64,000 nucleotides of DNA. Source: Yamagishiella unicocca. Taxonomy: Eukaryota > Chlorophyta > Chlorophyceae > Chlamydomonadales > Volvocaceae. Shown one piece after another: positions 1 through 64,000 of the stretch (positions are counted from its first letter, which is position 1; each line of letters opens with the position of its first letter). The notes beneath the pieces are model-generated. The model worked only from the letters and a program-made list of their open reading frames with translations, was not told where the DNA came from and did not search any database. Both the position numbers and the translations under genes were made by a program. The stretch lies in assembly GCA_003116995.1 (NCBI GenBank), contig BDSL01000004.1:1922001-1986000 (forward strand), written 5' to 3'.

Positions 1-82
1 CATGTGGGGGGGGGGACACGGGAGCAAGGCCCTACCAACGACTGGCGGGATCCGGTTCACCTCCATGCACGCTCACTGGCTT

Positions 83-236
83 CCTGCCTACCCGCCTCGT
101 CCCCTCCTGCCTACCCGCCTCGTCCCCTCCTGCCTACCCGCCTCGTCCCCTCCTGCCTACTCGCCTCGTCCCCTCCTGCCTACCCGCCTCGTCCCCTCCT
201 GCCTACCCGCCTCGTCCCCTCCTGCCTACCCGCCCT
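83..236. repeat. 23-bp tandem repeat
   Basis: About six and a half head-to-tail copies of a pyrimidine-rich 23-bp unit that begins CCTGCCTACCCGCCTCGTCC. One copy carries a C-to-T change (CCTACTCG). No coding role is apparent. It lies upstream of the recognisable exons of the armadillo-like gene and is probably intronic or intergenic. Confidence 0.85.
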
Positions 237-295
237 CTTTGCCCGTACGCCTCCTGGGGCCGTTGTACCGGCCCGTGCAACTGTCGCCTTGCCCA

Positions 296-442
296 CCGCT
301 GCCGCTGCTGCTGCCGCTGCCGCTACTGCTGCTACTGCCGCTGCCGCTGCTACTGCTACTGCCGTTGCCGCTCCTGCCGCTGCCGCTGCTGCCGCTGCCG
401 CTGCCGCTGCTGCTACTGCCGCTGCTGCTACTGCCGCTGCAG
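296..442. repeat. CTGCCG-type microsatellite
   Basis: An imperfect run of CTGCCG, CTGCTA and CTGCTG triplet pairs. It produces long Leu/Pro or Ala/Thr open frames on the plus strand that have no other coding support. Confidence 0.8.
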
Positions 443-992
443 GAGCTCCCGCTCCCTAGGCAGCCACGGCGGCGCCTCCCTCCACGTCCGGGTGGCGCTG
501 CCCCTAGTCATACCCGGCATACACTCCCCCTCGGCGGCCGCGGTGTCCGGCGCCGCGTCACCACACTCCCGCGGGGGTCCCTCGGTGAGCTCACCACGAC
601 ACGCGTACGGTACCACGTCACCGACCAGCACCCCCCCGCCATGGGCCATGTCACAAACAACATCCCAGGTTCGCCCTCGCCCGATGGCATGCGCCCGTCC
701 AGCTAGCAGCCATGCATGTCGGTACTGAACGCGTCTCCGTGGCACGCTGCGGCCACGTTGCAATGCCCTTCGACCAGAGCTCGAGGCCGGACATGGCCGC
801 CGCCGCCGCCAGCCCCAGAGGCAGGGCGATCCATAGCGCGAGCTCGGCGCCGCCGCTGCGGCCGCCCTCCGCTGCCAACCTAGGTGCCAATCGCTCCGCT
901 CTACGTTGGATCATGATGCCCGGACTGGACGTGGCCTCGATGGCGGCGGCATGTCTCACGACGGTCATGCATGTACGGGGCGGCGGGGCGGC

Positions 993-1024
993 GGGGGGCT
1001 TCGAGGGAGACCCGTGGATGCCAG
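993..1024 (+). repeat. Dispersed intronic repeat, copy 1 (fragment)
   Basis: A G-run followed by CTTCGAGGGAGACCCGTGGA and then TGCCAG. The same core recurs at 5251-5288 and, in reverse complement, at 50385-50455. It lies just upstream of the first clear exon of the armadillo-like gene. It looks like a short dispersed repeat rather than coding sequence. Confidence 0.6.
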
Positions 1025-1352
1025 AAAAAACGGCGTCGGGAGGCTAGGGGGCAAGGGCAGGGGGAGGGTGTGAACAGGGCAGGGGCTTGGGTGCGTGTGA
1101 GTTTTAGTAGGGGAACCGGCTTCGTTTCTCACGGGATAAGTAGTTCCCGGGGGAGCGAGGGGAGGGCGGCGGCGCGTGTGTTTCGTGCCAGCAGCATCGA
1201 GGCGGTGAGCCCTCCCCTTCCGGCTTTGCTCCACGCCTCTCAGCGTGTGTTTTTAGCATTTGCTTGCTTCCCCTCGCTCCGGCGTGTGTCCCCCTCTCTC
1301 CCTGACCCCTGGCGCCCTCTCCTGGTGGCCGCCTCTGCCGCCCTCCCTGCAG

Positions 1353-2902
1353 CGCCCCGAGTGCCTGGCTGAGGCGGAGCGCCGGCTGGTGTCCCACCGC
1401 ACTATCGCGCAGTTGAGAGCCGCGATGCCCCCCGCAAAGAGCGAAGGTGGGTCTGGCTCAGCCCGCTTCATGAGACAGTGGACTGGTGGGCGCCGTACAC
1501 TGGGCGCTGAGGGGCCAGCAGGCTGAAGGCCCGCCATGTTGTCCCATTCGGCTGCTCTTCCTCCTCCTCGGATAAAAGCATCCGTTCCTTACATCCCAAA
1601 ATACGTGGCTTTCAAATCTCCTTACATGTGTTTTGCACCCCCCCCGTCGTCTTCAGGCACTGGCAAGAAGAGCAAGAAGAAAGGGCTGGGACTGACTCCG
1701 GAGCAGGTGGCGGGCCTGACTCGTGTGCTGGTGGGTGCAGATGGCTGGGCGCGGGAGGAAAACGGGCCAAAAAGCCCATAAGGTTCATCATGCTGACGTG
1801 GACTTGTCCTTTCATGGTGTACGGGTTACCGCCCCAACCCCTGCACCTTGAGCTTCGTCTGACTGCGTCGTGGCCGGGCTCGGCTTCCTTGTGTGCTCCA
1901 GGGATTGCTCAAGTTCCTGTCGCTCACCAACACCACCAGGTGGGTACGAGGTGGGAGCGGGGACGCAAAGAGAGGAAGAGGACGAGGGTTGTTCACGAGG
2001 CGTATGCCGTACGCTGGGTACCAAATTCACACGCCCGTCATGCCTCATTCTTGTGGATCCCAAAGCAATGGCATTCTCCCGCATAGCCCCACGTCCCGGC
2101 CACCCTTTCCCCTATCTCCTCCGTCAGCATCATCTCTTACGTACCCACCCTTAGGCTCTCCCCGCGATTCCATAACAGAATACACTGACTGTTCCCATAT
2201 CCGTGTAAATATCAAGGAAAAACACCATTGTACATGACCCCGTGCCCCCGCGCCTCTCTCTGCCTCCCCACCCAGGTACCGCATCGCCAAGCTGGATGCC
2301 GTACCCATGCTGGTACTGCTGTACAACGAGGGCAGCTGCTTCCTGCTCCGAAACCATTGCCAGGCCATCCTGTCCAACGTGGCGCTGCTGGCGGAGAACG
2401 GCCAGGCGCTGCAGGACGCGAAGACGCCGGAGGAGGTGAGCGCGTGGGTGGGTGGGTGACGACGTGGGTGCAGGTTTGGCGTCGGAAGGACCAGCATAGG
2501 CGAACACACACACACGGGGCGGCCGAAGGCTGGCCCGCCGTGGGCCACATGCACTGCGGTATATTCCACATCCGCCCGCCCGCCTTCTCGCTCGTTCCCA
2601 ACATGGTATGGCAGCCCGCGGTTGGGCCAATGCCAGCTACCGGTAATACTAAAGCGTCCGGCGGAGACCGCGCCGCTGCTGCCGCGCACATGCTTGTGAC
2701 GGCACTTGCCCATGGGCCCTTCCCCCCCCACACACACATGTCGAGTAACCGGGCCTTTTTGCATCCCCCTCCTGACACTCTCTTCCACCCCTCTCCCCCC
2801 CACGCTGTCCAGTTCCTGGTGGGCAACCCCATGAAGCTGACAGCTCAGGAGCGTGCTGTTCTCCGGTTCGAATTTCCGGACGAGCCCGCGCTGGCGCGAT
2901 AG
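1353..2902 (+). CDS. Armadillo-like helical repeat protein, C-terminal exons (5' part not resolved)
   Basis: Five exons join in phase: 1353-1446, 1657-1730, 1902-1939, 2276-2435 and 2813-2902 (TAG stop). Each is bounded by AG acceptors and GTGGGT/GTGAGC-type donors. The joined protein has a basic KKSKKK patch, then amphipathic helices (LLKFLSLTNTT; AVPMLVLLYNEGSCFLLRNH; QAILSNVALLAENGQAL) typical of armadillo or HEAT folds. It ends in FEFPDEPALAR. A further upstream exon may end near 970 at the helix DVASMAAACLTTVMH, because its frame ends in the right phase before a weak GTACGG donor, but I could not fix its start. ARM proteins serve as protein-binding scaffolds. I do not recognise the subfamily; a flagellar or trafficking role would be a guess. 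Confidence 0.7.
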
Positions 2903-3487
2903 TACGGCAAGCGGCATTCGTACGGGCCGAGCGCGCGTGCGTCCTCTCCCGCTGCCATTCGCATCGACCGGCCTGGGGGGGGGGGGGCGGAGAGATGCGA
3001 TGCTGCCCGAGGCGGGAATGGAAGTATGGAACCTGCACCTGACCCGACGTGGGGCCCCCACGAGCTAACTGCTGCCGTGTGGAGCCGGTGTGCGTGTGTG
3101 TGTAGCTGTGGGGCTGGGCCGGCAGGGGGAAGAAGGAGCCGTGGTACGGGACTGCTCGAAGGGCTGAGGGCCGCTGTGAGTAGCTGTGGGGCTGTGGCGG
3201 CAGAGGGAAGAGGGCGCGTGCGGGTGGCTTGTGGCACTGGAGGAGCTGGGTCGCTTGCAAGTTGCAACCCAGGGGCATGTAGGGCGGCGCCAATCCACCA
3301 GGCGGTCCATAAGCCATAAGGGACTGGCTGGGTGCGTGTGTGCAGGCCTCGACGCTGTCGGTCACGATAGGGTGTCAGCGCGAGCCCAGCCAGGACTTGA
3401 TTGGACGCCGGCTTCCACGCCGCCATGGCGCCGACGCCAGCCCAACTATGTGGTGTGGTTTGGGCGCATGCGAGCTTCGAAGCCACC

Positions 3488-3492
3488 TGTAA
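3488..3492 (+). terminator. TGTAA poly(A) signal, armadillo-like gene
   Basis: First plus-strand TGTAA found downstream of the stop at 2902. TGTAA is the usual volvocine polyadenylation signal. It implies a 3' UTR of about 600 nt, long but ordinary for these algae. Confidence 0.4.
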
Positions 3493-4508
3493 AGTACGCC
3501 ATCACGGATCCACCATGGATCCACCGCGAATCCACCACGGTACCAGGTGGTATTCCGAATTTGCGATGTGCCCTTACGAGGCACGATCATCCTTGCAGGA
3601 CCGCGGTCGGACACACGTCAAGGGCACCCGAGACTCACGCCCGCGTCCCCCTCGCTCCCCTCCGCGCCCCGCTCCGCCACCGCCAGCTGACTGGAGGAGC
3701 CGGCCCATCGCTCCGCCTGCTGCAGTTCACCGCCAGTACCGCCACCGGCGTAACTTCAAGCCGCGCACCCAGCACGTGTCTTTCACTTTCGCATCCTCCT
3801 CCTGCGCCAACTCGTCCGCCGCCACCGACGGTCTGCAAACAAGCGATGTTGCGCGCGGCTGCAGCGGGGGCCCCCCGCCCGTCGCCGACACGCCAGCTAC
3901 TACAGCTACTACAGCCATCGCGGCGGGTGCGCTGCCGAGGGCGTGCGTGCGAGCTGAATCCAAGAAACAGCGTACAAGCCGCAGCATCAACCTCGGCGCC
4001 TCAGACAGCCCACACAGGGGTGATGCAAGGAGCGAGAAGCGCAAGGAGCCGACACCGGCCCTCGCCGCCTTGCGGCGGGGGAGCCGAGTCCTCCCTGGAC
4101 CACAAGCGCACAGGAAAGACGCGACGGTGTGCTGAGCCTACCCAGTTGAAGCTTCCCACGCCGATCCTGCGCCCCAGCCCCTCCCTGGAGCAGGAGCGGC
4201 AACCACCCCGCGCGCAACTACGGTACCGGCGTTACGTCGGCACTGAAAACCCAAATCCCTCCCTCCCTCCCTCCCTCCAGCCAACTTGCTCGTACACGCC
4301 CCCATCGTACACGCCCCCCACAAGTACGCCCACAACGCAACACCATGCGCCGCAACCTCCTCCTCCTCCTCCTCCTCTGCCTGGCGCCTGTCGGCGCTCA
4401 GTACCGCTCCACACCATCCTCCCAGCAAACCCAGACCCCGCATCAGAGCCTCAGCCTCAGAGCCATGGGCGACTCAGCCCCACCATCAGCCTCACAAGAG
4501 CCTCATCC

Positions 4509-7287
4509 TCAGCCATCGGCGTCCCGTCCCTCTATGGCCGAGTCGTTCAGTGCGCAGCACACCACCGCCTTGTTGTGGCCGTTGTAGGTCCTGATGGCCT
4601 CGCCGGAAGACAGGTCCCACAGCCGCGCGGTGGCGTCTGAGGAGGCGGTCACCAGGTAGGCCGCGTCCACGGAGAACACGCAGTCCCACACCCAGCGCGT
4701 GTGACCCACTAACGTGCGGTCCAGGGTGAAGCCGTCCAGGTTCCATAACTTAACTGCAGGGGGCAGGGGGAGGGGGTATCGGGGGCAGGGGGAGGGGGGA
4801 TACAGGGATAGGGATAGTGGGGAGGGTTGCGGCTGGGCCGGGTTGGGAGAGGGAGTTGAGAGAAGGGGCGATAGACCAGGCAGACGGGGCCGCGGGGGGC
4901 CGGGGTCCTTGGCTATGGGGGTGGTCGTGGTTGGAAAATGAAGGGCAGGGTGGCGGGGATGCGGACCGGAGGACAAGAAGGTCCCCGACCGTGCGGCGGC
5001 CCTTGCTCCCCCCCCTCTCCTTCCCTTCCCTTCCCTTCCCTTCCCTTCCCTTCCCTCCCGTGCCCTTCCCTGCCCTCCCCTGCCCTTCCCTCCGCTCCCT
5101 GCCTGGCCTCACCCGTCTTGTCGGCGCTTGTGGTGGCCAGCTGCTGGCAGTCTGGCGAGATGAGGCACTTGAGGATGATGTTGGCGTGCGCCTTGAGCTT
5201 GTGCAGCGGCTCGAAGTGGGTGGTCAGGGAGGCGCCTGCGACAGCAAGGCGGGGGGGTTCGAGGAAGACCCGTGCAAGGCGGGGGGGGGGGGGGCGGGCA
5301 CACGCGCGGAGCAGGGGCCGGCGGCGAGCGCGTGAAGCGGGTGTGCGTGAAGATGTCTGCAAGCAGGGTGCGGCCTGTGTGGTTGCCTGGTTAGGCAGGA
5401 GCAGCCGTGGGCCCAACCCCGTCCCCTCCCTCCCACCACCCAGTCCAGTACATCCCCCCACCAACTATCCTGTCCCGTTGCGTAAAACGGTTTTTATACA
5501 CCCACCGCTCCACCCATACACACATGCTCCTTGCGCCCCAACCGGCCCTCCGTTCGCCGCTCCCCTCCTGCCACTCCGCTCCCCTCCGGCTCCCTCCCCT
5601 CCGGCTCCCTCCCCTCCGGCTCCCTCCCCTCCGGCTCCCTCCCCTCCGGCTCCCTCCCCTCCGGCTCCCTCCCCTCCGGCTCCCTCCCCTCCCCTCCCCA
5701 GCCCCCACCTACCTCGCATCATGCGCCACACGTAGCACGTGCCGTTGTTGTTGGCGGCCACGATCATGGTTCCGTCCAGAGCCACCGTGAGCGACCGCAC
5801 CGCCGTACCGATCTCCGGAACCAGCTCGCAGGAGCAGGCGGAGGCGGTGAGGTCCCACACGCGGATGTGGCCCGTCTGGTCGCCTGGGAGGAGGCGGGAG
5901 GAGGTGCAGCGGGGGCAGGGGGGAGGGACAAAGGGGAGGGGCAGGGTGGTGGCGGTGGTAAAGGGGTCAGGCTTTCGCCCCCCTGGGGCTCTTGCCCCCT
6001 TGAGGAGCGCACCCCTCTGCCCGTTTCACACGCGCCACCAAAGATACCCCACCCTGCCCCCAGTGCGCGAGCCCACCCTGCCCGTCAGCACCAGTTCGCG
6101 AGCACCACACGCGCCACAACTCCATCGCTCGCTCGCGCGCCCGCCCGCCACCACCATGATGCAGACCTTCTTGAGCCCGCGGCTTGGACCCATTTCCACC
6201 CAGCGTGTATTGCGATGCTACCGCCCAAAACGTCCCCCTCCCCGCCGCCTCCTTCGATCCCCCGCCTCCCCAAGCAGCACCTGATATGAGCTCCCCTTCC
6301 CCATAACCTCCTTCCATCCCCCGCCTCCCCAAGCAGCACCTGATATGAGCTCCCCCTCACCACCACCTCCTTCCACCCCCCACCTCCCCAAGCAGCACCT
6401 GATATGAGCTCCCCCTGGTTGGGGTGCAGCACGACTGAGTTGACGGCTGCGCGGCTCTCGTAGGTCCGCTGGCACACCTGCGAGCGGGTGTCCCAAACCC
6501 GCACGGTGCCGTCCTCGCCTCCTGGAGGGGGTCGGGAAGCGGAAAGCATGACAAGGAGTTGGCGCGGAGGGGGCTGGGGTGGCCGGGAGGGTCCGGGAGG
6601 GCAAGGGGAACAGCATGAGGGGCGCGGGGTGGCGGGGGGTGGCGAGGAAAACCCGTGTACGAGGAAAAAGCAGTTGTGATGGGCGGGGGGTGGGGTAGGG
6701 TTTGGGATCCAGGTGGAGCGGGGGGCTTCGATGGCCAGGCAACGGAGGGGGGAAGGCAGGGTGGGGGATGGGACGCAATAAGGCAGCACCTACTGCAGCC
6801 CCTCCGCAACCCGCACAGGTGGATGGGAAGGTGCAGGAGCGACAGACGCAGCGGATGCGTAGGCTGCTAGGAGGGCAAGGACACGGCTGGTTGTGTCTTT
6901 GCGATGTCGTACGTGACAACTCGCCCGACAGTCCAACGTCCTCACGTGCCGCACGTCGTGACGCAGCAGTGGGACCCAGCCCAGACCGGCACTCTCGGCT
7001 CACGCACCTGAGTACATCCATTTTCCATCCTTGTGAAAGCCCACCGCCGTCACGTTTCCAGCGTGGCCATCGTAAGTCAAAAGCGGGTTGGGGTCGTTCG
7101 AGTTAACGTCGAAAACGCGGATTTGTGGGTTGCCGGCCGCAGCTATCCGTGTTTTATCGGCAGTAATTTCTAGCTTGTTGACTTGCGATTCCGCATATTG
7201 CAGCGTCCGGTAGCAGCAGCCGCTCGTAGCCTCCCAAAAGCGAATCGTATGATCGTAGCCGGCCGTGGCCAGCACAACGCTCGACAT
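4509..7287 (-). CDS. LST8: LST8, WD40 subunit of TOR kinase complexes
   Basis: Five exons on the minus strand: 7287-7008, 6521-6399, 5883-5713, 5235-5113 and 4753-4509 (TGA). All junctions are in phase and give 313 residues, the usual LST8 length. The protein is a seven-blade WD40 propeller throughout. It opens [20 protein letters not shown], and repeats follow with [23 protein letters not shown], the [10 protein letters not shown] strand and VKLWNLDGF. It closes with [13 protein letters not shown] and [20 protein letters not shown], both highly characteristic of LST8. LST8 binds and stabilises the TOR kinase domain in the cytosol. Chlamydomonas is known to have a single LST8. The start is the first ATG of the conserved N terminus. 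Introns 2 and 3 hold tandem repeats, and intron 2 contains duplicated copies of the exon 2 donor. The 3' end overlaps a spurious antisense frame. Confidence 0.93.
5018..5078. repeat. TTCCC microsatellite in LST8 intron 4
   Basis: Around nine TTCCC pentamers, then degenerate C/T-rich sequence. On the gene's strand this is a purine-rich GGGAA tract about 35 nt downstream of the exon 4 donor. Confidence 0.75.
5251..5288 (+). repeat. Dispersed intronic repeat, copy 2 (fragment)
   Basis: A G7 run followed by TTCGAGGAAGACCCGTGCAA, then a long G run. It shares its core with 993-1024 and with the reverse complement of 50385-50455. It sits in LST8 intron 3, just beyond the exon 4 acceptor. Confidence 0.6.
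5578..5697. repeat. 15-bp minisatellite in LST8 intron 3
   Basis: About eight perfect copies of TCCCCTCCGGCTCCC, ending just above the exon 3 donor at 5713. The unit length is a multiple of three, so both strands stay open ([13 protein letters not shown] and [14 protein letters not shown] frames). These frames are not genes. Confidence 0.9.
6250..6418 (-). repeat. 59-bp triplication of the LST8 exon 2 donor
   Basis: Three tandem 59-bp copies each contain the exon 2 end GAGCTCATATCAG followed by GTGCTG. The donor-type boundaries lie at 6399, 6340 and 6281. The 6399 copy is the one that keeps phase with exon 3. The other two would lengthen the mRNA by 59 or 118 nt and change the frame. Confidence 0.85.
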
Positions 7288-7688
7288 CGTGACCAGCAAA
7301 CGACACGGCTATTAAATTACGATTAGCAGGACATCGGCAATGTTCAAGCGGCGAGCGCAGGGTTTCAGGTTCGGCATTTCCTGCTCTACATTAAGTGGAA
7401 AAGGCGTTTTGCTGATGACATGGCAATATTTTTTATAGATGAGTTATTACTACTTTCCAGGCCACGAGGACGGCGGTCAGCATACGAGGCAATAGTTCCG
7501 GAGCATACAGTAATCTTGTAATGGTCTCCTTGCGATAGTAACTAACAACTCAACGGCAAGCGTAAACATATGCATACCCAATTTAGGGAGGCACTGTACT
7601 CGCGACGTGTTAGGGCATAGTGCTTGAACCCACACGAACCACAATCATTCTTGCGCTAGTTTGCAGTTGTAACTAGGAAACCTATAGG
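7288..7688. promoter_or_regulatory. Shared upstream region of LST8 and serine acetyltransferase
   Basis: The two start codons face away from each other and are 401 bp apart. The segment is AT-richer than its surroundings, for example ATATTTTTTATAGATGAG near 7425. It must hold both promoters and both 5' UTRs. No unambiguous TATA box can be assigned to either gene. Extent is defined only by the two ATGs. Confidence 0.6.
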
Positions 7689-10600
7689 ATGAGTCTGCCT
7701 TGTACTTGGTTGCAGCGGCCCGTTGGCCCATGCCGTCAGCCTACAGCGGGGACGTCAGCCCGGGTCGCCGTCGCTCCGGCCCGCGTATCCTCGCATCGAT
7801 GCCCCCAAGGTAGGTTCATACGTTGTTTGCGTATCTTTTTATAATTTGGCACGGTACAATAAGGCGCCGCATAATCCGCGAGTTCGGTGCGGTTCCTCTT
7901 TTCAGTGCACGCTAGCCAGACGGAGCCTGCGCCAGCGGCAGCAGCCAGCAAGTCCGATTCTTCTTGGGCCAAAGGAGCCGATGATTCTGTGGACTGGACA
8001 CAGCGGGGCGTGCCAATCTACTTGCAAAGCAGCGTGGACATCGACGTTTGCGATGATGAATCACAGGCGTTGACCATGGGTAATGCTGGTGATTTGCTAT
8101 GGAACGCAATTCGGTGAGCCTTACGCCGCGGCAGCGCGACATGCAGAAAGCGCGCGCGTGCGGGGAACATCCCCAGTCGAGCCTTTGCCTGGTGTGTATG
8201 AACAACATTTGACGACGTAGCTACCAATCGCGCTTGGTTCAACTGGCGCATTTCAAGTCAGCCCCTTCGCTTCCCATGAGCTGTACGCAGCATTTCAAAA
8301 TCGCTTCCAGGCCCCCAAATGCTTCCATCCCCTCGGGGTCACCCCAACCAAATCCGATCCCAACCTACCAATCTTTCCTCCTCCCCCACGTGCTGTCTCC
8401 CCATGACCCCTGTGCGTGCTTAGCTCCGAGGCTCAGGCCGACGCTGCCTCCGAGCCCCTCCTGAGCTCCTTCCTGTACGCCTCAATCTTAGCGCATGATT
8501 CATTCGAGCTGTCGCTGGCCTTCGTTCTGGCCAACCGCCTGGCCAACAGCACCATGCTGCCAACGCAGGTGCGGTGGCGAACGACACGGTCCACGCAGCA
8601 GCGGTCCGCAGCTCTGCACGGTCTCATGCATAGATCTGGGTTGCGCGGTGTCTATGACGCAATCATCATTCGGTGAAACACACATGTGCATGCTGAAAGC
8701 AAACGGCCGGAGGCACAGAAGCACATTGGGAGGATGGGCATCGGGTTCATATGTGTTGGGTGTATACCACCCCGCGCCACCGCCACCGACGCACGCACGT
8801 GTCGCGGCAGGTCCCCTCCCCCTCCCGCCCGCCCCATTCGCCTCCCCCACCTCCCCTCCTCTTCACGCTCCTTCCCTTTCCCTCTCCTCCCTCACCCCGT
8901 CTCACCCACTTCGCGCCACCCTGGCAGCTGTTCGAGATCTTCCACGGTGTGCTCCGCACCGACCCGGAGGTCCGATGCGCCGCCCTGTCCGACATCGCCG
9001 CCTGCCGCGAGCGGGACCCCGCCTGCACGTCGTACAGCCACGCGCTGCTTTACTACAAGGGCTACCACGCTCTGCAGACTCAGCGTGTGGCGCACACGCT
9101 GTGGGGACGCAACCAGAAGGTCATGGCGCTGGCGCTGCAGGTGGGGGCCGGGGCGGGGCGTGCTCACAAAGCGCAGGGACTGAACCCTGCTGGGTAATGC
9201 TTCGATACAGGCAAGCGGTAGTGGTAGCCTCAGCTCGCAGCATAGATGCGTGGAACAACACACGCACCACAGTGCACACCCATAACGCCCATGACATGAC
9301 ATGACAACGCAATACAGAACACAATACCGTCAACACACGGTGCCGGGTTTGCTCACCCGCCGCAGAGCCGCATCTCCGAGGTGTTTGCTGTGGACATACA
9401 CCCGGCCGCGCGCATCGGCAAAGGAGTGCTGCTGGACCACGGCACGGGCGTGGTGATCGGCGAGACGGCCGTCATCGGCAATAACGTGTCGATCCTGCAG
9501 GTAAGTGCCCGCGAAGGGCTGTTGATGAGGCATCGCATCACTTAGGGCGTGGTGCCAGGGAGGAACGTCAGGGCAGCCAGGCGGTGCAGGGCGGACACCG
9601 TGCAAGGGGACGGTGGTAACGTAGGACGGTGGTAGCACTCCCGTTCATTGTGGCGCACGACGCGGCGCTCCCCTGCCGCACTCCCTCACTCGGATGCAGA
9701 ACGTCACGCTGGGCGGAACGGGCAAGGAGATCGGCGACCGCCATCCCAAGGTGGGTGCGTGGGAGGCGCCGGGGAGGCAGCGGGTACAGAGTGCAGCACG
9801 ACTGGAGCGAGTTTGGGTAGTGGAGGCTCGGGCGGCTTGCTGAGGGTGGGGAATGTGTTTTGTATAACGCTACAAAGGTACAAAAAGGATTATGTGTTGT
9901 GTTATGGTTGCTGAATGGTGGCGGGAATCGTTGGTCACGGGCAAACCGCACCAGTAACCCGTCCCCATTCCGATGACCACCTTGTCCGCCCCCTGCCCCA
10001 TCAATCCACTAATCAATCACCCTCACTCGCCCCCTTTTGTTTCCGCCTTTGTCCCGCCACGGGCTCTTGACCTGCCCCTTGTATGCCGGCTCCCCAGTTC
10101 CCCCTCTACCCGACTCTCCACCTAACGTTCCGACCCGCACTCTCTGTCCTCAGCTCGGTGACAACGTGCTGATCGGCGCCTGCGCCACCATCCTGGGGAA
10201 CATCACCATCGGCAAGGGCGCACAGATCGCCGCAGGCAGCCTGGTGCTCAAGGCCGTGCCGCCACACACCCTGGTGGCTGGGTCACCAGCCAAGGAGATC
10301 GGGCCAGTGGTGGGCAACCCAGCGCTGTCGATGCGCCATTGGAGCATCCGCTTGATGGCGCAGGAGGGCGCGTCGGCGGCGGCGGCAGCAGCACCTGCCG
10401 CGTCGGCGGCGGCGGCAGCTCCCGCGGCAGCAGCACCAGCCGCGGCGGCGGTGGCGCCCGCGGCAGCGGAGGTGAAGGTAGCGGCGGCTCCAGGGGTGGC
10501 AGCGGAGGTGCATGTGGGGGCGGCGGCCGCTCAGCCCGGGCCTGGCGCTGATGTGGCGGGGGGGCAGACCAGCGGGCAGGCGCAACCAGTGGGGGCGGCG

Positions 10601-10822
10601 GCGGTGCAAGACGGCGGCGCGCAGGCTGCTGCTGCTGCTGCTGCGGATTCACCCGTCACCGCGGAGGCGGTCGCCGCCAGCAGCGAGAAAGAGAAGAAGA
10701 AGAAGAAGGCTGCAGCGCCGCCAGCAGCGGCAGATGGCGCCCCTCGGGCACCCGGGCACAAGGACCTTGGGGGGAAGCCTGGGCCGATTCGGAAGAAGCC
10801 CCTGCCCGAGTACGAGATTTAA
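7689..10822 (+). CDS. SAT: Serine O-acetyltransferase, probably plastid-targeted
   Basis: Seven exons: 7689-7809, 7906-8113, 8424-8568, 8928-9140, 9366-9500, 9700-9750 and 10154-10822. They give 513 residues in consistent phase. The enzyme acetylates serine with acetyl-CoA, the first committed step of cysteine synthesis. The first ~45 residues ([17 protein letters not shown]...) are basic, Ser/Ala-rich and lack acids, like a chloroplast transit peptide. The helical SATase domain includes [20 protein letters not shown]. The left-handed beta-helix runs from [11 protein letters not shown] to AGSPAKEIG and keeps the catalytic histidines (LDHGTG, DRHPKLG). The tail has an Ala/Pro-rich insertion of roughly 120 residues, yet the protein still ends PEYEI. 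In the family a C-terminal Ile docks into O-acetylserine (thiol) lyase to form the cysteine synthase complex. The start is the first ATG after an in-frame stop. Confidence 0.93.
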
Positions 10823-13560
10823 GTCGTCTCGCGAGAAGTGGACGTATATTTCCGGTTTGGGCGAAATAAGCAGGCAAGGGTACCGTACACCGTATTCGCC
10901 GTCGTTGGGGCTGGTGGCGGGAGCCATGCATAAGCAGCAGCAGGAGGTTGCGGAGTAGGTGGGCGGCTGCAGCGACCCACAGCTGCTGAGGCCGGCTGCA
11001 GCGCAGCCGGCGGGGACGTGTTGTCGTCACATTGTGGCACGGGAGGCAGCATGATGGCAGCATGACGCAAAGCGTGCATGCATTCGAGCGCCGCGGGCGG
11101 GCCGCAATTTTTGTTTTATTGGGGTGGGGTGGCGTGGGCTATTTGCGTTAAGAGTGCGGTAACCTTCGACATGCGGGTCGGTTCGAGACGTTGGGTTACT
11201 TGGAGGGGGGGGCTGCACGTTGCGGCGGAGAGGAGAGGAGAGGCAGTTTGAGGTCTGGCCGGCACGCGTGGTGCTGGGCCCGGTCCGGCTCAATGGCGTT
11301 GAGAGGCAAGGGGGGGGGCTGAGGCGTCCATAAGTGGAGCCGCGGCTGTTCCTGAGTCCCTGCGGCCGCACCTGCGGGTATCTTGGCGTGGGCTGGGCTG
11401 GGCGGCATGCTTGAGCTCGGCGGGAAGGATGTCTCCGACGGCGTCAGTGCTGGTGCCGCCGAAGCGGGGTCGGGGGGGGGGCAACCGCACAGGCGGTGTT
11501 TGTGTGTGAGGGACGTGCGAGAGCGGTGCTGTGGCGGGCTTGCACGGGGAGGCAGGAAAGCCTCCTTCTCAATCGTGCTGCACAACCCAGGAACAAAAGC
11601 CGATGAGGCGTGCGCACACGGGCCCCGTGGCGGTACGGTGCTGAAACGCACCAGCACAGCGACCGTGCAGAGATTCGTAGGTAAGGAGGTACTACTCGCG
11701 TTTGGTCAGTTACACGCCAGGGGCGCGCGTCTCTGTGGCATGCGTAGTCGGACAGGGGCAGCCCGAGGGGTAGGCGTCGGGAGCCGGGGAGTTTTCAAGA
11801 TGAGCCGATGGGTACCCGCCTTGGTACAACCAGTTGCCAGGCTGTGTGACGAGAGAGGCGTGTGGGAGGCGGTTGGTTTGAGTACGATCATGACGGTTGC
11901 GCGCTTACGCGAGTGAGGGGCTGTGCCCAACAGTCCCCCGCCCGCCGGTACGCAGCGTCCCCCGCAGCGTCCTGACTTGAGCTAGGCACGAGCTAGGAGC
12001 ACACCACTAGCGACGCCGTGGGGTTCCTGCCATTACTCATGCACGCACCTTGGGGGCCACCGACATCCTCCTACCTGCCAGCTGCCTCCCAAGTACGCCA
12101 CTTCAAGCAGCCGGAGAGGCGAGCGCATAAGGCACTCGGCACTTCGCAGGGCAGTGTGGGGAATTTCCTGAACACCTAGGGCACCACATCAGGTCCCAGG
12201 TAGCCGAAATGAACGCGTGATGTGGGCACTTCCTAATGTATGCTCCTATTGAGCTGGAAGCATTTCCTGCATTTGCTCATTTGACTTCTCGGGCTGCCTT
12301 CGTGCAGCTAGCTGCTCTTGCCAGATGCGGCTGACACGGCTAAAGAGCAAGGTCAAGTCCAAAGTGGTTTCCTGGGTCTAGCGTCGTACAGATGCATAGT
12401 ACAGCTCTTCGCGATGAGGTGATCATCGTGTGATCGACTCGGCTACGCTTTCTACATAAGTGCCAAGACGGTTCTATGCCCCCCGGCATCATCGAAGCGT
12501 GGCTAATGGTGTCTCAACTTTTGCGCAGCGTACGTCACGGTATTCCTCGGACGCATCACCCGGGGTCCCTCAGCACCTGTCCACAATTTGCTATGCATAT
12601 GCTTTTGCCACTACTCCTGCGGCCCAGCGCAAACACAACAACGCCTGTCAAGCGCCTCGGACTCCAGCAACTGCGAGGGTCATCGCTTCGCCAAGTGGGC
12701 GGGTATCGCAGGGGGTCGCTGTGTTCAATCAGGTTCCATGAGCGTCCTGGACGACAGCTGTTCCCTACGGCTCCTGCGACAAGTAGCAACAGGCCTTCCT
12801 GGAGAACGCAAGTACTGCATGCACGTGCATGCACTCCCGATGCCTAAATGGCTCCTGCAACCTCGTGGATCGCTGCAGGCATGCATTTTAGCCGACCTAG
12901 ATCTTCAGGAGGTGAACAACTCTCCAGCTGGTATGTTACATTTAGCTGCGTTGACGTATTCGTCCTGATGGCCTTGATTGGAAGCCGTTACCGCAACGCA
13001 GTCGTTGTTGCAACCTGCCTAACGGATCGTTCGATCGCCATGGGGATTGCCAAGGGATTATCATTCCCTGCATTATAGGAGCAGAAAAAATGTATGAATG
13101 TTATTCCCTTAATGGGAACACGTCGGGCTGGGCTGTTCGTTGTTTCGGAAGTCTTGTAACATGTTGGACGACACAAACCAGAAAGCGACGGTGGTACAAT
13201 ATTCATCGACGTCATGATTACCAATATGAGGCCTTGGGTCACGCGGCATATGTCTAATTGCTCGGCTAAGTGCGTGCATCTGTCGCGATGATTATACGAA
13301 TGCTCTTCTAGCGGCGGCCCCAGATTTTCAAGGCGCATAGGCATTCCTTTAGCCACCATAGTAAATTTGGTGTGCAAAAAGTGTTGGGTCTGCAATTTTC
13401 GCTGAGCCGTTACTCAATGCCGTACCGTTGACTGTAGTTCGCCGTTGCTTTTTTGCTGGAATAGAAGGAATTCCTCCGGCAGTATAACAAGGTTTGGACC
13501 TTGAGGATAGGCTTTCAGCGCTATCATAGGATTGCGGCGCCCCCCCCCCCGAGAACACAG
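10823..13560. other. Non-coding stretch: SAT 3' UTR and intergenic DNA
   Basis: GC-rich sequence to about 12.0 kb is probably SAT 3' UTR. From 12.1 to 13.5 kb it becomes AT-richer, as intergenic DNA here does. Open frames up to 177 codons occur but lack splice-consistent or family-like protein. I see no gene. Confidence 0.5.
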
Positions 13561-13600
13561 TCCCTCGGGCTTCCCCCTCCTCTACCGCAAACTGGACCGC
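13561..13600 (+). promoter_or_regulatory. Conserved upstream block of pherophorin gene 1
   Basis: A block starting CCCTCGGGC and ending ACTGGACCGC, about 300 bp before the ATG. It matches 40456-40495, which lies at nearly the same distance before the second pherophorin. Surrounding sequence is much less similar. It is a candidate promoter or 5' UTR element shared by the paralogues. Confidence 0.5.
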
Positions 13601-13868
13601 ACACATTTGGTCCTCTCCTATATTAGATTTCTGATCCAGTCTGGACGCCTTGATTTCACAGGTGGGTTGGGCTCCGCCCTATGGTTGCGCCACTGTAACA
13701 TCGCTAACGGCCATGGACGGCACCACGGCGCATTTTCACTGTGCAGCAACTACGGCGTGACGATCGCCTCAATGTCTGTATAACTTATATTGCATTTTAC
13801 ACAGGCTCACACGGGCTTAAGCGCTGTTAATTCCTGACGTCGAGTGGTGATCAACGAGGGCGCCGACT

Positions 13869-15725
13869 ATGCGGCGGCATGCAGCGCTTTTTCTGGCCTT
13901 GATATGCGTCAGCGCAGTAAGAACAATAGTATCAAGGTGATAAAGGGCAATTATGATTATACAAGTTGGAGGTATTGGGTTTCGGTGCGCCACTTGCCGC
14001 GATGTATCGGACCAACGGGCACCTGTGGGTTGCACACAGCACGCTTGTAACTGCTTCAAACCACATTAAACGTTACGGAACACCTAAATGGAATACCAAT
14101 CTGGAATGGCGTCCTCCCTGTCATGCGCATGTAGGGATCTGCTCCAGGCGTACCTGGAGTCGTTCCCGCCATATCGATGCAACCGTGACCCGGCCCAATC
14201 TCGATTTCGCATCGACCCGGACTACACATTCGTCGGCACCACTGTCTGCCTGACTGCACGTGTGGTGCCCTGCCTGGTAGAGGGCAGTCCGTGCTGCAAG
14301 GAAGACGTTGACTTCAGCAAACTGGAGCTGTCGGTCGGTAAGTCGGCATCATCTCTTGTCCTGCCTACATGCCATGTGACCTTGATGGAGGGCCCCTGAT
14401 TCGAGAACTGCAGCCCACTGCTAGAAGCCATACCATACCATTCTCAATCATCGCCCCCGAATGCTCCGCTGCCACCCACCCAACTAGGCACCTCCTGTAA
14501 GCGAGCGATCTCTCGCGTCACCGTGGACGGCGTGAAGGCACGGAACCCCACCTTCGACCTGTACGGCGCGGACGACCAAAAGGCGCTGTACAAACTGACC
14601 GGCCTGAACCTGACCCTGGGCAACGCCGACGGCAAGCAGATTTGCTTCACACTTAGCGACCCATGCCCCACCATGGATGCGCTCTGCCCAGGGACCGACG
14701 GCAGTTGCGTCTACTCAATCACAGAGAGCGGCACCTGCAACTGCTGTCCAGTCAGCGTTCTGGGCCCCGCCCCACCGCCTCCACAGACGCCCCCGCCCCG
14801 CCCGCCCCGCCCGCCTTCACCCGCGCCTCCCCGCCCACCATCTCCGCGACCTCCACCACCACCGCGGCCTCCACCACCACCGCGACCACCACCCCGCAGC
14901 TCAGACCCTCCCAGCCCGCGTCCGCCCAGCCCGCCGCCGCCTAGCCCATTACCACCCAGCCCACCGCCGCCTTCGCCTGTCCCACCCAGCCCACCGCCGC
15001 CGAGCCCTCAACCGCCCTCGCCCCAGTCGCCCCCACCTACGCCGCTGAGCCCCGAACCCGCTAGCCCCTCTCTACCTTGCCCGGCCCCTATCCCTCCCTC
15101 GCCCCCACCGCCATCTCCTCCTCCCCCCAATCCGCCTCCACCAAGCCCGCCACCGCCCAGCCCAAGCCCACCCTCGCCTCCACCCCCCAGCCCCGAGCCA
15201 TGGTCACCGCTCGAAAACGCCTTCCGCCCGCCTCCCGGTGCTTCGCCCTTGCCTTTTCCTTACTGCAAGTGCAACCGTACGGCCGGGCTTCTTCCCTTCC
15301 GGATCAATCCCACACCCGTTGTCAAGCGCAGCGGCAGTAACCGACTGTACTGCCTGACGCTTGGCCGAGGCGACTGTGCAGACCCAGCCAGCAAGTGCTG
15401 CCGGCAAAGCTTGTCCAAAATTGAGTGGTCGACCAGGGACGAATGTCGGAGCAGCGTCCGCAACGTGTTCCTGGATGGCGTCAAGGTTGATCAGCAATGG
15501 GCGCCCAACGTCTTCAAACTCCCGGGCCTCGACCTGCCCCGCAGCTCAATACCCGCTCAAGGCCTCCAGCTGTGCTTGGAGCTGGGCGCGCAGTCGGCCT
15601 GTCCCACTCTGTCCACTTTTTGCAATCGCGGAGACCGTGGCCTCTGTGTCTACGCGGTGTTCAACACGGACAGAGATTGCTGTCCTGTGGGGGCACATGT
15701 AGCCCCAGCCAACACCAGGCGCTAG
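13869..15725 (+). CDS. Pherophorin 1, extracellular-matrix hydroxyproline-rich glycoprotein
   Basis: Three exons: 13869-13936, 14135-14337 and 14488-15725 (TAG), 502 residues. Exon 1 encodes a signal peptide ([16 protein letters not shown]). An N-terminal pherophorin domain follows, with regularly spaced Cys and the family signature SRFRIDP. A Ser-Pro/poly-Pro rod spans roughly residues 184-340. A second pherophorin domain ([14 protein letters not shown] ... [21 protein letters not shown] ... DCCPV) completes it. Pherophorins are secreted, hydroxylated and glycosylated on the rod, and build the wall or matrix. Exon 1 is 68 nt, exon 2 is 203 nt, and intron phases are 2 and 1, exactly as in the paralogue at 40.8-43.3 kb. 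The start was chosen by alignment to that gene's signal-peptide exon. The two genes are a tandem pair now separated by retroelements. Confidence 0.9.
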
Positions 15726-15906
15726 TACCAGTGCCCACAAGTGACGCTGCCGCAGTCCTGGCTGCAGCACTACAATGGATGGTGCGGGGGGTGGGAGAAC
15801 GAACGAGGCAGGGTGCAATCAAGTCGACCCATGTGCGCATTGAAACCGTTGTTACGGCCGTGGGGCCATAGTTCCAGATAAGGATGTTCGGGTAAGGGAT
15901 TGGGGG

Positions 15907-15911
15907 TGTAA
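15907..15911 (+). terminator. TGTAA poly(A) signal of pherophorin 1
   Basis: TGTAA lies 182 nt past the stop codon in an otherwise non-coding stretch, a typical distance for volvocine genes. Confidence 0.65.
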
Positions 15912-16334
15912 CTAGAGCCACTCCACAACTCCGGGTCGGTGAAGGGAGGGTGCGGGGTGGGGTGGGGGCCGCCGATCCGATGCGTGTTAGGGGGGGGGGG
16001 CGCAGAGATGAAGCGTCACCATCAAGGCATGGCCCGGGCGTGGGGACTTTGCACGGGGCGGAGCTATAGCATTGATTCAACACCCACCGTGGCTTATCGC
16101 CTCGCCGGCGTGCGCGCCGGTGTCGTACTCTGTCGAGAGCGAGTATTCACATGATCAGCACAGCTGGAGCATCTGCCTCCGGGCGAACAACATCACATTT
16201 TCAAGGGTACGTTTGCTATCCTCATTGATTTCTAACCCCATCTTACCACGACAAGATCTGCCCACTCATGCTACCAGGTATGAGTGGAGCTTAATGTATT
16301 TTTTAACCTTTATTTGTATTTCCCCATTGTGCTG

Positions 16335-16338
16335 TGGC
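16335..16338 (+). repeat. Left target-site duplication of element A
   Basis: TGGC directly precedes the element's TGTCGTGACA terminus. The same TGGC follows its TGTCGCGACA end at 38811-38814. Confidence 0.85.
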
Positions 16339-16708
16339 TGTCGTGACACAGTGCGTGATTGACACAGTGTAGTCACTTAGCTGTAGTCACGGTTCTAAGT
16401 GCGTGGACTGCAGTGTTGAAGTGGATCCGTTATTGCCGTACGAGCGTTGCGATGCGCCGGTGCTAAGGGACCGTGTTGTCCCTGTGCCAGGCAGTCCGCG
16501 ACTGCCTGGAATCGAACCCACAGTAATAATGTAACGAATACAGTGAGCTACTTCTCGTGAAGTCTGGCCCTTGCGCCATGAGGCAGGACCGGGATGCTAG
16601 GCTGAACTCGGACTCATTCTCGACCCAGTCCCTGACGTGCACTCCGAGCAGTGACAGTCATGCAGCTAGGTTAACCACGCCCGAGTGCGTGCGCGTATCG
16701 CCTTTACA
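16339..16708 (+). repeat. Element A, repeat A1 (370 bp)
   Basis: Matches A2 (27547-27666 plus 38510-38759) without a visible difference. It holds a perfect 10-bp hairpin stem (16487-16496 with 16500-16509) around the predicted transcript start near 16493. A TGTAA signal lies at 16530-16534. R would therefore run from about 16493 to shortly after the signal. Confidence 0.9.
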
Positions 16709-16720
16709 CAGTCGCGGACT
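16709..16720 (+). promoter_or_regulatory. Element A primer-binding site, self-priming type
   Basis: CAGTCGCGGACT immediately follows A1 and is the exact reverse complement of 16493-16504 inside A1. No tRNA-like TGG start is present. In Tf1-type elements the first nucleotides of the transcript fold back onto such a site and serve as primer. Confidence 0.75.
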
Positions 16721-17214
16721 CAAATACGTGAGCATCGGCGGCTCAACGGTGGACTTCAGCAAGACGCTGGAGTTGTCCAAGAACTTCGTTTAGACCGCGC
16801 CGAGCCAACCTGGCCGACAGGCCGAGTGGGAGCGAAGAGGGAGGTGGTGACGATCGCGATTTGTTGCCCTTCCTCACCCCAGCTTTGCCCGACAACGTCG
16901 CGGATAACCGCCAAGCACGTAGAGAACACCGTCAAGCACTTAGGGAGCGGTATCTTGCTGAGACTGAGGCTGAACTCCGCCACCGCCCATCGACTAGGGA
17001 CGAGCCAGGGACCAGTGGCACTGGAGACGACGCTGACACTGAGACCGGTGAGCCTGGGTCCTCTGAGGATCCTTCCCGGTTCTTAAGGGAGCAACAAGGT
17101 CAAGGCCCTCTAGCCGAGGGTGTCGAAGACCCTCTAGCCGAGGGCGCTGGAGCCGCGCCTATCCGTCCAGCCGCGCTTGTGCCCCGGGCACGCGCGGCGC
17201 ACGACGAGGAGAGC

Positions 17215-20200
17215 ATGAGCGCGAACAACTACCCGCCCAAATTTGGGGGTGGCTCGAGGGCGCTGAAGGAGTGGACGGCCCTCTTCAAGGCCTACATCGC
17301 CAACCTGAAGCTCAATGACAAGTGGGAACATCAGCTCATCCTCTATGAGCTGATCGTAGGGTCGGTTGGGACCGCCAGCTTTGCAGGATGGGTCGGACGG
17401 AACTCCGAAGGCATTCACCGCGCGCATTTTGTCAGCTGGGAGGCCAGCCCGGACTCTGCGCCGCCACAGCCCCAAATCGTCCGCCTCGCCTACGCTGGGA
17501 AGGCACACCGGAGTGCCCAGGGACCACTAGTGCCCTGCCTCGTCGAGTACTGGTTGGAGGCCGCCACCAAGTACTGCAAGGCGTTGGATCCCGAAGCGCG
17601 GGGGGAGATCGAGGCCTGGGTTCAGGCCCCCGGGATGTCGCTGGAGGACGCCGTGACCCATTTCCACGACCTCCAAGACCGACTGTTGGATGAGATCCTC
17701 ACGCCGCACGTACAGGCGGAGCACTTTCTCAACGGGCTCACCAACGCTGGGATGAAGGACTACATCTTCCAATGGTTCGTCCAGCAAGGCAAGCCGTTGT
17801 ACGAGCTGGACGACGTCGTGCAGCAAGCGAGACACTACGCCAATTTCGACACTGCCGTGCGGCGACGGCAGGTCAAGGAGGCGGAGGCTGGCGGTCGTGG
17901 CAAGGCGCGACAAGGCACGGCGGCGCTTGCCACCACGACGGCGCATGAAGACCCCGTTGTGCAGGCGCTGACGCAGCAGATGGCCAGCCTTCAAACGTCA
18001 TTGGCAACTATTGCGAGCGCTGTCAGCGCTGGCGCAACGCTGCATGGCCGCGGCCCGCCCCCTCCCAGTGGAGCGGGTGCCGGTGGCGTACGTGGTGGAG
18101 GCAGTGTCGCGGGGAGCTCGCGTGGAGCAAACAGGCAAAACGAACGGCGCCAGCGTCAGAATACGATGTCCTTCCCCGGGCCCATCACTGGCAGCATCGG
18201 CCGGTGCACTCACCCAGGCTGCCCGGCGCCCGGCACCCACAGCAGCGACTACTGCTTCATGCGGGCGCGAGAAGGGTACCCGACGGCCGTGCCCGGCTGG
18301 CCAGGCTCCGTGCAGGGGGGCCAGGCCAACCCTTCCCCGCAAGGTGGCCCCCAGCGCGTGATGGTCGCCCGTGGAGTGGTGCTGGAGCAGCCGGCCGCCT
18401 GGGACGAGGCAGCAGGCTATGGTGGTGGCAACCAGCTCTTGCCCGCCAACCTCGCGACTCGTGTCGTGCCGGCGCTGGCCGTGACGAAGCAGGACCAAGT
18501 GCGGCTGGAGCTGGCGCGCGCTGCTGCGCCGCCCACCTTGGTCTGTGGCCCATCACCGCCATCATCGGTTCAGGGGAGCGGAGTCGTGGGGTCGTCCCCA
18601 GTGACGGCGGTCACACACGAGCGGTTGCCGGCCAGCTTCGAGGCCCCATCGACGGTGCCGGAGCTTCCCAGCCGCCAACTACGACCCCGCCGCCCGTCGT
18701 CGACGGCGGGAGCAGGCAACACCCCTGTGCTGGTACCCGAAGCTTCACTGCCCCCGCCAATGCTGGCTGCGGCACCACCACCTCCCAGGCAGCTGAGCCA
18801 CGCGACAGCCTCCACCACACTGCTGGGGGGTGACAACGTGCCCCTGCGAGTGAGTGTCGAGGGCGACCTAGATCCTGACAGCTGCTACCAGTTGTTGCAG
18901 CTTTTCCTCCGCGAGAAGCTGCCCACGCTCCGGGACACGGCTGCTGAGCGGCATGCTGCCCTGCCCACGGCCACGCCGCCCGTGGCCACGGTGAGCTGCA
19001 CCGAGCAGCAACGGCTGCAGTACCGGGCCACGCTCGGAGAGACGGGCCTGCCATACTTTGCCCAGTCCTCGCCGGGCACCTCCGCAGTGGTCCATGCTGC
19101 CGGTGGGGGACTCATCGCCTTCCAGCGGCACCTGGTCGACAGCGCTTCGGAAGTGGAGCTCATTGCGGAGCGCGCTGCACGGCAGGCGGGCCTCACGTGG
19201 ACGAAGGACGGCACCCAGCTGGCCACCGCTGCTGGTGAGGGTGGTGTGCTCGGTCGTCTGGATGGTGGCCTCACAACCACCTGGTGCGCGAACACACACC
19301 ACGCGGTGACAAGCACCCAGGAGTGCTTTGTCCTGGCCGACAGTGTCTGTGATGGCTTGTTCCAGGTGCTGACGGGCTGGCGCCGCCTGCGCTTGCACGG
19401 CTCGGCCGTCCACACCTTCCCGGAGCCGCACGTGACATTCGTGCCGGCCCTCACGCGTGAAGGGCCCACCGACGGGCCCGTGGAGCTGGTGACCATGCCG
19501 TGCGTCAACGGCCTGGGGGGCGCTGCAGCATCCCGCTTGCGGCAGGTCAAGGAGGCCTGCAACTTGGTGCTACGGTCCTGCGTCACGGGGCTGTCCAGCC
19601 CGGCCTCACCACGCCAGGAGGAGAACCGTCAGAGGAGTGAGTACTGTGGGACGCGCAACCGGCACCGCACTTCCCGTGAACGGGTGCCTGTGCCGCCGCC
19701 ACCCTGGGACCGCCCAGCACCGTTGGGGCAGGCCGCCGAGAACGCCTCGCCCCCACGGGTGCAGCCTGGGGGCCACGTCTTCGCACGACTTGGGGAGCTG
19801 AGTGCCGGTTCACAGCAAGCAGCTTCGACGGCCACGGAAGCAGGACGCGGACGCCAGCCCCGGTACCCACCACCTCCTGAAACTGAGCAGCGTGACCAAG
19901 AATCTGACGACCGGGTGTGGCGAGCAACCCGGAGGCGCAGTCGGCGCCGACCCCGCAGCCCGGAGTGGCGCGGGCGGCCCCGGAGCCCGGAGTGGCGCGG
20001 GCGGCCCCGGAGCCCTATGCACCCACGGAGCCCTCGCCCTGTTCGTTCGCGCTCGTGCAGTCCGGTGCAACGACGCAGCCCAACACGCCTACGCAGCCCG
20101 CCACGTCGGGAGCACTCCCCAAGGCCGGCCGCCCGCATGCACCCACGTGATCCGCCCCGGCCGACACGCTCGGCAGGCGACCAGCTGTTGCCGTTGCCAG

Positions 20201-20859
20201 CTGTCAGCGTCGGGACGTCTGCTGGCCACATGGAGCGTGCACGCGGCAGTGCAGGCATCGTCACCCACCAGGTGCCGGCCCATGGGTATGCGATGCTACG
20301 GGCCGACCAGGCAGATGGCTCTTTCTTTGGGATCGAGGTGCAGGGAGCCTCTGGAGCCCTCCTTGGCACGCCCAACATGGTGGGTTTCGACACGGGCTGG
20401 ACGAACGCAGCGGCGGTCGACCTGGCCTGGGCACTATCTCAGCGCTTCCCCATCGACACGTGCTCGACGTTCATCCAGGCGTTCGACGGGCAGACGCTGA
20501 CAGCGGTGGGTTTCCTTCGGGGCTGCACGGTGCGGTTGCAAGACGCCCATGGCCGGGGGCCCGTCCACGAGGTCCCTATGGATGCCTACGTAGTGGTGAA
20601 CCTGACTGCCCCCCTGGTCCTGGGTCTACCGTACCTGGCGACCATGCATGGGCGCCTGGACTTTTCCAGCCGACCGCCACGGGTGCAATTCTCGCCACCA
20701 GGCAACTGGACGGGCGTGCCCATCGAAATCCCGTGTGCACTGCGCTCCGTCCCCACCCCGAGGTTCAGTGCTGCTGTCGGCGTGCCGCCGACAGCAGAGG
20801 GGAGTGCACTACCCCGCAACCGAGAGGCGCCGGCCATGGCCCGGGCGCCACGGCTGTAA
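17215..20859 (+). CDS. Element A Gag with two protease-like modules
   Basis: 1214 residues from the first in-frame ATG. The frame is open upstream to a stop at 16729 without another ATG. The N-terminal third is a Gag-like helical region (KEWTALFKAYIANLKLNDKW ... LEDAVTHFHDLQDRLLDEIL). A Cys/His motif CTHPGCPAPGTHSSDYC starts near residue 331. Two retropepsin-like stretches follow: LVDSASEVELI near 641 and, more convincing, GFDTGWTNAAAVD near 1057 with a later VLGLPYL. Between them lies an Arg/Ser/Pro tract (RSRRRPRSPEWRGRPRSP...) at about 19920-20170, resembling an SR domain and probably binding nucleic acid. The stop TAA overlaps the pol ATG as TAATG. Confidence 0.8.
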   Translation: MSANNYPPKFGGGSRALKEWTALFKAYIANLKLNDKWEHQLILYELIVGSVGTASFAGWVGRNSEGIHRAHFVSWEASPDSAPPQPQIVRLAYAGKAHRSAQGPLVPCLVEYWLEAATKYCKALDPEARGEIEAWVQAPGMSLEDAVTHFHDLQDRLLDEILTPHVQAEHFLNGLTNAGMKDYIFQWFVQQGKPLYELDDVVQQARHYANFDTAVRRRQVKEAEAGGRGKARQGTAALATTTAHEDPVVQALTQQMASLQTSLATIASAVSAGATLHGRGPPPPSGAGAGGVRGGGSVAGSSRGANRQNERRQRQNTMSFPGPITGSIGRCTHPGCPAPGTHSSDYCFMRAREGYPTAVPGWPGSVQGGQANPSPQGGPQRVMVARGVVLEQPAAWDEAAGYGGGNQLLPANLATRVVPALAVTKQDQVRLELARAAAPPTLVCGPSPPSSVQGSGVVGSSPVTAVTHERLPASFEAPSTVPELPSRQLRPRRPSSTAGAGNTPVLVPEASLPPPMLAAAPPPPRQLSHATASTTLLGGDNVPLRVSVEGDLDPDSCYQLLQLFLREKLPTLRDTAAERHAALPTATPPVATVSCTEQQRLQYRATLGETGLPYFAQSSPGTSAVVHAAGGGLIAFQRHLVDSASEVELIAERAARQAGLTWTKDGTQLATAAGEGGVLGRLDGGLTTTWCANTHHAVTSTQECFVLADSVCDGLFQVLTGWRRLRLHGSAVHTFPEPHVTFVPALTREGPTDGPVELVTMPCVNGLGGAAASRLRQVKEACNLVLRSCVTGLSSPASPRQEENRQRSEYCGTRNRHRTSRERVPVPPPPWDRPAPLGQAAENASPPRVQPGGHVFARLGELSAGSQQAASTATEAGRGRQPRYPPPPETEQRDQESDDRVWRATRRRSRRRPRSPEWRGRPRSPEWRGRPRSPMHPRSPRPVRSRSCSPVQRRSPTRLRSPPRREHSPRPAARMHPRDPPRPTRSAGDQLLPLPAVSVGTSAGHMERARGSAGIVTHQVPAHGYAMLRADQADGSFFGIEVQGASGALLGTPNMVGFDTGWTNAAAVDLAWALSQRFPIDTCSTFIQAFDGQTLTAVGFLRGCTVRLQDAHGRGPVHEVPMDAYVVVNLTAPLVLGLPYLATMHGRLDFSSRPPRVQFSPPGNWTGVPIEIPCALRSVPTPRFSAAVGVPPTAEGSALPRNREAPAMARAPRL

Positions 20860-23800
20860 TGATCCCTGAATCCAGCAGCGCGGGCATTGAAGAGGAGGGC
20901 ACTTGGCATGATGCTGAGGATGGCCTGACCCACGATGAACTGGCGCTGGCCGCACAGTGGAGGCGGCACCCACGCAGGCGAGCGCGTAGACAAGCTGCAC
21001 GGGAGAACCGACAACGAATGAAGCGGGAACAACGCTGGAGCAACCAATCGTCCCCCATCTGGCGTGATGCGTGGGACGGTGGAGACGCTTTCATGCGCGT
21101 TGATGCGGACGCAGCCATGGGTGCTGCGGACGAGGTGACGACCGAGGAGCTGCTGGATGCTGCGCTGGATCGTGCACAGCAACAATACCTTGCTGCTGTC
21201 GTACGGTACCAGCAGCGCAAGCACTACCTACGGTCACGCCAGGAACGTCGCCGGGCCCTTGACAACGCACGTCGGTGGTGGCGCAAGGAGCACCGGCGGC
21301 TGGTGGCTGCCCAGGCGGTCAGATGGCGGCAGGCTCGAGCAATCGCCGCCGCCACCCGCCAGGAGCAGAGGAGAGAAGTGAAGCGTCAGTTTCGTGAATG
21401 GCGCAACAAGCAGGGCCTGGGTGCTGACTGCGATGTTCGTGCACCAATCCCGGGCGCAATGCCGCGCACAGGGCTACGGGCTGGTTTCCGCGTCCACTCC
21501 AGGCCCTCGCTGCTGGCAGCCTTGCTGCTGCTACTGCTGGTGCTTGGCACGCAGGCGAGTGACAGGCCGCCGCCGGGGGACCCGTCGTGGCGGCGCAGGG
21601 TGACACCACCACCAGGCAATGCACGATTGGAGCAACTGGCACGGCTTGAGAAGAGTGGACAACTGGCACCGGAGCCCCGCAGGAGGACGGCAGTGACACT
21701 ACACCCACCACCTGCTGGCCAACCGGTAGCCACAGCGGCAACGGCTGCAACAGCCGCCACTGAGATGGGAACTAGCGGCAGCAGCGCTGCTGTCGCGACC
21801 ACGCCCTCGCTGCCCGGAGCGGCGACACCCGATGGACAACGTAAGCCCCTCGACGGACCGCAGTTCGTTAAGGATGTGGAAGGGGGGTACATTTGGTGTG
21901 AGCGTGAAGACTTGGAGCCGGGCGGACGAGCCCGTTTCAAGGAGCTGATGCGCGCGAATGACAGTGTGTTTGCGCGCTCGCTCAAGGACCTCGGCTGCTA
22001 CACGGGAGAGCTAGGGCCAGCCACGATCGAGCTTGTCCATGATGAGCCGATATTCGAAGCACCACGACGCCACTCGCCGCGCGAGTTGGCCATCCAGGAC
22101 GAGAAGTGTGCGGAGCTCCGGGACGCCGGCATCATCCGGCCTTCCAACTCTGCACGCTACGCGCTCAACAGTACGATGCCGGCAAAGAAGGATGCCGATG
22201 GCAACTGGACAGACGCGCGCTACTGCTGTGATGCACGACCACTGAATGCTGCCACGAAGGCAGACAAGTACCGCCCGCCACTGCCGGAAGACTTGTTCGA
22301 CAAGATAGGCACGGCCACGTGGCTGTCCAAGTGCGACTGTCGAGCGGCGTTTAACCAGATTCCAATGCGGGAGGAGGACCAGGAGAAAACGTCTTTCTGG
22401 TGGAAGGGCAGCCTGTGGTGCTACACGCGCAATCTGTACGGCCTGCGCAATGCCACCGCCTGTTTTCAACGTGTGATGGACCACCACATCCGGAAGGCGG
22501 GGCTACAGGACTGCTGCGTCGTTTTTGTCGATGACCTGCTGTGTTTTTCACGGACGGAGGAGCAGCATTTAATTGACCTGGGGCGGGTGCTCGACATGCT
22601 GAGGAGTATAAATCTGAAGCTGCACCCTGACAAGACCATCATCGCGGCACGGGAGGTGGAGTTTTTGGGGCACCTGGTCAGCGCCGACGGGCTGCGACCG
22701 ATGCAAGCCAAGATTGCCGCCATCCAGGCCATTCAACCACCTTCGAACAACACCGAGCTGTTGAGCCTGCTGGGGCTGATGAACTATTATCGGTGCTACC
22801 TACCACGGTACAGTGACCTGACGTCGCCCCTGACGGCGCTCACTCGCAAAACCGTCGTGTGGGGGCCTGATACGTGGCAGCCGGAGCACCAGGCTGCGCT
22901 GGAGACGCTCAAGGAGGAGTTCCGTCGTGAGGATTTGCTGCTGCGAAGGCTGCATCCCGATCGACCCATCATACTTCACACGGATTTCTCGTCGGTTGGC
23001 ATCAGTGCCGTACTGGGTCAGCTGGATGATGACGGCAACGAGTACATGTGTGCTTGTGTTTCTCGATCGCTCAACATACACGAGCGTAATTACATTTCAT
23101 ACAAGGGAGAGATGCTGGCGGCGTGCTGGGCGATGAAGACCCTGCGGCCGTACTTGCATGGCGTGCGTTTCACGCTCGTTACCGATCACGCGCCGCTGCT
23201 GTGGTTGATGGAAAATCGTACGCTCACTGGCCAATACGCGCGCTGGGCCCTGCTGATGCAAGAGTACGATTTTGATGTGGCTCACCGGCCTGGGGCGCTG
23301 CACCACAATGCGGACGCCCTCAGCCGCAGCCCTGAGGAGAGCTCCTGGGACGGCACCGGAGCTCGCCTTGACGAAGATTCAGATCCGAAGCCACCAGCGC
23401 CGAAGCTGGTGCCCTACACGCCGAGGGTGCTCATTACCGGGTTGAGCGGCTGTCTGAACGACCTGGTCGACGTAAAGGTGTTGCTGTCGCAGCAGCACCT
23501 AGACCAGTTACATGCCGTGCTGGCCACGGCTTCCGGAGTGCTTGTAAGCCCCGAGGAGCTGCTGGCGGGCGGCAATGGGAGGCTGACCGACAGCCTTGAG
23601 CGGCCAACCGATGGCACGATGACGGTGGCGCAACGGAACACGGCAGAGCTGCAGCGGACGTCGCTAAGGCTGGTGCGAGACCACCGTGTTGCCCTACGAG
23701 CTGCGACCTGCGAGGCCCCGCGTGCCCAGGTTTTTGGTGCCGCCGACGCGGGCGGCGCCACCACCGTTTCGCTCAACACGAGCCTGCTTTCGCACCATTT

Positions 23801-26800
23801 CCTCGAGCGAGCCCATTCCCAAGGCTTGGTAGTGGTGGAGCATGGCTGTGCCTCTGCTGCGGGGTTGGATGCGTGCCTGCGTGCCGGGTGGAGAGTGCGG
23901 AGGTACATGGCAACCGGCCTGGACCCTGCGCTGCTCCCCGTGCTGCAGAGCCGTGTCGACCACCTGCGAGCAGAGCACCCCGAGCAGCTGATGGCGCGGG
24001 CAACGCACAAGCCAGCCAGTCAGCTGCCGCTCGATGGACCTATCTCGGACAACGAACTGAGAGCAGCTGGCGCGATGGACGGTGATCAGTGGATGGTGGT
24101 GGGGCGAGCAAGTGGTGCGGAGGCTTCGAGTCGGTTACTCAGCCTCATTGGTGCGCTGCAACGACTGCAGCCGCGCCTCCTTCCAGGCTACCTCGTCGAG
24201 AGCGTGGAGAACAATCTGGTGGCTTTTGGCCGCAATCTCCTGCTCGACCAGGCGCAGTTTGGGCGCCCGCAGCATGCCCTTGCCACCTACTGGACCAACC
24301 TTGCCAACACCGTACAGCTGCGGCGCATCGCCATGGCCCATGGTCAGGTCGTGCGCATCCCGGAGCTACTGGAGTGCCTGCCTCAGCGGCTCGCACCGGT
24401 GACAACGGGTCCGCTTGCGCCACCATACCATCCTTGCAATACCCCGGGCCGACCGGCGAAAGTGTTGCCGCCAGGCGAGCTGGCAACCATGGACATCGAC
24501 GACAGGAGTGGCTCCCCTTCCAGGCTCAGCGAATCTGAGTTGGAGTCATTGCTGTGGGTGGCCCCCGGCACGACGGAGGCCAAAGCCGTCACCGCAGCGC
24601 AGCGCCGAGCAGCGCTGTTGAGCGGCGTGTCAATACCCACAGCCACGCACTTGCTGGCATTTACACAAGCCCTCCAGCGAGCGTTCCTGACCCCCCACCA
24701 TATGGCCAATCTGCGACCGCTGCTGCGCACCGACCCGGTGCCACCGCTGGGGGGGGAGTGTGCAGAGGCGGAGGCACCGAAGTCGCTGCTGGTCCTCGCC
24801 ACGCAAAGGCGAGTAGATCCGCACACATGCACGATGCACGTGTGCGCAGTCACAGAGGCGATAGACGCAGCGAATGGCATGGGACTGAGTGATGTGTGGG
24901 ATGATGACGAGTGCATGTATTACATCAGGCATGGTGCGGCCAGCAAGGAACACAGCCGCTCCGAGTTGCGCAGGGTAGTGCGACGGGCTGCCTCGTATAG
25001 CGCGAGAGGAGATTCGATTGTTCGCGAGATGGCCAACGGCACCACCCGTGTGGTGCCGCATCCAGACAAGCGTAGGGGGCTAGTAGAGCAAGTCCATGCC
25101 ACGAACGGGCATTTCGGGACGCGACGCACGCTGGCGCTGCTCCAGCTAGGTTTCTGGTGGCATGGCATGTCCCGGGATGTGAGTGCGGTGGTCAGCGCGT
25201 GCAAGGTGTGTGATCAGGCTAACACGACGGGAGGCGTTCTTCCGGAGGTACTGCAACCTCTACCCGTGCGTGGACCCTTCTACCGTTGGGGTGTAGACCT
25301 GGCTGGGCCGCTCCCTAAGACCAAGGATGGGTTTACTTATGTCATGGTCGCCATTGAGCATTACACGAAGCACATAGAGCTAGTTCCGCTGCGTGACAAG
25401 ACAGCGGACAGCACGGCTCAGGCGTTTCTTCAGAATGTGCTTGCCCGGTTCTCAGCGCCTGCAGAGGTGTTGACGGATCAGGGAACCGAGTTCCAAGGGG
25501 CGTTCGATGAGTTGTTGCGGCAGTGCTTGATTGACCACCGTGAGACCTCGGCGAATCATCCGCAGGCGGATGGTGCGGCCGAACGGATTGTGCAGGTGGT
25601 GAAGAAGGGTTTACGTAAATACTGTGCTGTACGGCAACGGCCGGACTGTTGGGATCGGGATTTGCCATGGCTTGCTTTGGGGTATCGCTGCTCGCCGCAA
25701 GCTGCTACGCGCTTGTCTCCTTACCACTTACTGTACGGTGTTGACCCAGTGGTTCCCCCGAGCGTGCGAGAGCGTTTCAGTGAGCAGCTGCATTTCGAGC
25801 GGCCTGAGAGGGTGCACCAGTTGTTGGAGATGCGGTCGGATGAGCTGCGTAGGCACATGCCAGCTGCAGGTGGCAACTTGGCGATTGCACAGCACCGAGA
25901 TAAGCGGCGGTATGCGATGATTCGTTCCGGTACCTACCGGCCCAAGCTTGAAAGGTTCACATCAGGCGACTACGTGTACGTGCTGCTGCGCAATCGGACG
26001 AGCACGCTGCAGTTGCCCACGAAGGGCAATGTGTTGCGAGTGGTGGAAGTGTCTGGAGAGGGCGTCGCAACGCTGCTGGGGCGTTGTGGCACCGAGCGGA
26101 AGGAGCACATTAGCAACCTGGCTCCTTGTCATCTGCCAGACTTAGACCCGGTGATTGATCCGCGTCTAGCTGTACCGGCGTATGATCTAGCGTGTGAGTT
26201 GTGCGGCTTCCCGGACCAGGGCGATAAGATGCTGCTGTGTGATGGTTGTGGGACGGGTTGGCACCTGTACTGCTTGCGACCTGCACTGAAGAGCGTGCCG
26301 CAGGGCACGTGGCTCTGTCCCCGCTGCGGTGAGGCTGGCATCACGGTCAAGCAGGTAGAGGCTAAGGAGGTTAAGGAGCGGGAGGCGCCCACGAGTGGTG
26401 GTTTCCTTTCTGCGGTTCAGAAGCGACGGCACCAGTACTTTGCCACCTTGGATGGGCGCGCTGTCTTGCGCAAGTACCGTGATCCGCTGACGATGCTGCA
26501 GACGATTAAGCCAGGGACAGTGCGTTATCTCGGTGCTATGGCCGACGGCAGGCCGTTCGAGGTGCGTTATGATGATGGAAGTGTTGAGCGAGTGGATATG
26601 CGGGGACTGCGAAGTTGCCTGCGCGAGGAGAAGGAGGTGAAGGGGATGGAAGCCAAGCGGAACGGCGGCCGGCGCTCTGCACTTGCGGTCGTCGCTTCGG
26701 AGCTGCCCGACACGTGGGCGCTTGGGGACGCCGTGGGAGTCACCGCTGCGTTGCGCTGGCTGATGCCTGGGGCTGAGCCATCCACTGCCCACGTGGGGCG

Positions 26801-27404
26801 GTTGGTGAATCGTGTGCCCGGAGGTTCATTGTTTCTGCAGCGGGAGGGACAGCCGAATGCTGGCCACCCTGAGTGTGTGGAGACACTTGCGTGCGAGATA
26901 GAGCCACTGCTGCGTTGCGTGGATCTTGGGCAGTGCAATGGGGTCTTGGATCCCTGGAGCGGCACGGGCACTATTGCCAAGGTGCTGAGCAGTGCGGGTT
27001 TCAGTGTCCTGCGGAATGATATTTCTGCGGCGTGTGTGGCTGAGCGTCACGAAGACGCTTTACAGCCTGGGTTTTATCGTCGTGTGCGTGATGTCTGGCA
27101 CTTTGATGCTATCGTGGCGTCACCGTGGTTCGCAGTCCTGGATATCGCCTTGCCTTTGGCCGTCTGTTTTGCGCCGGTTGTCGCGTTTCATGTCCCCGGG
27201 GGATACGTTACGGATGCGCCACCAATCCGGCGTGAGTACCTTAGGTCTTTGAGTTTGGCGGGCCGGCTGGCTCTGCTTACAGGTCTACCGCGCGGGCGGA
27301 TGGGCCGACGCTGCCTGTGGCTGGTCGTATTCCGTACCAAGGCGTTGCGAGAGCAGCTGTTGAAGGTGGACTTGGGGCCCAATGACCCATGGATCCTCAC
27401 CTGA
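20859..27404 (+). CDS. Element A Pol: RT, RNase H, C5-MTase-like, DDE integrase, PHD, second MTase-like
   Basis: 2181 residues from the ATG in TAATG. The frame is also open upstream, so -1 frameshifting from gag is an alternative. Approximate order: basic/coiled region; hydrophobic segment LLAALLLLLLVLGT (~216); RT (~340-615, FVDD active site); RNase H (~700-825); C5-cytosine-methyltransferase-like region (~855-1270) without the catalytic Pro-Cys; H2C2 zinc finger and DDE integrase core (~1400-1580: GVDLAGP, TDQGTEF, AERIVQ); PHD finger (~1778-1828, C4HC3 complete); a chromo/Tudor-like stretch; and a C-terminal Rossmann MTase-like domain (~2020-2170) with LDPWSGTGT and ASPWF. Pol makes the cDNA and integrates it. 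PHD fingers bind histone tails and may guide integration. Confidence 0.9.
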   Translation: MIPESSSAGIEEEGTWHDAEDGLTHDELALAAQWRRHPRRRARRQAARENRQRMKREQRWSNQSSPIWRDAWDGGDAFMRVDADAAMGAADEVTTEELLDAALDRAQQQYLAAVVRYQQRKHYLRSRQERRRALDNARRWWRKEHRRLVAAQAVRWRQARAIAAATRQEQRREVKRQFREWRNKQGLGADCDVRAPIPGAMPRTGLRAGFRVHSRPSLLAALLLLLLVLGTQASDRPPPGDPSWRRRVTPPPGNARLEQLARLEKSGQLAPEPRRRTAVTLHPPPAGQPVATAATAATAATEMGTSGSSAAVATTPSLPGAATPDGQRKPLDGPQFVKDVEGGYIWCEREDLEPGGRARFKELMRANDSVFARSLKDLGCYTGELGPATIELVHDEPIFEAPRRHSPRELAIQDEKCAELRDAGIIRPSNSARYALNSTMPAKKDADGNWTDARYCCDARPLNAATKADKYRPPLPEDLFDKIGTATWLSKCDCRAAFNQIPMREEDQEKTSFWWKGSLWCYTRNLYGLRNATACFQRVMDHHIRKAGLQDCCVVFVDDLLCFSRTEEQHLIDLGRVLDMLRSINLKLHPDKTIIAAREVEFLGHLVSADGLRPMQAKIAAIQAIQPPSNNTELLSLLGLMNYYRCYLPRYSDLTSPLTALTRKTVVWGPDTWQPEHQAALETLKEEFRREDLLLRRLHPDRPIILHTDFSSVGISAVLGQLDDDGNEYMCACVSRSLNIHERNYISYKGEMLAACWAMKTLRPYLHGVRFTLVTDHAPLLWLMENRTLTGQYARWALLMQEYDFDVAHRPGALHHNADALSRSPEESSWDGTGARLDEDSDPKPPAPKLVPYTPRVLITGLSGCLNDLVDVKVLLSQQHLDQLHAVLATASGVLVSPEELLAGGNGRLTDSLERPTDGTMTVAQRNTAELQRTSLRLVRDHRVALRAATCEAPRAQVFGAADAGGATTVSLNTSLLSHHFLERAHSQGLVVVEHGCASAAGLDACLRAGWRVRRYMATGLDPALLPVLQSRVDHLRAEHPEQLMARATHKPASQLPLDGPISDNELRAAGAMDGDQWMVVGRASGAEASSRLLSLIGALQRLQPRLLPGYLVESVENNLVAFGRNLLLDQAQFGRPQHALATYWTNLANTVQLRRIAMAHGQVVRIPELLECLPQRLAPVTTGPLAPPYHPCNTPGRPAKVLPPGELATMDIDDRSGSPSRLSESELESLLWVAPGTTEAKAVTAAQRRAALLSGVSIPTATHLLAFTQALQRAFLTPHHMANLRPLLRTDPVPPLGGECAEAEAPKSLLVLATQRRVDPHTCTMHVCAVTEAIDAANGMGLSDVWDDDECMYYIRHGAASKEHSRSELRRVVRRAASYSARGDSIVREMANGTTRVVPHPDKRRGLVEQVHATNGHFGTRRTLALLQLGFWWHGMSRDVSAVVSACKVCDQANTTGGVLPEVLQPLPVRGPFYRWGVDLAGPLPKTKDGFTYVMVAIEHYTKHIELVPLRDKTADSTAQAFLQNVLARFSAPAEVLTDQGTEFQGAFDELLRQCLIDHRETSANHPQADGAAERIVQVVKKGLRKYCAVRQRPDCWDRDLPWLALGYRCSPQAATRLSPYHLLYGVDPVVPPSVRERFSEQLHFERPERVHQLLEMRSDELRRHMPAAGGNLAIAQHRDKRRYAMIRSGTYRPKLERFTSGDYVYVLLRNRTSTLQLPTKGNVLRVVEVSGEGVATLLGRCGTERKEHISNLAPCHLPDLDPVIDPRLAVPAYDLACELCGFPDQGDKMLLCDGCGTGWHLYCLRPALKSVPQGTWLCPRCGEAGITVKQVEAKEVKEREAPTSGGFLSAVQKRRHQYFATLDGRAVLRKYRDPLTMLQTIKPGTVRYLGAMADGRPFEVRYDDGSVERVDMRGLRSCLREEKEVKGMEAKRNGGRRSALAVVASELPDTWALGDAVGVTAALRWLMPGAEPSTAHVGRLVNRVPGGSLFLQREGQPNAGHPECVETLACEIEPLLRCVDLGQCNGVLDPWSGTGTIAKVLSSAGFSVLRNDISAACVAERHEDALQPGFYRRVRDVWHFDAIVASPWFAVLDIALPLAVCFAPVVAFHVPGGYVTDAPPIRREYLRSLSLAGRLALLTGLPRGRMGRRCLWLVVFRTKALREQLLKVDLGPNDPWILT

Positions 27405-27485
27405 GTGGTTAGTTCGTGCTGTTGTGGATGCGGGCTTACTCAGCTCAGGGTAGAGTGTGTTCATCCTCGACCCAGTGTCTCAGCT

Positions 27486-27493
27486 GGGGGGGG
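27486..27493 (+). promoter_or_regulatory. Element A polypurine tract
   Basis: G8 preceded by CAGCT, about 80 nt after the pol stop and directly before B1. It is the expected plus-strand primer. B1 is therefore the first DNA copied after it. Confidence 0.75.
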
Positions 27494-27544
27494 AGTCTGT
27501 TGCCTGCATACGGGGATTGCCGTTGCCAGGACTGTGTCGCGACA
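27494..27544 (+). repeat. Element A, repeat B1 (51 bp)
   Basis: Starts AGTCTGTTGCC and ends TGTCGCGACA. Matches B2 (38760-38810). It is separated from A2 by the dinucleotide GC at 27545-27546. Confidence 0.9.
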
Positions 27545-27546
27545 GC

Positions 27547-27666
27547 TGTCGTGACACAGTGCGTGATTGACACAGTGTAGTCACTTAGCTGTAGTCACGG
27601 TTCTAAGTGCGTGGACTGCAGTGTTGAAGTGGATCCGTTATTGCCGTACGAGCGTTGCGATGCGCC
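27547..27666 (+). repeat. Element A, repeat A2, left part
   Basis: First 120 bp of A2. It is cut by element B after CGCC (27663-27666), which is duplicated at 38506-38509. Confidence 0.9.
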
Positions 27667-27717
27667 TGTCACGCCAACTAACGTGGTGCTGTACAGCTGA
27701 CGTGGCTCACTGGCATT
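27667..27717 (-). repeat. Element B, repeat B2 (51 bp)
   Basis: Identical to 28069-28119. Its outer end is the 3' terminus of element B. One extra base (27718) lies between it and A2, as expected at a joined cDNA end. Confidence 0.9.
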
Positions 27718-27718
27718 A

Positions 27719-28066
27719 GGGAAAGACTACGCACCCTAGGTAGGACCGGCTAGCCTCAGCTGCCTCCAGGTAAGGGCGTCCGGGGTTCACAGATTCGCGA
27801 CGCGAAAGGTTACAAATAGGATTTCACGACTCCTCAACCGGTTCTGCGTTCTGTATGCTACTCAGTGTCTGTATACCACAGAGTGCGAGACGCAGATAAC
27901 TGGTCTCGCACTGATGCTGGCCTTATCGCCAGTCTCAACGCTCCAGGGAAGCCCGCCCAGGTCACGCCTAGCGCAGCCGAACCCCCGGTACTCACAAACA
28001 GTACTCGAAAAGCCTAAAATAGCGCGTTCACCACATGATATGGCAAGCACACGAGGTGGCGTGACA
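27719..28066 (-). repeat. Element B, repeat A2 (348 bp)
   Basis: Matches A1 at 38158-38505 without a visible difference. Followed towards pol by GC (28067-28068) and B1. Confidence 0.9.
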
Positions 28067-28068
28067 GC

Positions 28069-28119
28069 TGTCACGCCAACTAACGTGGTGCTGTACAGCT
28101 GACGTGGCTCACTGGCATT
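28069..28119 (-). repeat. Element B, repeat B1 (51 bp)
   Basis: Lies between the polypurine tract and the GC spacer. It has the same length and position as B1 of element A. Confidence 0.9.
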
Positions 28120-28130
28120 CCCCCCCCAGC
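28120..28130 (-). promoter_or_regulatory. Element B polypurine tract
   Basis: Minus-strand GCTGGGGGGGG, 83 nt after the pol stop. The same motif sits in element A before its B1. Confidence 0.75.
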
Positions 28131-28213
28131 ACGAAGCCAGCGGAAAAGTGCTGGTTGCCAGTTGCACACTCTCCCACAACCAGAAAAACTTGAAACGGGC
28201 AAGACAAAGCCCC

Positions 28214-31200
28214 TTAGAACAACGGCACAGGACCGGCAGAGCGCCTGATAAACCCCCTACGGCGCTCGCCTCCCGCCATGAGCACTAGCCAAATGCATGT
28301 AACACACGGCAATATCAATAAACGACCCTCCGCCTGCCTGGTGCGGAGCCAGCGCAGACGTGCTTCACCTGCGTTCCACAGGTACTCACGGCACACCCGA
28401 ATAATCACAGCCTCGCGGGCGTGTGCTACAGCTACATCAGCGACCTGTCCCACCTCAGAAACCAGGCCCTCTAGCCAAATAACCCCCATATTCACCCCAC
28501 TCTTGCCTGCACGAGTGAGCTCCTCTGTGCTCAGGGCGGCTGGACCGACCCCTGGCACACCATGGCGCAGGGTGCAACCCTGCCGACGGGCCCACACAGC
28601 AGTCTGCTCACTAAGCCCTAAGGGCGCAAATACACTAAGGGCACCGCCGAGATCTATCACCTCGGCAAGTGCCTCACGCTCGCTGGCGGTTGAAGCCACA
28701 GAGATGTCGATGATCACAGAAGGCGCAGGCTGCAGAGCCGACGCAGTAGCGGCGGGCTCCGGCGCGCCTGGTACCATTAGACGTGGACGCAGCTCCCTGA
28801 GACTGACCAGCTCGGACGTTTTGTCAGGGTACTCCACCGTGAAGTGATGCACGTTGCCGTGCTTGCCGGCATACATTACAACGCCAGCCTCAGCCTTGCT
28901 ACGGGAGCGCCCACGGCGGTGAGCGCGCATGGCAAAGGCGCCTTGAAACTTGGCAAGCGAAGGTGGTGGATGTAACAATGATGGGGCGCGTGGCGCGCTC
29001 TTGGCCTCCACCTGCTTGACAGTTACTCCCTTTCGCTCGCAGCCGCCGCAGATCCAGGTTCCCTGGGGGATCCCTTCCAATGGTGGCTTAAGGCAGTAGG
29101 TGTGCCAGCCCGTTCCGCACGAGTCGCACAGCAACATCCACTCCTCGGAGTCGGGCATACGACAGACCTCACAAGCAAGGGTCAGCGGTGGCTTGGCCAG
29201 CCGCGGGTCGAGCTGATCGTCGGTGATGGGCAGATGACACGGAGCCACATGAGTAACATGAGCGGTCAAGCGCCCTCCGCACTTGCCCTCCAGCACGACT
29301 ACCCCTGATGGGCGCGTCTCGACGACCCGTAGAATTTCAGGCCGTGCGTTGGCCTCGAGCGAACTAGTTGATGTAGCATTGCGGTAATACACGTAGTCAC
29401 CAATGTCGACTTTGCGTAGCGCAGGGTCCAGACCTCCTCCACGCAAACGCGCATAACGTAACCGGTCACGATGCTGGGCTATCGAGAGGTTGCCTCCCGC
29501 CATAGCCATGTGCTTTCGGACGGCTGCTGCCCTGACGAGCACGGACCGGGCGACGCCCTCGGGGTCATCCAGGTTAAGCTCGGGACCAAACCTGTCCTTA
29601 ATAGCTGGCGGTATGACTGGGTCAACCGCGTGGACGATGGTGTAGGGGCATAGCTTGGTGGAGCCCTGCACCGAACAGTTGTAACCGAGCATGATGGATG
29701 GAAGCTGCTCATCCCAGTTGGCATAGCCGCCGCTGGCGTTGGCCATCTTGGTAAGCGCCTCCTTGACTGAGCGAACGGCACGCTCGCTTAGCCCGTTGGC
29801 CTGGGGATGGTTGGCTGAAGTCTGCCGATGATCAATGAGCGCCTCTTGGAGGCAGCTGGCAAACTCGCCCTTCCACTCGCTGCCCTGGTCCGTGCACACC
29901 TCCGCACACGCGCCGTAGCGGCCCAGTATGTGCTGGCGGAAGGCGAAGGCTGTCTCCGCGGCATGCTTGCTAGGTAAAGGAATTAAAACCACAAACTTGC
30001 TGAAGTGCTCCACACACACCATAACATAGCGACTGCCTTGGGCAGTCTTATTAAACGGGCCGCAGAGATCCAGGCCCCAACGATAGAAAAGCCCACCAAT
30101 AGGCAAAGGGTTGAGCACGCCAGGACGCGAGTTGAAGGTAGCGCGCACACGGCTGCAAGCGGCACAGTGCCGCACTGTTTCGGCGACGTCGCTGTTGATC
30201 CCACGCCACCAATAAGAATGAAGCAAGAGCGCCACGGTGCGCTTGACGCCCCAGTGGCCCGACTGCTCGTGCATCTTGAGAATCAACTCGCCCCGCTCGG
30301 CGGGGCGAGGAACGATGCGGGCGCGACCATCAAGGCCGAGCACATAAAGCTGCTCGCCCTGCCAGCGGTACCGCTGGGCTCGCTGCCTGACCCGCTTCAC
30401 CTCAACCTCCGAAAGCCCTTGGGGCAGATGACCCGTCTGAAGGAGGCTGAGCAGACCCTGATCAGTCCAGGGCTCCGTTGCGGAGCCTGCGTTGGCGGCC
30501 CCCTCTGGATCTAGGGCGCCGGTGGCAAACACTACAAATTCATTAGGCGCGGCTTGACCGCGTTGGGAAAGGGCAGTGCAAAAGCTGACCTGCTGCAGCG
30601 GAGCGGTGACCGCGACTGTGGCCACCTGTGATGGAAAACCTGAAGCACCCTCCACTGCCAGCACGCTGCAGACTGTAATAAGACTAGCTAAATAGGTGAC
30701 GTCAGTTGCGCCAGACAGCAACGCTCGACGCTGCTGACTACTGAGACGAGGCGAATCAGTGGTCCCTGGCATAAGGCCGAGCAACGCCTCACTCTCCTCG
30801 GGACGCAGCGAAGTGTACTCACCGGTGCGCAAATCTCTCACTGGACAGGCCGCGCTGGGCGCAGCACTTGTTGAGTCAGCCGAGACAGCGGCATGCATTA
30901 CCGCGTTGACCAGCTGACCTTGCGCCTCGGACGCATAATAAGGGGCACGCAGCTGCTGCTGCGTGACGGGCGCCACACGGTTGACGCCCAGATGCTGCTG
31001 TACGCCCGGCCCTGCTGGCCGCGTGGCGGACGACAAGGTTTCCCTGAGCAAATCCACATCCGCGAGGTTAGTCCACGCACGATAGAGCTGGTGAACACCC
31101 GAGCCTAGGCGTGCAGCGTCAACGAGCACGGGACTGCCCCATGCCTCGCTCACTGCGCTGTCCACCTGGCGCTGCTCCTCGATAGGCGCGGGAGCCGTTC

Positions 31201-34200
31201 TTACAGCTCCTCCACAACAAAACTTGACGCGCTCACTGCCTAGGGCAGCCTGAGCCTGTTGCACAATCCGGAGCACGGCCTGCTGGGCACCAACGTCGGC
31301 TGGCTCCCAATAAGCCACAATAAGAACTGGAAGGCTGCCTGGGGCAACCGCGAGCAAGTCAGCGGTGCTGACCTTGCTGACGTTCTGCGGCAGGCTGACA
31401 AGAGCTGAGCTCCAGGCGGTCGGCGGAAGCAGATCCACGTGCCGATCCGAAAGCTGCTGACAGCGACGCTCCACCAGGCCTCGGGCCTGATCATTGACAT
31501 CAGAATAAAGGTAGGAATGCACAGGAATACCGCTGCGGAGGCAGACCTCGAGCCCTGATGCCAACCCACCAAGCGGCTCATAAAGAACAACACCATGACG
31601 GAACGCCTGATCGTACCATGTTGCTGCTGAAGCTGACTGCGGTGAAGACGATGATGGTGAGGTTGCCGCGGCTGCCGCTTGGCGACGAAGCCGGCGCGCT
31701 GCGCTCCACTCTCGAGCGACGCTGCGTAGGCGATCACGCTCCACCCTCACATCCTCAGCTGGATCGTTGGGCGGCGGAAATGCAGCCTCATAAGCCCAGC
31801 CATTCCAGCCAGACGCCATCTCCTCGGGAGACGGTAAGAAATCCTCACTGAAGGAAGCGACCCGATGGGCGGATGCAAGGGCTACACTTCGAACCTCACA
31901 GGCTTTGGCGCTGGACGCCAGGGCGGCAGGCGTGACGGTAACCTCCGCTGTGTCAACGTCGATGCGGGCCCCGGAGCCATCGATGGTGCTGGGCACGGGA
32001 TGTCGTGATAGCACATCCGCATTCTGATGCAGCACTCCAGGACGATGCTCGACTGTGAAGTTGTACTCTTGAAGTACCAACGCGAAGCGCGCATACTGAC
32101 CAGTTAAGCCCTCGGAGCTCATAAGGTAAAGAAGCGGCTGATGGTCAGTCACCAGCCTGAATGGCTCATCAGAACCTACTAAATGATGCCTGAACATTTT
32201 CATGGCCCAGACCGCGGCCAACATCTCCCCCTTGTAAGAACTGTAGTTGGATTCATGCTTGTTCAAAGAACGGCTGATCGACGCACACATATACTCGTTA
32301 CCGTTGTCATCCAGCTGACCCAAAACCGCCGCAATGCCCCGATTGGAGAAGTCGGTGTGAAGAATCAACTGCTTGCTGTAGTCGATGCGCCTCAGAACAA
32401 CGTCAGGGCGCGAAATGATCTCCTTGAGAGAGGCGTGCGCACGCTCCTGCTCCGGACCCCACTGCCACGGTACACCTGCCTTGAGCAGGTGGTTGAGGGG
32501 CGCCGCTAGCTCGCTCATCCTTGGGATGTAGCACCGGTAATAGTTTACGAAGCCAAGCTGGGTACGCAGTTCTGAAACGTTCTTGGGCGGCGGCAGAGCC
32601 AGGATGGCGGCGACCTTGGCGTGATGAGGCGAGATACCAAACGAAGAGAGATTATGACCTAAATACTCCACCACATCGGCTCCGAAGATGGACTTGTCAG
32701 GGTGAGCCCGGAGCCCACACGCATTGAGAACATCCAAAACCCGAGATACCACCTCCACGTGCTCCTCAGCAGTGTCGGTAGCTATCAGTAAATCATCGAT
32801 AAAAGCTACGGCCCATTGATCCAGCCCAGCCTTACGCAGCTCGTAGTCCATGCGGCGCTGAAAAGCTGCTGACGCATTCTTGAGACCATAGGGCATGCGT
32901 GTGTAAGCGATAAGGCGGTTGCCGCACCAGAACGCCGTCTTGCCTTGATCCTCAGGATGAATTGGAATCTGAAGGAAGCCCTGGCGCATATCCAACTTGG
33001 AAAAGAAACGCGCCTTGCCAACGCGCTGAAAAATGTCCTCGGGACGGTGCAGACCATACTTGTCCGGCTCAGTCACCTTGTTGACGGGACGATAATCCTG
33101 GGCCATGCGTGCCGCAGTCCAGAGACCGGTGGCCTCGTCCTTCTTGGCGGCGATGACCGGGTTGACGGCGGCAAGTGTAGGGCCAGTCCACTCTACACAT
33201 ATGCCAGGCTTCAATAACTCGGCCGTCTTCTCACGGATGATCTCGGTCTCCTTGGGGCTGTAGCGACGTGGCGACTGGATGACCGGCTTGGCGGTTGTCA
33301 GATTGAGCCGAAATGGCCCCATATCACCACAATACCCTGGTAACTCGTCCATGCTGTAAGCAAACGCTGAACCCTTATGCTCGCGTACCGTCGCCTGAAG
33401 CTGCGCCTTGAGCGCAGGGTCGAATTCTCTCGCATTGCCCCAGATCCAGCCACCCTCTGGGTCCTTCTCATAAGACTCATGGGCGGTTGCCGCCAGGTGG
33501 CCATCAAAAGAGTAGCCATCGATGGCGGCTAGTGCGCTGGCTTGGCCAGTGCCGTAGCCTAAGTGCGAGCTCGATCTGCTCCCCGTGAAGCTGAAAGGAA
33601 TGCCGTGCAGAGCCGCACCGACCACCTCAACCTGCTGCATGGCCTGAAGCCCCTCCGTACCGTAACGGGAACCGCCGGTGGCTCCGACGCCGATGGAGAA
33701 CGCTAGCAGGAGGGCTGTGACAAAAACGAGTGAGAGCGCCGCTGACCAGGTGCGCTTGGCGCCGATGATAATGGGCTGCGGACGGCTTCCTCGTTTCTTG
33801 CGCTTACCCTCGCGCCTTGGGCGCTCGGGCTCCTTGTAGACTGGCTCCTTCTTACTGAGCTGCTGGTGAAGCGCCTCAGCCACCTTGTTTGCTTGCCCGC
33901 TGGCCCACGTGACCGGCCAAGCGACACAGCTCAGGACGCCGCCGCATGGCTTGACCGTGTTGCTGGCGGCGCCCGTGCTCGCGTGGACCGGATCGCCAGT
34001 GTCGGGGCCTATGGACTGCTGCTGAGGCTTACCATCCGCGCTGAGCTCCTCTGCGCAGCAGGAACAGCTTGACGGCTTGACCGTGCTCGGGCTGCTGCTC
34101 GTCTGCTGCTGAGGCTCGCCCATCAGACCCCCACCGTGCGGCTTGGCCGCGTTGCTGCAGTCGGGGCTGGGGCTGAACGTGTCCGTGTGCTGGGCGGATT

Positions 34201-36340
34201 CACTTGCCGGATTAATGACCTCGGGCTTGCCACCAACGCTGGGCTCTGCTGATGATGAGGCGTGGCAGGAGCAGCTCGACGGCTTGACCGTGCTGGGGCT
34301 CCTGCTCTGCTGCTGCTGAGGCTCGCCGCTGCTGTCACTTCCCCCCCCCAGCTTTGTGTCGATGACCTCGCTGAAGCTGGAACAGCAGGCGGCGAAGCAG
34401 TTAACCGAAGCGGGGCGCACACCTGGGGCGTTGCGCATGAGGATCGTGACCAGCAGCTTTGGGTGCTCCAGCACGTTGGGCCGGAAATGAAGCTGCGGCA
34501 CGGGATAGGTGGTGACGAAATCGGCCACCGCGTGCATCTGAGGGTTGGACGCCAAAAAGTCGAACAGCGGTGTGTTCTTGACGACCAGCGTGGGCGTCAT
34601 GGGTAGGCGCACTGAGTGCCGTGACCCAGGCAGCAGGCACACGCTGAGCTGCTCGTGGACGAGCTCGTGCGTCACCTCCACCTGATCCCCGCCCGTTGCT
34701 AGCTGCTTGCTTGTGGGGCGCACGGGTAGCCCGTACGCCTCGACCATCCCCTGCGTGATCAGGTTGATGGTTGCGCTGTGATCACGCAGGCTGCGTGGGA
34801 AGAAGCTAGTGCTGCTTCCGCCCTTGCTGCTGATGCTGACACTGCCCTCCGCATAGTAAAACATGTGCTGAGGTGTGCCAAAATAGCGACTGGCCTCTGC
34901 ATCTGCTGCCAGCAGCTGCTGCTTGCGCTGCGGCGTGAGACTGATGATGGTGTCGAAAGCGCCCTTGGGGTCGCCACTCACAAAATATTCAACATCGTTG
35001 GCCGCGCGGTGCTTCGCCGCCGGCTCTACCTTGGCCGTTGCTGCCACCGCTGCCTGCTCGCCGTCGCTGCTGCTGGCGGATGACTGCGGCTGGGCCGCAG
35101 ACGGGCTGCTGTCCTGCTCCTCCGACCACCCCGGCTGCTGGGCCGACTGGTCAAACGCAGACGCGAGCCCTTTCGTGAGCCGCGCCTCGAGATCTGCTAA
35201 GCCGCTTAGGGCTACCGGGACGGTTATCTTAATTTTGGCCGCCACCGTCGGGACGCTGCCTTCCTTGGCGACGCCGCTGGGAATCTTGCGCGCCTTGGGC
35301 ACATCGAACTTAAGCTCCGGAATGGGCGCCGGTGTGAAGCTGACGGGAACCTGCTGCCTCTTGAGCGTGGCGCAGGCTGCGCCGAAGCCCTGGGGGCTCG
35401 CGCTGTACTCGCCGTGACTGGCCGCCTCGCAATACGTGACAAGCGCCGGGTGGCCCGGCGCATACAGCTCCTCCGCAAAGTCATCCTCAAAATGTGCCGT
35501 GGCCGCTGCAGAGGGCTGCTGCGCCGCTTGGGCCTGCGGTGCGGGCTGCTGCTGCTGAGCGCCGCCGGCGTTCTGCTGCGCCCGATATGCGCGCAGGTTG
35601 TTGTCAAACGCTGCCTGGAGCAGACCCGAGGGAGCCCGGTAGCCAGGCGGTGCCATCTCTGGGTTGCGGATGAAGCACACCCCGGAGTGCGGGCGTGCGC
35701 AATACTCGCAGCGCGGGCGGAAGCCACCTGCGGTGCCCTGCTGCTGCTGTTGCTGCTGCTGATGGTGAGGCGCCTGCGCCGGTTGCTGCTGCTGCTGATG
35801 CTGCTGCTGGGCGATCGGCTGACGCTGCTGCTGGAGGGGCTGCTGTCGCCGGCCCTGGTCCGCTTGCCACTTGGTGGCTGGCGCAGACGCAGTAGCCACG
35901 ACGGAGCCTGCCGGCAACAGGCCCTTGCTGACAAGGAGCTGCTCAAACAGTCCCGATAGCTGCTCGACACTGAGGGACGCGCCCGTGGCGGCCAGTGCCA
36001 CTCCCCCCGTTTGCACTGCTCGGTCGTATGGCTCAGGTTCCAGCCGTGGTTGTTGCACCACAGCTTGGCGCGCGCCTGCCTGGTCGAGCCGCCGCTGGCC
36101 GCCGATGCTGTGCTTGTGGACGGCTGCTGGCTCACGCTGCTGCTGCTGCCGGAGCGTGCCGCCTGGGGCGGCTGGGCTGCTGATGCCGCTGACGAAGACG
36201 GGCGAGCAGCCGGCATGGCGCCAGGCTGCGTTGAAACCGCTGCTGCCGCCGCGTAGCGCTGGTTGCTCCATGCGACCTCGGCGTCGGCGGCAATCTCCCT
36301 GATGCGCCCAAACCACTCCTCCTGCGTGACTAGGCCCCAC
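28214..36340 (-). CDS. Element B Pol frame: zinc knuckle, protease-like, RT, RNase H, C5-MTase-like, DDE integrase, PHD
   Basis: An uninterrupted minus-strand frame of 2708 codons. The first part overlaps gag and is probably entered by a -1 shift near 36003-36008. Residues counted from 36340: Gln-rich region with CEYCARPHSGVC; degenerate protease-like RDHSATINLITQGMVEAYGL; hydrophobic segment SLVFVTALLLAFSIGVG (nt 33675-33755); RT (~957-1241, FIDD); RNase H (~1317-1451); C5-methyltransferase-like region (~1577-1884: VLYEPLGGLASGLEVCLRSG, RAWTNLADVDLL) lacking the catalytic Cys; H2C2 finger and DDE integrase (~2011-2195: GLDLCGP, CTDQGSEW, LSERAV); PHD finger (~2388-2438); and a decayed C-terminal methyltransferase-like fold without the SPWF motif. 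The domain order matches element A's Pol. Confidence 0.88.
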   Translation of the reverse strand: MGPSHAGGVVWAHQGDCRRRRGRMEQPALRGGSSGFNAAWRHAGCSPVFVSGISSPAAPGGTLRQQQQREPAAVHKHSIGGQRRLDQAGARQAVVQQPRLEPEPYDRAVQTGGVALAATGASLSVEQLSGLFEQLLVSKGLLPAGSVVATASAPATKWQADQGRRQQPLQQQRQPIAQQQHQQQQQPAQAPHHQQQQQQQQGTAGGFRPRCEYCARPHSGVCFIRNPEMAPPGYRAPSGLLQAAFDNNLRAYRAQQNAGGAQQQQPAPQAQAAQQPSAAATAHFEDDFAEELYAPGHPALVTYCEAASHGEYSASPQGFGAACATLKRQQVPVSFTPAPIPELKFDVPKARKIPSGVAKEGSVPTVAAKIKITVPVALSGLADLEARLTKGLASAFDQSAQQPGWSEEQDSSPSAAQPQSSASSSDGEQAAVAATAKVEPAAKHRAANDVEYFVSGDPKGAFDTIISLTPQRKQQLLAADAEASRYFGTPQHMFYYAEGSVSISSKGGSSTSFFPRSLRDHSATINLITQGMVEAYGLPVRPTSKQLATGGDQVEVTHELVHEQLSVCLLPGSRHSVRLPMTPTLVVKNTPLFDFLASNPQMHAVADFVTTYPVPQLHFRPNVLEHPKLLVTILMRNAPGVRPASVNCFAACCSSFSEVIDTKLGGGSDSSGEPQQQQSRSPSTVKPSSCSCHASSSAEPSVGGKPEVINPASESAQHTDTFSPSPDCSNAAKPHGGGLMGEPQQQTSSSPSTVKPSSCSCCAEELSADGKPQQQSIGPDTGDPVHASTGAASNTVKPCGGVLSCVAWPVTWASGQANKVAEALHQQLSKKEPVYKEPERPRREGKRKKRGSRPQPIIIGAKRTWSAALSLVFVTALLLAFSIGVGATGGSRYGTEGLQAMQQVEVVGAALHGIPFSFTGSRSSSHLGYGTGQASALAAIDGYSFDGHLAATAHESYEKDPEGGWIWGNAREFDPALKAQLQATVREHKGSAFAYSMDELPGYCGDMGPFRLNLTTAKPVIQSPRRYSPKETEIIREKTAELLKPGICVEWTGPTLAAVNPVIAAKKDEATGLWTAARMAQDYRPVNKVTEPDKYGLHRPEDIFQRVGKARFFSKLDMRQGFLQIPIHPEDQGKTAFWCGNRLIAYTRMPYGLKNASAAFQRRMDYELRKAGLDQWAVAFIDDLLIATDTAEEHVEVVSRVLDVLNACGLRAHPDKSIFGADVVEYLGHNLSSFGISPHHAKVAAILALPPPKNVSELRTQLGFVNYYRCYIPRMSELAAPLNHLLKAGVPWQWGPEQERAHASLKEIISRPDVVLRRIDYSKQLILHTDFSNRGIAAVLGQLDDNGNEYMCASISRSLNKHESNYSSYKGEMLAAVWAMKMFRHHLVGSDEPFRLVTDHQPLLYLMSSEGLTGQYARFALVLQEYNFTVEHRPGVLHQNADVLSRHPVPSTIDGSGARIDVDTAEVTVTPAALASSAKACEVRSVALASAHRVASFSEDFLPSPEEMASGWNGWAYEAAFPPPNDPAEDVRVERDRLRSVAREWSAARRLRRQAAAAATSPSSSSPQSASAATWYDQAFRHGVVLYEPLGGLASGLEVCLRSGIPVHSYLYSDVNDQARGLVERRCQQLSDRHVDLLPPTAWSSALVSLPQNVSKVSTADLLAVAPGSLPVLIVAYWEPADVGAQQAVLRIVQQAQAALGSERVKFCCGGAVRTAPAPIEEQRQVDSAVSEAWGSPVLVDAARLGSGVHQLYRAWTNLADVDLLRETLSSATRPAGPGVQQHLGVNRVAPVTQQQLRAPYYASEAQGQLVNAVMHAAVSADSTSAAPSAACPVRDLRTGEYTSLRPEESEALLGLMPGTTDSPRLSSQQRRALLSGATDVTYLASLITVCSVLAVEGASGFPSQVATVAVTAPLQQVSFCTALSQRGQAAPNEFVVFATGALDPEGAANAGSATEPWTDQGLLSLLQTGHLPQGLSEVEVKRVRQRAQRYRWQGEQLYVLGLDGRARIVPRPAERGELILKMHEQSGHWGVKRTVALLLHSYWWRGINSDVAETVRHCAACSRVRATFNSRPGVLNPLPIGGLFYRWGLDLCGPFNKTAQGSRYVMVCVEHFSKFVVLIPLPSKHAAETAFAFRQHILGRYGACAEVCTDQGSEWKGEFASCLQEALIDHRQTSANHPQANGLSERAVRSVKEALTKMANASGGYANWDEQLPSIMLGYNCSVQGSTKLCPYTIVHAVDPVIPPAIKDRFGPELNLDDPEGVARSVLVRAAAVRKHMAMAGGNLSIAQHRDRLRYARLRGGGLDPALRKVDIGDYVYYRNATSTSSLEANARPEILRVVETRPSGVVVLEGKCGGRLTAHVTHVAPCHLPITDDQLDPRLAKPPLTLACEVCRMPDSEEWMLLCDSCGTGWHTYCLKPPLEGIPQGTWICGGCERKGVTVKQVEAKSAPRAPSLLHPPPSLAKFQGAFAMRAHRRGRSRSKAEAGVVMYAGKHGNVHHFTVEYPDKTSELVSLRELRPRLMVPGAPEPAATASALQPAPSVIIDISVASTASEREALAEVIDLGGALSVFAPLGLSEQTAVWARRQGCTLRHGVPGVGPAALSTEELTRAGKSGVNMGVIWLEGLVSEVGQVADVAVAHAREAVIIRVCREYLWNAGEARLRWLRTRQAEGRLLILPCVTCIWLVLMAGGERRRGFIRRSAGPVPLF

Positions 36341-37131
36341 TTGGACAGCACACGCTCGTTGACCACCGGATCCAGACGCTTGACGAAGTTGGTGGCAAAT
36401 TCATAGTCGCTGATGCCCAGGTACGGCCTGTACGTGAGCGCCTCCTGAAGATAGGCAGTCGGTGCCGTGTTGCCTTGCTTGAGGACGGCGTAGCGCTGCC
36501 GATAGTCGGCCTTCTTCTCAGGCTCGAAGTGCTGTTGCAGCTGCTCCAAGTAGTACTGTGCGAGATGATGGCCGTACAAGGTTGCCGCGGCTTGACCGGG
36601 CTTGGCCTGCAGCCACTGGGTGGCCTTGGCAATCAGCGAGTCGCGCACGTCACCGTGGTAATGCTCAAACCGCGAGCCCAGCTTGGGCGCCTCGTTGAGA
36701 CGATCGAGCATAAACTGCGCCGGGATCTGGTCATACGAAAAGCGATGCCTGCTGCTGGCCTGCAGGACGAGCTCCTCAACGTAGCGTTTCATCGCCGGGA
36801 GAGACTCGTGGCTCCATGGCTCCATGGGCCAGGCGCGCGAGGCTGCATAAGACGAGGACAGCTGATCCATCTCGCCGTCTGAGTAGTAGCCGCTGCTGAC
36901 TGCCTGCACCGGAACGGCGGAAGGGGGCAGCACAAACGGCGAAGCGAGAACGGAAACGGGCGGTGCTGCTGCTGCTGGTGCGGGGGGCTGCTGGCCTACC
37001 TCCGCTGCAGACTGAGGTCCCGTTACTTCGCCTTGCTGACTCTCTGTGTCAGACTCAGACCTAGCAACCCCTAGCAGATGAAGCGGGTTGTTGGCTAAGT
37101 CAGGGAGCTCCCCACTCTCTAGGCTGGACAC
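35224..37131 (-). CDS. Element B Gag frame (meaningful to about 36000)
   Basis: The frame opens at a GTG. No ATG lies between the upstream stop and this point, and the first in-frame ATG is at 36870 (MDQLSSSYAASRAWPMEPW). The Gag-like helical core reads YLEQLQQHFEPEKKADYRQR ... YLGISDYEFATNFVKRLDP. A Cys/His cluster CNNHGWNLSHTTEQC comes next. Immediately after it the frame degenerates into Ser/Arg-rich text, while the pol frame becomes sensible, so a -1 shift around the G6 run (36003-36008) is inferred. The 5' end may instead come from splicing to the leader ORF at 37630-38103. Confidence 0.7.
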   Translation of the reverse strand: MSSLESGELPDLANNPLHLLGVARSESDTESQQGEVTGPQSAAEVGQQPPAPAAAAPPVSVLASPFVLPPSAVPVQAVSSGYYSDGEMDQLSSSYAASRAWPMEPWSHESLPAMKRYVEELVLQASSRHRFSYDQIPAQFMLDRLNEAPKLGSRFEHYHGDVRDSLIAKATQWLQAKPGQAAATLYGHHLAQYYLEQLQQHFEPEKKADYRQRYAVLKQGNTAPTAYLQEALTYRPYLGISDYEFATNFVKRLDPVVNERVLSKWGLVTQEEWFGRIREIAADAEVAWSNQRYAAAAAVSTQPGAMPAARPSSSAASAAQPPQAARSGSSSSVSQQPSTSTASAASGGSTRQARAKLWCNNHGWNLSHTTEQCKRGEWHWPPRARPSVSSSYRDCLSSSLSARACCRQAPSWLLRLRQPPSGKRTRAGDSSPSSSSVSRSPSSSISSSSNRRRRLTISSSNSSSRAPQVASARAASIAHARTPGCASSATQRWHRLATGLPRVCSRQRLTTTCAHIGRSRTPAALSSSSPHRRPKRRSSPLQRPRHILRMTLRRSCMRRATRRLSRIARRPVTASTARAPRASAQPAPRSRGSRFPSASHRRPFRSLSSMCPRRARFPAASPRKAASRRWRPKLR

Positions 37132-37629
37132 ACGTGAGCGCGCCCGTGAACCCTCCCCTCGTTGAGGCGAGAGAGCGCCTACTGCACTGCGCAGAAGTGA
37201 GACAAGCCCCCCCTGTGCACTTGCCCTACGTTGACGGGCCTGCGTGCTACCTTGCCCAGGTGGCTGCTCTACGGCTTGCCCCCGGCCCCCAAGCTGAAGG
37301 AGATTTTCACCCCCTGACTGGCTCCTAGTCAGCCGACCCCTCCCGCCCTGCTCACGGACTGGACGCGGAGGAAGCTGCTGAATTGCTTGTGCGACTGGGG
37401 GTCGAGGCTCGGGACGAACAGGCGAATGTAGGCGTATACTGTTACTTGATTGCCCTCGCTCTTCAGCCAGCGCTGCTAACAGGGCCTTGAGCCCTCAAAT
37501 TACGTAAACTAGAAGCCTGGGGCTTCACACTCTGCCCGTGCCTCCAAAATTACTGCTCAGCTAGCCTAGGCCTTGAGCCCTCGGCACAGCTAACCTCTCA
37601 AGCAACCACGGCCTGGTGCCAGAGTGGGA

Positions 37630-38103
37630 CTACTCGGTCTTGGCGCCCGACGGAAACCAGGACAACTTCATGTCGCCATCGCGCCGACGAAGCTGGACCA
37701 GCACCGCCTGCTCCCGAATGACCTCGCACTCGTGCAACTGATGAGTGCCTTGCCCGTGAATGGGGCAGCCCACGACCGTCACGCTCTCCTTCCGGACCTC
37801 AAAGCTCGGCCGCAGGAAAGGCTTGCTCAGCCTTGGCGCCTTGGGCGCTCGCGGGGGCGAAGGGATGCGGCGCTTGGCGCCTTCCTTGATATGCTCGTCT
37901 AAAGACTTCTTGTTGCGTAGATGCTCGGACACTGCAGAAGTGGGCGAGCGCAACGGCGATCTTGAGTCTCGGATCAGGCCTTGGGCCCGTAAGACGAAAG
38001 CACACGAAAGGCCTGGGGCCTGTTGTTTCCACGCTAATGAACGAGAGCTTGACTCCCGCTGTCCAAGGCCTGGGGCCAGAATTTCGCGCTGGGCGCGACT
38101 CAC
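37630..38103 (-). CDS. Small leader ORF of element B, unknown function
   Basis: 157 codons from a GTG between the primer site and gag. It is rich in Arg/Ser/Pro and contains a Cys/His cluster CPIHGQGTHQLHEC near its C terminus. A GTGAGT donor-like sequence sits at its start. It has no in-frame ATG before the Cys/His cluster, so it may be a spliced Gag exon or not translated. Confidence 0.35.
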   Translation of the reverse strand: MSRAQREILAPGLGQRESSSRSLAWKQQAPGLSCAFVLRAQGLIRDSRSPLRSPTSAVSEHLRNKKSLDEHIKEGAKRRIPSPPRAPKAPRLSKPFLRPSFEVRKESVTVVGCPIHGQGTHQLHECEVIREQAVLVQLRRRDGDMKLSWFPSGAKTE

Positions 38104-38137
38104 TCTTGGAGACGATGACGACGACGACGACAGCGAT

Positions 38138-38157
38138 AGTTATCTGCGTCTCGCACT
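38138..38157 (-). promoter_or_regulatory. Element B primer-binding site, self-priming type
   Basis: These 20 bp abut A1 and are a perfect inverted copy of 38321-38340 inside A1. That internal segment also forms a 10-bp hairpin stem with 38342-38351. No tRNA-type TGG site is visible. Confidence 0.8.
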
Positions 38158-38505
38158 GGGAAAGACTACGCACCCTAGGTAGGACCGGCTAGCCTCAGCT
38201 GCCTCCAGGTAAGGGCGTCCGGGGTTCACAGATTCGCGACGCGAAAGGTTACAAATAGGATTTCACGACTCCTCAACCGGTTCTGCGTTCTGTATGCTAC
38301 TCAGTGTCTGTATACCACAGAGTGCGAGACGCAGATAACTGGTCTCGCACTGATGCTGGCCTTATCGCCAGTCTCAACGCTCCAGGGAAGCCCGCCCAGG
38401 TCACGCCTAGCGCAGCCGAACCCCCGGTACTCACAAACAGTACTCGAAAAGCCTAAAATAGCGCGTTCACCACATGATATGGCAAGCACACGAGGTGGCG
38501 TGACA
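38158..38505 (-). repeat. Element B, repeat A1 (348 bp)
   Basis: 5' repeat of element B. On the minus strand a TGTAA signal (38253-38249) lies 87 nt downstream of the predicted transcript start near 38340, so R would end soon after it. Confidence 0.9.
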
Positions 38506-38509
38506 CGCC

Positions 38510-38759
38510 GGTGCTAAGGGACCGTGTTGTCCCTGTGCCAGGCAGTCCGCGACTGCCTGGAATCGAACCCACAGTAATAATGTAACGAATACAGTGAGCT
38601 ACTTCTCGTGAAGTCTGGCCCTTGCGCCATGAGGCAGGACCGGGATGCTAGGCTGAACTCGGACTCATTCTCGACCCAGTCCCTGACGTGCACTCCGAGC
38701 AGTGACAGTCATGCAGCTAGGTTAACCACGCCCGAGTGCGTGCGCGTATCGCCTTTACA
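38510..38759 (+). repeat. Element A, repeat A2, right part
   Basis: Remaining 250 bp of A2 after element B and the duplicated CGCC (38506-38509). It equals 16459-16708 of A1 by position. Confidence 0.9.
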
Positions 38760-38810
38760 AGTCTGTTGCCTGCATACGGGGATTGCCGTTGCCAGGACTG
38801 TGTCGCGACA
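38760..38810 (+). repeat. Element A, repeat B2 (51 bp)
   Basis: Copy of 27494-27544. Forms the 3' end of element A and is followed by the TGGC target duplication (38811-38814). Confidence 0.9.
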
Positions 38811-38814
38811 TGGC

Positions 38815-40455
38815 TCCTATTAGTAGCAGCTGTTACGGGCTTCTATTATTGCCTGTAAGGAGTATTACAACATAGGAGCGCTGCTGCTACGCAACCCACA
38901 CCCCGTTCTGGGTGGGGATGTTCTTGGGTCTCAGGGCTTTTGGTTTAGACTTCTGCTGGGTTTGTTGAGGCGCCAGCTTGTCTGGCTGAGGGGCTGCTTG
39001 GGCTGCAGTTGGTGAATTACTGATAGGGGCGCATTTGGGCTACTTTCCCCGGGGTGGTTAGTGCCATTGTTTGTTCTCTAGGCCCTTGTTCGGGGTTTCA
39101 GGTGGTTTGGCGTATCTTGGACGGGTGTCCTTTTCGTCGTCCAGTGTCTCTTTTACTTTTAGTGTCAGGCGATGCGCTCGGTGGCTCTACCTTTCGGTCT
39201 GTGGCACATTGTAACAGCTAGCACTACACAGACGCAGCAGATCACGCGAGATGCTCAACAGAATGCTCCCTTCCGTCCATCTGGTAGCGAAAAATAGCTC
39301 AACGCCAGCCGTGTAAACTTGTAACGGGAGGGGGCTTAGTCTCCAGCTGTCCTGTCGGGTGTGGCCACTAGATAGCTGTCACACGGCATTGGTCTGATGT
39401 TCCCTTACTTCGTCCTTGGGCCCTCTAGCTTTAGTGCACACGCCCGGACAACCACAAAGCGCGAGTTTGGACGGCACGTTAAATGCCGTTCCCCGCACGA
39501 GTCCACGGAAACAACGGGAACAACGGGACGGAAAGATACGCTCGAAAGCCGGCGGTCCGGTGGTAGCTGTCCTAGCCTATCCAACTGGTGGCTCATACGA
39601 GTGGCCAGTAATCCCTTTGCAAGTACGCCAGGTACGCCTTACCAGGGTTCTGGGTTCATCAGCAGCCTGGCCCGTGTCACTCAGGTTCACTCATAACCAG
39701 GGGCACCCATGTTCCCAAAGAGCCAACCCTTGCGAGTGCACCGCAAGCATCATACTGCAGTTTCGAAGTTATATTTTGTGTTCTTGTCTACCATACATGG
39801 TTCCGATCAGCGGGTGCCACCAGCGAGTATCTGACGTTCCAGCCGGATGCTACCTAATGCGATGCCTTGCTTGGTACAATCGGCCTGCCGCATATGCGGA
39901 AATGTTACCTTCAGGGTTATATACTCTTGTGAGAATTTGCATAAATGCCATTGCTCAATTGCCATGTGTACTACAGTCTGACACGATGTCCTGGACCCTA
40001 TGACGGTCAGTTATGTATAATTTGTGTAAGCATTACCACAGCAGCAGGTACTCGGGCTATTCCCTACGACGACAACATTGGAGTTTGCGGATACATCGGT
40101 GCGAAAGGAATATCCATCCAACGATGCTTATATGATTCAAGGCCGCGATGCTATGCGATATGCGCCATGAGATGTAAGTAATCGCTGGAGGTTGCCTCCG
40201 CAGAAACTTGCTAAATGTCTGTGAAACTGTGTGGTTTCCTGACCAGCTGTTATTACGAATAAATGTACAGGTCCCGTATAGACATCCTCAGGCGGGCGGG
40301 CTGGCCCGTAGCTCTGTAGTATACCCGTACGGAATGTCAAACATATAATTGGTAGGGATGTGGACATCTAATAGCAGCACAGTCCAGCTGTACCAAAGCT
40401 GGTGCGCTTTAATATTGCACAGATAGACTAAGACATAAGTCCCGAAAAACACCAA
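38815..40455. other. Non-coding stretch upstream of pherophorin 2
   Basis: AT-richer intergenic DNA. An inverted pair with CTCCTATTAGTAGCAGC-like arms lies near 38815-38890. No splice-consistent protein was seen on either strand. Confidence 0.5.
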
Positions 40456-40495
40456 CCCTCGGGCGTCTCTCTTTCACTGCCGCGAACTGGGCCGC
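40456..40495 (+). promoter_or_regulatory. Conserved upstream block of pherophorin gene 2
   Basis: Begins CCCTCGGGC and ends ACTGGGCCGC, about 300 bp before the ATG. It is the counterpart of 13561-13600 and the longest shared stretch I could see between the two upstream regions. Confidence 0.5.
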
Positions 40496-40757
40496 CCTCC
40501 TCGGCCCTGCGGATTCGTAGTACTGTGCCTCATATTTACTTCTCTAATCTCTAGCAGGGTAAGCTCTGCGCTCCGGTCGGTTCAACGCGCCGGCAACTGT
40601 TATAGCCCATTGTACCGACAGCGACTTTCCCCGCGGCGAGCAACCGCGATGCGGTGATATCCAAGAGCCAATCCAACAATTATGCCATTTCTTGCCGCCG
40701 TCGTCAGGTGTGAGCCTGTTCAAAATCGAGACCACCGGCTACAGCGCGGCGCCGACC

Positions 40758-43250
40758 ATGCGGCGCCGAGCCACACTCCTGCTGGCGCTCCTGTGCGCCA
40801 GCGCTGCCTCAACATTCGCTCACAGGTAAGAATTTAACCATATTTCAGGGTGGGCGGGTGACCTGGCTCTGTCCAAGTCACCTTTCCTGGGCACGCCCGA
40901 AACTTTTGTTTGCAATTTATCCAATGCCCATCATACCGCACTGTATGCATGCAGGGACTTGCTTCAGGCGTACCTTGAGGCCTTCCCCCCTTATGGGTGC
41001 GTTCGCGATCCAGCCCAGTCTCGGTTCCGAGTAGACCCGGTTTATACCGTCAGCGGCAACAAGGTCTGCTTCACAGCGCGCGTCGTGCCTTGCCAGCGGA
41101 GGGGCAGCGAATGCTGCAAGTCAGACGTCGATTTCGCCAAGCTCGAGCTTTCCGTTGGTAAGACCATGCCGGTGCGTTCCTCAGGGCCTCTCCCGCGGCG
41201 CTCGTCTCGTGCCAGTCCCATTTCATCATCATTTCCGTCCACATCTCCGTCGATCATTTCCGTCATCATTTCCGTTAGATAGATCAAACAGATAGCCCGA
41301 ACAGATCGCCTAGCATAGCGCTACCGCTGCCGCCGGCCGCTGCCTCACGCCTATTCCCCCTCCTTACACGAGTTTCCTCCCGAACATTCTCCGGCTCCGT
41401 TACACTTCTCCCTTGAGCGCCGACAAAAGTGCTTCCTCTCAATCGCCCTCCTCCCTCATGCTGCCATTCAGGTTCAACATGCAACCGCGCCATTACCCGC
41501 GTGACCGTGGACGGTGCCAAGTCGACAATGCCCACGTTTGAGACGTACGGCGCGAAAGATGATAAGGCCCTCTATAAAATGCCGGGGCTCAATCTTACGG
41601 CCGCCAACGCCGACGGCAAGGAGATCTGCATCACCCTCGCGGACCCATGCCCCACCATGGCCGCCCTCTGTCCCGCGGGTGATGGCAGCTGCAGCTACTC
41701 CATCGTGGAGAGCGGCACCTGCGACTGCTGCCCCGTCGGCGTGCTGGGCCTCTTCCCACCGCCTCCCTCGCCACCTCCTTCACCTCCCCCCTCCCCGCCG
41801 CCCCCGCCGCCCCCATCTCCGCCTCCTCCATCCCCGCCGCCCCCGCCGCCCCCATCTCCTCGGCCGCCCTCGCCGCCACCTCCGAGCCCCCGGCCACCCA
41901 GCCCCCGCCCTCCGTCGCCACCGCCGCCCTCGCCGCCACCTCCGTCGCCGCCGCCTCCCTCCCCCCAACCACCCAGCCCTCCTCCTCCGTCGCCACCTCC
42001 ACCCAGCCCGAGGCCGCCCTCACCCCGTCCCCCAAGCCCTCTTCCTCCCAGCCCACCTCCTCCGTCCCCGCCTCCCCCATCGCCCCGGCCTCCCAGCCCT
42101 CTGCCCCCCAGCCCTCAGCCGCCCAGCCCGCGCCCTCCCTCGCCTTTACCCCCGAGCCCTTCACCGCCTTCCCCGCCTCCCCCCGGCCGCCTCCGCCCTC
42201 TCCCCCTCCCCCAAGCCCACCGCCTCCATCGCCCCGCCCGCCCTCCCCTCCTCCTCCCAGCCCCCGCCCGCCCTCGCCCCGACCTCCGTCCCCCCTGCCT
42301 CCAAGCCCTCCGCCCCCTTCGCCTTCTCCTCCCTCGCCCCGGCCTCCAAGCCCGCGGCCCCCATCGCCTCTCCCTCCTTCACCTCTCCCTCCAAGCCCTC
42401 TTCCTCCCTCCCCGCGGCCTCCATCGCCCCGCCCTCCAAGCCCCCCTCCTCCCTCCCCTCCTCCTCCCTCTCCCCGGCCTCCCAGCCCCAGCCCACCCTC
42501 CCCTCGCCCTCCAAGCCCTCCCCCACCCTCCCCGCGGCCTCCGTCTCCACCCCCTCCCTCTCCTCCTCCTCCACCTTCCCCTCGTCCACCCAGCCCCTCG
42601 CCACCCCCCCCTCTCCGCCGCCGCCCAGGCCTCCCCCTCCTTCACCTCCCCCGCCTTCACCTCCCCCTCCCTCTCCCTCTCCCCCGCCTCCGTCCCCGCC
42701 TCCTCCCCGGCCACCTAGCCCCGAACCGCCAAACATGCCCATCGCTCCGGCCCTGTCGCGCCCTTCCCCGCCGGTCACCGGCTTCCCGTTCTGCGAGTGC
42801 AACCGCACCACTGGCCTCGTGCCCTTCACCCTGGACCCCGTGCCCGTCGTGAAGCGCAGTGGAACCAACCAGCTGTACTGCATGACGCTGCGCACGACGG
42901 ACTGCACAGACCCAAAGAACACCTGCTGCAACCAAAACCTGTCCAAGATAGAGTGGTGGACCAAGGACTCCTGCCGCGGCAGCGTCCGCAACGTGTTTGT
43001 GGACGGCGTCAAGGTAGACCAGCAGTGGGGCCCAAAGATCTTCAAGATTCCCGCCCTCAACATGCCGCGAAGTGCGGTGCCTGCCCGAGGACGTCAAGTG
43101 TGCATCGAGCTGAGCGCGCAGTCGGCCTGCCCCACGCTGTCCACCTTTTGCTCCCGCGGAGACCGCGGCCTGTGCTACTACTCGGTGTTTAGCGAGGACA
43201 CCAACTGCTGCCCGGTCGCCACCTTCGCGGCGGTTAGCAACCGGCGGTAG
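40758..43250 (+). CDS. Pherophorin 2 (frame broken twice in the proline rod as sequenced)
   Basis: Exons 40758-40825, 40955-41157 and 41472-43250 (TAG). Exon 1 encodes the signal peptide [22 protein letters not shown]. The N-terminal pherophorin domain ([11 protein letters not shown] ... [13 protein letters not shown]) leads into a very long SPPPPSP-type rod. The C-terminal domain ([14 protein letters not shown] ... [21 protein letters not shown]) is intact. Within the rod the proline frame moves at the C6 run near 42179-42184 and again at the C8 run 42604-42611. Each step equals one missing C, and between them the third frame reads as proline rod. These could be homopolymer sequencing errors or a real defect. 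Allowing both, the protein would be about 683 residues. Confidence 0.8.
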
Positions 43251-46184
43251 TTGTTAACTAGCTGGCACCACGTGCGTCGTTTTGGCCGCCGTGACGGCGG
43301 TTGCCGCTGCACACGGAGCGCCGTGCTTGCAGCTGGTTGCACATACTCACCCACACTACGCAGGTCAGCAGAGAGGTTATTATGAGTGCGAGTAGCGTAT
43401 GTATATATGGTACGGTCAGGTCCGGTAATATTCAGTCAGAAAGCAAGGGCGGCCCTTTGTTGCGGAGCGAGGGCGTGGGGTGGCTTCTGCGTGAAGCCAA
43501 GGAGAGTATGTTCTGCGGAGGCTACGGTAAAAATAATAATGGCTCAATTGGTCGAGAAGTGGCGGGTGGGTGGTATTTGATGCGCAACGGAAGTTGCAAG
43601 CTCTAGCTAATGTGGCGGATTCATGATTCCCTTGCATTAAATATGATGTGGTATTCCTTACGATCCTAGGGGGCCATCGTGTGTTGCGCGTACGGCTATG
43701 TGCGCCGTACCGCAGCATTGCGCATGTTTTTTTGGGTTATTTATTCCCTTTGAGATGTTGTACCTCGCGAGGTTGCAACAACTCGTAGCGGGCTCCGTAG
43801 CTCTTGACATAGGCCTTAACCATTGCCCGGTTCTTGGCATTATATCCAAGCTCCATACCATTGATTTTTTAGAATGATTCTTTCATCTTACCTGCATTGA
43901 TAATGGAAAGGGCTGCGACACGCGTGCTTTCAAACACTTCATTTATGCATGTGCTTCCAACAGACACGTGCGGGGGCACATGTGGCCTTCCTTTGTAACG
44001 CAACTATGAAAACACGGTTGCTCCTCCTCTTCATGGCCGTTGCGCTTGCACTCATGCACATTAAACGCCAGCCCAGCCAAATCACTTCATCGCTGGTTGC
44101 CAATCACAATGCGAAAGTTACATGGGAGCCGGAACGGCTGCAAGCGCGACCAGTGACGGCGCCGTCCGTTGGAAACGCGTCACGGGGCTGCCGTGGTTTC
44201 CCGGCCGTGGTTTCGTGCCGCACCACCGCTAGCTGGCTGTCGTGAGGGAGGCGTCCGGATGTCACCCGCATTACAGTTATGATGCCTCAGCTGTGGCAAG
44301 GACATCGTAGATACGGTACATGCGCCGCAACGAAACAGCTTTTGAGCGACAAAAAACAAACACGTGGCCCCTCTCAAGGCTCCTCAGCAATGCACCGCCC
44401 AGACACACGCATTCAGGGGGCCTCCCCATGGCAGAGCATGCTGTCAGTATTGCCACAGAATGTACGGAACAACAGATGACGTGGAAACGGCTGTTTCAGC
44501 GATACCCAACCTATCAGCACACGCCTGCAGACTCCCGTAGCGTCAGGTTTTCAGTCCCTGAAGCCTTTCGAATCAAGACGGAAAGGAAATGAAAAACGTG
44601 GTGTTCTGTCAGGGCCCTCCACTACGCCCGACCAGCCTACGCACCCCTGGCTCGACTCGAGCCCACTGCGGCGCCTTGCGGCGCTGATGGCTTGCTCCCG
44701 CTCCACGCACCACCGCTATGACGACGGCCCCGGCGACAGCGCCCGTCACGCGGTTGCGCATCCTCACTGTATCGGGTCACTGGACGCCAGACGTACACCT
44801 CATGCAAGCACGCGACACCACGCACCAAGTCGTCTTCAAGTTCCCTATGCACTGCTTCCACGGCGGAGCGGTGGCGCTCGTCAGTCCACAAGCCCCCCCC
44901 CCAACTCCTGCGCGCAGCTCCCTACTCAGGATACACACACCCACAGACACAGACACCGACACAGACGCGGCCAGGGTAGCGGCCACACACCCGCACAGAT
45001 CAAGGTACACGCATGGGCGTGGCCGTTCGCAAACAGTGCGAATCGTTGTTGTCAAACACGTCGTTCTAAACATATCGAAACTCAATGGAACGAATTATCT
45101 ACCGGTATTCCGCGTCTATCGCGACGGACGCGGGTGTAATGCTAGCGGGCAGAGGCCAAGCACTCGCCAGCACGGGTAGGGCAAGGGGCACGACAGACGA
45201 CACGCAACAATGGGACAAGTCAGGTCAAATGCTCCAAACAGGAGTGAACGTCTCTCAGTGTCACATCGCAAGCAGGGGCTGGAACCCCTGCGAGGCTCCT
45301 CGACGGCGATTTCTGATATGCAGACTTGCCGCCCGTCCCTACATCATGGTCATCGCTACCTTCCCGCCGGGGTGCTCAGCGCCAGGCGAAGACGGTAAGA
45401 GGGGACAGCAGCAACCAGGCAGGCGGCGTGCTGACTCACACCCAACGAGGACCGCTGCAGGCCCATGGTGCGTCGTGCCACCAGCTGCTGGGCTTCCTGG
45501 AGCTGCTTGCCACACTCAAAGACGTGGCCGCCATTCCTCCTACTACCGTACCAGCCAAGCACAGCAACGTCACATGCTCACATGCCAAGCCTCCACCTGC
45601 CCCCTTCCGAGGCAGAGAGCGCGAGGCGGCGGGGCGCTCGGGAGGTTGCTGGCCTGGAAAAACCCACACACACACAAGAAACACCCATCGCAGTCAGCAT
45701 GCAAGACGACTCTACACGGCAAGATGAGACGGCACGACCACGCGCATCGGGTTCAGGCCCAGGCGCCAAACCGCGCTGGACCGGGCATCGACAGCGCATA
45801 TTGCCCAGCTCAGCCCAAGCTGAGGCAACATGCACCCAATCGTCAACACCGCCAAACCCTAGTAGTAGTGTTTTCAAGGTGGCAGGTTCAATGCCCCTCA
45901 GAGACGTCGGTACAGTGCGCAGACCAACGCCGCGAAGGCGGTTACGCCAAGCGTTCCGGCTGTCTGCACTGCGCGCGAGGTGTTTCGCGTCCTGCACTCC
46001 CGCACCAACAGAGCTCCGAAGCCACATACGCAACACGTATGCTGCACCCCACGACAAGGCCGTAGCCGCTGGTACTACCGTAGTTCCTTGGACTGCCTGG
46101 GCGTGACCTGCAGCACGTGCTCCACCCTTCACTTGCTCCTCCTCCTGCTCTGCCGCCTCATCATTGTTGGCATCAGCGCCGTCA
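43251..46184. other. Non-coding stretch between pherophorin 2 and the JmjC gene
   Basis: Probable 3' UTR of pherophorin 2 (a TGTAA occurs near 43995), then intergenic DNA and the 3' flank of the minus-strand JmjC gene. Open frames up to 326 codons lack recognisable domains or a consistent exon pattern. Confidence 0.45.
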
Positions 46185-52987
<6,803 letters not shown>

Positions 52988-55843
52988 GGCTCCGGCTCCT
53001 GAAGCTGAGCTTCCCTCAGCACCCTGCTACTGCCACCCCTGAGCACCCACGGCGCGGCTAGCAGCCGGCGCCGGGGCTATGAAACTAGCCTGAGCCTGAG
53101 GCCCGCTGCTGTGCCGCCCACCCGGCCTAGAGGTGGCCGGGCGAGGGGCGTGGGGGCAGAGTACGCCCGCCCCAATGCTACCGTAGCGTGACCTGTTTGC
53201 TTGCAGGCGTGTGGCAACACCGGTCCAGCCTGCACTGAAGGCTGCCGAGTCCTGCACGTCCTTTGCTCCCCTTCCTTTCCCGTCCACGCTTAGGCTGTGG
53301 AAGCCTGGTACGGTTGAAGGGCCACAGGCAGCGAGGTAAACTAAGCAAAGCAAGGCAGGACAACAATATGACATGGTGGAGATGCCGCAAGGCGGGGAAG
53401 GTACGCATCATTCGCGTTGACAGGAGTACCTCTGGGACGGGGCTGTGCCGACACGACACAGGGTGCACTTTCCGCCTCCCAAGCCTAACCATCGCAATCA
53501 AACTGTGTATGCATGTATACATATAATCAAACGGTATGCACAAAAGCCCATCCGGAAGTATTGAGGTACAAATGGTGTTGGGGGCATAACATGCCTGACC
53601 TAAATACGCCGCCCTAGACACTAGTCAACGACCTTAACACGTTCAACAAGTTATGCGCAAGCCAGGGACGCAATTTCGAAGGTTGCAGCCGGGTCATGCC
53701 CAAGATGTGCTTTGATGTGAAGGTACGCAGGGGCTGATCGACCCTCCCCTCCAGATTTGAGTGAAATCTGTAACAGAAAACTGCACCCTATGAATCCCAA
53801 GGGTTTGCGCATCGAATCTGGTGGCACTTGCGAGCGCAGAGGCCGCCAGAACGACCCGCCACGGTAAGCCTCAGCTCCCACCCACTTCAGCAAACCCTCT
53901 ATTCCTTATCCAAGCCAAGCAAGCGGTCCACAACATAACAGCACCTTACACGGTTAACAGTTTCCCCTAAGTACTATTGATGGCCCGCCGGTCACTACCG
54001 CGATCGGAACTCTCAGGAACGACCTTACATCCATAGACACTCAGGGAGCTACACAAATTGCGTGCCGTCACCGTCTCTTCACCTCTGGAGGCGGGCAAAC
54101 TAACAGCAGCAACGAGCATAGCCTGAGCCGGCAAGCCTCACAAGCCGCACCAGACAAGAAAAGGTCCCATTTTGCGACCCACCTGGCGCCGACACCAGCG
54201 CTCCAGCTCCACGGTCTCCTCCTCCTGATGCTCCTGCTAGGCCGCTGCGCCGCTTACTGTTCCCGCTCCTGGCTGGCTATGGCCTCAGCAAAAAAAACGC
54301 AGACTTTGTTGGCTTGTGAAGGTTGGTGTGTGGTATGGCGCAAACAGAGTGAACAACAGCTTAATTTGATACAGCAGTTTTGGAGAGTTAAGCAGTAATA
54401 ATGTTTGCAAAAGTCTCTGAATGGCCGAGCCAAGACCAATAGTCGATGTCGTAAACGAACTCAAGGTGAGCGGCGGCGTCTACATGCGTTTCGCATGTAT
54501 TCAGGTCAATAAATTTACGTTTCTCTAGGATACACATGCCAGCCCTTGGCCCCTTGCCATTCCGTGCGGTGATAGCGTACCGCTGCTGTCGAATTGTACC
54601 GGCCGCCACGTCATTTTCCCGCCCCTTCCCATGGCAACATTTGTTCAAATGCATGCGCAGATCTTGCCCTGATCTGAATGACATGGATTCCGTAAGGCCA
54701 ATGGAGAAAGCTGAGCTGGGCCCGTATGCATGTGGACCATTGCAGGTCGTTGAAGCGCGACAAATGACCGGCATGCAGTCCAATTCGCCAGTCCCTCAGG
54801 AGCGAAGCCCTCGCATGTTTTTGCGACGTGCTGAGCGGAGAAGCGTAATAGAGTGCGCTGGCTCCTTTTTGCATTCACGTGCAACCATTGCCCGGAAACT
54901 CGCTTCCCGAAATGCTCATAGCTAAGTCATTTCATAGCGATGTCCTCAGCAGGCCGCCGTGTGCAGGTAGCGAACCTGCACACACATGGTAATATCCAAG
55001 CCGGCCATTGATGACTGCTTGACTGGCCATTGATGACTGGCGATTAATTTCATGGACTCGACAGCGATATAACTTATGCCTGTAGATAACCAAAGCCAAA
55101 GGACCCGACCAATCCGGCCGACCCACGGTTCAAGTTATTACTGCTCGTCTTCGACACATATGACTTGATCATCCTTGGGTGTGAAGCTAATGATAGGAGT
55201 ACCACTGTACGCCTGTCACAATTGCGCCTGTCAGCCCATGCATTAGCGCCTGTCGCTGATCAACACCTCGATAGCAACGTTGTTGAAACGTGCACGCATG
55301 ATTGCATTGCCTCAAAATGCAGCACATTTGCCTCCCGCGCTTTGGTCCACGGAACGCCACACGGAAAGCGCATCCGCCCCACATGACTGACCATAGTCCA
55401 AGGGCCCAGGTCCAACGCTTTCTCCCGGTCAACCCATCACGCTGGCGCATTCACGAAGCAAGCAACTCCATCCGCAGCATTTTTAAAATTTAGGACGCTA
55501 GCGCGCTTATTTGAGTTGACCCAAGGGTCAGTCCCCACGACCCATCACCGGGGGCAGCTTTTCTCGCTGGTCAGCCGCACCGATCAAACGCGTCGAGACG
55601 GACGACGTAGAGGGATTAAACCTCAATCATAGCGCCCAGGTGTTGAATATTTTCACTCGTCGAAGGACGAGCGCGCCTTGCGGCAGTCGTGCGGTCAACG
55701 CCGACCCACCCGATTCGCCAGCTGTCCACTCGGCCTGGTGACTGACGTTTTTCGCCTTGCTGCCCAGCGATCTGCTGGGAATCGATCGCGGCGCGTTTCT
55801 CGCTCCCCTCTCAGACTGTTTGTGGGACGACGCGTCAGCAGTC
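52988..55843. other. Intergenic region between two divergent genes
   Basis: Contains the upstream regions of the JmjC gene (-) and the NTF2-like gene (+). From 53.4 to 55.5 kb it is AT-richer. A 131-codon minus-strand frame at 54388-54783 has no family resemblance I can name. No other gene seen. Confidence 0.5.
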
Positions 55844-58750
55844 ATGGCGCCGCGACGGTCGTTCAACGGCCTGGCGTGGCTGTGCGGCGCGCAGCACCAA
55901 CGGGACTGGCAACAGCAAGCACAGCAGGACCAATTGGACCAGCAGCAACAGCAAAATCAGCACAGACTGCAGCTGCACAAACACAAGCTCAGATCAGAGT
56001 TGGACAGCCCGACGCCGCCCTCAAAGACGGCCCTGCGCGACAGCGCCGGCAGTAGCAGCAACACCCCCGGCAGCGGCGCGGCCCCCTCCAAAGGCGACGG
56101 CATTCCTCGATCTGCATTCGCCTCAGGCAACCGCACGCTGTCGTTCCAAGAGGACACGGACAGCCTCTCCTCGGTGCCCGTCTCGGAGGCGGTGTTTGGC
56201 CTGGCCACTCGGGCCTCCGCGCCTGCGGCTGTGCTGTCCGGGCTCAAGGCCCACGATGGACGTGCGGTAGCACCAGCAGTTGCCACGGACGTGGAGCCAC
56301 CGCGCGGCAACTGCATCCTGAAGCCCATGGCCAGCGGCGCGTGCACCGGCACAGCTCGTTCCAGCATCCGCAGGTCGGTTGGCCGGTTGGTTGGTTGATC
56401 GGTTGGTTGATAGGTTGGCGGGCTCCTGTCGTGGGGCTGTTTGTGTCGAGGTCGGTTAGGTGCGCCTGGCAGCTCATGCGGCTGTCGGATTAACTTGGAC
56501 GGCAGAGGGCTTCTGCCGTACATACACCCGGCTCGCACGGCAGCGCGCATGTCACAGGTCCCGCAACCCCTGTGTCCGCGCCGCGGCCCCACCTCATCTG
56601 CTACCTCACGTCATCCAAACCGACCTGATCTCTCTTCCCCTCCCGACGCAGGCGGCTCAGCCCCAGCAAGAGCATGCCGGCGCACCTCTTTAGGCATGCA
56701 GGCGCCCGCGCCGCCGGCGCCGCCGGGGCAGCTGGGCTCGCGGCTAGTGCTTCGCCGCTGATGAGTTGCGGCCCGGCGGCGGGGCCGGCGACGCTCAAGC
56801 GCGCACCCTCGCTGTCGGTTTCGGAGCGCTCGTACGGCAGCAGCCTGCTGTCCGCCGCCTTTGACCGCCACGAAACCCGCAGGTGCGGTGTACGGCACGT
56901 AACTGCCGGGAGGTTGGGACGCACCGTGCCGCTAGAAGAACGGCATGGCGGGCGCGGCCGCAAGCGCAGGGTGCCTGCCAATGGCTCCGGTGGCTGTGGG
57001 TTGCAGCCACGGCACCGGATGCGTGCCTCACGAACCCCGTGAGCCCTTGAACTTGGCGCTCGAACTTGGCGCTCATCTTGCCCTACCCACCCCACCGCCT
57101 TGATTCGCCGCCAGGGGCTTCACGATGGACAGCACAAACACCGACAGCGCAAGCAGCGTCTCGGGTGGCAGCTGTCCAGGGAGGGCTGCTCGAGGCGCTC
57201 GAGCCAGCGGCGGCGTTGGCTTCGGTGGCAGCAGCTCACTCGCGTCAATGACTCCGTCCGCGTCATCATCCGCCTCCACGTCATCCGGAAATGCGGCGTC
57301 TGGCGACGCTAAAACCGCGGCGGCGGCGGCGGCGGCGGTGGCGGTGGCGCCCGTCGACGCTGAGGCGGCGGCGCTTGCGGCGGCACGGGAGTTCTGCGAC
57401 GCGTTTTTGCGCGCGCTGGCATCGGGCGACGCCAGGTGAGCGGGGGCCAACATGTTCCCGGCCGGCTGGCCCACGCGGGCATCCCTAGGCTTGCATTTTT
57501 ACACGCGACCCGGCGTGCAGGCTATCAGTGGCAAGCTCATCCGGACGGACCACGACAGCACTGACTCCGCCAGCCCGCGTGCGTGGCTTCACCCAGATCC
57601 CAGGTCCCAATGCCGCCCACCCTCCCTCGTGTATGCCCCCATGCGGTGCGTGCAGGTGGGGCAGCGATCCACGGGTCGCGAGCCTGTTCGGCGAGGGCTC
57701 CCGGATGCTCACCCACGATGGCCAGCTGTTCGTTGGCCGCACAGCCATCATCAGGCGCCTGAACGCTGGTAGGTGCGGGGTGGGTCCGTGGTTGCGGGGT
57801 TAGCCTGACCGTGCCGTGAAACACGGCGCGGGCGGGGTAGCAGGCGTGGTGCGGCGCGGTGCGGTCGTGTGTGCTCGCACGCGTGTGTATCCGTCCTCGT
57901 GCCTCGACCGGTGCCTGTGCCCTGACCTCGTGTGTAAGTACCCTGCCCTCGTGTGTAAGTACCCTGACGTCGTGTGTAAGTACCCTGCCCTCGTGTGTAA
58001 GTACCCTCCTCCATGCACGCACGCATGACGTATAGGCATGGAGCAGCTGCATAAGATGCTGGGGGCGATGCCGGCGGGGGGTGACGAGGCGGCGGCGGCG
58101 AGCCAGGCGCAGCAGCTGGCGGATAAGGTGCGGTGGGGCGGATGGCGGGGGCAGCCTGGGGAGGGCAGCAGCCCTCCAGGACGGAGCGACAAGCGCACGT
58201 TCACGCATACATAGGGCAGCACGACAACGGGATTGATTGTCAAGGTGGTTGCAGTGGCTATACTTTAAGCGGCTGATCAGCGGAGGTTATGGTAAAGGTA
58301 CTAAATAAGCATTAGGAACGCGGAGCGGCGCGGGCGACAACTGACATGGCTGCAAGTCGCGTGCCCGTCGCCAGGGCGCGCCCACCGACCCATGGGTCCT
58401 CACGTGCACGCGGTCGCCCCACCCTCCCGCGCGCGCAGGTCCATCACACTCTGGACATCCACGTGGTACCTCGAGAGGGAGCCGACGGCAAGAAGAAGGG
58501 CGGCATCCTGCGCCGCCTGCTCGGCCTGGGAGGCGGCGGCGCCGCCGCCGCCCGCGGCGGCGGCGGCAAGGGAGCGCACCGCCGAGGCCGCGCAGCGGCC
58601 GGCAGTGGCGGCGGCAGCGGCGGCGGCGGCGGCTCCATTCGCGTGGTCGCGACCTACCAGTTCCGGTTCGGCCTGCGCCGCTTCCGGCTGCAAGACCAGT
58701 TCGCGATTCGGGGGGGTTCTGTCGCGCGTCTCAAGCGCACTCGGGGCTAG
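55844..58750 (+). CDS. Low-complexity protein with C-terminal NTF2/SnoaL-like domain
   Basis: Six exons: 55844-56373, 56652-56882, 57115-57435, 57656-57768, 58036-58127 and 58439-58750 (TAG). All phases agree, giving 532 residues. The start is the first ATG, with a Gln-rich stretch soon after (QQQAQQDQLDQQQQQNQ). About 320 residues are Ser/Ala/Gly-rich and look disordered, with phosphorylatable patches such as RRLSPSKS and LKRAPSLSVSERS. From about residue 343 the protein resembles an NTF2-like fold: AAREFCDAFLRALASGD, a SLFGEGSRMLTHDGQLFVGR turn, AIIRRLNAGMEQLHKML, then strands VHHTLDIHVVPRE and VVATYQFRFGLRRF interrupted by a Gly-rich insertion. Such domains bind small ligands or mediate dimerisation. 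No specific function can be assigned. Confidence 0.75.
57921..58012. repeat. Tandem repeat of CCTCGTGTGTAAGTACC in intron 4 of the NTF2-like gene
   Basis: Four copies of an 18-21 bp unit. Each copy contains GTAAGT, a full 5' splice consensus, and TGTAA, the volvocine poly(A) signal. The array ends about 25 bp before exon 5. Confidence 0.8.
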
Positions 58751-59036
58751 GCAGGTAGCTAGCTGGGACGGCGGCAGCAGCAGCAGCAGCAGCAACGTAG
58801 AGGCGAAAACCTCGAGGACGGGAATTCTTGGTGGGCCGGGCGGCGGCGAGGAGACAGCGGGAGTGTGGGGTAAGGTCCACCTGTGTAGGAGTGGGAGGGG
58901 AAGGAGGAGGAGGCTGCGGGTGGTTGTGGAGCCTTAGGTGGTGGGCACAGTCCACGTGGTGGTTGCTGGTTGCACGCTGCGAGGACTCGAGGAGGCGTTG
59001 GTTCGTTGGTGTCGAAGTGACGTTGGTTAGCTCGCG

Positions 59037-59041
59037 TGTAA
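59037..59041 (+). terminator. TGTAA poly(A) signal of the NTF2-like gene
   Basis: TGTAA 287 nt beyond the stop codon on the plus strand. Sequence after it loses the strong GC bias. Confidence 0.55.
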
Positions 59042-60412
59042 TGAACCTTCACGTGTTTGTGTGGAAGTGGAGAGTGTCGCTCTTAAAAACATTGTATGCT
59101 GTGGGGGTTTGACTTGATGAGGTGCATGTTTAAGCGGTCTAGCGACTCCAGCCTGTCGCCGATGTCGGGCAGGGGTTGCTCCTGCTCCTTCGACATATAA
59201 TTGGCACCTAGTCTGTCGGCTCAAGGGTTTAGTTGTAAGGAAAGCTGGGGCAGTGTCATAGCAGAGGCAGAGGCAACACTTGACGGCCCGTTGTGTGTCT
59301 ATGTTACTGAAGGCTGCGGGCTCCGAAAGGCTCAGCAGCTGGGCTGGTTGGCACCCCACTGCCACGTCATCTTGGTGGGCCGATTGGGACCGTACGGTTC
59401 CTGCTGCTGAGCCCAGTGACCGACTGACGGCTGCAATCAACGCGTGGTTGGCCGTGCTGATCTGCTGAACCCTGATGAGGGCGGAGGGCGGGGAATATCG
59501 AGTGCTTGAAGGAGGCCTTAGGAGATAGAGGAGGCTGTGCTCGCAAGGGCTGGTACCTGGGGGCTAGGGGCCATTAAGACCAGCATAGGGATGGATGTTA
59601 TTTACGCAGGAACTACTTGGGGGAAGCTAAGGCGCTTTGGCCGATCTGTGGGGCATACCGTGGGGCGTACCGTCTCTGGGTGTACTGTGGGATGCACGTG
59701 TGTTGCTGGGACTGCGATGTGATGTAGCACGCCATGTGTTGAGTGATGCCGGCGGTGCGAATAAAAAGGAACAGTGAGATGCCACGGAGACAGCAGCTAC
59801 GACAGTATGCATCTTGGTCGACAAAGATGTTGGTGCTGTCGTACAAATGATGATGGGGCGCCAAGACGTGGCGGTAGCGAGAAGAGGCGAGCTCCATATA
59901 GCCTTCGTATCGGGGGGGTATGAGAGAGAACGCTTATGTGGTAAATAAGGGCGAGTGGGGTTGTGGCGGTGGGCGCGGAGTGCAGTCGAGTCTCGGATGG
60001 TTGCCTTCAGCCCAACTCACCGTACGGCGACCCGTACGTTGGGCAGGCAGTACGTTTCCCTGTTGCTTCGCTTCAACGATCACATGACCGCTAATTAACA
60101 TCTGCGCAAACCTTTAAGACGAGATATCTATGACCCCTCACAAGTCAAAGGATTGACTTCACGGTTGGGGTACAAATGAATCCGTTGCACCCCAACACTT
60201 GACTGGTGCATCGCCTACATCTTCGGGGAACACAATGGGCGCCGATCGCGTTACGTATGGCCAGCGGTTGGAAGGTTGGATGGTCAGTTGGGCGGCTGGC
60301 CGTACCACTGCAACCCAGCTGTGGTTTCGACTCGGCCAGCCCACCGCTCGTACAGTACCTCCGCTACCCACCCAGCCCCTCCCTCTCCGCTTCACGTCTC
60401 ACACCTCCTGTG
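59042..60412. other. Convergent 3' flanks, no gene seen
   Basis: Lies between the poly(A) signal of the NTF2-like gene (+) and the stop of the RCC1 gene (-). It presumably contains the RCC1-gene 3' UTR. Only short unsupported open frames are present. Confidence 0.5.

Positions 60413-64000
<3,588 letters not shown>

Follow-up and report, generated by a model that had tools for sequence, protein, structure and literature searches.

Ordinary gypsy elements carry whole LTRs at both ends, and textbook retroviral integration is a reaction of the ends of a linear cDNA. Tf1 and Tj1 also possess ordinary LTR ends, and in Tf1-type self-priming the RNA starts at the primer and priming results from an RNase H cut. 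PAT/kangaroo elements are not known to generate a target duplication. Excerpts of PMC4157794 describe split direct repeats in the order A1-B1-A2-B2 for PAT, Toc3 and Kangaroo, which encode a tyrosine recombinase, and the excerpted account of REM1 from Chlamydomonas reinhardtii places a truncated integrase part in reverse frame (PMC2774666). The elements analyzed here share the order of the repeats with the former, and are green-algal Ty3/gypsy elements like the latter. They differ from PAT, Toc3 and Kangaroo, as excerpted, in having a DDE integrase and 4-bp target duplications, and from REM1, as excerpted, in that the integrase follows RNase H within one ORF. The likeness to PAT is one of layout only.

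Two nested elements with split repeats

The analyzed window comprises 64,000 nt of the Yamagishiella unicocca genome (GCA_003116995.1, BDSL01000004.1, positions 1,922,001-1,986,000, forward strand), and all positions given below refer to it. Element A is encoded on the plus strand and is flanked by a TGGC duplication outside A1 (16335-16338) and outside B2 (38811-38814). The left end is formed by A1 (370 bp, 16339-16708), which begins TGTCGTGACA and constitutes the A half of a split 5' LTR. A1 contains the primer sequence AGTCCGCGACTG (16493-16504), the exact reverse complement of a primer-binding site CAGTCGCGGACT (16709-16720) that adjoins the 3' end of A1 and would allow self-priming. ORF1 (16732-20859, stop to stop) showed no more than a faint resemblance to gag (Pfam E 0.14, under the cut-off). 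The Pol ORF (20151-27404, stop to stop) encodes RT (22221-22673), RNase H (22956-23267), the Pfam domains H2C2 (25062-25226) and rve integrase (25272-25559), and a PHD finger (26193-26327). The DDE integrase that the first-pass annotation had recognized in Pol was borne out by the H2C2 and rve matches and by a triad located by motif (D1716, D1776 and E1811). A Pfam search detected no methyltransferase domain in Pol. The polypurine tract (PPT) GGGGGGGG (G8, 27486-27493) is directly followed by B1 (51 bp, 27494-27544), which is the start of the 3' LTR and ends TGTCGCGACA, a GC spacer (27545-27546) and A2, which is interrupted by element B and therefore falls into two parts (27547-27666 and 38510-38759). 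The spacer belongs to an uncut two-sided site TGTCGCGACA-GC-TGTCGTGACA, which in family A is CGACA-GC-TGTCG. B2 (51 bp, 38760-38810) forms the right end and is the B portion of the divided 5' LTR; its junction with A2 is clean in this element and variable in other copies. Sequence comparison verified that A1 equals A2 and B1 equals B2, and upheld the repeats as annotated (A of 370 bp, B of 51 bp, GC, and TGGC outside both ends).

Element B (27667-38505, minus strand) sits within A2 of element A, follows the same split-repeat plan and is flanked by a 4-bp CGCC duplication (27663-27666 and 38506-38509). Its parts, all on the minus strand, are A1' at the left end (348 bp, 38158-38505), a 20-nt primer-binding site (38138-38157) that is the exact reverse complement of 38321-38340 within A1', a Pol ORF (28214-36400, stop to stop) with RT, RNase H, H2C2, rve and PHD, a polypurine tract (28120-28127), B1' (51 bp, 28069-28119), the GC spacer of the uncut site (28067-28068), A2' (348 bp, 27719-28066), a junction j (27718) and B2' at the right end (51 bp, 27667-27717). 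The rve match of 31.5 bits lies just below the Pfam cut-off of 32.6. Junction j consists of one additional base between A2' and B2', which is not the first base of the element's own primer site.

In both window elements RT, RNase H and then a DDE integrase are encoded in one ORF, as is the case for Ty3/gypsy elements. An integrase core combined with a PHD finger is shared with a Ty3/gypsy lineage of green algae and plants, represented by proteins of Tetrabaena, Gonium, Haematococcus, Klebsormidium and Calypogeia, and an integrase-PHD alignment of the window protein with 18 relatives chosen from the 120 matches listed gave 42-62% identity. Split direct repeats in the same order would also fit a PAT/kangaroo-type tyrosine-recombinase element, or a gypsy Pol riding on such an element. 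This origin has next to no probability and is rejected in view of the DDE integrase, the 4-bp duplications and a Pfam search of the four long ORFs that revealed no tyrosine recombinase.

Four families and their target duplications

All copies were obtained from a single genome assembly. Four sequence-divergent families, those of window elements A and B included, display A1 at the left and PPT-B1-GC-A2-j-B2 at the right, with the PPT directly 5' of B in every family. The length of A differs between the families (370, 348, 522 and approximately 496 bp), and B is nearly constant (51, 51, 50 and 50 bp). All four families possess a Ty3/gypsy-type integrase, families C and D being judged by integrase similarity alone. 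The split-repeat layout is real and not peculiar to one locus. The same plan in three more families supports the earlier proposal that, convergently with PAT/kangaroo, a gypsy lineage employs a permuted substrate for integration. Ordinary B-GC-A LTRs at both outer ends, which the first-pass annotation had named as the observation that would speak against this layout, were found in none of the copies read. A control, an ordinary chromodomain gypsy family of the same genome, proved to be conventional, with LTRs that begin 2 nt past the PPT. Scans of viral contigs provided no confirmed relatives, and for two more integrase families (60% and 38%) no 3' end was visible in stretches of 601 bases (L094 and L095).

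Target duplications were tabulated for 49 insertions with both outer ends read. An exact 4-bp duplication directly outside A-start and B-end was present at 42 of them, compared to a mean of 1.1 for shuffled end partners, and a 5-bp match at the outer ends was observed at none of the 49. The seven insertions lacking an exact duplication show a difference of one base (four insertions) or two bases (three insertions). The suggested comparison of ends and flanks in other copies revealed like ends and an exact duplication for 25 of the 28 family-A insertions with both ends read; family B was the weakest in this respect (4 of 7). A short fixed duplication, here of 4 bp, is a further likeness to Ty3/gypsy elements. 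The latter have identical LTRs at both ends, and PPT and primer site define their outer ends, whereas the insertions studied here are bounded at B|GC|A within a single LTR. Misassembly or chance repeats, for which nothing but the oddity of the layout can be cited, are rejected as exceedingly improbable on account of matched duplications at many loci in four families.

Copies with one end missing or unread were left out of the table, namely L018 (no B2), L038, L039, L041 and L044 of family A, L053, L056, L057, L059, L060 and L061 of family B, L063, L064, L066, L069, L071, L072, L077-L081 and L083 of family C, and L101, L102, L103/L104 and L110 of family D. The family-C left flanks L090 and L091 were likewise left out, L001-L008 have no separate rows, and same-site duplicates were recognized by overlap (L032 and L040) or a shared flank (L034 and L035 with L033). 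Some copies deviate from the common plan, which counts against the integration route proposed below. In L018, which lacks B2, the element stops at A2 and bears an AGCG duplication; an A end may thus sometimes serve as an integration end, although ACA microhomology offers an alternative account. C112 (L051/L052) and L038 appear as A-genes-B without A2-B2, and L053 carries an inverted A-start at its end.

Primer site, split 5' LTR and the variable junction

The variable A2/B2 scar, the self-priming site and the identity of the split LTR as the 5' LTR are observations that go beyond the first-pass annotation. In all four families, the site directly 3' of A matches a segment of A exactly in reverse complement (12, 20, 15 and 14 nt). 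Controls covered families A, B and C with 787, 779 and 517 windows, respectively, and no other reverse-complement match of such length was found in them. As the PPT lies directly before B and the self-complementary primer site directly after A, the LTRs of the cDNA should read B-GC-A. In the genomic copies, B|GC|A is the point at which the 5' LTR is divided, so that its A part is the left end and its B part the right end, where the latter joins the end of the 3' LTR via a junction j that varies among copies.

Uncut sites were surveyed across the families without one family-C palindrome site (C899), and L077-L080 were merged with L072 as presumed duplicates of one site, owing to a like beginning of the sequence after A. 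All 27 distinct sites that could be placed by context are located in the 3' LTR, and four further sites were unplaceable. This distribution bears on a preformed two-LTR circle as the precursor, in which integrase would cut either of two equal B-GC-A sites, comparable to the circle cleavage proposed for spumaviruses. Junction j does resemble two-LTR circle junctions, and foamy-virus and HIV-1 integrases cut such palindromes in vitro according to excerpts of PMC1180852 and PMC1905944. However, a circle cut at random predicts that half of the uncut sites reside in the 5' LTR, in the mirrored form A-j-B-GC-A-genes-B. With 27 placed sites and none of them mirrored, randomly cut circles are rejected, and a circular precursor with two equivalent sites is considered unlikely. 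The choice of one LTR only, the 5' one, together with a B length that hardly varies (50-51 bp), suggests an anchoring of cleavage at the left cDNA end, and it is our guess that such end-anchored cleavage explains the lack of mirrored copies.

Of the 49 insertions, 16 have a clean j, 5 a single additional base, 27 some other alteration and 1 no j at all; trims, extra bases, primer copies, inverted pieces and captured DNA were all encountered. In four of the five single-base cases, the added base is identical to the one with which the primer site begins. Copies of the primer site of 10-14 nt occupy j in 6 of the 49 (C4:380 with one mismatch), and beyond these in L071 (15 nt) and L104 (14 nt). 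In four of the 49, A extends to the final primer base and is followed by the inverted end of A, and in L033, L100 and L104 j is extended into sequence upstream of the primer. Judged from the junction sequences, the RNA start seems to lie upstream of the primer. Primer copies, these three upstream extensions and fold-backs at the primer end could be produced if reverse transcriptase, on reaching the end of A, jumped to the beginning of B and itself created the A2-B2 joint without host end-joining. Nevertheless, other junctions are trims with microhomology or insertions of 53 nt and approximately 820 nt, and one insertion with a single CAGC duplication contains a jumble of element fragments that separates A2 from the last B. 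As these suit end-joining better, such a jump is regarded as quite improbable.

No substitutions separate A1 and A2 in 11 of 13 compared copies. Among these 11 are L014 and L017, in which A2 is short by 20 and 16 end bases. Therefore, j arose at insertion, and its variability beside mostly identical A1 and A2 suggests a scar left by end-joining during that event. The same data contradict the idea of ordinary LTR elements that lost B from the 5' LTR and acquired altered junctions by later decay. While the A-B unit of family A would indeed form a TG...CA repeat, the PPT precedes B and not A, the plan is common to four families and 49 insertions, and the duplications are mostly intact, which leaves this explanation with hardly any credibility.

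A proposed route of integration and its implications

These elements are probably self-primed Ty3/gypsy-type elements in which the attachment site for integrase is no longer at the cDNA ends but was relocated to an internal spot approximately 51 bp from the left end. The RNA would begin within A1, and a stretch of A would pair with the site directly after A1 to prime the minus strand, a step suggested by the 12-20 nt of complementarity and the captured primer copies. Reverse transcription would yield a linear cDNA with a B-GC-A LTR at each end, as the positions of PPT and primer site imply. Integrase would then presumably catalyze cleavage at the near-palindromic CA-GC-TG site of the 5' LTR, and the halves of this site, A-start and B-end, would serve as the two termini for integration, staggered by 4 bp, in keeping with the ends and duplications observed. 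The A2 end would finally be sealed to the B2 start by host end-joining, a pathway that would leave the observed scars as j. It seems likely that the lineage gave up linear cDNA ends for integration in favor of the internal two-sided site approximately 51 bp from the left, and that host end-joining is needed every time, either before integration in forming a circle or after it as chromosome-break repair.

Individual features of this route have parallels elsewhere. Excerpts of PMC4600332 describe a primer-binding site of Tf1/Tj1 that is complementary to the 5' region of the element's own RNA, and here the matching part of A would be contained in the RNA; the difference is that the RNA of these elements seems to reach upstream of the primer. 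In IS30/IS3-type circles, a DDE enzyme also acts where left and right ends abut, yet in the excerpted accounts the transposase makes this junction (PMC9333248, PMC3299598), whereas here it is encoded inside each LTR. The retroviral two-LTR circle model similarly involved a cut at a palindromic CA-nn-TG uniting both attachment ends (excerpts of PMC11054761, PMC1180852 and PMC1905944), and this circle-junction route of 1984 was, as excerpted in PMC11054761, dropped once the linear precursor was shown. In contrast to that model, genomic copies here show such products, with the site of cutting placed within the LTR and not at the joint of a ring.

Since split direct repeats also occur in DDE elements, a tyrosine-recombinase element cannot be recognized by this layout alone, and LTR finders built on the assumption of equal LTRs may misannotate split-repeat families. 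The genomic copies, many of them recent as judged by their identical repeats, preserve the internal site uncut, alongside the scar left where the cDNA ends were joined. These copies make it testable whether a retroviral-type integrase can subsist on an internal palindrome while relying on end-joining by the host.

Layout and target duplications of the four families

The first-pass annotation had placed split direct repeats in element A (16339..38810, forward strand); these positions were borne out and the exact borders were determined. With A and B denoting the two parts of the split LTR, the element reads A1 (TGTCGTGACA...), two long ORFs, a G8 tract, B1, GC, A2 and B2 (...TGTCGCGACA), and is bounded on both sides by TGGC duplications. 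The second ORF encodes reverse transcriptase, RNase H, an H2C2-rve integrase (D1716, D1776 and E1811) and a PHD finger. Element B (27667..38505) sits inside A2 of element A on the opposite strand with a CGCC duplication, and follows the same order (A1' of 348 bp, genes, G8, B1' of 51 bp, GC, A2', one extra base and B2') with different repeat sequences. The flanks of this element cluster display a diverged direct similarity (40947-43189 versus 14127-15661, 71-77%), and a tandem array with units of roughly 27 bp is found at 50686-51077. By eye, the C-terminal stretch of the element A Pol (26748-27401; VLDPWSGTGTIAKVL ... VASPWF) resembles methyltransferase motifs. A similar stretch can be read in family D (L093). 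Between RNase H and integrase of element A (23601-25061) lies a further motif that, again by eye, looks methyltransferase-like. A Pfam search of the element A Pol for a methyltransferase gave no match.

Searches of the genome (133.4 Mb in 1415 contigs) used A, the B-GC-A region, both element B repeats, a 22-base site pattern and family D as probes; they score best candidates only, so copy numbers are lower bounds. In addition to the families of elements A and B, a third family (C) was turned up by the 22-base site pattern and a fourth (D) was reached through an integrase search. PPT-B-GC-A at the 3' side (PPT, polypurine tract) followed by a further B at the end was present in all four families. 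The first-pass annotation had proposed that other copies be compared for this plan and a 4-bp duplication; the plan recurred in all four families, and the duplication was exact in 42 of the 49 insertions with both outer ends read (A 25/28, B 4/7, C 9/9, D 4/5). The other seven differ by one base (four) or two bases (three). Random re-pairing of left and right flanks gave a mean of 1.1 matches, and a 5-bp flank match occurred in none of the 49. All copies come from one genome assembly, for which layout and duplications are secure. Ten short family A derivatives (L011-L020, mostly about 2.5-3.5 kb; L016/L045 is longer) were seen versus two full-length copies (the one in the window and C8) and are reported as a non-autonomous subfamily; nine of the ten have exact duplications and are among the 49.

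A protein search detected 291 relatives, known by protein only and with LTRs not readable. Among the 120 of these that were listed, a PHD finger was present in 112 by our own count, and named sources include Tetrabaena, Gonium, Astrephomene, Volvox africanus, Haematococcus, Klebsormidium and the liverwort Calypogeia. No published description of the split layout in gypsy elements was recognised in the portions of the algal, gypsy and circle literature covered, Repbase and the REM1 paper lying outside this scope. PAT and kangaroo elements have this layout too, but theirs is combined with a tyrosine recombinase (excerpts of PMC4157794), whereas element A has an H2C2-rve integrase.

Reverse transcription and predicted cDNA ends

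The PPT directly precedes B in every family, and the stretch directly 3' of A1 is perfectly complementary, in reverse orientation, to part of A (over 12 nt in family A, 20 nt in B, 15 nt in C and 14 nt in D). No second match of the same length was found among 787 (A), 779 (B) and 517 (C) control windows. Such a primer site, complementary to the element's own sequence, resembles that of Tf1 and Tj1, where it is termed self-priming (excerpts of PMC4600332). Given the positions of PPT and primer site, the cDNA would run from the first base of B to the last base of A, giving LTRs of the form B-GC-A. The predicted left (AGTCTG, AATGCC, AGTCTT, AGTGTC) and right (TTTACA, TTTCCC, AATCCT, GTGCT) linear ends have no common TG...CA. 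By contrast, the inner site contains GACA-GC-TG in all four families (CGACA-GC-TGTCG in A, TGACA-GC-TGTCA in B and C, TGACA-GC-TGACG in D). The length of B is near-constant (51, 51, 50 and 50 bp), while A spans 348-522 bp.

An ordinary gypsy family of the same genome (L096; chromodomain recognised by eye) served as a control and follows the conventional plan. Its border reads PPT-AA-TGTAAGG. Only this 3' border sequence was fetched, the rest being taken from match coordinates: of 47 matches to a border-spanning probe, 20 start exactly at TG, seven up to 10 bases before it, 10 at the probe start (PPT-side copies) and 10 further in.

The junction between A2 and the last B

This junction is clean in 16 of the 49 insertions (A 9, C 6, D 1) and carries one extra base in five (A 3, B 1, C 1), which in four of the five matches position 1 of the primer site. 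It is changed in other ways in 27 (A 16, B 5, C 2, D 4), and one copy (C112) is without A2-B2. Between 10 and 14 nt of the primer site were present at the junction in six insertions (L013, L022, L033, L054, C30 and, with one mismatch, C4:380), as well as in L071 (15 nt) and L104 (14 nt) outside the tabulated 49. The copy extends into sequence upstream of the primer in L033, C30 and L104, as though RNA lying 5' of the primer had served as template. In L026, L043, L058 and C9, A reaches exactly the last base of the primer and is followed by an inverted end of A (turning at A positions 166, 166, 185 and 268, respectively), which is the joint that would be expected between primer and minus-strand DNA. 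Remaining changes include trims, some at microhomologies, and insertions of 53 nt and about 820 nt; L021 and L023 look like truncated cDNAs. L016 and L045 together make up one insertion, flanked by a single CAGC duplication, in which pieces of element DNA lie scrambled and in tandem. Comparison of A1 with A2 in 13 copies (12 from family A and one from family B) showed no substitutions in 11. Among these 11 are L014 and L017, whose A2 ends are shorter by 20 and 16 bases; the junction was therefore made at insertion and not by decay.

Placement of the internal site

In the genomic copies the 5' LTR of the cDNA is split at B|GC|A, with its A as the left and its B as the right genomic end, and the old cDNA ends are joined together. 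In the proposed mechanism, the integrase would act on the two-sided B-GC-A site. With 2 nt separating its two CA ends, this site is built like the junction of a retroviral circle. Integrases of foamy virus and HIV-1 cut such palindromes in vitro (excerpts of PMC1180852 and PMC1905944), and the history of the circle model for retroviral integration is treated in PMC11054761 (in part). Random cutting of a two-LTR circle should leave half of the copies with the uncut site (B-GC-A left whole) adjoining the primer site. Among the 27 distinct uncut sites of the fetched loci placeable by context, the PPT lies 39-41 nt upstream in 24; in the other three (L040, L063 and L064) foreign sequence intervenes and the distance is 112-214 nt. 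L041, L053, L066 and L069 are additional to these 27 and gave too little context for placement. The end of A is readable in 21 of the 27, and none continues into primer site plus internal sequence. L071 had been flagged as doing so and was rejected, as the match goes no further than its 15-nt primer copy. This placement and the near-constant length of B suggest that cleavage would occur at a fixed distance from the left end of the cDNA and that sealing would be a separate step. Sealing may precede integration, giving a circle, or follow it as the repair of a break.

Short foreign sequences (CATCCCCATCACTTTCCTCCTA and relatives, for example) break B or A near the palindromic site in three families (L040, L041, L049, L053, L063, L064, L066, L069 and L073), as if another transposon preferred these palindromes.

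Several observations count against the internal-site reading: L018 stops at A2 and has an AGCG duplication but no B2, C112 and L038 resemble A-genes-B, L053 has an inverted A-start at its end, family B reaches only 4/7 on the duplication test, and every copy originates from a single assembly. Overall, a mechanism in which these elements would integrate through an internal site and have their cDNA ends sealed by end-joining is well supported by the anatomy of the copies.
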